Below are positions 1 through 42,318 of a stretch of DNA of 42,318 bases, in pieces. Source of the DNA: an uncultured Hungatella sp. (lineage in GTDB: Bacteria > Bacillota > Clostridia > Lachnospirales > Lachnospiraceae); NCBI GenBank assembly GCA_947089145.1, contig CAMUJH010000035.1, forward strand, positions 1 through 42,318, given 5' to 3'. The notes under the pieces were generated by a model. The model was not told the origin of the DNA. It worked only from the letters and a program-made list of their open reading frames with translations, and did not search any database. The translations under genes and the position numbers were made by a program. Numbering within the stretch: position 1 is the stretch's first letter; every line of letters begins with the position of its first letter.

Positions 1-28
1 TAGGCCACTTAATAAGACAAAAAACGAA

Positions 29-133
29 TTATAATTCCTCCCACTTACCAGGCAATTGCCCAAACGCCTCCTACAACTCCCCATACTTATGGCTTTGGCT
101 CCGAAACAATATTGCCCTTCCTTCTTTCACCAT
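29..133 (-). pseudogene. Decayed small ORF with internal amber codon
   Basis: An ATG at 133-131 follows a good ribosome site (GGAGGGATTCT). It opens a frame of 20 codons, an in-frame TAG at 73-71, then 13 more coding-like codons (EAFGQLPGKWEEL) to TAA at 31-29. The residue context around the TAG (GEL-stop-EAFG) would suit a Trp codon changed to stop. I do not recognise the family. It could also be a chance 20-residue peptide. Confidence 0.3.
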
Positions 134-363
134 AGAATCCCTCCTCTCTATAAAAAAGCCCCCATAAAACCCATCTCCCGTCCGTTTTCCAGCTCACTCC
201 CTTTCCTTGACAAGCTTCTATATTTCTTATAAACTATACACATATTCCATCATTGATTCCTTTTCATTGAGAGCAGTTTTGATAAAGTTTTGTCACCTTC
301 CTTCTCTCTACAAAACCGCTCATCTCATGTGTTCTATTAGGTACAAAACCGTACTGCATAAAA

Positions 364-432
364 AATAGGAATAAAATCAAAAAAACTTGTAAACTTCGGC
401 GTTTATCAAAGTTTTCTAACTTTATCCCTATT
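364..432. repeat. Long imperfect inverted repeat (nested hairpin)
   Basis: The outer arms at 364-375 and 421-432 match at 11 of 12 positions (AATAGGAATAAA against the complement of TTTATCCCTATT). Inner arms AAAACTT (382-388) with AAGTTTT (409-415) and TAAAC (390-394) with GTTTA (401-405) close on a TTCGGC loop. It lies just upstream of the flippase remnant. It could be an old terminator or attenuator, or the end of a mobile element. Bases 1-363 otherwise show only a weak possible promoter (TTGACA at 207, TAAACT at 230). Confidence 0.5.
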
Positions 433-440
433 ATAACTCC

Positions 441-653
441 TTCCCCTTTATCCTCTTCCCCTCCGCCATCACCAACTCCATGGCAGTGCTGCTGCTTCCT
501 ACCGTAGCTGAGGCACAGGCAGGGGGCAATGAGTCTCGCATCGTTCAGATCATCCCCATGTCTCTGCGCTACAGCCTGTACATGGGAATTCTCTGTATTG
601 GGCTCTTCACCTTGTTCGGCCCGGAACTAGTACATCATTGCATTAATTCCTAA
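441..653 (+). pseudogene. Remnant of SpoVB/MATE-like polysaccharide flippase
   Basis: The plus-strand frame from 441 to TAA at 651-653 encodes a C-terminal-half fragment of the SpoVB/RfbX-type multidrug/oligosaccharide flippase superfamily. It reads FPSAITNSMAVLLLPTVAEA followed by a conserved Ile-Pro-Met-Ser-Leu-Arg stretch and a hydrophobic helix ending LFTLFGPEL. In these transporters (about 450-550 residues, 12-14 helices) this block lies after the middle of the protein. Here there is no start codon, no N-terminal half and no downstream helices; after LFGPEL the sequence turns to unrelated VHHCINS and stops. Nothing homologous is obvious between 654 and 782. I call it a gene fragment left by deletion. 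Family assignment is from motif recall. Confidence 0.6.
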
Positions 654-782
654 GCAATAGTACTCGCTCTCTACGCCAGGAGCACGTCTACGAAGCTAGA
701 TGTAGGGTCCACTACACCGTCGCTTCGCAGACGCACATCTGACGGAAAGCAATTTTCAAACACGCTCTAGGACGCAGTAGAC

Positions 783-962
783 ATGATCATCAAGCCGACG
801 GTTCTTCTGATCATCTCTATAGGAATTTACTATGCAGTTTTTTCTTTGTGGGATGAATTTGACGGACTGGGACTTTTTGTATCCACGGCCCTCCATATCG
901 GGGTTCTGGGTTTGTGCTATGGAGGGCTTTTAGTTGTGTTTCATCTGGCCAGACGCAGATGA
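783..962 (+). CDS. Small hydrophobic protein or membrane-protein remnant (59 aa)
   Basis: ATG at 783 opens a 59-residue frame ending in TGA at 960-962. It has two hydrophobic stretches, one near the start (VLLIISIGIYYAVFSLW) and one near the end (TALHIGVLGLCYGGLLVVFH), then a basic tail LARRR. This pattern suits two transmembrane helices. There is no convincing ribosome site, and the last 30 bases form one arm of a perfect hairpin. It may be the C-terminal end of a broken membrane protein rather than a real gene. It lies in the same decayed region as the flippase remnant, but I cannot join the two by frame. Confidence 0.3.
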   Translation: MIIKPTVLLIISIGIYYAVFSLWDEFDGLGLFVSTALHIGVLGLCYGGLLVVFHLARRR

Positions 963-971
963 AACACAACT
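932..971. repeat. Perfect 16-bp inverted repeat
   Basis: AGTTGTGTTTCATCTG (932-947) is exactly complementary to 956-971, with an eight-base loop. The left arm and loop encode the end of the 59-residue ORF. It is followed immediately by a second hairpin with a T run, so together they may form a tandem terminator. Confidence 0.7.
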
Positions 972-973
972 AT

Positions 974-1023
974 TGCAGGGAGCCTGAAAACATATCTTGT
1001 AATCTTTCAGGCCCTGCATTTTT
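974..1023 (+). terminator. Rho-independent terminator
   Basis: The arms TGCAGGG-AG-CCTGAAA (974-989) and TTTCAGG-CCCTGCA (1005-1018) pair, with a two-base bulge, and five T residues follow (1019-1023). The orientation suits transcription on the plus strand from the decayed region upstream. Confidence 0.75.
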
Positions 1024-1054
1024 AAAAACTCATACTTGAGTTCATTCGCTTAAT

Positions 1055-1135
1055 CTATTCAAGAACATCTCCGCAGGCAGCACCTGCTACAGACGCACGG
1101 AAATTTACCGTCTCAGAAATGATATACAACGGCAT
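1055..1135 (-). CDS. Possible 26-aa peptide with strong ribosome site
   Basis: ATG at 1135-1133 is preceded by GCAGGAGGGGTGAAG, a better ribosome site than most genes here. The frame starts MPLYIISETVNF and ends at TAG (1057-1055) after 26 codons. It lies 35 bases downstream of the cytidylate-kinase-like gene on the same strand and could be co-transcribed. I do not recognise it; it may be the truncated start of a lost gene. Confidence 0.3.
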   Translation of the reverse strand: MPLYIISETVNFRASVAGAACGDVLE

Positions 1136-1170
1136 CTTCACCCCTCCTGCAATATGGCCGCGTATTCCTC

Positions 1171-1854
1171 TTACAGTTCCTGCTGATCCTCACCTTCCAT
1201 CAATGCCTCTAAAAGCTCCGCTGATTTCTTCCTTCCCAGGATATCCGTATTGAGACAGAGATCATAAGTCTCCTTCCTCCCCCATGGCCTGTCACTTAAA
1301 GCATTATGGTAGATTCTCCTCCTGTGATCCTCTCTCTCAATGGCTTTATCCAATTCCTCCGCCGTTTCCAGATCTTTGTAAATGGCAACGGTCTTTGCCC
1401 TCTCTCGCTTCTCCCTCTGATCCATGGCGTAGAACAAGATGCTGACACATTGAAATCCCTCCGACTCAATCCGCTCCTTAATCCCACATTCATGGATAAG
1501 GCACGGCCCATCCTTGAGGGCCAGACGAATGGCCTGCTGGTACAGTCTGAACACACGCTCAAAATCCGAATCCTTCTTTAACTCCTCCGCCGTTATCTCT
1601 GTATCTCCAAACACCTTATCATACCGGGCTACAAACTCCCTCTCCTCCGGCCCAAGAAGGCTCATAAGCTTCTCGGCGTCATAGTAGGTATATCCGCCTC
1701 TTTCACATGCCTTTACGGCGATCATCCGTCCCATGCTGCAGTACTCACTGTCAAGAATAATACAATCCGGCCTGTCAAACCGTTTTTGAAAAACAGCCTT
1801 TTTCTGAACCCCGTCCCAAAACTCTTTTGAATGCACATCATCTCTCATAATCAT
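1171..1854 (-). CDS. Cytidylate kinase-like family protein
   Basis: This gene encodes about 227 residues of the cytidylate-kinase-like family (Cytidylate_kin2 type), P-loop NMP-kinase relatives common in Clostridia. The role is often unknown; a nucleotide or signalling kinase is inferred. Visible family features are an early hydrophobic strand (PDCIILDSEYCSMGRMIA, where the usual P-loop is poorly conserved), a YYDAEKL segment, and the arginine-rich lid-like REDHRRRIYHNALSDRPWG, with YDLCLNTDILG near the end. The start is placed at the ATG at 1854, four bases after AGGAGG; a second ATG at 1848 (ten-base spacing) is equally possible. A frame extending to 1929 lacks a ribosome site. No partner gene follows except the possible 26-residue peptide. 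Confidence 0.75.
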   Translation of the reverse strand: MIMRDDVHSKEFWDGVQKKAVFQKRFDRPDCIILDSEYCSMGRMIAVKACERGGYTYYDAEKLMSLLGPEEREFVARYDKVFGDTEITAEELKKDSDFERVFRLYQQAIRLALKDGPCLIHECGIKERIESEGFQCVSILFYAMDQREKRERAKTVAIYKDLETAEELDKAIEREDHRRRIYHNALSDRPWGRKETYDLCLNTDILGRKKSAELLEALMEGEDQQEL

Positions 1855-2017
1855 AAATCCTCCTACTATTTTTGGGGATCGGCATGCGCCGCTTTGCGTC
1901 ACCTGCCACGTCGTCGGAACGCATTCCAATTGCGAAACTTGCGTTTCACAAGCGTTTCTCCTACAGACATTCCCTGACTGTCTGTCTCAATCACCTTTTA
2001 TACCCCCAGAATGAATT

Positions 2018-2064
2018 CAGTGCGGCATATGCACAGACCTACCATAAGAATTCGATACTTTCAT
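2018..2064 (-). repeat. Dispersed intergenic repeat, partial copy A
   Basis: This 47-base segment matches 44 of 47 positions of the distal half of the copy at 33861-33947, including the shared core CATAAGAATTCGATACTTTC. The other half of the element is absent or diverged here. It has the same orientation as the 33861 copy and is inverted relative to the one at 16478. Confidence 0.8.
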
Positions 2065-2455
2065 AATACAGTGACTTCAAAAACAGCAGATAGCCCTCTT
2101 TCTCAGCGTTTCATGCACCGCCTGTTCATACAATCTATCTTATCATAAAAAGGCGGCCAATACAATTTTTCTTTATGGCATCATCTGCGTTTTCGTAACG
2201 TAAAAAAACAGCCATAAAGCGACCGCCATCTCCGTAAAGACAGCAGGCTTTCATTTTGTTTTATACAGATGGGAATTTGCGATATTCTCCTGGTAAGACT
2301 TAAAAGTAGTTAGATTGATTAACTATTGCCTGGAAAGTTCCTCGATTGTGATTCGCTGTCTTTTCATGAAAAAGCTGTAAGAAAAGAAAGGATCTTTGGC
2401 CAAATATCAGGACAGTCAGATAAGATTTTCTTATGATAAACCTTCGCAAATAAAA
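2065..2455. other. Non-coding gap with weak hairpins
   Basis: I see no gene in this stretch. A nine-base inverted repeat, CTTTATGGC (2171-2179) with GCCATAAAG (2211-2219), encloses a short run of A residues. CCGCCT (2118-2123) pairs with AGGCGG (2150-2155). Neither has the T run of a clean terminator. The segment 1855-2017 upstream is also non-coding, apart from the cytidylate-kinase ribosome site. Confidence 0.5.
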
Positions 2456-2484
2456 TTGACTATCACCAGAGCGCCATTTATAAT
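2456..2484 (+). promoter_or_regulatory. Sigma-A promoter for adh pseudogene/CMD unit
   Basis: TTGACT (2456-2461), a 17-base spacer and a perfect TATAAT (2479-2484) lie 33 bases before the start codon of the broken dehydrogenase. The promoter appears intact and probably still drives the downstream decarboxylase-family gene. Confidence 0.8.
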
Positions 2485-2516
2485 GGATACATCAAACCAA
2501 ACAGGAGGTTCCGCAC

Positions 2517-3442
2517 ATGAATGATTTTATTTTTCAGAATACCACAAAGGTTTATTTCGGAAAAGATCAACTGTGTCATTTAGGTCAGGAGATCAAACCC
2601 TATGGGAACCGTGTCCTAATGGCCTACGGCGGCGGTTCCATCAAACGCATGGGGCTGTATGACAGGATCATGAAAGAACTTCGAGACGCCGGCATCACCG
2701 TGTTGGAATTATCTGGCGTAGAGCCCAATCCCAGGCACACCACCGTAAACCGGGGAGCCGCAATCTGCTTCGCTCCACAGCTTCTTTCTTAGATCCCACC
2801 AACACCTACAACGTCAGCCGGTTCCAGACGGCCTGCGGCGGATTTGACATCATGCCCCATTTCTTTGACCTTAACTATTTTGTAAATACAGAGAAATATG
2901 ACCTGCAGGACGGCGTCATCGAATCCGTTCTGCGCACCGTGGCAAAAAATCTTCCAACAGCGTTACAAGAGCCTGACAATTACCAAGCCAGGGCCAGTCT
3001 GATGTGGGCCGCCTCCTGAGCCCTCGACAGCTTCTGCACAAGCGGCATCCGGATGGCGCCAAGCTGCCATAGTATGGAACATGAATTATCGGCCTGCTAC
3101 GACTTAACCCATGGCCTGGGGCTGGCTATTCTGACGCCCCGGTGGATGGAGTTTTTGCTGAACCGGGATAAGACCGTAGCTGCGGACTTCGCAAAATTCG
3201 AGGTAAACGTTATGGGATGCGCTCCAGAGGCTGATCCTGAGAAAGGGGCGCAGGCAGCCATCCAAGCGTTAAAAAGATTTATCCGCAGCAATCTTGAACT
3301 GCCTTTCACATTGACCGAAGCCGGAATTGGCGACAGCCGTTTTGCCGAGATGGCAGAGAATGCCTGCAGAGGAAAAGCCAGTAACAGATACCGGGTGCTG
3401 ACTCCTCAGGATGTGGAAACCATCTACCGCATGTGCCTGTGA
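2517..3442 (+). pseudogene. Broken iron-containing alcohol dehydrogenase
   Basis: The gene starts at ATG 2517 after AGGAGGTTCCGCAC and resembles NADPH-dependent butanol/iron-type alcohol dehydrogenases (normally about 385-390 residues). The N-terminal part reads FIFQNTTKVYFGKDQL, then GNRVLMAYGGGSIKRMGLYD and VEPNPRHTTVNRGAAIC. At about 2775 it jumps to a mid-protein segment, so roughly 100 codons including the cofactor-binding core are missing. The frame shifts, giving TAG at 2790-2792. The second frame continues from about 2789 with FDIMPHFFDLNYF and a stop at 3017-3019 (TGA in MWAAS-stop-ALDSF, where Trp is expected). The C-terminal metal site CHSMEHELSA and HGLGLAILTPRWM survives to 3442. 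Deletion, frameshift and nonsense change together make it non-functional. Confidence 0.9.
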
Positions 3443-3510
3443 GCGAAAACTTAAGGGGCCCAAAAAGCCAGATGTTTTCATTAATAAAAAACAACCATAG
3501 GAGGTTAAAA

Positions 3511-4272
3511 ATGGCGCTGACAACATTTGCTAAACAATATCATGAAAAAATGTTTCCCGGTTATATTTCTGATTTTTTGCGGACAGATCCGGAATTTATT
3601 GAACTGTTCGATAACTTTGCTTTTGACCAGGTGGTAAACCAGGATGACCTGGATGATAAGACCAGGTTCATGGCCATTCTGGCTGCGCTTTTAGGATGTC
3701 AGGGCATCGACGAATACCGCTCCATGATACCTGCCGCCATGAACTTCGGCGTTACGCCGGTGGAGATCAAGGAAATCACCTATCAGGCAGTGGCTTATCT
3801 GGGAATCGGCAGGGTATTCCCGTTTTTAAAAGCCTGCAATGAGGTGTTTGAGGCAAAGGATATCCCTCTGCCCCTGCCGGGCCAGGCTACCACAACCGCC
3901 CAAAACCGCAGGGAGGCCGGTACCCAGGCCCAGGTGGATATTTTCGGGGAGGGAATGAGGGATTTCTGGAAGTCCGGCCCCGAAGAAAGCCGCCACATCA
4001 ACCGATGGCTTGCCGCCAACTGCTTTGGAGATTACTATACCAGAACCGGGCTGGATCACGGGCAGAGGGAAATGATCACTTTCTGCTTTTTAGCGGCCCA
4101 GGGCGGCTGCGAACCTCAGCTCACCAGCCATGCCGCCGCCAATATGAGGATCGGGAATGACAAGGCATTTCTCATAAAAATCATCTCCCAATGCCTCCCC
4201 TTTATCGGATATCCCAGAAGCCTCAACGCCCTAAGGTGCGTCAATGATGCGGCAGAGAAAGCATCCACATGA
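3511..4272 (+). CDS. Carboxymuconolactone decarboxylase family protein
   Basis: This 253-residue protein has two tandem domains of the carboxymuconolactone decarboxylase/AhpD-like fold. The first spans roughly residues 40-110 (MNFGVTPVEIKEITYQAVAY); the second, roughly 165-245, contains GLDHGQREMITFCFLAAQGG and CEPQLTSHAAANMRIGND. In such proteins the second-domain Cys and His often form the reactive site; here a single Cys and a His seven residues on are visible. The substrate is unknown. The start at ATG 3511 is set by AGGAGG seven bases upstream; an earlier ATG at 3433 overlaps the pseudogene and has no ribosome site. The gene sits 68 bases after the broken dehydrogenase and probably shares its promoter. 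The original pair may have handled a small aldehyde or quinone-type substrate, but that is a guess. Confidence 0.85.
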   Translation: MALTTFAKQYHEKMFPGYISDFLRTDPEFIELFDNFAFDQVVNQDDLDDKTRFMAILAALLGCQGIDEYRSMIPAAMNFGVTPVEIKEITYQAVAYLGIGRVFPFLKACNEVFEAKDIPLPLPGQATTTAQNRREAGTQAQVDIFGEGMRDFWKSGPEESRHINRWLAANCFGDYYTRTGLDHGQREMITFCFLAAQGGCEPQLTSHAAANMRIGNDKAFLIKIISQCLPFIGYPRSLNALRCVNDAAEKAST

Positions 4273-4288
4273 CATAGCTCCTCATAAA

Positions 4289-5041
4289 TTATAAGTCATC
4301 ATAGGTAACCAGCATAATTCCATTATTGTCCAGCCAGCTTTTTACATCAGGAGACACCGCCATGGCCACCTCTTTCACGCGGGGCATCGTCAGAGACGAT
4401 GTCCTTAAGATCTCATCATCCAGATATCCTGGATGGCACACGAACATGCAGCAGCCATCCGGACCGTAATCTTTCTCTGCGGCGGCTTTCAGACTGGCGA
4501 TGGGATCATAATCCGGCTTCATGCTGTCCATGCTTATATACAGCGTGGTATTGCGAAAGCGGACAGGCTTGTCCATGGTCATGGGAAGAAGCAGCAGGCC
4601 ATGCCGTTGGGCCACTATCTCCAGCCCCTTAAGGAAATTATCGCTGGCCACGGCATGGCCTTCAAAATAGCCGGGCTGACGTCCGGTCAGTTCCACAAAC
4701 CTCTGGTACTGAGCCTCGATCTCCAGAACCACTTGATCCAGAACCACAAAATCCCTCTCTGCGTTTCGGTAAGCTCTGCTGGGCTTAAACATTCCGTTTT
4801 CCTGACAGATGCTGGGGATCTTTTTGGGATCAGTAAGCGGCTTTCCCACGCAGATATTGGTGTGCTGCCCTATGCAGATCTTTTCCCCAGCCAGCAGGCT
4901 CCATCCATGGGCCGCCGCCGGCATATTGGGCATAAGCCCCACAGATCTGATAATTCCTTCCTTCACCGTTTTAGCAATCCCATAATTAATGGCCTCCGTC
5001 CAGCCCAGATCGTCAGCCCGGATCAACATACGTTTCGACAT
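4289..5041 (-). CDS. ChbG/HpnK (YdjC) family carbohydrate deacetylase
   Basis: This 250-residue protein belongs to the YdjC/ChbG/HpnK family of metal-dependent deacetylases, which remove acetyl groups from N-acetylated sugars such as diacetylchitobiose phosphate. Near-complete metal and catalytic motifs are visible: LIRADDLGWT near residues 6-15 (the Asp pair), IGQHTNI near 57-63, YFEGHAVAS with the conserved His, and FVCHPGYLDDEIL near 200-212. It is the last gene of a minus-strand carbohydrate unit (RpiR regulator, IIB-like, MFS, deacetylase). AAAGGAG lies seven bases before the ATG. Context suggests hydrolysis of an imported acetylated sugar in the cytoplasm; the exact sugar cannot be read from the sequence. 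It is convergent with the decarboxylase-family gene and no clear terminator lies between them. Confidence 0.85.
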   Translation of the reverse strand: MSKRMLIRADDLGWTEAINYGIAKTVKEGIIRSVGLMPNMPAAAHGWSLLAGEKICIGQHTNICVGKPLTDPKKIPSICQENGMFKPSRAYRNAERDFVVLDQVVLEIEAQYQRFVELTGRQPGYFEGHAVASDNFLKGLEIVAQRHGLLLLPMTMDKPVRFRNTTLYISMDSMKPDYDPIASLKAAAEKDYGPDGCCMFVCHPGYLDDEILRTSSLTMPRVKEVAMAVSPDVKSWLDNNGIMLVTYDDL

Positions 5042-5073
5042 AAAATCGCTCCTTTCTATTGCAAATCAAATTA

Positions 5074-5090
5074 GGCGTTTGCGAAACGCC
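5074..5090. promoter_or_regulatory. Palindrome GGCGTTT-GCG-AAACGCC
   Basis: A perfect seven-base palindrome with a three-base centre lies in the 64-base gap before the deacetylase gene, with further partial symmetry outside it (TTA on the left, TAA on the right). The half-site GGCGTT recurs upstream of the IIB-like gene (7014-7069), so it may be an operator of the local RpiR regulator. It could also act as an intercistronic hairpin. Confidence 0.45.
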
Positions 5091-5105
5091 CTAAATTTTT
5101 ACATT

Positions 5106-6275
5106 TTAATGAAATAACGGTTTATCATTCCCGCTTCCGATCCGGAAGAACGCAAGCAGCGCTAATTCCCCCAGCATGCATGCAAAACACAAAAGATACA
5201 GGTACGAATAGCTGGTTGCATCCAGGATTTGCCCTGCAATATTCTGGAACACAATGGCAGCCAGATTTTTTAATGTAGCTACAAAAGCCAGGGCCGTAAT
5301 CTGCTGCTTTTCATCAATCAGCGTATTGACCACCTTTAAATTCACCATGATGTACAACATTCCCGCAGGGTGCTTGGCTATAAGCGTTGCCAGTATCATA
5401 AACGGCATGGGCAGATCAAAACCGTATACGGCACACTGCACGCACACCATGCCCATCGCCGCAAAAAGCAGAGTCTTATTGGCTATCTTATCCATAAACC
5501 GGTAGGAGAAAAGAACCAGCGGCGCTTCGCAAAAAACCGCTATGGATAAAATCAATGATGCGGTTCCCACATCCAATCCCTTATCTGTCAGCATAGACGG
5601 AATAAACACATTGCTCATATTGGTGATGCCATAGAAGATTACGCATAGGCACAGATAGTAAACATACTTCCCGTTTTTAAACAGGCCAAGGATACTTGCT
5701 TTCTCCCCTTTTTCCTGTTTATGGTCCCCTGCCGCCGGCTCCGTGCCCAAAAGCCCCGCCACACACAGCAGCATAGTCAGCACAAAGGCCGCAAAAACAG
5801 CCTCCGGCGATATATTGTCGTATATGAGTCCCGCCATCTGGGAACCCAGGGCATAGCCGATAGTTCCCCATATCCGTATCTTTCCATAGGGATACGGCGA
5901 CGTGGTAGCCAATTTCTCCATAACAGGATTTACGCCGTTAATCATCGCCAGCACAAGGCTGTAGCTTGCGGCAATCATTGCCAGGCTGTCTGACAGCATG
6001 AAAACAATCCCTCCCCCGCAGGCAATGAAAAACAGCGCCGTATCTATTTTCTTCATATCGTATTTATCATTCCATGCGCCTATGACCGGCTGTGCCGCCA
6101 TGGACGTCAGGAAAGAAGCCGAAACCACAAACGAAACCTGGCTGGCCTTAAATCCCTTGCCCATGAGATAAACTGAAATCAGCGCACTGAACAGCGCCCA
6201 GGACAGATAATAAAAGTTGTACATCAAAAAATAGCTTACATAGCTGTTCTGGTATTTTCCGTAAAGGCTTTTCAT
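5106..6275 (-). CDS. MFS sugar transporter (12-helix)
   Basis: This 389-residue polytopic protein of the major facilitator superfamily resembles the LacY/nucleoside-symporter-like branch (MFS_1-like). Hydrophobic helices run through the whole length, with charged loops such as GAWNDKYDMKK after helix 2 and a cytoplasmic linker near the middle (EPAAGDHKQEKGEKAS). The second half starts with NGKYVYYLCLCVIFYGITNM. It probably imports a sugar or glycoside. The ATG at 6275 is chosen because GAGGAGGAG lies just upstream; a TTG at 6296 would put that ribosome site inside the gene. It stands 32 bases after the IIB-like gene and 64 before the deacetylase, so the three probably form one transcript with a shared substrate. 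Confidence 0.85.
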   Translation of the reverse strand: MKSLYGKYQNSYVSYFLMYNFYYLSWALFSALISVYLMGKGFKASQVSFVVSASFLTSMAAQPVIGAWNDKYDMKKIDTALFFIACGGGIVFMLSDSLAMIAASYSLVLAMINGVNPVMEKLATTSPYPYGKIRIWGTIGYALGSQMAGLIYDNISPEAVFAAFVLTMLLCVAGLLGTEPAAGDHKQEKGEKASILGLFKNGKYVYYLCLCVIFYGITNMSNVFIPSMLTDKGLDVGTASLILSIAVFCEAPLVLFSYRFMDKIANKTLLFAAMGMVCVQCAVYGFDLPMPFMILATLIAKHPAGMLYIMVNLKVVNTLIDEKQQITALAFVATLKNLAAIVFQNIAGQILDATSYSYLYLLCFACMLGELALLAFFRIGSGNDKPLFH

Positions 6276-6307
6276 TTCCTTCTCCTCCTCAGCCAAAAAG
6301 CCTTAAC

Positions 6308-6928
6308 TTACGCCACATTTCCATGGATAAGGCAGTTCATAACCTTGACGGCATCATAGGTGGCAAAATCCCTGCTGTCTACCTTCATGACCCTGTCCCC
6401 GTATTTTTCCCTGTATTCAGGCAGCTTATATGCGATCTGGGGCGCCAGCAGAATGTAGTCGTACCGGGCCTGCACTTTATCAATCTCCGTAAAGCTTACG
6501 GCATCTATGGTAACCGGAACGCCGGCCTTATCCAAAGCGTTTTTCATCGTATAGGCAAAATAGGAAGAGGTAAGGCCGGAAGTACAGCTTACCAAAAGCT
6601 TCATAGGCTGCCTGCCTTTTGCCGCCGCAACGTCCAGGCTTTCTTTTACAGGCTTTTTGTCCTTCAGGAAAGCGAAAAATGCGTCTATGTTGTCACGGGC
6701 GGTCCTGATGTCAATGGCTTCAAAATGAAGGTAGAAAGGAGTCTCGCCTGTCTTTTTATCCTCTATAGACAATTCCATCAGACTGTTCTCATGAAATGCC
6801 GCCAACGCCTCATAGGTATCATTGCAGAAGCTGATGATTCCGCATTTTTTCCTGATACAGGCACATTTCAAAGATGCCATCTGATCATATATCTCACACT
6901 GTAAAGACTTCTGTTTTTTCTTTTTCAT
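6308..6928 (-). CDS. PTS lactose/cellobiose IIB-like protein
   Basis: This 206-residue protein has a C-terminal half resembling the IIB component of lactose/cellobiose phosphotransferase systems. It shows the phospho-cysteine loop KLLVSCTSGLTSSYFAYTMK, then YDYILLAPQIAYKLPEYREKY and a KVDSRDFATYDA end. IIB proteins are usually about 100 residues; the extra N-terminal 95 residues, which include a CACIRKKCG segment, are not recognised. No IIC or IIA gene lies nearby, so it may not be a transport component and could instead sense or relay phosphorylation. The ATG at 6928 is set by GGAGG with a six-base spacer. It is the first gene after the promoter at 6966-6994 and is followed closely by the MFS gene. 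Confidence 0.7.
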   Translation of the reverse strand: MKKKKQKSLQCEIYDQMASLKCACIRKKCGIISFCNDTYEALAAFHENSLMELSIEDKKTGETPFYLHFEAIDIRTARDNIDAFFAFLKDKKPVKESLDVAAAKGRQPMKLLVSCTSGLTSSYFAYTMKNALDKAGVPVTIDAVSFTEIDKVQARYDYILLAPQIAYKLPEYREKYGDRVMKVDSRDFATYDAVKVMNCLIHGNVA

Positions 6929-6965
6929 CCTGTTACCTCCAAATCTAATCAATAACTTTGTATGG

Positions 6966-6994
6966 ATATATTAACCAAATCAGGACGTTTTTTC
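6966..6994 (-). promoter_or_regulatory. Sigma-A promoter for IIB/MFS/deacetylase unit
   Basis: On the minus strand, TTGAAA (6994-6989), 17 bases and TAATAT (6971-6966) lie about 40 bases before the IIB-like start codon. The paired GGCGTT half-sites at 7014-7069 are directly upstream of the -35 box, a position suited to an activator. Confidence 0.65.
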
Positions 6995-7013
6995 AATATT
7001 TCCAAGAGATTCC

Positions 7014-7069
7014 GAAACGGCGTTCGCAGATTCCGGCGTTATAAGGCATATATTTGTAAACGCCGTTTC
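7014..7069. promoter_or_regulatory. Inverted repeat upstream of sugar operon promoter
   Basis: GAAACGGCGTT (7014-7024) is exactly complementary to 7059-7069, with 34 bases between. A third GGCGTT half-site lies at 7034-7039. There is no T run on either strand, which argues against a terminator for the RpiR gene. Bases 7070-7239 hold nothing else I can recognise. Confidence 0.5.
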
Positions 7070-7239
7070 ACTTTAACCCTCCTGGCGCTATCCAAGCTTA
7101 TGCTGGCAGCAAGGCAGCACGCAGAAATCTGCCGGGAACCTGCAGTGGAAAAACGGTCCGATAAATTCATTAAGCCTAAACTTTTCAGCCGGCATGTCAG
7201 CGATCAGCACCGGCAGGAAATAAAATATTTAAAAATATT

Positions 7240-8121
7240 TCACTGTTCCTTTATAATCTCCACAGTGGTCTGTCCTCTTCCCTGCTCAATGGCACGGGCC
7301 GCGCCAATCCTCACCTGCAGATTTTTCTCGTAATCTAAAGCAAAGATACAAGAATACAGCACATCCAGCATATAGGCAATGGAACTGTCCGTGGTAAACG
7401 TGGCAATCTTGGAATACTGTTTCTCCCGGGTGCAGATGCGCAGCACGCAGTCCGCCAGTCTGGACAGGCTGCTCTCGCCGATATTGGTAATGAGAATCAC
7501 AGGAACCTTATGCCTCTTAAGCATCTGTGCCGCCCGAATCAAAATCGGCGTTTCACCCGAGTAAGATATGATTATGGCGCAGGAAGTTTTCTCCGCCATA
7601 TAAGCCGTATAAACAATCTCCCCCTGAAGCTGGCATAATTCCGTCTTCCTCCCGATTCTTGCCATGTTGTGCTGGAACTCTCTGGCCAGGATCAGGTTAT
7701 TGCTGGCTGCGTAAAGACCTATGGAAGAAGCCTTCCGCATATACAAAATCCCTTTCTGCAGTTCGTCATGGGTAATCAGAGATCTGGTATCGTCAATGGC
7801 CTCTTTCCTCAGCGCCGCAATCTTGTTCGCTATGGACATAATGGAATCGTTCTTCTGAAAAGGAAGATTGGCGTCAATTTCCTGAAAATGAGACTGCAGA
7901 TATTCCTCCTCCTTTAAAAACGCCTCCTTTAACTCATTCCACCCTCCAAAACCCATTTTGCGGGCAATCCGCACCAGAGTTGACGGGGACGCAAAAGCCC
8001 TCTGGGCAATCTCCTTGGTGGTCATGTCCCGAATCTCCTGTTTCTTTTCCAAAATAAAATCTACAATCGCCTGTTCACTGTTGGAAAAATCACACTCCTC
8101 CAGCCGATCTCTGATTAACAT
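7240..8121 (-). CDS. MurR/RpiR family transcriptional regulator
   Basis: This 293-residue protein has an N-terminal helix-turn-helix of the RpiR type (about residues 1-75; TTKEIAQRAFASPSTLVRIA is the recognition region). Its C-terminal SIS sugar-phosphate-binding domain (about 125-265) contains IIISYSGETPILIRAA and the following VPVILITNIGESSLSR. Members sense phosphorylated sugars and control neighbouring catabolic genes. It lies upstream of, and on the same strand as, the IIB-like, MFS and deacetylase genes, and very likely regulates them through the half-sites at 7014-7069 and perhaps 5074-5090. A start at ATG 8121 fits; the preceding sequence has only a weak ribosome site (GGAGTG). It probably has its own promoter in 8122-8426. 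Confidence 0.9.
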   Translation of the reverse strand: MLIRDRLEECDFSNSEQAIVDFILEKKQEIRDMTTKEIAQRAFASPSTLVRIARKMGFGGWNELKEAFLKEEEYLQSHFQEIDANLPFQKNDSIMSIANKIAALRKEAIDDTRSLITHDELQKGILYMRKASSIGLYAASNNLILAREFQHNMARIGRKTELCQLQGEIVYTAYMAEKTSCAIIISYSGETPILIRAAQMLKRHKVPVILITNIGESSLSRLADCVLRICTREKQYSKIATFTTDSSIAYMLDVLYSCIFALDYEKNLQVRIGAARAIEQGRGQTTVEIIKEQ

Positions 8122-8426
8122 ATGCTTTCACTCCTGTTCTCTCCATAAATCTCCCTGTTCAGCCTCATATTTCGCAGCCACAGGCGCAGCTTCGTACTTC
8201 TTTCATCACTGCGCCTCCCTGTCGGCCATCTTTCGTTCTTTTATCCTATCACATTTATATTCTAATAAATTTCCACACATTAACAAGAGGTTTGGCGGAA
8301 AGGGCAAAAAATTATCCCCGATGTCCTGACAGAAATCTGCATGATTCCAGATCCTTTCAGGCATTGAGGATAATGTATAATTCGGTATCAAGATCTTCTG
8401 TTCAATAATCTACAGGCTTTTTCATA
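8122..8426. other. Gap between RpiR gene and guaB
   Basis: This stretch of 305 bases has no convincing gene. An eight-base inverted repeat, AGGCGCAG (8182-8189) with CTGCGCCT (8209-8216), lies about 60 bases before the RpiR start and could be an autoregulatory site. No strong terminator is visible for guaB, which ends at 8427. Confidence 0.45.
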
Positions 8427-9914
<1,488 letters not shown>

Positions 9915-9927
9915 TTATTAGTAACCT

Positions 9928-9956
9928 AATATATCAAATTTAACTTGGGTTGTCAA
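9928..9956 (-). promoter_or_regulatory. Sigma-A promoter of guaB
   Basis: On the minus strand a perfect TTGACA (9956-9951), a 17-base spacer and TATATT (9933-9928) give a start about 40 bases before the guaB ATG. The short leader leaves no room for a purine riboswitch. Confidence 0.85.
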
Positions 9957-10043
9957 ATACATTTTTCGGATACCATCTGTCCTGTTGTCTGTCTTCTGAA
10001 ACCCTTGTTCCTATGGTTTTTATACCGTAGGACACGCTTTGCA

Positions 10044-10097
10044 GTTATGTAAAAAGATACGGTCCGGCATAAACCGGACCGTATCTTTTTACATAAC
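10044..10097. terminator. 24-bp perfect hairpin, bidirectional terminator
   Basis: Bases 10044-10067 are exactly complementary to 10074-10097, with a CATAAA loop. The stem combines a GC core (GATACGGTCCGG) with flanking A/T runs, so it can terminate in both directions. It overlaps the last codons of the DUF6106-type gene, whose stop is at 10089-10091. On the minus strand it ends the transcript coming from that gene. Confidence 0.85.
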
Positions 10098-10586
10098 TAC
10101 TTTTCTGGGAGCTCTCTGCCTGATGTGCTGCAGAATCTTGTCATTGGGCTCAAAAATAATTTTTGTCATGTGGCCGCCCTCACCCTGATGAACCATGCCG
10201 TATACCTTTGCCCCCTGGGTATGGGAGCCGAAATCCAGCCGCTTCATATCAGGTTTCTCATAATCTTTCAGGATATAGGAGTCCAGGGGAGCCACGATCT
10301 GCACCTCGCCCAGGGTTCCCTCCCACACCTTTTTTCTTCTGGCTTTTCCCATGATTTTGTCAACGGAAATCTGATCATTGACAATCAGGTACTCAAATTC
10401 CAAATCCAGATTCTGAAAAATAAAATAAGTGGCAGCCCCTGCAGCCGTCAGGATTATGATGCCGAATACTGTTGTCAGTGCCAGAAAGGCGCTGACAGCA
10501 CACAAGGCAATCAGAGCCGCTTTGAGGATCAGGGTGCTGGCTGGCGCCTTCCGCTTTACCAGCCATTCTGTGTAAGAATCATTCAT
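10089..10586 (-). CDS. DUF6106-type small membrane protein
   Basis: This 165-residue protein matches my memory of a Clostridia-specific family of unknown function (DUF6106). It has a short N-terminal segment MNDSYTEWLVKRKAPAS, then two adjacent hydrophobic helices (about residues 18-58, with LILKAALIALCAVSAFLAL and FGIIILTAAGAATYFIF). A cytoplasmic beta-rich tail follows with EYLIVNDQISVDKIMGKARR and DFGSHTQGAKVYGM. The PH-like tail suggests a membrane-bound sensor or scaffold, but no function is established. The ATG at 10586 begins the recognisable family N-terminus, with AAAGGA upstream at a long spacing; the longer frame to 10670 runs into the hairpin behind groEL and is unlikely. Confidence 0.7.
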   Translation of the reverse strand: MNDSYTEWLVKRKAPASTLILKAALIALCAVSAFLALTTVFGIIILTAAGAATYFIFQNLDLEFEYLIVNDQISVDKIMGKARRKKVWEGTLGEVQIVAPLDSYILKDYEKPDMKRLDFGSHTQGAKVYGMVHQGEGGHMTKIIFEPNDKILQHIRQRAPRKVVM

Positions 10587-10643
10587 AGTAAGTATGGTCC
10601 TTTCTTCCGTAATGGCTTTTGGATACTGCAGTAAACAAATCAT

Positions 10644-10676
10644 GGGAGAATGCTCATGCAGGCATGGCACTCTCCC
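10644..10676 (-). terminator. Hairpin downstream of groEL
   Basis: GGGAGAATGC (10644-10653) pairs with GCACTCTCCC (10667-10676) with one mismatch. On the minus strand it follows the groEL stop by about 20 bases but has only a weak T-rich tail (GATTTGTTT). It is a probable inefficient terminator or transcript-end stabiliser. Confidence 0.5.
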
Positions 10677-10698
10677 ACAGTTTATATCTGTGCTTCGC

Positions 10699-12324
<1,626 letters not shown>

Positions 12325-12374
12325 TCATTTCCTCCGGTTTCTTTCTATTCTCTATTCCTGTTTTACGCTGTTAA

Positions 12375-12659
12375 TTATTCAATTACTGCCAGAATATCAT
12401 TCTGTTTTACGATCACGTACTTCTCGTCATCCACTTCCACTTCCGTGCCGGAATATTTGGAGAAGATCACCTTATCCCCAACCTTTACCTGCATGGTCAC
12501 TTCCTTGCCCTCCACAACTCCGCCAGGACCTACTGCCACAACCTCTGCCTGCTGCGGCTTCTCTTTTGCCTGTCCCGGAAGTACAATACCGGACTTTGTA
12601 GTCTCTTCTGCAACCAGCTGCTTTAAAACAACTCTGTCAAATAACGGCGCTAATTTCAT
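12375..12659 (-). CDS. groES: Co-chaperonin GroES (10 kDa)
   Basis: This 94-residue heptameric cap of the GroEL chamber has the typical start MKLAPLFDRVVLKQLVAEE, the mobile loop KSGIVLPGQAKEKPQ (about 22-36), then VVAVGPGGV and the conserved VIFSKYSGTEVEVDDEKYVI near 68-87. An AAGGAGG ribosome site lies at normal spacing upstream. It is the first gene of the groES-groEL operon. Confidence 0.98.
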   Translation of the reverse strand: MKLAPLFDRVVLKQLVAEETTKSGIVLPGQAKEKPQQAEVVAVGPGGVVEGKEVTMQVKVGDKVIFSKYSGTEVEVDDEKYVIVKQNDILAVIE

Positions 12660-12703
12660 ATATGATTCCTCCTTAAGAATGATTTCCTTTTGTTCACAAC
12701 AAT

Positions 12704-12732
12704 GTTATAGCACCCTTTGTTAGCACTGTCAA
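12704..12732 (-). promoter_or_regulatory. Sigma-A promoter of groESL
   Basis: On the minus strand a perfect TTGACA (12732-12727), a 17-base spacer and TATAAC (12709-12704) sit about 45 bases before groES. The -35 box lies within the CIRCE operator, so bound HrcA would block RNA polymerase directly. Confidence 0.9.
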
Positions 12733-12746
12733 GGGTTGAGTGCTAA
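12720..12746. promoter_or_regulatory. CIRCE operator (HrcA site)
   Basis: TTAGCACTG - nine bases - GAGTGCTAA matches the CIRCE inverted repeat, with one change at the inner base of the left arm (G in place of C). The right arm is perfect. Heat-shock control of groESL by HrcA follows from established knowledge; no hrcA gene is in this window. Confidence 0.95.
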
Positions 12747-12878
12747 ATTTTTTCAAATTTTTCCAAACTTAATTTCTATTTTATAAAATTTTTTTTAATA
12801 TATGCCTTTTCTTTTTGGAACATTGGTATTACAATAGATTTATTATGATAAAAGATAAGCAGAAAGGAGCATCCTACC

Positions 12879-13304
12879 ATGGCGAAGAAAGATTTGGGCA
12901 AATTCCTTGCTCTGACAGCCATTTCCGCCGCTGTTGCCGCCGGCGTTTCCTACTTTTTGAAGTACCGGTCCTTCCATGCGGAACTGGATGAAGATTTTCA
13001 CGACTTTGAAGGAGACGACGACAGTTTTGACGGCTCGCTGCCACACGAAGGAGAACCTACCCAGCGCAATTATGTGCCTCTGGGAGAGAAAAAAGAAGAA
13101 AGTCCCATGAAGGAGGCTGCCGAAGCCGTAACGGATGCCGCTTCCCAGGCTGCCGAAAAGGCAGCTGATATGGCCTGTCAGGCCGCTGAAGAAGCAAAGG
13201 ACAGCGCCCAAGCCGTAAAAGAGCAGATTTCAGACGCTGCCGGACAGCTTAAAGAAGCCGCTGGCATGACTACCACGATTGAAGAAGACACTTCGGTTGA
13301 ATGA
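12879..13304 (+). CDS. Membrane-anchored alanine-rich helical protein
   Basis: This 141-residue protein of unknown family starts MAKKDLGKFLALTAISAAV, a basic patch followed by one hydrophobic helix (about residues 8-27). A very acidic segment follows (FHAELDEDFHDFEGDDDSFD, about 32-51). The C-terminal half (about 75-130) is an amphipathic Ala-rich helix with repeating AAEKAAD, AAEEAKD and AVKEQISDAAG units, like apolipoprotein- or LEA-type helices. A single-anchor membrane protein with a cytoplasmic or surface coiled helix is inferred. GAAAGGAG lies upstream of the ATG. It is divergent from groES and ends at a strong shared terminator. Related sequences occur beside groESL in some Lachnospiraceae as far as I recall, without known function. 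Confidence 0.7.
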   Translation: MAKKDLGKFLALTAISAAVAAGVSYFLKYRSFHAELDEDFHDFEGDDDSFDGSLPHEGEPTQRNYVPLGEKKEESPMKEAAEAVTDAASQAAEKAADMACQAAEEAKDSAQAVKEQISDAAGQLKEAAGMTTTIEEDTSVE

Positions 13305-13317
13305 CAACACTCTCCAT

Positions 13318-13367
13318 AAAAGGAATCCCCATCCGGCCAGACTCCGGGCCGGATGGGGATTCCTTTT
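13318..13367. terminator. Bidirectional terminator, 21-bp stem
   Basis: Bases 13318-13338 are exactly complementary to 13347-13367, with an eight-base loop AGACTCCG. A runs on the left and T runs on the right allow termination in both directions. It serves the convergent plus-strand helical protein gene and the minus-strand anti-sigma-like gene. Confidence 0.9.
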
Positions 13368-13387
13368 CATTTTAGTCTTCTTTTCTT

Positions 13388-14194
13388 CTACGGCTCCACG
13401 TTTATAATCTCTTTCGCCTTCTGCATCAGCTCCTCCCCGTCATGTCCCCCTTCCAGGGTGAAAAGCAGATAAGTAAGCCCTTCCTCTTCCCAGGATGCCG
13501 ACAAAAACATATGCCGCTCCTCCTTATCCGTTCCGTAGCTGATCTCCAGAGTTCCCTCTTCCTGCCGTTTCTGATCCTCCTGGGACGGCTGGGCGTCCGG
13601 GGGGAGGAAAAGGTATTCCATCTGCTTTATCTGAATGGGAATCTCGTTATATTCTTCTTCCAGAATCACCGGATAGCTGTTCTCTTCTATGCCGCCTAAG
13701 GGTTTTGACACATCCAGATTAAGATTGCAGTCATACTCTATATTAATCTGCGGAAAAGATCCTACGATGGTTCCTCCGGAATCTTTCGCATCCACATCAA
13801 TGCGGTAGGCCTTCTTGAATTTTGTTCCGTCTGTAAAGGCGTTTACGGCTTTTGCCGCGCTCCCCAGATCCGTATTTTTCATCACCTCTTCCGCAGAATA
13901 AAAGTCCACCTGATCCATAGAATGGTGGGAGCTAAGGCCTGTAATCTTCCCCGCTCCAATAGCCGTACCTCCTGCCAGCACTGCCATAGCCGCTACAGCC
14001 AAAACGATCTTTTTACCTGTTATTTTCCTCATGATTCTGCTCCTTTCCTGAATTTGTTCATGAATGTCTTTAAGCATCCGGCGCTGTCTTAAATCCGGCA
14101 TCTGGATTTCCTCCGCCATCTGCATGAGTGCCGCTTTCAGCTTTTCGTCCTGCCATGCAGTCTGCCGGGTGTCTGCCTGCTTCTTTGAATCCAT
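13388..14194 (-). CDS. Probable membrane-anchored anti-sigma factor
   Basis: This 268-residue protein has a cytoplasmic N-terminal region of about 60 residues (Lys- and Gln-rich, MAEEIQMPDLRQRRMLKDIH), one transmembrane helix (GKKIVLAVAAMAVLAGGTAI, about 65-85) and an external domain to the end. The domain contains FYSAEEVMKNTDLG and LNLDVSKPLGGIEE and resembles DUF4367-like outer domains. The gene starts 22 bases after the stop of an ECF sigma factor. That layout is standard for a sigma/anti-sigma pair, so it is inferred to hold the sigma factor at the membrane and release it on an envelope signal. The ATG at 14194 is chosen with AAAAGGGG upstream; a frame to 14272 would overlap the sigma gene by over 50 bases. 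Confidence 0.7.
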   Translation of the reverse strand: MDSKKQADTRQTAWQDEKLKAALMQMAEEIQMPDLRQRRMLKDIHEQIQERSRIMRKITGKKIVLAVAAMAVLAGGTAIGAGKITGLSSHHSMDQVDFYSAEEVMKNTDLGSAAKAVNAFTDGTKFKKAYRIDVDAKDSGGTIVGSFPQINIEYDCNLNLDVSKPLGGIEENSYPVILEEEYNEIPIQIKQMEYLFLPPDAQPSQEDQKRQEEGTLEISYGTDKEERHMFLSASWEEEGLTYLLFTLEGGHDGEELMQKAKEIINVEP

Positions 14195-14216
14195 CTTTTT
14201 AGACCCCCTTTTCTCA

Positions 14217-14846
14217 TCAAAATATTCCCAGAATCTCATTGTGTCCGGAACTGCCCATTGTCTTTTGGCCATGGTGCTGCTTTTCTTCCAGCATGCCCCT
14301 GAGGCTTTTCCGGGCCTGAAACAGCCTGGATTTTACGGTTCCCGGAAAGCTTCCCGTTATGCGGGCAATCTCCTCAACCGGCAACTCGCAGAAATAGTAC
14401 AGGACAATAACCGTCCTCTGCTTCATGTTCAGCCTCATAACCGCCTCTTTTATCCTCAGGTTTTCCTCTTTCTTCAGCACTTCCTCCAACGGCTGAACAG
14501 CCTTTTCATCAAGCAGGAGCCGTTCCCCCGGCCCGGACTCCATATCCTCCCCTGTCAGCTCCTCCAGAGAATAATCCGGCTTCTGCTTTTTTCTGTACCT
14601 CCATGCAGTCCTCACCAGGATCTGGCAAAGCCATGACTCAAAGGCCGTTTCGTCCCGGATGGATTCCCTGTGGAGAAAACATTTGACAAAGGTTTCCTGT
14701 ACAATATCTTCACTGTCGCTTTTATTATTTGTAATCATAAATGCCATGCGGTACAGTTTCCCCACATATGCTTGATACAGTTCATCAAAAGCAGCCTTGT
14801 CACCGCACTTTAAATTTTTTACCTGCCTGGCAATGGCGTCATTCAT
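14217..14846 (-). CDS. ECF-type RNA polymerase sigma factor
   Basis: This 209-residue sigma-70-family protein of the extracytoplasmic-function class has region 2 at about residues 17-75 (AFDELYQAYVGKLYRMAFM, then SEDIVQETFVKCFL) and region 4 at about 128-185 (MKQRTVIVLYYFCELPVEEI, then GTVKSRLFQARKSLRGML). The linker EELTGEDMESGPGERLL is typical of the SigV/SigW-like branch. It directs polymerase to a small regulon, probably envelope stress, and is followed by a probable anti-sigma gene. No clear self-regulated promoter could be defined upstream. Confidence 0.92.
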   Translation of the reverse strand: MNDAIARQVKNLKCGDKAAFDELYQAYVGKLYRMAFMITNNKSDSEDIVQETFVKCFLHRESIRDETAFESWLCQILVRTAWRYRKKQKPDYSLEELTGEDMESGPGERLLLDEKAVQPLEEVLKKEENLRIKEAVMRLNMKQRTVIVLYYFCELPVEEIARITGSFPGTVKSRLFQARKSLRGMLEEKQHHGQKTMGSSGHNEILGIF

Positions 14847-14949
14847 AGAAATCGGATCCTCTTTTCATATCTTCTTTAAGCGCTTATATTTTGATGCATC
14901 TGTTATATAAGAGTCCGCAACCAGGAAATCGGTTCATTTATTTTACCAA

Positions 14950-14982
14950 AAAAACGCCTTCCCGTTTTGAGAAGACGTTTTT
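14950..14982 (-). terminator. Terminator of the MocR-type gene
   Basis: AAAAACG-C-CTTC (14950-14961) pairs with GAAG-A-CGTTTTT (14971-14982) with one mismatch. On the minus strand a run of seven T residues follows (14954-14948). It separates the MocR-type gene from the sigma gene. Confidence 0.75.
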
Positions 14983-14990
14983 GCTGCCAT

Positions 14991-16409
14991 TTACAAAAGC
15001 ACGTTCTGTCCCTGCCATGCTTCCCATAAAAGCTCTCCCCCTTTCTTTATCTGCCCCTCGCTTAATTTGGCATATCCTAAAAGCACAGTGGCAGGCCGGC
15101 TGCTATCATGGTCATGAATAAAGTAAGAGGATAAGCCATAGACTTTCACGCCCTTTTGGGCCGCTTTCTCCACCAGCCACTTTTCCGTCCGACGTTTTTT
15201 GCTGGTCAGAAGCACATGAAGTCCGGCATTTTCCCCATGGATCTCAAAGTCTTCTTCAAGCTTTTTAAGCTGGCCCAAAAGCAAATCATGTTTTCCTTTA
15301 TAAATGGCCCTCATTCGGTTCAGATGCCGTTCGTAATATCCTTCTGTCAAAAACTGGTAAATAATGTTCTGATCAATTCTGGACACTGTAGAAGCATAGA
15401 ACTTCAGTTTTTCCTGGTAAATTCCCAGAAGCGTCTGGGGGAGCACCAGATATCCCACCCTGATTGCCGGGGCAATGGATTTGGAGAAGGTTCCCATATA
15501 AATTACCTTTCCTGTCTTATCAAGGCCCTGAAGCGCCGGGATCGGTTTCCCTTTATAGCGAAATTCACTGTCGTAATCATCCTCAATAAGGAACCTGTTT
15601 CCTTTACTTCCCGCCCACTGCAGAAGCTCCTGCCTTCTCACCACCGGCATGACCACGCCGGTCGGGTATTGATGGGACGGCATTACGTAGGCAATGTCTG
15701 CACGGCTGTTTTTCAGCGCCTTTACATCCATGCCCCAGGAGTCCATCTCCACGGGAACTATTTCGTATCCCAGGCTGTCAAATACCCGGTATGCCTGCTT
15801 GTATGTGGGATTCTCCATGGCAATTACCTGCCCTGGTCCCAAAATCTGGTACAGAAGCATCAGCAGGTATTCATTTCCTGCACCGATAATAATCTGCTCC
15901 GCCCGGCAGTTGACTCCCCGCGCCCCGTGAAGATATCCTCGGATCGCTTCCCGCAAAGCCGGCTCTCCCTGGGGAGATCCGGTTAAAAACATATCCTTTT
16001 TGTCTTCCACCAGAGTATTTCTGGTAACCTTTCTCCAGGCATTGTAAGGAAAATGGGTTAAGTCGATACCTCTGGGAGAAAAATCAATCACTGACTCCTC
16101 CTGCTCCTCTTCCCTTTCCGGCATAAAGGCGCCTGTCAGTTCCGGCTCTGCCTCCGCCAGCTCTTCTATGCGGAGGACGAAGTATCCTTTGTGGGGTACG
16201 GCTTCCACGTACCCCTCCGCCACCAGCTGGTCATATGCCATCTGAGTGGTGGAGCGGCTGACTTTCAGGTTCTCCGCCAGCACCCTGGTGGATGGAAGAC
16301 GCACTCCTTCTGCCAGGCTTCCCCGCCGAATCTCCTCTTTCATATACTCATATATCTGCTCATACATAGATTTAGAGCCTTTGGATTTTAAAGGAATCAT
16401 CAATTCCAT
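14991..16409 (-). CDS. MocR/PdxR-type GntR-aminotransferase regulator
   Basis: This 472-residue fusion has an N-terminal GntR winged helix (about residues 13-80, with LPSTRVLAENLKVSRSTTQM) and a C-terminal domain of the aminotransferase class I fold (about 110-465). The PLP site is visible: the Schiff-base lysine in MGTFSKSIAPAIRVGYLV (near residue 310) and EDDYDSEFRY near 276. MocR-type proteins use bound PLP or PLP-amino acid adducts as effectors, for example PdxR controlling vitamin B6 synthesis and GabR controlling GABA use. No target gene is adjacent, so the role is unassigned. AAGGGGGAG lies before ATG 16409. The region between this gene and glnS holds a hairpin and a dispersed repeat. 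Confidence 0.9.
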   Translation of the reverse strand: MELMIPLKSKGSKSMYEQIYEYMKEEIRRGSLAEGVRLPSTRVLAENLKVSRSTTQMAYDQLVAEGYVEAVPHKGYFVLRIEELAEAEPELTGAFMPEREEEQEESVIDFSPRGIDLTHFPYNAWRKVTRNTLVEDKKDMFLTGSPQGEPALREAIRGYLHGARGVNCRAEQIIIGAGNEYLLMLLYQILGPGQVIAMENPTYKQAYRVFDSLGYEIVPVEMDSWGMDVKALKNSRADIAYVMPSHQYPTGVVMPVVRRQELLQWAGSKGNRFLIEDDYDSEFRYKGKPIPALQGLDKTGKVIYMGTFSKSIAPAIRVGYLVLPQTLLGIYQEKLKFYASTVSRIDQNIIYQFLTEGYYERHLNRMRAIYKGKHDLLLGQLKKLEEDFEIHGENAGLHVLLTSKKRRTEKWLVEKAAQKGVKVYGLSSYFIHDHDSSRPATVLLGYAKLSEGQIKKGGELLWEAWQGQNVLL

Positions 16410-16435
16410 GCCAACTCCCCCTTAATGTGTATAAC

Positions 16436-16477
16436 AGCAAAAGCTGACCCGGCTCCAATGCCGTATCAGCTTTTGCT
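16436..16477. repeat. 12-bp inverted repeat next to dispersed repeat B
   Basis: AGCAAAAGCTGA (16436-16447) is exactly complementary to 16466-16477, with an inner CGGC/GCCG pair in the loop. It directly abuts the 87-base repeat at 16478. No long T run is present, so it is either a weak terminator or part of a compound repeat. Confidence 0.55.
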
Positions 16478-16564
16478 ATGAAAGTATCGAATTCTTATGG
16501 CAGATCTGCGCATGTGCTGCGCTGACCGTATGGCGCCAAAATGCCTGCTTTTGGCATTCTGTGT
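16478..16564 (+). repeat. Dispersed 87-bp repeat, full copy B (inverted)
   Basis: It is the reverse complement of 33861-33947 at 81 of 87 positions with no gaps. It lies between the MocR-type gene and glnS, outside any gene. The rest of the gap to 16653 contains only a weak hairpin near 16619-16642 (GATGCGTCCC with GGGCGCAT). Confidence 0.9.
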
Positions 16565-16653
16565 GCATCCCCCGGATTCGGATATGCCAAATGCGCCCGC
16601 CTGATTTTCATGCATGAGGATGCGTCCCCCGAAGGGCGCATGGGGATGCTGTG

Positions 16654-18330
16654 TTACTGATTCAGTTTAAAGGAGCTTTTCAGAGACACGATCCGGTTGA
16701 ATACCAGCTGCTCCGGCCTGCTGTCCTTGCTGTCCACGCAGAAATAGCCATTTCTCATAAACTGGAAGCTGTCGTAAGCCTTTGCATCCTTTAATGCTGG
16801 TTCCACATAGCAGTCTTTTACCACGGTAAGAGAATTAGGATTCAGGTTCAAAGTCCCGTCTTCGTTAAGCTTTCCCTTCTCCTCGTCCACAATATTCTCA
16901 TACAGGCGGCACTCTGCCTGGCAGGCTGTATCTTTTGCCACCCAGTGGATGGTGCCCTTTACCTTTCTGCCAGTAAATCCTGACCCGCTTTTCGTTTCCG
17001 GGTCATAAGTGGCATGTACCACCGTAACGTTTCCTTCTTCGTCTTTCTCAAAACCGGTGCAGGTTACAAAATAAGCGCCCATAAGCCGCACCTCATTGCC
17101 TGGGAACAGGCGGAAGTACTTCTTAGGCGGATTCTCCATAAAATCCTCCCGCTCAATATAAAGTTCCCTTCCAAAGGGAACCAGCCGCTCTCCCAGTTCC
17201 TGGTTCTCCAGGTTATTGGGTATGGACAGCTGCTCGGTCTGTCCCTGAGGATAATTATCAATCACCAGCTTCACCGGGTCCAGGACAGCCATCATCCTGG
17301 GCTTTTTCAGCTTCAGATCTTCCCTGATGCAGTATTCAAGCATGGCATAATCCACAGAACTGTTGCCCTTGGCCACGCCTACCAGATCCACAAACTTTTT
17401 GATAGACTCCGGCGTATATCCTCTTCTCCTGAGCGCAGCGATTGAAACCAGACGAGGATCGTCCCATCCGTCTACGATTTTGTCTTCTACTAACTTTTTG
17501 ATATACCTCTTTCCTGTCACAACATTAGTCAGATACAGTTTGGCAAACTCAATCTGTCTCGGCGGATTCTCAAATTCGCACTCTCTTACCACCCAGTCAT
17601 ATAAAGGCCTGTGATCCTCAAATTCCAGAGTGCAGATAGAGTGGGTAATGTGCTCAATGGCATCTTCTATGGGGTGTGCAAAATCATACATGGGATAAAT
17701 GCACCATTGATCCCCGGTATTATGATGGCTCATGCGGGCCACTCTGTATATAACCGGGTCCCTCATGTTAATGTTGCCGGAAGCCATATCGATCTTGGCT
17801 CTCAGCACCTTTTCCCCGTCCTTATATTTGCCCTCCTTCATCTCCTCAAAAAGCTTCAGATTCTCCTCAATGCTGCGGTTCCGGTAAGGGCTTTCCTTTC
17901 CAGGAGTCTTAAAATCTCCCCGGTACTCCCGGATCTGCTCTGCGCTCAGATCACAGACAAAAGCCTTTCCTTTCTTAATCAGCAGAACCGCGCACTCATA
18001 CATCTGCTGAAAATAATTTGATGCAAAAAAAAGCCTGTCCTCAAAATCAGCTCCCAGCCACTTTACGTCCTCAATAATAGACTGAACAAACTCTTCCTTT
18101 TCCTTTGTGGGATTGGTATCGTCAAACCGCATATTAAACTTTCCGCCGTATTTCTTAGCCAGCCCGTAGTTTAGCAGGATAGACTTGGCATGTCCGATGT
18201 GAAGGTAGCCGTTAGGTTCCGGCGGGAAGCGGGTCTGTACATGATCATAAACCCCCTCTGCCAAATCTTTGTCAATCTCCTGCTCTATAAAGTTTCTGGA
18301 AACTTCTAATGCTTCTCTGTTGTCTTCCAT
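16654..18330 (-). CDS. glnS: Glutaminyl-tRNA synthetase
   Basis: This 558-residue class I enzyme charges tRNA-Gln directly with glutamine. The N-terminal part shows [20 protein letters not shown] and the HIGH-type site [36 protein letters not shown] marks the Rossmann core and [20 protein letters not shown] the acceptor-end region. The KMSKS-like loop reads [13 protein letters not shown], and C-terminal beta-barrels for anticodon binding follow. The length agrees with bacterial GlnRS (about 550). The ATG at 18330 follows GGAGG at six-base spacing; a frame to 18366 has no ribosome site. It stands alone on the minus strand after the glycan locus, which ends at 18428. Confidence 0.97.
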
Positions 18331-18427
18331 AATCTTCCTCCATTGCCTCCAATAATAGGCTATCATACCATATTTCTTTTCCTAAGAAAAGGGGGTTTTC
18401 ATCCTGATTCTGGAATTTGCAGGAATT

Positions 18428-19090
18428 TTAAAATCTCAGCTCGCGAATATCGGCAAGCGTTTCCCCATACGGCTTTTTCTTGCCAAATAAAAGCGTCGTT
18501 CCCAGCACAAAGCCTTTTACGCCTTTTGGGGCATACTCCAAAATACGCTGTGCGCTGCATGCGCCGTCCCAATAAATCTCAAAACCCATGTCTTCTTTTA
18601 TTGCAAGCAGCTTCGTAATCTTTTTCCCTACGTATGGCAAATACATCTGACCCGCATTTCCCGGATTAACCGACATCACGAGAACCTTCTTTACGATACG
18701 CAGCATCTCCATAACCGTCTCCACGCTTGTTCCCGGGTTGATGGCTATGCCTGGGATCATCCCCGCATTGATGATCTTCTGAAGCGTTGTGGACGGATGA
18801 TATTCCGCCTCAGGATGAATGTAGATTGTGTCGCCTTTGCGGAGATTGTCCAAAAACAGGGAAATCGTACTGTTGGGATGTTCTATCATAAGATGGACAT
18901 CCAATGGTTTCTTTGTTGCGCTTGCTATATAACGCATATCATTTAAAGACATGGCATAGTTTGGGACATAGCGGCCGTCCATAATGTCTATGTGGAACGA
19001 ATCAATACCGCCGCTTTCTATGTTTTTTACTTCATCCTCCAGATGGGCGTAGTTGGCGCACATCATAGATGCAGTCAATTCAAAATACAT
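18428..19090 (-). CDS. Ribulose-phosphate 3-epimerase-like protein
   Basis: This 220-residue TIM barrel of the pentulose-5-phosphate 3-epimerase family interconverts Ru5P and Xu5P in its classical form. Metal and acid-base positions are kept: HIDIMDGRYVPNYA (His33, Asp35), LDVHLMIEHP (His66) and YWDGACSAQ (Asp near 175). The phosphate loop SVNPGNAGQMYLP is present, although the usual VDGG is WDGA. Being at the end of a glycan locus and next to a HAD phosphatase, it is probably a dedicated paralogue acting on a sugar phosphate for glycan precursors rather than the housekeeping enzyme. It follows the HAD gene by seven bases, with AAAGGT upstream of the ATG. It is the last gene of the locus. Confidence 0.85.
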   Translation of the reverse strand: MYFELTASMMCANYAHLEDEVKNIESGGIDSFHIDIMDGRYVPNYAMSLNDMRYIASATKKPLDVHLMIEHPNSTISLFLDNLRKGDTIYIHPEAEYHPSTTLQKIINAGMIPGIAINPGTSVETVMEMLRIVKKVLVMSVNPGNAGQMYLPYVGKKITKLLAIKEDMGFEIYWDGACSAQRILEYAPKGVKGFVLGTTLLFGKKKPYGETLADIRELRF

Positions 19091-19097
19091 TTTAATC

Positions 19098-19469
19098 TTA
19101 CCTTTCTCTCATAATCTTTGGCAGTTCAAATTGGTTTCTGTCTACGTTTAACGCGACTGCCATGTCAAGCCCTGACGGTTTTCTGTCGTTTACCATAATC
19201 CGCTCGCCCATTGGCATATTGAACAAAATGGCATCATAGCGCATGCCTTCCGCTTTGAGGAAGTCCATGGTCATCTGCCTGTATTCTTCCGTTCTGGAAG
19301 TAAGAATAATAATCTTATCTTCCTCTGGAATACCACGCAGATATGCCGGCACTCCGTCCAAAACCGTATCATATCCGTCAATCTTATAGCCATTATGTTT
19401 TAACAGCGTCCCGTCCAAATCAAATACCCATGTTTTTGGCAGCGTGGACAGACTCATGGCCTTTTCCAT
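19098..19469 (-). CDS. Small HAD-superfamily phosphatase
   Basis: This compact HAD protein of 123 residues has motif I WVFDLDGTLLKHNGY near residue 14-28 (nucleophile Asp), motif II as IIILTSRTEEYR near 56, and a C-terminal FNMPMGERIMVNDRKPSG with a weaker motif III/IV. It has no cap domain, as in small capsule-locus HAD phosphatases. It probably dephosphorylates a sugar or polyol phosphate. ATG 19469 follows AAGGAGG and overlaps the end of the upstream GT9-like gene by 16 bases, showing tight coupling. The longer frame to 19607 lies wholly inside the preceding gene and is rejected. Confidence 0.8.
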   Translation of the reverse strand: MEKAMSLSTLPKTWVFDLDGTLLKHNGYKIDGYDTVLDGVPAYLRGIPEEDKIIILTSRTEEYRQMTMDFLKAEGMRYDAILFNMPMGERIMVNDRKPSGLDMAVALNVDRNQFELPKIMRER

Positions 19470-20689
19470 ACAAAGTCCTCCTTTACCACAAGATTTTCCC
19501 ATCCTTTCAGCGCATACATATCTATGGCTTTCCATTTGGTATCGCAATAGTTGTAGTCCGGATAAAGGGCGATCTTTGTGCAGTCCGCATAGCGCAGAAC
19601 ATCGCACAGACCGCTTCGTATTCCAATGAATGTACCTGCATATTCTGCAAGGGGCTGAATTTCAGCAAGTTCCGGGCTGACAGGCAGCGTTCCTTCAAGG
19701 GGCTTTTCATCTCTCACTACGTTCGTATAGCACTGAAACCCGCGTTCTGTGTAATCCTTTACAATCTGCTGCCAAACACGGCTGGAAAGCGTAGTTACAG
19801 ATTTGGCATAGGGCGATAAAATGACCGATCTCCCCTTTTGTATTTTATCCAAATCCCTGTACGGCTTCCAATGCGTCGGCCGATATGGCTTTGTTTCCTT
19901 TGGCAGGCCGAACACGCCGCAGCAATATATTTGTTCCAACGGGATTTTCTTAATATACAATGCCTTATGTAAGTCAATGACATACGGCCTGTCCTGATGG
20001 GGGATAAAGGAATCCTTATCTTTCGTATACACCACCGCCTGTATCATCTCATCCATATCCTGCTGAGAAAAAGATTCCGTCTCGTATTCGCCAAACAAGC
20101 CCACTGTCTGCGCGCACGCCTCTCCGATTACTCCTATAAAACAATTTGATATTCCTTTTTGTTTTGCAAAATACGGTAAATAAGACATCATAAAGCAAAT
20201 ATCGCCAAGGGCTGCAAACGGACAGAGAAAATAAAAATCCGCCTTATGCTTTTCTTTTAATGCCGCCAGCTTTATCATTCCCAGTTTCAGCCGTCTGCGT
20301 TTTCGAACAATGGTATCATCAGAAAGCGAATATTCCGCAAAGCTGTTATACTCGATCATCTTATATATCTGTCCCGTATATCCCAGGCTCTTAAGCTGCT
20401 TTGCCATGGCCTCATAAGCGCGGGCAGCAATGCACACAACTGATTTTTGTGTCTCCGTTAAGATCCGCATTGGCGCTTCTATTATAATATTCCCATATCT
20501 TTTTCCATGTTTTTCCGCATTATTATCAAGAATTGCCTCAACCGAATATCCCCTATTTAATAATAAATCGGCTAACTCTTCCGTGGCATTGCAATGGCCA
20601 AATAAATAGATCTTTTTATTCTGAAAAACATTGTTTGCAATGCAGGCATTGAGATTCAAAAGCATTTCTTCATAATGTTTTTTTTCCAT
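19454..20689 (-). CDS. Rossmann module + GT9-like glycosyltransferase
   Basis: This 411-residue, two-domain protein has residues 25-110 forming a PglD-like Rossmann module (KKIYLFGHCNATEELADLLL, then VEAILDNNAEKHGKRYG). Residues about 150-405 resemble the heptosyltransferase (GT9, GT-B) fold, with FFLCPFAALGDICFMMSYL as the N-lobe and VILSPYAKSVTTL plus FIGIRSGLCDVLRYADC as the nucleotide-sugar lobe. Assignment to GT9 is by pattern and remains tentative. The ATG at 20689 has AAAAGGATACTGATT before it. The gene follows a 126-residue protein by 22 bases; together the pair matches the domain order of the 612-residue protein next door. Confidence 0.65.
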   Translation of the reverse strand: MEKKHYEEMLLNLNACIANNVFQNKKIYLFGHCNATEELADLLLNRGYSVEAILDNNAEKHGKRYGNIIIEAPMRILTETQKSVVCIAARAYEAMAKQLKSLGYTGQIYKMIEYNSFAEYSLSDDTIVRKRRRLKLGMIKLAALKEKHKADFYFLCPFAALGDICFMMSYLPYFAKQKGISNCFIGVIGEACAQTVGLFGEYETESFSQQDMDEMIQAVVYTKDKDSFIPHQDRPYVIDLHKALYIKKIPLEQIYCCGVFGLPKETKPYRPTHWKPYRDLDKIQKGRSVILSPYAKSVTTLSSRVWQQIVKDYTERGFQCYTNVVRDEKPLEGTLPVSPELAEIQPLAEYAGTFIGIRSGLCDVLRYADCTKIALYPDYNYCDTKWKAIDMYALKGWENLVVKEDFVWKRP

Positions 20690-20711
20690 AATCAGTATCC
20701 TTTTTAAACGG

Positions 20712-21092
20712 CTAACACATATTGTACGTAATCGCCGCAATCATTGACTGCCTATCCAATACTCCCTGCCGTATATAATTAACCAATCCCGGATATGCCA
20801 AATCGTCTGAAAGAACGATCAAATTATCTGTAAACTCGTACAAACGGTAAATATCCATGATCTCGTCCGCCTCGGCCTGGGAAATCATATGCACAAAAGT
20901 ATATAAGCTGTTCTCATTAGCATAATCTCCGCAAGTCCAAATTTCAATATTTTCTTTTTTATTACTTACAGCCCTACACAATTCATGAAAAATCCCGGCA
21001 TCCTTTAAATTGAAAAGTATAATTTTATAATCACTATTCAGCCTGTCTTCCAATACGCATATTGCTCTTGTCTTATTGATATTTACATGCAT
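20712..21092 (-). CDS. Stand-alone copy of 612-aa protein N-terminal domain
   Basis: This 126-residue soluble protein belongs to no family I can name. Its core (about residues 20-100) resembles residues about 45-145 of the 612-residue protein upstream. The parallel segments are YTFVHMISQAEADEIMDIYR followed by YEFTDNLIVLSDD here, and FMLAAEDEINKLCMLYSIYR followed by FSDQIIINTF there. It therefore looks like a free-standing version of that N-terminal domain. It sits directly before the Rossmann/GT9-like gene, so the two may act as a complex. The role is unknown; a partner-binding or regulatory domain is a guess. Confidence 0.65.
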   Translation of the reverse strand: MHVNINKTRAICVLEDRLNSDYKIILFNLKDAGIFHELCRAVSNKKENIEIWTCGDYANENSLYTFVHMISQAEADEIMDIYRLYEFTDNLIVLSDDLAYPGLVNYIRQGVLDRQSMIAAITYNMC

Positions 21093-21150
21093 ATGCCATG
21101 TCTCTCCCTATAATTGCAAGACATCTTTTGTCCACGCCAGCTTTCCTTTT

Positions 21151-22989
21151 CTATCCATAGAATACTGCTCTCACTTTGTCTAATAGTGTTCTCTCTTCAC
21201 ATTTTTTAAACTCCAGTTCAGTGATATTCTTGTTTCCAAATCCCATCTTGTGAAGGCTGAAATAGTCATAAGATGAACTGTTTAATAAGGTTTTTCCCTC
21301 CGGATAAAAAATAACCATCTGCGCAGTTGAAGAGGAAACAATATCGCACAGCCCGCTCCGCAAGGCGACAAATCCCCCTGCTTTGTTTAAAAAATCAATA
21401 ATCTGCAGATACGGAATAAATATTCCCTGTGTCCCATTTATAGCTTTTTCTTTAGGTGATGATACATTTGTGCATACATCGTACCCTAAGTTTTTCAGCT
21501 CTCCCGCCACTTCCTCCCAGACCTCTTTCGAAATATCGTATACCGTATTTGCATATGGAGAAATCAAAACGGTCTTTCCCATTTTTAATCCATATTTCTG
21601 AAAAAGGGAGTCTGCGCTGTCCTTTTTAAACTGCGGCATTGTGATTCTTTCATTTAACCCAAATACCGCTTTTTGAAACATAGTATGAAAATCAATCCCA
21701 TGATACCCCCTCAGCCTTGGCACCATCGTCTGTTCCATACCGTCATTTAAAATGGTAATATCACTGTTTTCAGGTCCCATCAGCCGGGCATAGGATAACA
21801 GGCACATTGTCAGAGATGTCTTTAAATAAACCGTATTAAGTTCAAACATATTTGCCACTTTTTCACAATTCCCAGACACTACTACCAGGACATACTTATG
21901 GATTCCTCTGTTCTGCATTACTTTTTTTAAATACAGGCCTGTTAAATAAACATCCCCGGTTCCAGGATAGGGGCATATGAATATGTGCTCCTTGGGAAAC
22001 TTCTCTCTAAGTTTTTTGTAAACCCTTCTTCCCTCTGTTAATTCTTTGGCTACATACTGTATGCTTTTCTCCGATACGCTGAGTAAATAGGGACGGCTGC
22101 ATACCACAAATACCTGCTCCCCAAGCCTGTATCCCAGATAGTAAAGCTGTTCGCACATGGCTCTGTAATAAATAGACGAAATAATAATTTTTACATTCTT
22201 TTTGAAAGTCCCCAAATACTCTTCCGGACTATATATGGGTATTCCTCCGGCTGTTTCTCCGGCTTTCATAGTATTATTATCAATAATTGCCGCAACGCGA
22301 TATCCTTCTAACCTTTGCGCTATATACATAGAGACATTTGAGACTCCGAACAGGACTACAGGATCTTCCTTTTTTATTACTTCTTTTTCCAACAAAAAAG
22401 CAACTCCTGCTTCCCAATATTCCTGCAGGGTGTCATATTGTCTTTCATCAAATTCCTTTATTTCAGTTTCTTTTGCCCAGTCAATTCTTTTATATTGTAT
22501 TTTTCTTGTTTGGGTTCTTTTGTATGGCTCTTGATCAGCAGGCACCCGCTCCAATTTCAAGATTGCAATTGCTGTAATATCTTTTTTCGATAATCCGCAG
22601 CACCCCAATAACCGCATTCCATCTGCATCTGCAGTATTTTTAAATGTATTTATTATAATCTGGTCAGAAAACCTATAGATAGAATAGAGCATGCACAGCT
22701 TATTTATTTCATCTTCAGCAGCCAGCATAAATTCAAACGGTGCCGTTGCATATTCCAGAGAAAACTTTTCATATTTTTTATGGGATGCTAAGATAAAAAT
22801 GCGATCCAAATTTTTTTCATATTTCAAAGCTTTAAGAAAATATACGGTATAATAATTGATCTCCTCATCTTCAGAAGCCAGCACGATTACCATATCTGCA
22901 TGGCTGATATCTTGATTTACGATTAAATTTCCCCAAAATTTTGCCGCCTCCTTAAACTTAAGCATATTCTCGTCAAAAGTATGAACCAT
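21151..22989 (-). CDS. Three-domain protein: N-domain, Rossmann, GT9-like
   Basis: This 612-residue protein comprises three parts. Residues 10-150 form an unknown alpha/beta domain (MVIVLASEDEEINYYTVYFL), also found as the separate 126-residue protein. Residues about 208-300 form a PglD-like Rossmann module (VVLFGVSNVSMYIAQRLEGY, VAAIIDNNTMKAGETAGG). Residues about 335-612 form a GT9/heptosyltransferase-like region (IFICPYPGTGDVYLTGLYL; VLISPYANTVYD at 475; GGFVALRSGLCDIVSSSTAQ near 538). It is a probable cytoplasmic sugar transferase; donor and acceptor are unknown. It is a paralogue of the downstream 126+411 pair with the genes fused. The upstream gap of about 90 bases holds a sugar-isomerase gene fragment. 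Confidence 0.65.
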   Translation of the reverse strand: MVHTFDENMLKFKEAAKFWGNLIVNQDISHADMVIVLASEDEEINYYTVYFLKALKYEKNLDRIFILASHKKYEKFSLEYATAPFEFMLAAEDEINKLCMLYSIYRFSDQIIINTFKNTADADGMRLLGCCGLSKKDITAIAILKLERVPADQEPYKRTQTRKIQYKRIDWAKETEIKEFDERQYDTLQEYWEAGVAFLLEKEVIKKEDPVVLFGVSNVSMYIAQRLEGYRVAAIIDNNTMKAGETAGGIPIYSPEEYLGTFKKNVKIIISSIYYRAMCEQLYYLGYRLGEQVFVVCSRPYLLSVSEKSIQYVAKELTEGRRVYKKLREKFPKEHIFICPYPGTGDVYLTGLYLKKVMQNRGIHKYVLVVVSGNCEKVANMFELNTVYLKTSLTMCLLSYARLMGPENSDITILNDGMEQTMVPRLRGYHGIDFHTMFQKAVFGLNERITMPQFKKDSADSLFQKYGLKMGKTVLISPYANTVYDISKEVWEEVAGELKNLGYDVCTNVSSPKEKAINGTQGIFIPYLQIIDFLNKAGGFVALRSGLCDIVSSSTAQMVIFYPEGKTLLNSSSYDYFSLHKMGFGNKNITELEFKKCEERTLLDKVRAVFYG

Positions 22990-23034
22990 ACCGCTTCTCT
23001 GCCTTTCCCAGTCCTTTTCTCAGGTTGTAGAATA

Positions 23035-23066
23035 TTGGGCATTATATTCCATAAATCCCCCTCATG
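23035..23066 (-). pseudogene. Fragment duplicated from the SIS isomerase gene
   Basis: These 32 bases match 30 of 32 bases of 37809-37840, which lie inside the KpsF-like gene and encode HEGDLWNIMPN. Similarity continues raggedly to about 23022 (TAGAAT, with gaps). The frame is lost just after the match. The fragment fills most of the gap between the 437- and 612-residue genes, so it is the trace of a duplicated or exchanged isomerase copy. Confidence 0.7.
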
Positions 23067-23080
23067 CCTCAGTTCCAATT

Positions 23081-24394
23081 TTAAAACAGGCTATCAAACT
23101 CAACACGCGGAAACACCTCCAGCATTCCGCCTCTTGTTGCATTATAAATTTCTACGTTTTTCTTTTTTGCCATCTTTAAAATATATTCACAGCTTTCTAT
23201 CACACTGTCAGTATAAAATGGGCTGTACGCCTTTCCGTTTTTTCTTCCGATTACATCTTTATCCCCGTAAAAATGATTATTCGAATCACTGAATGTATTC
23301 GAATAATTAATATCAGCCCCTATAAGATATATCGCGGAAAATCCCATATACATGGCCAAATACAGGCAGGCGGCTAATACGGAATACCCGCACATATATC
23401 CTTCTGAAAAGTCTTCGCCTCCGCATATTCGCCTGTTTCTGTCAGAAAATGAAACATGGTACTTATAGACCTTCTCCCGTATATCTGCGTCCCATTCATA
23501 AGTATCCGCCAGGAATTTTACGGCATTTACATTTCTCCCTATTTCCGCAGCGTAATACCTGAATAAATTTACGTCTTCGCCAACATAATAATCCGGCCGC
23601 CAATCCGTTTGATCATAGGAATAAAATATCTTATTCATGCTGATACATAATTCATGATGCCGCCAAAGAACAGCCAAATCCTCCATCCTTACACTGGGAC
23701 CTGTTGCAACAATAAAACAGCGCTTATTCTTATGCTTGTTTTTAAACTGGCATATCTCTGAGTTGATAAACCTTTTTGGCAGAAATTTCCCAAGAAAAAA
23801 AAGATCTTCCCATGTGCCTGACATTATCTTATCGGTTATCTCATGGTTCTTCTCACCGGATACGACCAGAAATTCAGCATCACTCCCTCGGTTCAGGCAG
23901 TCCATGACGCTAATCCTCACGCCTTCCTGTTCATATATACGGGTGCAAAATTGAGGTTCACATTTTCTTTCGCTAATCAACAGGTAATCGCATCCCAGAA
24001 GTTTTAATATGCGCGCCACAAGTATTCCATATATGGATAACCCGATCAAATAAATTTTCCTGTTTATATATCTCTGGATATGGTTTCCGATATTTTCCAG
24101 AATTTCCGGTTCATACATTTCAACAACTTCCCATGGACATTCATTTGAGCGAAAAAAGTGAAAGATTTCGTTTTGAAGCAAAATCTCAAGAATCGCTTCA
24201 TCATCCGCCGGAGAAATGATTATCATATCTTTTGCATATTTTTCACAGTAATCTTCGAAAGAAATAACAGGTTTGCCAAAATATTTCTCCCCGATCTTTT
24301 CTGGATTCGATTCAATAAACGCTTCTACATCGTCTCGAAAATATCCATATAGATTGCCTCCCCTTCTCCCGGCCCCCCATATTACATATCCCAT
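23081..24394 (-). CDS. Rossmann + DUF115/MptE-like protein (Maf-related)
   Basis: This 437-residue protein starts with a Rossmann module (MGYVIWGAGRRGGNLYGYF, residues 1-90). A second nucleotide-binding-like segment lies near 110-135 (KIYLIGLSIYGILVARILKL). A DUF115/MptE-like domain (about 210-437) follows, with KRCFIVATGPSVRMEDLAVL, LAACLYLAMYMGFSAIYLIG and the terminal NATRGGMLEVFPRVEFD. This domain is shared with archaeal MptE and with Maf proteins, which transfer nonulosonic acids to flagellin. A glycosyltransferase role in protein glycosylation is therefore inferred. The ATG at 24394 follows GGAGG at five bases; the ATG at 24412 would overlap the upstream stop with no ribosome site. It is a close paralogue of the next gene. 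Confidence 0.75.
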   Translation of the reverse strand: MGYVIWGAGRRGGNLYGYFRDDVEAFIESNPEKIGEKYFGKPVISFEDYCEKYAKDMIIISPADDEAILEILLQNEIFHFFRSNECPWEVVEMYEPEILENIGNHIQRYINRKIYLIGLSIYGILVARILKLLGCDYLLISERKCEPQFCTRIYEQEGVRISVMDCLNRGSDAEFLVVSGEKNHEITDKIMSGTWEDLFFLGKFLPKRFINSEICQFKNKHKNKRCFIVATGPSVRMEDLAVLWRHHELCISMNKIFYSYDQTDWRPDYYVGEDVNLFRYYAAEIGRNVNAVKFLADTYEWDADIREKVYKYHVSFSDRNRRICGGEDFSEGYMCGYSVLAACLYLAMYMGFSAIYLIGADINYSNTFSDSNNHFYGDKDVIGRKNGKAYSPFYTDSVIESCEYILKMAKKKNVEIYNATRGGMLEVFPRVEFDSLF

Positions 24395-24408
24395 TGCCGC
24401 CTCCGATT

Positions 24409-25698
24409 TCAAGAAATTATTGCGTCAAAGCTTTTTCTTTCAAATACTTCTAACATCCCGCCTCTGGTGGCATTCACAATTCTTGCCCCACAGGCTTCTG
24501 CAGCCTCCTTCGCCTTCTTATAAGCAATTAATTGCCTTTCCGCATTAAACTGCGCGGCTCGGATTTCTTTATAATAATTATGATAACCTTCAAAATGGTT
24601 AGATGTGTCATAAACATCAGCGGAATAATGAAAGTCAATGCCTAATAAATATATTTCTTTAAATCCCATGTACACTGCCAGCTGCATGCATATATATACT
24701 ACCGTCTCCCCATTATAAATACAGCGTTCTGCATTTTGGGAAAACCGGATATTTTTATCACTATATTCACCTCGTATGCGGTTAATTTTTACAGACGTAT
24801 TCAATCCGTCCTGCATCCAATATAATTTAGGTTTTGAGGGTATGAACTTATACTCTAACGGGAGTTCTGCAATTTCTCTTGCCAAATCTTCTATCATGCA
24901 GGTGTCAACGGCCACATAATAATCAGGACGCCACATAGTTTTAGGAAAAATCTTATAAATTCTGTTTACACTAAAGCACTTTTCATTATTATAAGCCAGC
25001 ATATTCAGATCATTCACTGTTAAGCTTGGCCCCGTTCCCACAATAAAGCATCGTTCGCCTTGATGCAAGCCCTTAAATTTCAAGATTTCCTCATTATGAA
25101 AAACCATGCTTTCTTCCAAATAGTCATATATGCTTAATACTTTTGCATCTTCCCCATCTAAGCGTGTTAAATTGTCATCCGTCAAATTCAAGATCACTTC
25201 CACATGGCCAGTAACTTCATCTAATGACTTAAATTTATACTCTCCTTCAAGACTGCCTTTCATTTCCCAGGGTATTTCATTCTGATCCACTAAACATACT
25301 TCAACCTCTTTTTGCTTCAAAAAATCATACAAATACAAAGCAAACCAGCCAAATCCCAATAAGGCGCAGGATTTAAAATCATATTGTAAGTTATATTCCT
25401 CACCGAGATCCTCTTCTGTCTCTCTCCAGTCGATTACCCAGGGGCATTCACTAAATAAAAAATAATTTTTTATTCCCTTATCTTTCAAGATCCGTACTAT
25501 TTCTTCCTCTGCTTCCAATGGAGTTATAAGAATAATATTGTCCCCATTGCATGCGTCAATCCCTTTTATTTCCTTCCCATTATAAAATGTCCCTGCCTTA
25601 TTGCTGTCAGCGTCTACAAAAAAAGCTACCCGCTCATCGCCTAAAATATGCAAAGCCCGTTTTCCCCGCTGGCCAGCTCCCCATATAATATATTTCAT
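24409..25698 (-). CDS. Rossmann + DUF115/MptE-like protein (second copy)
   Basis: This 429-residue protein is co-linear with the 437-residue neighbour: Rossmann MKYIIWGAGQRGKRALHILG (1-90), a second module near 110-150 (CALLGFGWFALYLYDFLKQK), and a DUF115/MptE-like domain (about 205-429). The domain has RCFIVGTGPSLTVNDLNML, CMQLAVYMGFKEIYLLGIDF and the shared ending NATRGGMLEVFERKSFD. It was probably made by tandem duplication, since divergence lies mainly in the central part. The ATG at 25698 follows GAGGAGGAGGT and overlaps the end of the 872-residue gene's region by a few codons upstream. Maf-like transfer of an activated sugar to protein is inferred from the family. Confidence 0.75.
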   Translation of the reverse strand: MKYIIWGAGQRGKRALHILGDERVAFFVDADSNKAGTFYNGKEIKGIDACNGDNIILITPLEAEEEIVRILKDKGIKNYFLFSECPWVIDWRETEEDLGEEYNLQYDFKSCALLGFGWFALYLYDFLKQKEVEVCLVDQNEIPWEMKGSLEGEYKFKSLDEVTGHVEVILNLTDDNLTRLDGEDAKVLSIYDYLEESMVFHNEEILKFKGLHQGERCFIVGTGPSLTVNDLNMLAYNNEKCFSVNRIYKIFPKTMWRPDYYVAVDTCMIEDLAREIAELPLEYKFIPSKPKLYWMQDGLNTSVKINRIRGEYSDKNIRFSQNAERCIYNGETVVYICMQLAVYMGFKEIYLLGIDFHYSADVYDTSNHFEGYHNYYKEIRAAQFNAERQLIAYKKAKEAAEACGARIVNATRGGMLEVFERKSFDAIIS

Positions 25699-25708
25699 AC
25701 CTCCTCCT

Positions 25709-28327
25709 CTATTCAAACCAGCTTTGATTCTGATAATTCTCCAAAGCCTTTTTCAAAAATTCATTTTTCGTCAATTTATTGCGCTGGCTTATGCTTCCGC
25801 ATGCAGTACAAATCCTTTGAGAAGAGATATTATCTATATTAATAGAACCGCCATTCAAAAACTGTTCTGAAAAAAGCTTCCATTTAACAATACTCTTATC
25901 TTGCTCCAGCATATTATTAATTATTTCCTGATCCCACCCTCCTTCAGTTCTTGTCTTTTCGTATGCCTTTTCCCAAAATTTCAAAACGCTTTCATTACAT
26001 CTCATAGCAACAAAACCAATATTTATATTGCTGACAGCTCTTCCATAGCAATTTTCTCCGTCTCGTCTTTCTCTGAGAAAAAGAATATCATAATCTTCCA
26101 GTTCATAGAGAATTCTTGCCTTTGTCTCTCTAAAGAATATCAAGTCCGCATCTGTAAACAGCAGCAATTTCCCCCAATATTGCTTTATTTTCTCAATCAC
26201 AGCTTCTACTTTTATAGTATTTCCGCCAAAAAAGGCAAACTCAGAATTACCTTTGGCGCTGTTCCAGGCTTCATCTGTAATATACGTAAAATCAAATCTA
26301 TAGTCATCACAGCAAGACTTTTTTTGCAGCTCCACAAGCTTTCTGTAATTGCCTGTATATATAGATGATACAATGATCTCGTCATAGCTTTGCTCATATT
26401 TCATTTCCAGCAATTTTTCATTTGTCGTGTACATAAAATTAAGTTCTGTCTTTGGATATTTTCTCTTTAATTCTTCCATGGCAGCCATAAGATTCTCATA
26501 TACATGCATGGCATATACCGAATGATTAACCGTTCCCCCGTAATTCGTATTGCTGAACTCTATCCCGCAAAGTTCTATCCGTGAGAATCCCATATACACG
26601 GCCATCTGCAATGCGCTGAACAGTACTGACTGCGCGTCGCAAATATAATCGCCCCCGCAGTCTCCAAACATTTCGTCTGTTCTGTAATCATATGTATTAG
26701 GCGCTAATTCATAGCGGACAATTTTATTTTTCACATTGTCGTATTTTGTAGTTTCATCTCCCAGCCCGCAAAGAGGTATATGCTTATTTGTAATAATCCC
26801 ATAAAATTTAACGCAGTCGTACGCATTGTAGTCCTCTAGCACCCACTGCTGATTTTTGGGCTCGTCCTGCATAAACAGCATGTCAAAATGTATATCGGGA
26901 TAAAATACCGCTTTGTTCAATGCAATATAAACGGTATCCTCATCCTGTATTTTTAAGTAATCCAAGGACTGCCCGGCGCCGCAGATCACACATTTTCCGC
27001 CGTCATACTTGTCCTTCCATTCGCTCAAAAATTTCAAATTGACTTTTGAGTGATAATTCTGATACATTCCCTGCTCATGTAAAAGATGTTTAACTGCTTT
27101 TGCGTACCTTGCCGCAAATGCCGCGTTCCCAAAAGATTTTGAAAATGCCAGTCTGTTTTTGTATGATATTTCTTCAGGCTTCAATGTCAAAACTTCATCC
27201 ACCGCCTTTTTGCAGTCTCCATGTACTATTATTACATTGTTAAGCACATTGAACTCATTGTTTGCCATGCAGTCCGATAAAATAATAATTTTTCTATGAT
27301 ACATGGCCTCTAATATAGCTAAATCAAATATGGATTTCCTGTGCAGCATGATAAAATATTTGCTTTTATCAAGCAATGTCAATAGTTCATCATGGGGGAT
27401 TCTATGGGGTATCAGATAGTGCTTTATGCCGTAGTTATTGCATTTTTCCTCAATCGCAGCTCTAATCTGCACATTTCCACCGTCACCAACGGCAATCCAT
27501 GCTATCCTCTTTCTGCTCTTTTCCTGGTATTCATTTAGGAATTCCGGAACAAGATCCATTCCCTTGTCTTTGTTAAAATCTCCCACACTGATAAATACTT
27601 CTTCCTCATCAATAAAAATTTCCAGTTTACTTAATATTGCCGTTTCGCTCAGAAAGACGTTCTGCTCTATAATGGTATTATATAAAGGTTCGTCCGAAAG
27701 AATTTCGCGCTCCTCATCGCTTAGTTTTAATAGAGAGGTTTTTATAAATTCCTCTTTTGCCCCGTTAGAAGGGAAGTACACTTTCACAGCGTGATCGATT
27801 ACTAATTTTTCTATTAATGTAATAAGCTCCGCTTCGTCATCAGAATAACTCTTTCCTACCGATTCAATTTCCGCCAAAACGCCGCCTTGCTGATGATATA
27901 CCAGAATATATTTCAATCCCAGCAAATAAGCTCCATAGGCGCATCCCAAATCATGGCATACCAGTACAGGGTTATCATGGCGGTTTATACTGGAGATAAT
28001 CTGCTCATTGGATGCGATAAATCCGGCGCCGGCAATTACCTGTCTTATCTTAAAATTCAGCAAAGATATTTCTTTCTCTATTTTTTCCGGAACAGCGTAA
28101 TCCGCCGTGCGGTAAATGTATTGTACCCTGATTGCTTTCACCCGGCTCCCCATAAGCTTCTGCTGCATATGAAGCACCCCTCCCGGTCCTCCTGTTATGC
28201 CTTTTCTTTCGTCATATTCGCGATACGCACAGCAAAAAATCTTTTTGCACTCTGTATCATCGTTCGTGCTGGCATTGCGATCAATCGCATATCTGCTTAC
28301 TATCCAATCAGGCGTTCCTATACACAT
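25709..28327 (-). CDS. GT4-like + MptE-like + GT-A three-domain protein
   Basis: This 872-residue protein has three domains. Residues about 28-420 form a GT-B glycosyltransferase resembling GT4 (GGPGGVLHMQQKL at 46-58, EEVFISVGDFNKDKGMDLVP at 242, FDLAILEAMYHRK at 333-345 with the GT4 Glu). Residues about 440-640 form a MptE/DUF115-like domain (KCVICGAGQSLDYL; SALQMAVYMGFSRIELCGIE at 571-590). Residues about 650-845 form a GT-A domain of the nucleotide-diphospho-sugar transferase (GT77-like) type, with KLLLFTDADLIFFRE at 720-734, NINIGFVAMR and GGWDQEIINNML. Two different transferase folds in one chain suggest successive sugar additions on one acceptor. GAGGATA lies before ATG 28327. It is 12 bases downstream of the methyltransferase gene. 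Confidence 0.75.
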   Translation of the reverse strand: MCIGTPDWIVSRYAIDRNASTNDDTECKKIFCCAYREYDERKGITGGPGGVLHMQQKLMGSRVKAIRVQYIYRTADYAVPEKIEKEISLLNFKIRQVIAGAGFIASNEQIISSINRHDNPVLVCHDLGCAYGAYLLGLKYILVYHQQGGVLAEIESVGKSYSDDEAELITLIEKLVIDHAVKVYFPSNGAKEEFIKTSLLKLSDEEREILSDEPLYNTIIEQNVFLSETAILSKLEIFIDEEEVFISVGDFNKDKGMDLVPEFLNEYQEKSRKRIAWIAVGDGGNVQIRAAIEEKCNNYGIKHYLIPHRIPHDELLTLLDKSKYFIMLHRKSIFDLAILEAMYHRKIIILSDCMANNEFNVLNNVIIVHGDCKKAVDEVLTLKPEEISYKNRLAFSKSFGNAAFAARYAKAVKHLLHEQGMYQNYHSKVNLKFLSEWKDKYDGGKCVICGAGQSLDYLKIQDEDTVYIALNKAVFYPDIHFDMLFMQDEPKNQQWVLEDYNAYDCVKFYGIITNKHIPLCGLGDETTKYDNVKNKIVRYELAPNTYDYRTDEMFGDCGGDYICDAQSVLFSALQMAVYMGFSRIELCGIEFSNTNYGGTVNHSVYAMHVYENLMAAMEELKRKYPKTELNFMYTTNEKLLEMKYEQSYDEIIVSSIYTGNYRKLVELQKKSCCDDYRFDFTYITDEAWNSAKGNSEFAFFGGNTIKVEAVIEKIKQYWGKLLLFTDADLIFFRETKARILYELEDYDILFLRERRDGENCYGRAVSNINIGFVAMRCNESVLKFWEKAYEKTRTEGGWDQEIINNMLEQDKSIVKWKLFSEQFLNGGSINIDNISSQRICTACGSISQRNKLTKNEFLKKALENYQNQSWFE

Positions 28328-28339
28328 GGCATTCTATCC

Positions 28340-29692
28340 TCATTTATCTTTTATAGTTATCATCTCGTTGATCAAGTCCTGAATTGTCAAAATACTTACC
28401 CCCCCATTCTTCCTGAGCACATGGCATATAGCAGTATACTCATTTGATGTGGCAATCACTATCGCATCCACCTGGGGAAACGCCTCATCAGGGGCATATG
28501 TCTTCAGGTATTGTACCTTCATATTTTTATTTTTATCTATAAAATACCTTACCTCTATGGACGAATCTGCAAGCTCTTCATATAATTGCCGTCCTAAAAT
28601 CCCACAGCCATAAATGGCAATGTTCTTAATCTGCTTTTCTTCCAATACACGGCTCATCCTCATCCCTTTTCTGGCAAGCATCAGCCACTGCGTCAGAATT
28701 TCAATATTACATCCTGCCCTTTGCGCCTCTGTGTTCACCGGAGCTATATATATTTCTTTCATATTGCCGTTTTCTAAATCAGTCAAATAATCCATCTCTG
28801 ACTGGTAATAATTTTTTACTATATTTTCGCTTGTGCAGCTTTTCCTGTATACACCCCTCACCTCCTCATCCCCGCATATTTCCTCAAATCCATTCCAAGC
28901 CATAATCTGCTGCAATGTCCCTCTGCAAAAATGCCTTATATGTGCATTTTGTAAGTATTTCAGAAAATCATTGCCATATACAGACTGTAAATTAAATACA
29001 CCAGGAACGCTAATATATACTATCCCACTTCCTGTAAGCAGCTCTTTTATCGTTAGAAGTTCTTTTCTTATATCCAAAAAGTGTTCCAGCACATGATTTA
29101 TAATGATCAAATCATATTTTTCTCCGCTTTCAGCCAATTTGTCAGAGCTTCCTATTTCCAGATCAAGCCCTTTGCTTCGTCCATATTGGATATATTCTGA
29201 TCCCAAATCTATGCCTTTGCATTTTTCAATCCCATAGTCTTTAAATACGCTTACAATGCCGCCTGAAGAACAGCCGATCTCCAAAACACTTTGTATACCG
29301 TCAACATCCATATTCTTTTGCAAATATTCCAGGATATTATTTCCTCTTTTGCGCTGCCTGTTATAATATTCTTCACCGGCAATGCTTCTTCCGACATATA
29401 ATTGACGATACAGCGTATCATAAAATTTATTATAGTTTTCCTGCTTCATCCGCGGATTCGTCATAATCAATCCGCATTTCGGGCATATCTTCGTACTTAC
29501 CGATATCCCATAACGATCCTTTTCTGCTACAGGAATCAATTGTTCCTGCTTACAGCCGCACTCACACGGATATGTTTCAAATTGAATTTCTCCGCTTTCC
29601 ATCCAATCCATAAAATGGTACAGCGCGTTGCGCTGTATGGAATTCAAATATATTCCCGGTTTCCCGTCATTTAAAAAACGTTTGCTGAGCAT
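28340..29692 (-). CDS. SAM methyltransferase with Zn motif and Rossmann tail
   Basis: In this 450-residue protein, residues 40-75 hold cysteines in a zinc-ribbon-like arrangement (CECGC, then CPKCG). Residues about 115-290 form a class I SAM methyltransferase (SVLEIGCSSGGIVSVFKDYG at 135-154; IIINHVLEHFLDIRKEL near 196). Residues about 355-440 form a PglD-like Rossmann module at the C-terminus (KNIAIYGCGILGRQLYEELA, VRYFIDKNKN). The order resembles the C-methyltransferases for deoxysugars (zinc domain, MT, C-terminal nucleotide-binding domain), so it probably methylates a sugar of the glycan. GAGAGGAATTAGCG precedes the ATG. Confidence 0.8.
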   Translation of the reverse strand: MLSKRFLNDGKPGIYLNSIQRNALYHFMDWMESGEIQFETYPCECGCKQEQLIPVAEKDRYGISVSTKICPKCGLIMTNPRMKQENYNKFYDTLYRQLYVGRSIAGEEYYNRQRKRGNNILEYLQKNMDVDGIQSVLEIGCSSGGIVSVFKDYGIEKCKGIDLGSEYIQYGRSKGLDLEIGSSDKLAESGEKYDLIIINHVLEHFLDIRKELLTIKELLTGSGIVYISVPGVFNLQSVYGNDFLKYLQNAHIRHFCRGTLQQIMAWNGFEEICGDEEVRGVYRKSCTSENIVKNYYQSEMDYLTDLENGNMKEIYIAPVNTEAQRAGCNIEILTQWLMLARKGMRMSRVLEEKQIKNIAIYGCGILGRQLYEELADSSIEVRYFIDKNKNMKVQYLKTYAPDEAFPQVDAIVIATSNEYTAICHVLRKNGGVSILTIQDLINEMITIKDK

Positions 29693-29694
29693 CG

Positions 29695-29790
29695 CTAATT
29701 CCTCTCATATTTGTCTTTGTTCTCATTATATGCTTCGCTTAATTTAACAACGTTTATATCCGCACGAACAATATTTCTTATACATTTCAC
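29695..29790 (-). other. In-frame open extension after propeller gene stop
   Basis: Directly after the TAA (29793-29791) of the propeller-like gene, the same frame stays open for 31 codons from a GTG. It reads RADINVVKLSEAYNENKDKY in its middle and ends at TAG (29697-29695), two bases before the methyltransferase ATG. It may be a separate small peptide, a lost C-terminus after a nonsense change, or chance: 31 open codons are not rare. Confidence 0.3.
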
Positions 29791-30867
29791 TTAATCCGAC
29801 AATAAAATATGATGAATCAGACCCTTTAAATCCAAATATCCTTCTGCGACTGCTTTCGTTTTATAAAGTTCAAAGCCTTTTTCAATATCCATGTACTCTG
29901 CGGTATTCTGAGGCGGCATGATTCTTTTCCTCTCCATTCGGAGAGATTTACAGTCAATCAAAACAAGTTCATTCTTCTTACCATCAAATCCCCATATCGT
30001 ATCTTCATCACAGATCCCAGCATTTAAAAAACTTGCCTCTGAATCATCATGAAACATATGAACACAAATGGCATTTCCCGTATCCGTATCTATTCTCATA
30101 ATCATATTGCTGTAAAAGGGGAAAACCCAAACAAAGTTGCAGTGGTTTACCGCAGTACAGTACCATCTGCCGCTCTTTTTTCCCTCGATTTTATCCGGCA
30201 AATGAATTTCTTGTAATTTTTGAGTTTTTATATCATATATTTCAATCCTGCTCCCTATACTTGGAATACAGCATAGTTTATTCTCTTTGGCACATATGGC
30301 AATACAATTCTCTATTCCGACGCTTTGTATTTCATATTCATCGCTTTTCAGATGATAAATAAGCATTTTATTCTTATTCCGAATCGGTATATAGACGGTT
30401 TCTTCACAAATCCCCACACATCTGCCAAACAAAGAATCTTTGTCAATCTGTATATTAATGTATCTGCCATTCCATGTCTTCGTATCAATTTTGGCTATGC
30501 CAGAATATCCGACTCCAATAAAATACATGTTTTCATCATTAGAAAAAGCTGCTTGAAATTTACCATATTTATCCCTTTCTCTCAAAAAATCTTCCTGATA
30601 ATCGGTCATTCGCAGCTTTTTATAGATTCCGCTGTCCAAATTGTATTGATAAAAATCCTCCCCAAAGACCGGTGCTATGACAATATCAGAATTTAGTTTC
30701 TGAATAGGTCCATACTTATTACTTGCTAAAATAACCTGTCCTTTATTTTGACCAATGAACAGGCTTTGGTTTGAGTCCAAATCCGCTTCAACTAATCCTG
30801 TTACATTACTTGGAACAAACCACATTTTCCTATTTTCTATAATGATATCGCTAAATTTCACACACAT
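29791..30867 (-). CDS. Beta-propeller-like protein of unknown function
   Basis: In this 358-residue protein, short beta-strand-rich units recur, each with a hydrophobic strand followed by a polar turn, for example MYFIGVGYSGIAKIDTKTWN, ENKLCCIPSIGSRIEIYDIK and NFVWVFPFYSNMIMRIDTDT. This suits a six- or seven-bladed NHL/YWTD/SMP-30-like propeller. No signal peptide is present, so a cytoplasmic role is likely, perhaps recognising an acceptor protein or glycan. It sits between two methyltransferase genes in the locus. The start MCVKFSDIIIENRKMWFVPS is preceded by AAAGGGCAGAGAAA. I assign no reaction. Confidence 0.55.
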   Translation of the reverse strand: MCVKFSDIIIENRKMWFVPSNVTGLVEADLDSNQSLFIGQNKGQVILASNKYGPIQKLNSDIVIAPVFGEDFYQYNLDSGIYKKLRMTDYQEDFLRERDKYGKFQAAFSNDENMYFIGVGYSGIAKIDTKTWNGRYINIQIDKDSLFGRCVGICEETVYIPIRNKNKMLIYHLKSDEYEIQSVGIENCIAICAKENKLCCIPSIGSRIEIYDIKTQKLQEIHLPDKIEGKKSGRWYCTAVNHCNFVWVFPFYSNMIMRIDTDTGNAICVHMFHDDSEASFLNAGICDEDTIWGFDGKKNELVLIDCKSLRMERKRIMPPQNTAEYMDIEKGFELYKTKAVAEGYLDLKGLIHHILLSD

Positions 30868-30881
30868 TTTCTCTGCCCTTT

Positions 30882-31958
30882 TTATCTTTTATGTATAATG
30901 CATGCGCCATATATGATTGTTATGCTGTCAAGCTCTCTTTCTATCTGTTTAACCTTTTCAGGCAAAAGATTAAAATGATAATGGTTATACTCTGGATTCC
31001 AGTCTTTGCAAAAGTTCATAATTTTTGCTCTTGATAATACGTAGTCAAATATGGACTGAGAATCATATACAATAGGTGGATACTGTGCAAAAGATCCCTG
31101 TGCCCCGCAGAAACAATCTTCCAGAATATATATTCCTCCGCTCTCTAATAAATCCCAAAGCTTTTCGAAAGATACCCTCATATCGCCCCATGCATGGGAA
31201 GCATCATCTATAATAAGGTAAAATTTCCCTCTTTTCCTTAATTCTGAGATAGTAGTATCATCTGTACTGTTTCCACAAATCACTTCTACCCTTTCCTCTT
31301 CAAACGCTTTCGCCTTCGTATTTATATCTACGCCAATAATTTGGGCCTGCGTAAAATATTCTTTCCACATTTTTAATGAAGCGCCGTTTCCGCACCCCAG
31401 TTCACATATTGTTTTCCTCTCATGCCTTATATTTTGAAGCAATCTGTCGTAATGCCTCAAATAGTCGTGTGTCAATCTGATTCCGCTTTCCATAATCATA
31501 ATCGACGCCTTATCTGTTCCATATTTTATGCCTATACTATTTAAAACGCCTTCACTGGTTTTTAATTCTGCTATAACGCTCTTTATATATTCCAGGTTCT
31601 TTGACAGCGGCATAAAATGTATATTTTCCTGCCTGATTGCCGGATGCATTTGCAAACCTGTCGGCCATGACGTCTTTACGAATAAAATTTTGTCTTCCGG
31701 AAACTTATATTTTTCAATAGCCTCTGCGCCAATTTCCTTATAATAGTTACTACTGCATATGATTAAAATGTCCGCCTCTTTCTCATTGGACAACGCTTCT
31801 TCTGGAGACGCAACAAAATATTCTAAAATTTTTACTCCCTGCAAGTCCGGATTTTTATCCATCAGAGAAACAATTTCCCATTCTTTAAAATACGCCCTGA
31901 TTTGTTTAACAACTAACCGCCCTAAATCTGCCCCACCCCAGATAGCTATTCTTTTCAT
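30882..31958 (-). CDS. Rossmann + MycE-like SAM methyltransferase
   Basis: This 358-residue protein has the shared Rossmann module at residues 1-95 (MKRIAIWGGADLGRLVVKQI). Residues about 140-358 form a class I methyltransferase. The segment IGIKYGTDKAS, then HDYLRHYDRLL (about 142-174), followed by ICELGCGNGASLKMW (184-198), IIGVDIN and LIIDDASHAWGDMRVSFEKL (248-267), is the pattern of MycE-type macrolide-sugar O-methyltransferases. The two Asp of IIDD are the metal ligands there. O-methylation of a hydroxyl on a glycan sugar is inferred. It lies 14 bases before the propeller-like gene. Confidence 0.8.
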   Translation of the reverse strand: MKRIAIWGGADLGRLVVKQIRAYFKEWEIVSLMDKNPDLQGVKILEYFVASPEEALSNEKEADILIICSSNYYKEIGAEAIEKYKFPEDKILFVKTSWPTGLQMHPAIRQENIHFMPLSKNLEYIKSVIAELKTSEGVLNSIGIKYGTDKASIMIMESGIRLTHDYLRHYDRLLQNIRHERKTICELGCGNGASLKMWKEYFTQAQIIGVDINTKAKAFEEERVEVICGNSTDDTTISELRKRGKFYLIIDDASHAWGDMRVSFEKLWDLLESGGIYILEDCFCGAQGSFAQYPPIVYDSQSIFDYVLSRAKIMNFCKDWNPEYNHYHFNLLPEKVKQIERELDSITIIYGACIIHKR

Positions 31959-31983
31959 TCTCTTACCTCGTTTATTCTATAAA

Positions 31984-33834
31984 TTATTTTACAATATCCG
32001 CATATACAACTGTTAATTCTGCTGTTGGTGAATGGTGCGCCAAATAAATACTATAGTCCGGCATAATCCGTTTTAGGTAAATCGGAACTGACCATAGATC
32101 TGAATAATTAACTGAAACACATATTGCCAGTTTAGGCTTATTTCTTATAATCAATTCCCTCCCGCCTTGTAAAACAGACATTATATTTCTCACCTTGGCC
32201 CTCATAAAGGTAACCTTTGTATTTTTCAGTCTGCTATCCAAGCTTTCTTTCTCAAGCATGTTCCCATCATAATGTATGATTTTTTCATATTTCCCTTGTG
32301 TGTACTCTTTAAACTTTTCAACAATGAATTCCTTTTCATCTCCTATGTCCACATATGTCTCCCCGGCAGTTATCTGATAAAAATCGTTTCTAAAATATGT
32401 TTCTCCTTCATATAAATCTAAATATTTTATATTGCGGTCATGTAACATGCCCTGCCGCTTTTTTATGAGTTCAAAGTACAGCCATTTGGATTGTTTATCA
32501 CAGAATAAACTTCCTGCGTATTCAACATTTTCAAAATCTTCTGCGTCAACATGCCATGACATGCGTTCCCTCTTTTCTAAACATCTGAGTGAAAATAAAT
32601 TTTTCCATCCTCTTCCTATCAGTTCTTTCGCTATGTCCCTATATTTATCAGGCGATATGAGTATCCCCGCGTTTTTGTCTAACACATCAAACTCTGTAAA
32701 AGGAATTCCGGGACAGGCGTTTTTCTCATTTGCTTTCTGGTCTATAATACCTGCAATCAAAATATCGCGATATGTCTGTAAAAATTCCTCTCCTCTTTTT
32801 CCATACCCATATAGATATAATTTCCCCTCAGAAGCACAATCTCTGATTTCACCCCATGTTCTTTTTAAGAGATATTCGTCATCCTTCTTTTCTTTTTGAA
32901 ATTGTTCCAGTCTTTGAAGGTAATATCCACAAAACGGTAAATCTATTGCATATTCCCAAAACAAGGCTGCAGCATGAGTATATGCTCCAAAAGGCTCCAG
33001 CCATGGTTTTACTGGTATAGTATAATGAATATTCTTTGGGAATTCGTATCCCTCTTTATAATAAGAGAGCTGCTCGGAGAACAGCAATCGGCTCACATTC
33101 TGAAATTCTCTCTCTGTATATGGATACCAATTCCATCCTGCAGCAATGAATTTTACTTTTCCTGCACACATTACATTTAAAGCATCTTGATCCTGCAGTT
33201 TATATCTCTGATTTGCAATCAGCTGCAGCATATGTGTTTCCGGATAAGTATTTCTAAACTCCTTTAAGTTCATCACCAGAGCGCCTGCGTTAAAATACTC
33301 TTCCAGACATGCCTCCGGCAAACAACTTTTATTATAAATATATGTTGTGTTAAGCATATTGTTTTGCCCTATCACCACACAGCCGCACAGCCGCACTGCC
33401 CCAAGCAAGTACCCCTCTATATCTATGGAATGCATCTCTGCAATGTCACACAGGTTAATAACATCACAATCCAAATATACAGCTTTCTCATATTTATCCA
33501 AAATATATGGCACCAGCATTCTATAATATGTGGCTTCAGACCATTTCTCACGATTATGAATATTCCAATTGGCCTGATGATCTCCCATATATCTCTTCAT
33601 ATCCAAAAACCGTATTGAAATATTTTCCTTTTTGTTCATTTTTTCAATGATATCCTGATTGCTCTCAGAAATATCATCTGCCAAAACCAAAATATCATAA
33701 TTATTTTTCTGTGAGGCGTGACAAATAACGGATGCAAGCATAACTGCCAAAAATGGCGCATATCTATTATCAGAGCTGCATACAATTGTGACATTGTTTT
33801 CCAAATATGCAGGTTCTATATTATGTAAATGCAT
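31984..33834 (-). CDS. GT8 + Rossmann + FkbM-like fusion protein
   Basis: This protein of about 616 residues has a GT8 glycosyltransferase (VTIVCSSDNRYAPFLAVMLA at the start; KAVYLDCDVINLCDIAEM with the DxD near 120; EYFNAGALVMNLKEFR; LQDQDALNVM). The shared Rossmann module follows in mid-chain (about 337-415; GKLYLYGYGKRGEEFLQTYR). A C-terminal FkbM-like domain (about 475-616) has TYVDIGDEKEFIVEKFKEYT and the typical ending KLAICVSVNYSDLWSVPIYL, then DYSIYLAHH. In FkbM proteins the glycine-rich SAM loop is VDVGAN..G; here it is VDIGDEKE, so SAM binding may be lost. ATG 33834 follows GGGAGG by nine bases; ATG 33858 is possible but lies at the edge of the dispersed repeat. Confidence 0.75.
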   Translation of the reverse strand: MHLHNIEPAYLENNVTIVCSSDNRYAPFLAVMLASVICHASQKNNYDILVLADDISESNQDIIEKMNKKENISIRFLDMKRYMGDHQANWNIHNREKWSEATYYRMLVPYILDKYEKAVYLDCDVINLCDIAEMHSIDIEGYLLGAVRLCGCVVIGQNNMLNTTYIYNKSCLPEACLEEYFNAGALVMNLKEFRNTYPETHMLQLIANQRYKLQDQDALNVMCAGKVKFIAAGWNWYPYTEREFQNVSRLLFSEQLSYYKEGYEFPKNIHYTIPVKPWLEPFGAYTHAAALFWEYAIDLPFCGYYLQRLEQFQKEKKDDEYLLKRTWGEIRDCASEGKLYLYGYGKRGEEFLQTYRDILIAGIIDQKANEKNACPGIPFTEFDVLDKNAGILISPDKYRDIAKELIGRGWKNLFSLRCLEKRERMSWHVDAEDFENVEYAGSLFCDKQSKWLYFELIKKRQGMLHDRNIKYLDLYEGETYFRNDFYQITAGETYVDIGDEKEFIVEKFKEYTQGKYEKIIHYDGNMLEKESLDSRLKNTKVTFMRAKVRNIMSVLQGGRELIIRNKPKLAICVSVNYSDLWSVPIYLKRIMPDYSIYLAHHSPTAELTVVYADIVK

Positions 33835-33860
33835 AAATGCTTCACAGCCTCCCTTCATTT

Positions 33861-33947
33861 ACACAAAATGCCAAAAGCGGGCATTTTGGTGCCATACGGT
33901 CAGCGCAGCATATGCGCAGACCTACCATAAGAATTCGATACTTTCAT
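33861..33947 (-). repeat. Dispersed 87-bp repeat, full copy C
   Basis: It matches the reverse complement of 16478-16564 at 81 of 87 positions. Two hairpins are visible: CAAAATGCC/GGCATTTTG at one end and GGTC-T-GCGC/GCGC-T-GACC in the middle. The last bases overlap the TGA stop of the 555-residue gene (33944-33946), and the element fills the gap before the GT8 fusion gene, inside the glycan operon. Confidence 0.9.
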
Positions 33948-35611
33948 GATAAATCAGCAACAGCAATTCCATGCACCAACAAATATTTCTTATGATGTCC
34001 CTTATTTGGATAAAGAATACACTCGTTTCTCCGCACCGCAATCTCGCTCTGCTCATCCAGCATATAAATACCGTTTCTCCAGATTCTTCTGCTTACCGCA
34101 TCATTCACAAATCCTTCACCCAGATTTTCTATGTCAAAAGAAATGTCAAACTGGTAGATCAAAAACCCTAAATACTCTACCCTGATTTTGGTTCTAACCG
34201 TTTTCTCTAAAACTCTTACTGCTAAACCGTTATCCTCAGCGTATCTTAAAGCAAAAGCCTTTACTCTTCCAACTAGTTCCCTATAGCTTCCCTTTTTGCA
34301 TAAAATATCCGCATCCTTATGTATCGGAAAGCTTTTCGGAAAATCGCATGCCATATATGGCACATCCAGCTTGCACAGCGCATATTCCATATCTTTTATT
34401 TGTACAAAGCATTCCGTAATATCAAGACGCAGCTTTAAGATTTTATCAATCACCTTACTCTGATAATAATTATCAGAAATATGTATGATATTGTCATAAA
34501 AATAGTCTTCTACCCTGTCCTGGAAGCGGCCTCTGATAATCTTTTTCAGTTCCTCCGCTTTTACAGACAGCGGCAGCGATGTGGCGCCTTTCAGCCTGTA
34601 CCTCGGTTTCTCTATGGATAAATACAAAACCTCCACCGTATTGCCGCAGCCGCGCATATGCTCGATCTTCTTTTCTACTTTCCAATCCTCTATGTCGTCT
34701 ACGGAATAAACGGCTCTTATAAAATCCGGCAGCTTATCATCTGTCAAGCGTTTTGTTTCCGCTTTTTTTATCTTTGCAAATTCTGAAATTTCCGCCTTAA
34801 TCTCCTGGCAAAACTTCATAGCCGGAGGCCAAAGGAACGCCACAAATTCTTTCTGCCCCGGTTTCATTATTCTTTCAATTTTCTGTTCTATGTTTTGAAT
34901 TTCGCTTGTTAAAAATTTATGATTCCAAAACCACTGGATTCTATAATCATTCTCATACTTCTGCGGCGTTATCTTTACAGGAAGCATCAAAATATTAAAA
35001 TATAAACAAAGGGCAGCACGATGCGCCCCGTCCATAATTTTCATTGTCTCATCACAAACTATATAGGAATCCTTTTCATATCCGTTTTCCCTGACAGAAT
35101 CTATTAATCTCTTAAATCTGTTCCATTCTTCTTCTGCCTGAAGGTCGGTTAACTTAAGACGTTCCTGCTGCATTTTTTTGTAAAGTTCAATTCCTTCGCT
35201 TTCCTCCCTCATATAGGATTCTATGGCAAAGTATTTAACCGCAATGTCCGCTCTGTTGAAATCTCCCCATTGTTCCATCTGCATAGATAAAAAATCATCA
35301 ATATACACTTCCGCCGTTTTGCAGATATAATCCACAATAATATTGTGTTCCCTGATTCCTAGCTTTAAAAGCTGCGTATACATCTGGGCGGCATAATCCG
35401 TGCTTGCCAAGACGACCTTGTCAAATTGCAGTTTGCCATGCTCCCCAGGCGCATATATTTTCCACGGCCCGGACTTCCAATACTGGTTCTGCTTTTCAAC
35501 AGAATTATCTAAAAAGCCTGCGATATCGTATTTCTTTAACACCTGGCCCACTATTTTTTCCGCCATGTTGCCAGTACCAAAAACGAGTACCTTCTGCCGC
35601 TTTGATTCCAA
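33944..35611 (-). CDS. Rossmann + ParB-like + nucleotidyltransferase-like protein
   Basis: This 555-residue protein is largely unrecognised. Residues 6-95 are the shared Rossmann module (KVLVFGTGNMAEKIVGQVLK, IAGFLDNSVEK). Around 185-210, MKIMDGAHRAALCLYFNILM resembles the ParB/sulfiredoxin-type nuclease-fold motif (D-G-x-H-R-x-A) seen in kinases and NTP-using enzymes of glycan loci. Around 425-500, FPIHKDADILCKKGSYRELV followed by IRVEYLGFLIYQFDISFDIE resembles the D-x-D-x-x nucleotidyltransferase fold. The start is TTG at 35611, needed to include the first beta strand; GGTGAT lies upstream. It follows the CMP-sugar synthetase gene by 16 bases. No function is assigned. Confidence 0.55.
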   Translation of the reverse strand: MESKRQKVLVFGTGNMAEKIVGQVLKKYDIAGFLDNSVEKQNQYWKSGPWKIYAPGEHGKLQFDKVVLASTDYAAQMYTQLLKLGIREHNIIVDYICKTAEVYIDDFLSMQMEQWGDFNRADIAVKYFAIESYMREESEGIELYKKMQQERLKLTDLQAEEEWNRFKRLIDSVRENGYEKDSYIVCDETMKIMDGAHRAALCLYFNILMLPVKITPQKYENDYRIQWFWNHKFLTSEIQNIEQKIERIMKPGQKEFVAFLWPPAMKFCQEIKAEISEFAKIKKAETKRLTDDKLPDFIRAVYSVDDIEDWKVEKKIEHMRGCGNTVEVLYLSIEKPRYRLKGATSLPLSVKAEELKKIIRGRFQDRVEDYFYDNIIHISDNYYQSKVIDKILKLRLDITECFVQIKDMEYALCKLDVPYMACDFPKSFPIHKDADILCKKGSYRELVGRVKAFALRYAEDNGLAVRVLEKTVRTKIRVEYLGFLIYQFDISFDIENLGEGFVNDAVSRRIWRNGIYMLDEQSEIAVRRNECILYPNKGHHKKYLLVHGIAVADLS

Positions 35612-35627
35612 GTTGCAATCACCACTT

Positions 35628-36770
35628 TCAATTAATGATTCTTTCTATAATCTCTCTTACTGCCCCTTCTCCGCCTTTTCGCTTTGCTATGTAGTTTACA
35701 TTTTTTCTTACCTCTTCTTCTGCATCCGCCGGACATGCGCTGAACCCAACCGCTTTCAGGCACTCAATGTCATTTCGATCATCACCTACATAGGCTGCCT
35801 CTGACATTTTTATCCTGTACTTTTCACAGATTTCTTTTAATACGGACATTTTATCCCTTGCGCCTTGGTAAATCTCGTCCACTTTAAGCTTTTCTGCACG
35901 GGCTTTGTTCAGCGCCCTGTCTTCGCCTGTAATAATGCCTGTCCGAATGCCTTTATTCCTCAGCAGCTGGAATCCCATCCCATCCCTGGCATTGAATTTC
36001 TTTATCTCGTCACCATTTTCCGTATAATACATGCCGCCATCTGTCAGGCAGCCGTCACAGTCCGTCAGAAAAATCTTTATGTCTTTCCATTTTCTTTCTT
36101 CAAGAATACGCTTTTGCAAGAGATTCTCCACGATGATCCAATCGGATGGCTCGTCGATTTCAAAATAAGTATCCTGCGGCATCACATAAGCCTTTATATT
36201 TCCGGACATCCTGTTTTTTGCCTGTAATAATCGGTCTTTGCTTGTAATATAAAAAGCCCCGTTTTCCACAAAATTACCGTTAAATTCCTGCCTTCGGGGC
36301 CGTCTTGTGTAATCATAGTTAAGGGCGTGCGCAAAACCTGCCTCATCAATGCTCCAATGAAATCTCTTCTGTTCTACCACGGACAGCACGCTGTCAACAT
36401 CTTCTTCCTGATATAGCCGCACTCCCTCCATTAAATCGCCGCTGGTCAAAAGCGGCGACGTCGCCTGAATCAGCACAATATCATCAAAATCATGTTGTTT
36501 TGCAAATTCTATCATTGCAGATTCTGTAGATGCGGTATCTGTCGCTGTCTCGCTGCTTCTGTCAATAACTGTTACTTTTGGGATTTTAAATCCGCACACC
36601 GTATCCCTTATCAATTCACTGTCTGTCGCCACATATACTTTGTCTATGGCAGGACAGTCACATGCGGCCTTTACAGTCCAATAAACCAATGGCTTCCCTG
36701 CTATTTCTTTTATATTCTTTAGCGGTATGGATTTGCTGCCTCCCCTTACCGGAATAAATGCCGTTATCAT
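35628..36770 (-). CDS. neuA: CMP-ulosonate synthetase fused to KdsC-like phosphatase
   Basis: In this 380-residue bifunctional protein, residues 1-220 form a CMP-acylneuraminate cytidylyltransferase (FIPVRGGSKSIPLKNIKEIA, residues 5-24; DDIVLIQATSPLLTSGDL; ENGAFYITS; YFEIDEPSDW). Residues about 228-375 form a C0-type HAD phosphatase like KdsC (IFLTDCDGCLTDGGMYYTEN, residues 233-252; IITGEDRALNKARAEKLKVD; YVGDDRNDIECLKAVG). The first part activates an ulosonic acid with CTP; the second removes phosphate from a precursor such as an ulosonate phosphate. The same domain order is known in vertebrate CMAS and in some bacterial enzymes. The fusion implies a phosphorylated condensation product. It is 16 bases after the NeuB gene. 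Confidence 0.9.
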   Translation of the reverse strand: MITAFIPVRGGSKSIPLKNIKEIAGKPLVYWTVKAACDCPAIDKVYVATDSELIRDTVCGFKIPKVTVIDRSSETATDTASTESAMIEFAKQHDFDDIVLIQATSPLLTSGDLMEGVRLYQEEDVDSVLSVVEQKRFHWSIDEAGFAHALNYDYTRRPRRQEFNGNFVENGAFYITSKDRLLQAKNRMSGNIKAYVMPQDTYFEIDEPSDWIIVENLLQKRILEERKWKDIKIFLTDCDGCLTDGGMYYTENGDEIKKFNARDGMGFQLLRNKGIRTGIITGEDRALNKARAEKLKVDEIYQGARDKMSVLKEICEKYRIKMSEAAYVGDDRNDIECLKAVGFSACPADAEEEVRKNVNYIAKRKGGEGAVREIIERIIN

Positions 36771-36786
36771 AATCTAATCTCATTTC

Positions 36787-37656
36787 TTATATTTTCTTAT
36801 ATTTCAATTTTTGTCTTTGAACCTGCTCTATGGGTAATATCTCTTCTCTTTTGTACTGTAAAGAACGATATACAGCATCCAGATTCCTTTTTAATTTTCT
36901 GATTCCATCCGGTTCCAGCGACGCCGCATGATCGGTTCCTTTCCATGTCCTGTCAAGGGTGTAATGCCTCTCAATATATTCCGCGCCCAGCGTGTACGCG
37001 GCTATGTCTGCGGCAATTCCCAAGTGATGTCCGGAAAATCCGATCGCTTTAACCCTCCCGCCGTATTGTTCTTTCATCCTGAGAATTTCCAATAAGCATA
37101 CGTCTTCAAAAGGCACCGGGTAGCCTGATGTGCAGTTATATAATATCAGATCCTGATTCCGTTTCTTCTTTTCAAATAATTGAACAATGCTTTCCTCTTC
37201 CTCATGTGTGGTCATCCCAAAGGAAAGCTGAATCTCACCGCCATAGTTGTCACACAGCCACTCCAGCATTTTAAAATTATTGTTGCACGCAGACGGGATC
37301 TTTATAAACCGAGGATTCAATGTTGCAATTTCCCTGGCGCTTGTCATATCCCAGACCGATGTGGAATAGGTAATGTTCATCTCCTCGCACCATTTCTTCA
37401 GCTGCGCGTGCTGTTCCAGATTAAATTCCAAATATTCCCTGTGCTCCCCGTATGTACTTCCATATGAATTTTGAGGATTGGCATGGGGCGCATTATATTG
37501 TTCCTCTGTCAGCAGTTCTTTAGGACAGCGCTTTTGAAATTTAATTGCATCTGCTTTACAGAAAACCGCCGCTATATTAATTAAATCATGGGCAATCTCC
37601 ATCTGTCCCATATGATTGCATCCCGCTTCTGCTATCACATACGCCTTTTGGTACAT
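36787..37656 (-). CDS. neuB: NeuB-type ulosonic acid synthase lacking SAF domain
   Basis: This 289-residue TIM barrel of the NeuB family condenses phosphoenolpyruvate with an aldose or aldose phosphate to give a nonulosonic acid or relative. The family motifs are AYVIAEAGCNHMGQMEIAHD (5-24), DAIKFQKR, SVWDMTSA, RFIKIPSACNNNFKMLEWL, KAIGFSGHHLGIAADIAAYT and YIERHYTLDRTWKGTDHAAS (227-246, with the metal His). Typical NeuB has about 340-350 residues with a C-terminal antifreeze-like SAF domain that helps bind the second substrate. This protein stops right after the linker (EEILPIEQVQRQKLKYKKI). GGAGTAAGG precedes the ATG, four bases after the SIS gene. Confidence 0.9.
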   Translation of the reverse strand: MYQKAYVIAEAGCNHMGQMEIAHDLINIAAVFCKADAIKFQKRCPKELLTEEQYNAPHANPQNSYGSTYGEHREYLEFNLEQHAQLKKWCEEMNITYSTSVWDMTSAREIATLNPRFIKIPSACNNNFKMLEWLCDNYGGEIQLSFGMTTHEEEESIVQLFEKKKRNQDLILYNCTSGYPVPFEDVCLLEILRMKEQYGGRVKAIGFSGHHLGIAADIAAYTLGAEYIERHYTLDRTWKGTDHAASLEPDGIRKLKRNLDAVYRSLQYKREEILPIEQVQRQKLKYKKI

Positions 37657-37660
37657 GGCC

Positions 37661-38257
37661 TTACTCCTTTCCGCCGATAAACCGGTTCATTTTCCCGATG
37701 GCCCCGCCTGGATGATTCCTCTTAAAATCCTCAACCGACAAACCCATCCTCTCTGCAATCATCATGGCCAGCCCCTGGAGCACGATCAGGTTCACGGTAG
37801 TAGAATTGTTGGGCATAATATTCCACAAATCCCCCTCATGTCCAAGCATAAGGACCACGCTGTTTGGTATCTCCCTGGTCAGCGTACTGTCCTTTTCAAA
37901 TGTCAGCAGCCACAGATTAACATTCCTTTCTCTTAAAAGCCTTGCCAGATAGATGGACTCCTCCGTTTCTCCGCTTTTCGTAAGTATGATTACCATGTCT
38001 CCATCTTTGACAATCCCCATATCTCCGTGCACTGCCGAGTTGGTATGTAAAAAACAGGCCTCCAATCCCATAGACACCATGGAACCAACGAACTTGTCAC
38101 AGATGGGAACATTTTTCCCAAGCCCTGAAACAATTATCTTATGATCGCTGCGCAGTGTCTCAACGGCCTCATTTACCCATCTTTCAAATACCTTTTCATC
38201 CAAAGAGTGAACAGAATGATCAAACTCCGCCAGTTGTTTTTCAAAATAGGAAATCAT
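37661..38257 (-). CDS. SIS-domain sugar-phosphate isomerase (KpsF/KdsD-like)
   Basis: This 198-residue SIS protein is close to the N-terminal half of arabinose-5-phosphate isomerases (KdsD/KpsF/GutQ). It has KIIVSGLGKNVPICDKFVGS (40-59), the catalytic-like HTNSAVHGDMGIV (71-83), ILTKSGETEESIY (90-102) and the family ending GLSVEDFKRNHPGGAIGKMN. Full-length A5P isomerases add a CBS pair after this point, which is absent here. Substrates are therefore probably a ketose/aldose phosphate couple feeding the NeuB-type synthase that starts four bases downstream. AAAGGAG precedes the ATG. A short copy of this gene's internal sequence lies at 23035-23066. Confidence 0.85.
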   Translation of the reverse strand: MISYFEKQLAEFDHSVHSLDEKVFERWVNEAVETLRSDHKIIVSGLGKNVPICDKFVGSMVSMGLEACFLHTNSAVHGDMGIVKDGDMVIILTKSGETEESIYLARLLRERNVNLWLLTFEKDSTLTREIPNSVVLMLGHEGDLWNIMPNNSTTVNLIVLQGLAMMIAERMGLSVEDFKRNHPGGAIGKMNRFIGGKE

Positions 38258-38268
38258 ATTTTTCTCCT

Positions 38269-39792
38269 TTATAATGTTTCTTCCAAATAGTATAAGCCGT
38301 TATAAAACGCTCCGCATATAGAGTCAAAATCCTGCCACGCATAAGTTGTCAGTGACAGCCATATGATGGCATGAAGCAGCTTTGTCTCCCATTTATCCGC
38401 ATCAGTCAGTCTGAAAAATTCCTGTTCCATATCCTCCCAATGATTCGATTCGATATCCAGGCTCACCCCTTCGACTGCCGATTCCCTGATTTCAAGGGTA
38501 AAATCTTTTAGGTTAAACCTGTCATAATTTCCAACGATGGAATAATACATTTTTGCCCAGTCATAGCGCACATCCCCAAAAAGCTCCGTATAGCCGAAAT
38601 AACCTCTTGGATCTATGAGGACAGGCTCCCCGTTTTCACGCAGCATCATATTTGAAAAGGTACAGTCGCCATGAATAAATGCAAATGATCCGCAGGACAG
38701 AGCCAGTTTGTCCACCGCCTGCTCCAGTTCCCGTTTATGGTAAAAGACATTTCTGCACTTTCTTTTGTTTACCACTATCTCCCTGTCCCTTGCAAACGGC
38801 ACCAAATCCTGTATTTTTGCAATTCGCTTAAACGTTTTATTAAAATATGCTTCCTTTACACTGAATACGTCCGCTGACCTTGTTTCGGAATCGTGCAATT
38901 TTTTTAAGGAAGAAACAAGTTTTTCCAAAACATCCTTTTTCTGTGCGTAAGGAAGCCTGCAGTCATAAATATTCCTGCCGACTATATACTCCATTTTTAA
39001 AGGATTCGTATCGTATATTTTAGGAAGGATTTCTATCCCCTTTTCATTTGCCTTCTCATACCAGGCACGTTCCCGAACTGACAGCTTCCTTCCCTGCGCA
39101 TCCACAGGCTCTTTTGTCAGTATCCCGTCTTTCACTGTAATTCTGTTAAACGGCCTGCACTTTTCTTTTTTAAGCTTCTCATATTCTTCCAAAGTGCCGA
39201 ACTCTCTTGTACCTGCAAGGCCCATGGTCCGGTATTGCATATTCTGCTCCTGCATCCAGCGCACCAGTTCTCCGCTCCCTGGAATACCTGCAAGGCTTTC
39301 TTTATCCTTAAAAAGAAAGAATCCTGCCACTCCATATTTTTCAGACGGTTTTTCCTCAAATTTTCCGTCCTCATATTTCCATCTGCAGGGAAATGTTTGC
39401 GAGAGCCCTATATAATTTTCAGCCAGATGTTCTGTACCGCTTTCATATTCCTCCGGAAGTTCAAATCGTTCAGGCAAGAGCAGATCTGACCAAATAAGCA
39501 TAAACGCCTCATCAGGGGGAATAAATTGCAGAGCCTGTCCTATACCTGAACATGTTCCTGCGCCGTGTGCATCAACTACCTGGTATTTTACCTCTGCAAA
39601 TACCTCCAGATATTCCCGCATCACTTCTTTTTTATAGTCTGCTATGATAACAAAATATTTGTCCGGATATTTCCGAAACAGATGAAACAGCATCGGAAGA
39701 TTATCCGCCGGTACCAGGGCTTTTGGTTTGTTTTTTGTTAAATATTTCAGACGCGTGCCTTTTCCGCCTGCCTGTACAATGATGTAGTCCAT
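38269..39792 (-). CDS. Nucleotidyltransferase fused to APH/choline-kinase-like domain
   Basis: In this 507-residue bifunctional protein, residues 1-230 form a sugar-phosphate or choline-phosphate nucleotidyltransferase (DYIIVQAGGKGTRLKYLTKN, residues 2-21; KPKALVPADNLP; AFMLIWSDLLL near 96-106). Residues about 235-507 form an aminoglycoside-phosphotransferase/choline-kinase fold (MEYIVGRNIYD, AFIHGDCTFSNMMLREN at 371-387 and VLIDPRGYFGY at 391-401). Such a pair can phosphorylate a small alcohol or sugar and then activate it with NTP, as LicA and LicC do for choline. It is the first gene of the locus. AGAGGAAAA precedes the ATG, and a leader of about 320 bases lies between it and the best promoter. 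Confidence 0.85.
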   Translation of the reverse strand: MDYIIVQAGGKGTRLKYLTKNKPKALVPADNLPMLFHLFRKYPDKYFVIIADYKKEVMREYLEVFAEVKYQVVDAHGAGTCSGIGQALQFIPPDEAFMLIWSDLLLPERFELPEEYESGTEHLAENYIGLSQTFPCRWKYEDGKFEEKPSEKYGVAGFFLFKDKESLAGIPGSGELVRWMQEQNMQYRTMGLAGTREFGTLEEYEKLKKEKCRPFNRITVKDGILTKEPVDAQGRKLSVRERAWYEKANEKGIEILPKIYDTNPLKMEYIVGRNIYDCRLPYAQKKDVLEKLVSSLKKLHDSETRSADVFSVKEAYFNKTFKRIAKIQDLVPFARDREIVVNKRKCRNVFYHKRELEQAVDKLALSCGSFAFIHGDCTFSNMMLRENGEPVLIDPRGYFGYTELFGDVRYDWAKMYYSIVGNYDRFNLKDFTLEIRESAVEGVSLDIESNHWEDMEQEFFRLTDADKWETKLLHAIIWLSLTTYAWQDFDSICGAFYNGLYYLEETL

Positions 39793-40116
39793 TTTTCCTC
39801 TTTTTCTGCCGCCTGCAGCGACGTACCTGTTTTTTCAGTTATTATAAGGATTGGCCTTGGCTTCTGTCTCCGCATTGGAAGTCAGTTCTTCCGCAGTTCG
39901 TTCCGTATATAAGGCCTGCTTTGATGCTCTTTCTTTATTTTTCGCCTTAACGGATGCCCCGTCAGCTTATATAATAAGATATATACACTTTGATTTAATA
40001 TATAAATTATCTGCCAATTATATCCATGCCAATTTTATAGGTTAAGATACTTAAACGGCCCTATAAAAAACGACCAAAAAGTATACGTTTTGGCAGCTTT
40101 TGAAAGATACAAATTT
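39793..40116 (-). other. Long 5' leader of the glycan locus
   Basis: If transcription starts near 40116, the first gene has an untranslated leader of about 320 bases. Within it, 39966-39835 is an open, coding-like minus-strand stretch of 43 codons with no start codon (begins ADGASVKAKNKERASKQALY, ends AKANPYNN-stop). It directly follows a TAA and may be the 3' remnant of a lost gene. The AT-rich part 39970-40116 shows no riboswitch I recognise. Confidence 0.4.
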
Positions 40117-40122
40117 TTGTTC

Positions 40123-40151
40123 ATTTTACCATATTATCGTCAATAATTCAA
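40123..40151 (-). promoter_or_regulatory. Probable promoter of the glycan locus
   Basis: On the minus strand TTGAAT (40151-40146), 17 bases and TAAAAT (40128-40123) form the best sigma-A match upstream of 39792. A TTGACG sits inside the spacer. It is the only plausible promoter I find for the first gene; internal promoters cannot be excluded. Bases 40152-40364 show nothing further. Confidence 0.5.
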
Positions 40152-40364
40152 TAATCTTAACTGTTTTCTTATGGATTCTTATGGATTGTTATCCAGGGGC
40201 ATTGTAAGATCCGTATACGGCAGCGCTATTGTTATGGAGACTGCCAGACAGAAAAAATAATGGAAATTTCCAAAATCTGGAAGGAAATATCGTGTGATAT
40301 CTGTGTGATACTTTACAGCTTTCGGGCATTATGCACATTATTTAGAGCATGGTGTTCGCAACAT

Positions 40365-40413
40365 AAAAAAGCCCTGAAATGCGGCGTTATAAAACAAAAC
40401 CGCTATCTCAGGG
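40365..40413 (-). terminator. Terminator of the tRNA-Thr gene
   Basis: On the minus strand CCCTGAGATAGCGG pairs with CCGCATTTCAGGG with small mismatches, followed by C and six T residues (40370-40365). It begins 13 bases after the tRNA 3' end. Confidence 0.85.
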
Positions 40414-40425
40414 ATTTCTCTCAAC

Positions 40426-40498
40426 AGCTGATGACGGGACTCGGACCCGTGACCTCCTCACTACCAATGAGGTGCGCTACCACCTGTGCCACATCAGC
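40426..40498 (-). tRNA. tRNA-Thr (anticodon GGT)
   Basis: A 73-base cloverleaf folds on the minus strand. The acceptor stem is GCTGATG/CATCAGC, the anticodon stem CCTCA/TGAGG with loop TTGGTAG (anticodon GGT, reading ACC/ACT), and the T stem ACGGG/CCCGT. CCA is not encoded. Oddities are an A-C mismatch at 12-23 in the D stem, a T loop TCCGAGT with C where U55 is almost invariant, and U as discriminator base. Acceptor sequence and anticodon match bacterial tRNA-Thr. It has its own promoter and terminator. Confidence 0.9.
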
Positions 40499-40534
40499 GT
40501 CTCCAAAGCTCAACTCTATGTTTAAGCCTTAGAT

Positions 40535-40563
40535 ATATTATCATGCCTTTAGACATTTGTCAA
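40535..40563 (-). promoter_or_regulatory. Sigma-A promoter of tRNA-Thr
   Basis: On the minus strand a perfect TTGACA (40563-40558), a 17-base spacer and TAATAT (40540-40535) lie about 37 bases before the tRNA 5' end. Confidence 0.85.
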
Positions 40564-40595
40564 CAAAAATATAACTTTTTTCAAAATATTCTTAT

Positions 40596-40991
40596 TTGGA
40601 CCGCATGATTCATCATCTGTGGAACGGCAAGGTCAAAGTAATCACTGGCATCCGCCGCTGCGGAAAGTCGGTATTGCTTTTTGACTTGTTCTATGCGCAC
40701 CTTCTCTCACAGGATGTTCAGGAAGACCACATTATAAAAATCCAATTGGATCAGAGACGTTACTATAAGTTCAGAAATCCAATCACCCTTTGTAAATATG
40801 TCGAGGACCTTGTTTCAGGAAAGAAAGATGAGAAGTTCTGCCTTTTCATTGATGTGGTCCAGCTTACCACAAAAGTGATCGATAAAGAAAATGGCGGAAT
40901 TGAAGTCTCCGTCTATGATATGCTGAATGAACTCAATGCATATAAGAATCTGGATGTATACGTTACCGGCAGTAATGCTCATGTGCAGTAA
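40596..40991 (+). pseudogene. Truncated AAA-family ATPase (AAA_14 type)
   Basis: This 131-codon fragment is from the start of a large ATPase of the AAA_14/DUF4143 type (normally 380-450 residues). Walker A is VITGIRRCGKSVLLFDLF. The Walker B-like CLFIDVVQ has Val where the catalytic Glu is expected (usual FIDEVQ). Sensor region VYVTGSNAH is followed at once by a stop, where intact members continue with MLS-type residues. Another frame at this point reads MCSKE, so a frameshift is likely. The first codon is TTG, and recognisable similarity starts only at YLDRMI, so the N-terminus is cut too. Bases 40992-41160 hold no recognisable continuation. Confidence 0.8.
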
Positions 40992-41164
40992 AGAAGCAAG
41001 CAGCCGAAAACACGAGATGGACCGCCAGCACCACACTATTCCGAATCAAAGAAGCTAAATACCAAAAGACAGCAAGTTATGCACATTACGCACAGTGCCG
41101 ACTACTACGGAATCCCACTCATTCCTGTCTTTTTCTTTTGCAGTAAAAGAACGTGCTATATTGA

Positions 41165-41194
41165 TTGACAATCACAGAGCTATTCCAGTATATT
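41165..41194 (+). promoter_or_regulatory. Promoter of the AraC-family gene
   Basis: TTGACA (41165-41170), an 18-base spacer and TATATT (41189-41194) lie 46 bases before the ATG at 41240. Confidence 0.7.
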
Positions 41195-41239
41195 TAATTC
41201 ATAAAACAGGCAAAATCACAGATGTGTAGGTGAATAGGC

Positions 41240-42151
41240 ATGAAAAATATCCATAGCATTGAATTTTATGCTGGAAGCAAGGAAGAATTGCTTCCCGATT
41301 ATGAAAAAGATTTTCCCTATATCGCTTCGAGGGCAGAACTTGACAAGTATATAGGGCGTTATGTGCCGTGGCACTGGCACAAGACGGTGGAACTTTTTTA
41401 CATGGAAAGCGGCAGCATTGAATATGATACGCCGGGAGGAAAACTATTGTTTCCTGCCGGAAGCGGCGGCATGGTAAATTCCAATGTACTCCATATGACA
41501 AAAGCAATATCACAGAGAGAACAGAATATACAGCTGCTTCATATTTTTGATGTTTCCCTGCTTGCCGGGGAACAGGGAAGCAGGATTGAACAAAAATATA
41601 TTGCACCTGTCATAACAGCCCCGCAGATTGAGGTAATCCCGCTTTTTCCGTGCAATGCAGCAGAAGAAAGGATTTTGAACCTTATTGCTACATCATTTCG
41701 TTTGTCCAGCGATGAATTTGGGTATGAAATAAAACTACGGGAAACCCTAACGGAAATATGGCTAATGCTTTTTGAACTATCCCGCCCTATGCGTGAAAAG
41801 AAAGGAGAACATAACAAAAGCAACGATAAAATAAAGCTGATGATGATATATATTCATGAGCATTACGGGGAGAAAATATCTATCCCGGAACTTGCGGCGG
41901 CAGCATACCTAAGCGAAAGAGAGTGCTATAGAGTATTTCATGACTGTCTGCACATGACACCCGTAGAGTATATAAAGGCTTACCGTCTGCAAGCCGCCTG
42001 TCAGATGTTAGCAAATGGGCAGGAATCTGTTACAGTTATCAGCCATGACTGCGGTTTAGGGAGCAGCAGTTATTTTGGAAAAGTTTTTCGGGAATATGCA
42101 CATTGTTCACCAACAGAATATCGGAGAAAATGGCAGAATAGTGATAGATAA
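41240..42151 (+). CDS. AraC-family regulator with cupin domain
   Basis: In this 303-residue protein, an N-terminal cupin-like sensing domain (about residues 30-110) has the metal/sugar-type strand VPWHWHKTVELFYMESGSIE. A C-terminal pair of AraC helix-turn-helix motifs (about 205-300) has ISIPELAAAAYLSERECYRV, then VISHDCGLGSSSYFGKVFRE and CSPTEYRRKW. Such regulators usually activate an adjacent transporter or metabolic gene. The gene starting at 42240 lies downstream on the same strand, 88 bases on, and is a possible target. AGGTGAATAGG precedes the ATG. Confidence 0.93.
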   Translation: MKNIHSIEFYAGSKEELLPDYEKDFPYIASRAELDKYIGRYVPWHWHKTVELFYMESGSIEYDTPGGKLLFPAGSGGMVNSNVLHMTKAISQREQNIQLLHIFDVSLLAGEQGSRIEQKYIAPVITAPQIEVIPLFPCNAAEERILNLIATSFRLSSDEFGYEIKLRETLTEIWLMLFELSRPMREKKGEHNKSNDKIKLMMIYIHEHYGEKISIPELAAAAYLSERECYRVFHDCLHMTPVEYIKAYRLQAACQMLANGQESVTVISHDCGLGSSSYFGKVFREYAHCSPTEYRRKWQNSDR

Positions 42152-42239
42152 GGGCAGAAATGAAATATTTTTCCAACGCACTTTGCATTATAATGATACC
42201 TGTAAAATAAATCAGCTATTTACAGGAGGTGAGTGCAAA

Positions 42240-42318
42240 GTGTTAAAACTGAAGATTCTGAATATGAAAAATTTTTTAGATACGGTCAATGCCTGTACCG
42301 GCAAAGTAAATATGCTCT
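42240..42318 (+). CDS. Partial gene, start only (runs off window)
   Basis: GTG at 42240 follows an excellent ribosome site (ACAGGAGGTGAGTGCAAA) and opens a frame to the window edge. It encodes 26 residues beginning with Val-Leu-Lys-Leu-Lys-Ile and containing MKNFLDTVNACTGKVNML. A TATAAT-like box lies near 42189. Similar short proteins occur in integrated conjugative elements of Firmicutes as far as I recall, but I do not assign a family from so little sequence. Confidence 0.5.
   Translation, partial: MLKLKILNMKNFLDTVNACTGKVNML

Follow-up and report, generated by a model that had tools for sequence, protein, structure and literature searches.

A locus in an uncultured Hungatella sp. places a KpsF-like sugar-phosphate isomerase directly beside a NeuB-type synthase, raising the question of whether a single pathway joining Kdo-style and NeuB-style steps, or more than one pathway, is encoded there. 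We analysed the window, the whole stretch of 42,318 nucleotides in which the locus spans 18428..39792, together with related loci, from which gene families, conserved residues, module boundaries and linkage are established by sequence. On these grounds the locus probably comprises two independent sugar-activation modules within one surface-glycan operon, module A leading to an NDP-sugar and module B to CMP-KDN.

Gene content of the locus

Profile searches and coordinates confirmed the placement and families that a sequence-only reading had given six genes, namely four consecutive genes and an RPE and a HAD gene at the end of the locus; all genes described here lie on the minus strand. Module A contains a fusion of an NTP_transferase and an APH-type kinase (NT/kinase; 38269..39792; Pfam NTP_transferase 1.1e-6, APH 5.7e-6), a KpsF/GutQ-type SIS isomerase of 198 aa without CBS (37661..38257; TIGR00393 2.8e-29, below cut-off at 102.5 vs 203.7 bits), a small HAD phosphatase (19098..19472, the upper boundary of ~19472 reflecting a start codon judged by comparison with relatives) and, as an accessory, a second RPE-type epimerase (18428..19090; PF00834 7.8e-47). 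Module B contains a NeuB-type synthase of 289 aa, a predicted KDN-9-P synthase (36787..37656; PF03102 4.2e-68), and a CMP-ulosonate synthetase (CTP_transf_3) fused to a KdsC-type HAD resembling KDN-9-P phosphatase (35628..36770; PDB matches and residues E56/R64/K67). The two NT/kinase matches are weaker than those of the other genes, yet above Pfam cut-offs; the NeuB, SIS, CMP-synthetase, HAD and RPE matches are far past chance level. The SIS matches the short KpsF-type chains 3etn (1.6e-21) and 5uqi (3.4e-20) and carries GLGK, VHGD, SGETEE and HPGGAIG, which we take to be catalytic motifs; short A5P isomerases exist in C. tetani and E. coli CFT073.

The remaining genes comprise a 555 aa protein with relatives near NeuB or CMAS (33944..35611), a GT8 glycosyltransferase (31984..33858; PF01501 3.7e-38), two methyltransferase-domain proteins found by profile search (30882..31958 and 28340..29692), a propeller-like protein (29791..30867; PF16755 alone, 0.0024, below cut-off) and a protein in which profile searches found group-1 glycosyltransferase, MptE-like (below cut-off) and nucleotide-diphospho-sugar transferase domains (25709..28327). 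Two MptE-like (Maf-type) proteins are candidate ulosonate transferases (24409..25716 and 23081..24412; PF01973 1.5e-16 and 6.3e-13, both above cut-off). Locus comparison showed that the protein at 21151..22989 has relatives near module A elsewhere, and a companion of module A at 19454..20689 has a GT9/heptosyltransferase-like predicted fold (AlphaFold2 pLDDT 80.2, pTM 0.64; Foldseek matches to TibC, 1.3e-5, and WaaC, 3.8e-5, with TM-scores <0.5). The 555 aa protein gave no Pfam match at 0.01 and no fold match below 1e-3; it shows a Rossmann-like start (by eye), a DG[AS]HR motif and a possible NDK-like domain, and its relatives, five of which were aligned, occur at L012, L019, L024, L039 and L080 and at L003/L008 of the same genome.

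Distribution of the two modules

The run NT/kinase–SIS–NeuB–CMP-synthetase has intergenic gaps of 11, 4 and 16 bp, a tight spacing that speaks for a single pathway and against a split. The sequence-only reading had proposed such a pathway, with the Kdo-style SIS as well as the NT/kinase, RPE and second HAD feeding NeuB. A comparison of gene sets in relatives, which it had suggested, showed NeuB and the fused CMP-synthetase/phosphatase recurring without the SIS. The comparison covered the best 80 of 100 NeuB relatives found, one of them (L073) from the cultured Eubacterium oxidoreducens. Flanks reached about 10 kb in both directions for 47 of the 80 and 3 kb or more for 67, the other 13 falling short of 3 kb on one side or the other; L053 and L055, on one contig, and the pairs L051/L052, L025/L029 and L047/L049, which resemble near copies, were all counted. 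Within these flanks a KpsF-like SIS and a small HAD were each found in 0/80, an NT/kinase in 1/80 (29% identity, partial) and an RPE in 1/80 (L064, followed there by IspD/TarI-like and zinc-dehydrogenase genes). HAD and CMP-synthetase were both present in 62 of the 80 loci, the HAD alone in 7 and neither in 9, one of which (L045) lies at a contig end.

Around the NT/kinase, 15 loci were informative, G098 and G045 being excluded as their matches were cut by contig ends. In 14 of the 15 the SIS adjoined the NT/kinase or was fused to it, three genomes encoding the two in a single ORF of 699-728 aa; the small HAD was present in 13, the RPE in three (the window, contig C24 of the same genome, and G079) and this NeuB in the window alone. 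At G079 the NT/kinase, small HAD and RPE are accompanied by no SIS within 19 kb. The modules lay on different contigs in two other genomes; against a split, their co-occurrence in genomes of the family slightly exceeded chance expectation (2 genomes, p 0.015). We divide the locus because the SIS is missing from the flanks of all 80 NeuB relatives, accompanies the NT/kinase almost throughout, and the modules can reside on different contigs; the proposed single pathway was thus not sustained, and the RPE, second HAD and NT/kinase fall outside the NeuB module. Adjacency alone would mislead here, the Kdo-like genes belonging to a neighbouring pathway.

The genome holds three RPE genes, of which that on C7 stands apart and the other two accompany module A; the window RPE is 86% identical to the C24 copy and 70% to that of G079. 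The RPE was set aside as a ulosonate-pathway gene (with NeuB in 1/80 loci, with NT/kinase in 3/15). At L105 a distant NeuB-family gene and a CMP-synthetase-like gene lie near module A, and at L106 module A is next to genes resembling, by eye, the canonical heptose set.

The statement that upstream Leg, Pse or Neu genes are missing held for the window, where no NeuC, dehydratase or aminotransferase is annotated in the operon, and failed for the genome: contig C23 (L006) carries a LegC-family aminotransferase (415.1 bits, cut-off 420) with dehydratase-like, PtmE-like and formyltransferase-like genes, NeuB, NeuC and CMP-synthetase. Leg genes elsewhere, which had been expected to tell against the proposal, are thus formally present; as this set has its own synthase and CMP-synthetase, it does not settle the substrate of the window NeuB. 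A 'NeuB' on C25 (L009) adjoins TyrA/AroA-like genes, looks by eye like a DAHP synthase and was discarded. Elsewhere in this genome an SIS isomerase is combined with a NeuB-type pathway, in a locus that agrees better with the sequence-only reading.

The synthase, the fused phosphatase and mannose-6-P

The window NeuB lacks the SAF/antifreeze region present in NeuBs beside BT1713-type phosphatases. Alignment showed a TYGxHR motif in 80/80 of its relatives, shared with those NeuBs, and an identity of 31-35% to the Bacteroidales representatives (12 of 17 matches, those with loci, were aligned). In the tree the two groups formed separate clades (each 100/100), ruling out one clade with the BT1713-linked synthases, and KDN is therefore not proven by orthology. 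The SAF-less clade was found in records of six phyla; a literature search on KDN synthases (Bacteroides, Prymnesium, Firmicutes, Lachnospiraceae, flagellin) yielded, among titles and abstract openings, no publication on it, and a search for KDN in PMC13317340 gave no match.

The HAD half passes the broad KdsC/YrbI subfamily model TIGR01670 (167.1 vs 106.95 bits) and, at 175.1 bits, lies 5 bits below the cut-off of 180 for the KDN-9-P phosphatase model NCBIfam NF058599. The best PDB matches of the fusion were PpNeuA (9t4z, 1.2e-51), presumably the Prymnesium CMP-Kdn synthetase and also the best match of the synthetase half, and 3e81 (8.7e-41), which we take to be BT1713. The HAD half shares 46% identity with 3e81 and 39% with a KdsC-type protein, and it gives a weaker match to chain 3ewi, an N-acylneuraminate cytidylyltransferase. 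Residues E56/R64/K67, presumed to have roles in KDN-9-P phosphatase in keeping with the solved variants 4hgq (differing at 56) and 4hgr (at 56 and 67), are kept in the window and in 69/69 relatives having the HAD, and are R/R/S in the compared KdsC-type protein. The fused phosphatase with these residues and the shared TYGxHR motif bear out two earlier suggestions, phosphorylated intermediates and a KDN-like product.

A CBS + PF01050 mannose-6-phosphate-isomerase (PMI) cupin (2.6e-31) was found near NeuB in 31 of the 80 loci, lying within 100 bp 3' of it in 19; NeuC occurred in 0/80, a LegB-like gene in 3/80 and a LegC-like gene in 6/80. Among 199 other genomes of the family, all four with the cupin fell among the six with NeuB (Fisher 2.4e-7, a statistic that starts from a chosen case, the query having been picked for its nearness to NeuB, and in which several matches appear identical to loci already among the 80), at distances of 16 bp to 5 kb and twice on the opposite strand. 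No PMI cupin lies in the window; a type I PMI on contig C72 of the same genome could supply mannose-6-P for a KDN route, as the cupin could in relatives. We favour KDN because the phosphatase residues are kept, PpNeuA is the best match, the cupin is linked to NeuB, and the Prymnesium synthase accepts Man-6-P and not Ara-5-P or ManNAc-6-P (PMC6200933, in part).

Predicted routes and known systems

All substrates and products of both modules are predicted. In module B, NeuB would convert mannose-6-P and PEP to KDN-9-P, the HAD half KDN-9-P to KDN and the synthetase half KDN to CMP-KDN. Pathways of this kind are known, and the synthase here belongs to a distinct clade without SAF; CMP-KDN would probably be passed to the Maf-like transferases at 23081-25716. 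In module A, the RPE would probably convert Xu5P to Ru5P and the SIS Ru5P to arabinose-5-P, and anomeric phosphorylation, C5 dephosphorylation and nucleotidyl transfer would probably yield NDP-D-arabinose or a similar NDP-sugar; this sugar (D-arabinose, or heptose) is probably used by the GT9-like transferase. A literature search pairing A5P isomerase with nucleotidyltransferase found, among titles and abstract openings, no publication on module A. The fuller claim, put forward tentatively and rather unlikely in its entirety, is that module A is an undescribed, self-contained NDP-sugar route, most likely to NDP-D-arabinose, pairing isomerase, anomeric kinase and nucleotidyltransferase and in some genomes uniting them within a single protein, that the synthases of module B are KDN-9-P synthases of a distinct clade lacking SAF, and that the glycan carries KDN and a second unusual sugar.

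Module A may instead lead from sedoheptulose-7-P to an NDP-heptose, in parallel to GmhA/HddA/GmhB/HddC, a possible though somewhat doubtful alternative to an NDP-pentose: the step set (isomerase, kinase, phosphatase, nucleotidyltransferase) is equal, the glycosyltransferase at 19454 resembles TibC and WaaC, and there is a weak HddC match (3e-8, below cut-off), whereas the SIS is KpsF-type rather than GmhA-type, three copies of the module carry an additional RPE, and at L106 module A adjoins a heptose set that by eye seems canonical. An animal-like conversion of ManNAc-6-P to Neu5Ac-9-P and CMP-Neu5Ac by module B is improbable; although the TYGxHR region and the CMAS-HAD fusion resemble animal enzymes, and 3ewi is among the weaker HAD matches, NeuC is missing from all 80 loci, the cupin linkage favours mannose-6-P and the phosphatase half is nearest to KDN-9-P phosphatase. 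It is very improbable that the SIS delivers an aldose phosphate such as arabinose-5-P, from which NeuB and PEP would form a Kdo-like acid, with HAD and CMP-synthetase completing the route: the close packing of the four genes and the likeness of the SIS to short KpsF-type chains are outweighed by its absence from the flanks of the 80 NeuB relatives and company with the NT/kinase, by E/R/K in place of R/R/S in the phosphatase, and by the PMI cupin beside NeuB elsewhere.

If the division into a CMP-KDN and an NDP-sugar module is correct, many gut Lachnospiraceae and their relatives, as well as bacteria of several further phyla, would carry KDN as a surface sugar and make it with a two-gene kit whose phosphatase, in the window, falls narrowly short of the curated KDN-phosphatase cut-off; an uncharacterised nucleotide-sugar module, directly testable with few phosphosugars, would also come to light.

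Module B resembles the KDN pathway of B. thetaiotaomicron, of which BT1713 (3e81) and BT1715 are presumably members, in its set of synthase, phosphatase and CMP-synthetase, in requiring mannose-6-P and PEP as sole predicted input, and in the kept phosphatase residues. It differs in that the synthase forms its own clade without SAF and the phosphatase is fused to the synthetase, the comparison being made with BT1713-linked NeuBs rather than with BT1714, the member named for that pathway (PMC6200933, in part). The Prymnesium parvum Kdn pathway shares the predicted chemistry, and its PpNeuA tops the synthetase-half matches, but it is eukaryotic and a phosphatase homologue was not found there (PMC6200933). 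With the Kdo pathway (KdsD-KdsA-KdsC-KdsB) the window shares a KpsF-type SIS and a KdsC-superfamily HAD; however, no KdsA was seen in the window, the HAD residues are KDN-type, the SIS belongs to the other module, and the SIS-synthase linkage of the window recurs in 0/80 NeuB relatives. The bacterial NDP-heptose route follows an isomerase and phosphatase logic with a kinase and a nucleotidyltransferase, and trypanosomatids make GDP-D-arabinose through a kinase/pyrophosphorylase in one polypeptide (PMC11301363, in part). Module A likewise unites kinase and nucleotidyltransferase in one protein alongside an isomerase and a phosphatase, but its kinase is APH-type and in three genomes is also joined to the SIS.

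Gene run in the window and its two modules

On the minus strand, from 39792 to 35628, gene and domain annotation places an NTP-transferase/APH-type kinase fusion (NT/kinase, 38269-39792), a KpsF-type SIS sugar-phosphate isomerase (198 aa, 37661-38257), a NeuB-type synthase (289 aa, 36787-37656) and a CTP_transf_3 CMP-synthetase fused to a HAD phosphatase (35628-36770), separated by intergenic gaps of 11, 4 and 16 bp. The run continues on the same strand through genes encoding GT8, methyltransferase-domain and MptE-like proteins as far as a GT9-like protein (19454-20689), a small HAD (19098 to about 19472) and an RPE-like epimerase (18428-19090), beyond which a GlnRS-like gene (16654-18366) was recognized by eye. 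Coordinates and domain calls agree with the genes and families named in the sequence-only reading. The genome is 4.46 Mb and 87% complete, and the window is its contig C35. The 555-aa protein encoded at 33944-35611 has a conserved DG[AS]HR and H..DN.YQS stretch and resembles NDK-like folds weakly (2.2e-3 for the top NDK hit); its relatives lie close to NeuB or CMAS in several loci.

The flanks of the best 80 of 100 NeuB relatives (68-82% identical to the window NeuB; about 10 kb on both sides in 47, at least 3 kb in 67) were scanned by tblastn. The HAD half was found in 69 of these 80 loci and the synthetase half in 64 (both in 62, HAD alone in 7, neither in 9), while the SIS, the small HAD, the GT9-like protein and NeuC were found in none; the NT/kinase (a partial match, 29%) and the RPE were each found once. 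A LegF-like synthetase replaces the window type in five loci (L032, L041, L047, L049 and L075). One of them, L047, encodes at 1292-2050 a protein in which two CBS domains are joined to a mannose-6-phosphate-isomerase cupin; KpsF/GutQ models recognize the CBS portion.

Searches of 200 family genomes returned the SIS and the NT/kinase in 11 genomes each, the window's own included, with both in seven others; three of the SIS matches were weak (29-31%). A search of the class (391 genomes) added three full-length NT/kinase copies and one near a contig end. Of 17 NT/kinase loci inspected, those of genomes G098 and G045 were excluded as cut by contig ends, leaving 15 informative loci: the window, contigs C24 and C20 of the same genome, and G019, G079, G092, G094, G125, G166, G192, G195, G523, G554, G718 and G757. 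The SIS adjoins or is fused to the NT/kinase in 14/15, as a single open frame of 699-728 aa in C20, G718 and G523 (L110:9085-11271; L168:8443-10542; L169:8087-10186). The exception, G079 (L198:1047-10035), carries an NT/kinase (44%), a GT9-like protein, a small HAD and an RPE (70%), with no SIS in 19 kb. The small HAD is present in 13/15 (absent from L111 and from L105, a locus that runs up to a contig end), the RPE in three (window, C24, G079) and a window-type NeuB in the window only. In G192 (L105), a CMP-synthetase-like gene and a divergent member of the NeuB family (27% identical to the NeuB on the window genome's contig C1) lie upstream of the NT/kinase set; in G125 (L108), genes resembling flagellin and FliD/FliS (by eye) and an MptE-like protein precede the set. 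At L106:10982-15341, genes resembling a canonical GmhA/kinase/HddC heptose set (by eye) stand directly beside it.

Because the SIS keeps to NT/kinase loci and was not found in the flanks of the 80 NeuB relatives, and the window-type NeuB enters an NT/kinase locus only here, gene neighbourhood indicates that the window is probably a junction of two modules: A (NT/kinase, SIS, GT9-like protein, small HAD, RPE) and B (NeuB, CMP-synthetase/HAD). The sequence-only reading had instead drawn the four genes into a single pathway combining Kdo-style and NeuB-style steps. Two observations speak against the split: the four genes are spaced as in a single operon, and among 199 other genomes both modules are found together somewhat more often than expected by chance (2 genomes, p 0.015). 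G019 and G195 carry the two modules on different contigs. Overall, a single pathway is not supported.

Candidate product of module A

We favour NDP-D-arabinose as the product of module A because the SIS is of KpsF type and an RPE turns up repeatedly, with a heptose as the chief alternative. The predicted model of the GT9-like protein (pLDDT 80.2, pTM 0.64) has as best structural matches the heptosyltransferases TibC and WaaC, with TM-scores below 0.5. The genome encodes three RPE copies, the top-scoring on contig C7 and the remaining two with module A. At L064:9624-14261, a NeuB-CMAS/HAD pair is followed by an RPE (77%) and IspD/TarI-like and zinc-dehydrogenase genes, a neighbourhood that fits a pentulose-phosphate role for the RPE and is perhaps a CDP-pentitol set.

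Further NeuB loci in the same genome

Contig C23 carries a legionaminate-type set (L006:4850-12158) with its own NeuB, NeuC, CMP-synthetase and a formyltransferase-like gene. On contig C36 (L008:8344-12273), a KdsC-like HAD/GmhA-like SIS fusion adjoins a second NeuB without the C-terminal SAF region (34% identical to the window NeuB) and a CMP-synthetase (63% to the window's). The fusion was matched in 11 other genomes; in nine loci, considered at 3.5-14.5 kb of each, it adjoins a C36-type NeuB or lies one gene off in eight, with the CMP-synthetase in L189 only and, by eye, often a ThDP-enzyme-like gene near both. Judged by gene order, it is in C36-type loci, unlike the window, that an isomerase really does appear tied to a NeuB-type pathway, and the C36 set may be the one that makes a genuinely non-standard ulosonic acid, a heptose phosphate being a possible precursor.

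Predicted chemistry and relatives of module B

The best curated match of the HAD half is the KDN-9-P phosphatase model NF058599 (175.1 bits, short of the cut-off of 180), ahead of the KdsC model (143 bits, cut-off 208); it exceeds the cut-off of the broad KdsC/YrbI subfamily TIGR01670 (167.1 versus 106.95). The closest solved structures are 3e81, which we take to be BT1713, for the HAD half and PpNeuA (9t4z) for the synthetase half. Positions 56/64/67 (3e81 numbering), which presumably set phosphatase specificity, are E, R and K in the window, in all 69 HAD-bearing relatives among the best 80 of 100 and in 12/12 aligned Bacteroidales relatives. The aligned KdsC-type 3mn1 has R, R and S, and the E and K pair occurs in 0/4 additional KdsC-like proteins that these searches returned (L129-L132). 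Two solved chains, 4hgr with changes at both 56 and 67 and 4hgq with a change at 56, are consistent with this role. Overall identity separates the two references little (46% between the window HAD and 3e81, 39% between it and 3mn1), so these residues outweigh it as evidence.

A protein of two CBS domains and a PF01050 mannose-6-phosphate isomerase cupin (GMP_PMI 105.9 bits, cut-off 373) is encoded in 31 of the 80 loci (best 80 of 100), at most 100 bp downstream of NeuB in 19 and up to 5.7 kb away in the others. Among 200 family genomes it occurs in four, all among the six non-own NeuB-bearing genomes (Fisher 2.4e-7). Two of the four copies lie 83 bp and 16 bp from NeuB; the remaining two, at distances of 1.4 kb and 5 kb, are on the opposite strand. 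The test is not independent of the 80 loci, several contigs agreeing with them in length, and its query had been picked from a NeuB locus. The cupin is absent from the window, and the genome encodes a type I PMI. This linkage points to mannose-6-P as the putative substrate; one study reports a Kdn-9-P synthase that takes Man-6-P as substrate but does not use Ara-5-P, ManNAc-6-P or any unphosphorylated sugar in the set assayed (PMC6200933). NeuB would thus convert Man6P to KDN-9-P, which would yield KDN and then CMP-KDN. As predicted chemistry, the KDN assignment of module B is likely: the KDN-like product, one of the possibilities raised in the sequence-only reading, is supported by the HAD residues and the cupin linkage, its derivation from a single pathway is not.

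MptE-like (Maf-type) proteins are encoded in the window, and 20 of the 80 loci (best 80 of 100) have one no more than 6 kb from NeuB; flagellin genes occur in the flanks of four (L073, from Eubacterium oxidoreducens, L078, L083 and L084). In the window's genome, flagellins were found on contigs C25 and C15 and none on the window's contig. A Clostridium botulinum Maf is reported to accept Neu5Ac and Kdo (PMC11339370). The Maf-like proteins of the window would transfer KDN.

The motif TYGxHR is present in all 80 NeuB relatives (best 80 of 100) and in 11/11 readable NeuBs beside BT1713-type genes, and was not found in the genome's Leg-type synthase, its C1 and C36 NeuBs, Neisseria SiaC or PseI. 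By sequence-record labels, many of them of MAGs, the window clade extends over Bacillota, Bacteroidota, Spirochaetota, Actinomycetota, Thermodesulfobacteriota and Verrucomicrobiota. The window NeuB is only 31-35% identical to the Bacteroidales NeuBs beside BT1713-type genes, and the two types form separate clades, each at 100/100, in a tree of 46 of the 99 collected sequences whose bootstrap is not fully settled and which has some long branches. A missing SAF region is not peculiar to the window clade, since the C36 NeuB (297 aa) and 6ncs (290 aa) are similarly short; compared with the Bacteroidales synthases beside BT1713-type genes, however, which are mostly 342-348 aa and carry a C-terminal SAF region, members of the window clade (283-299 aa) are without it.
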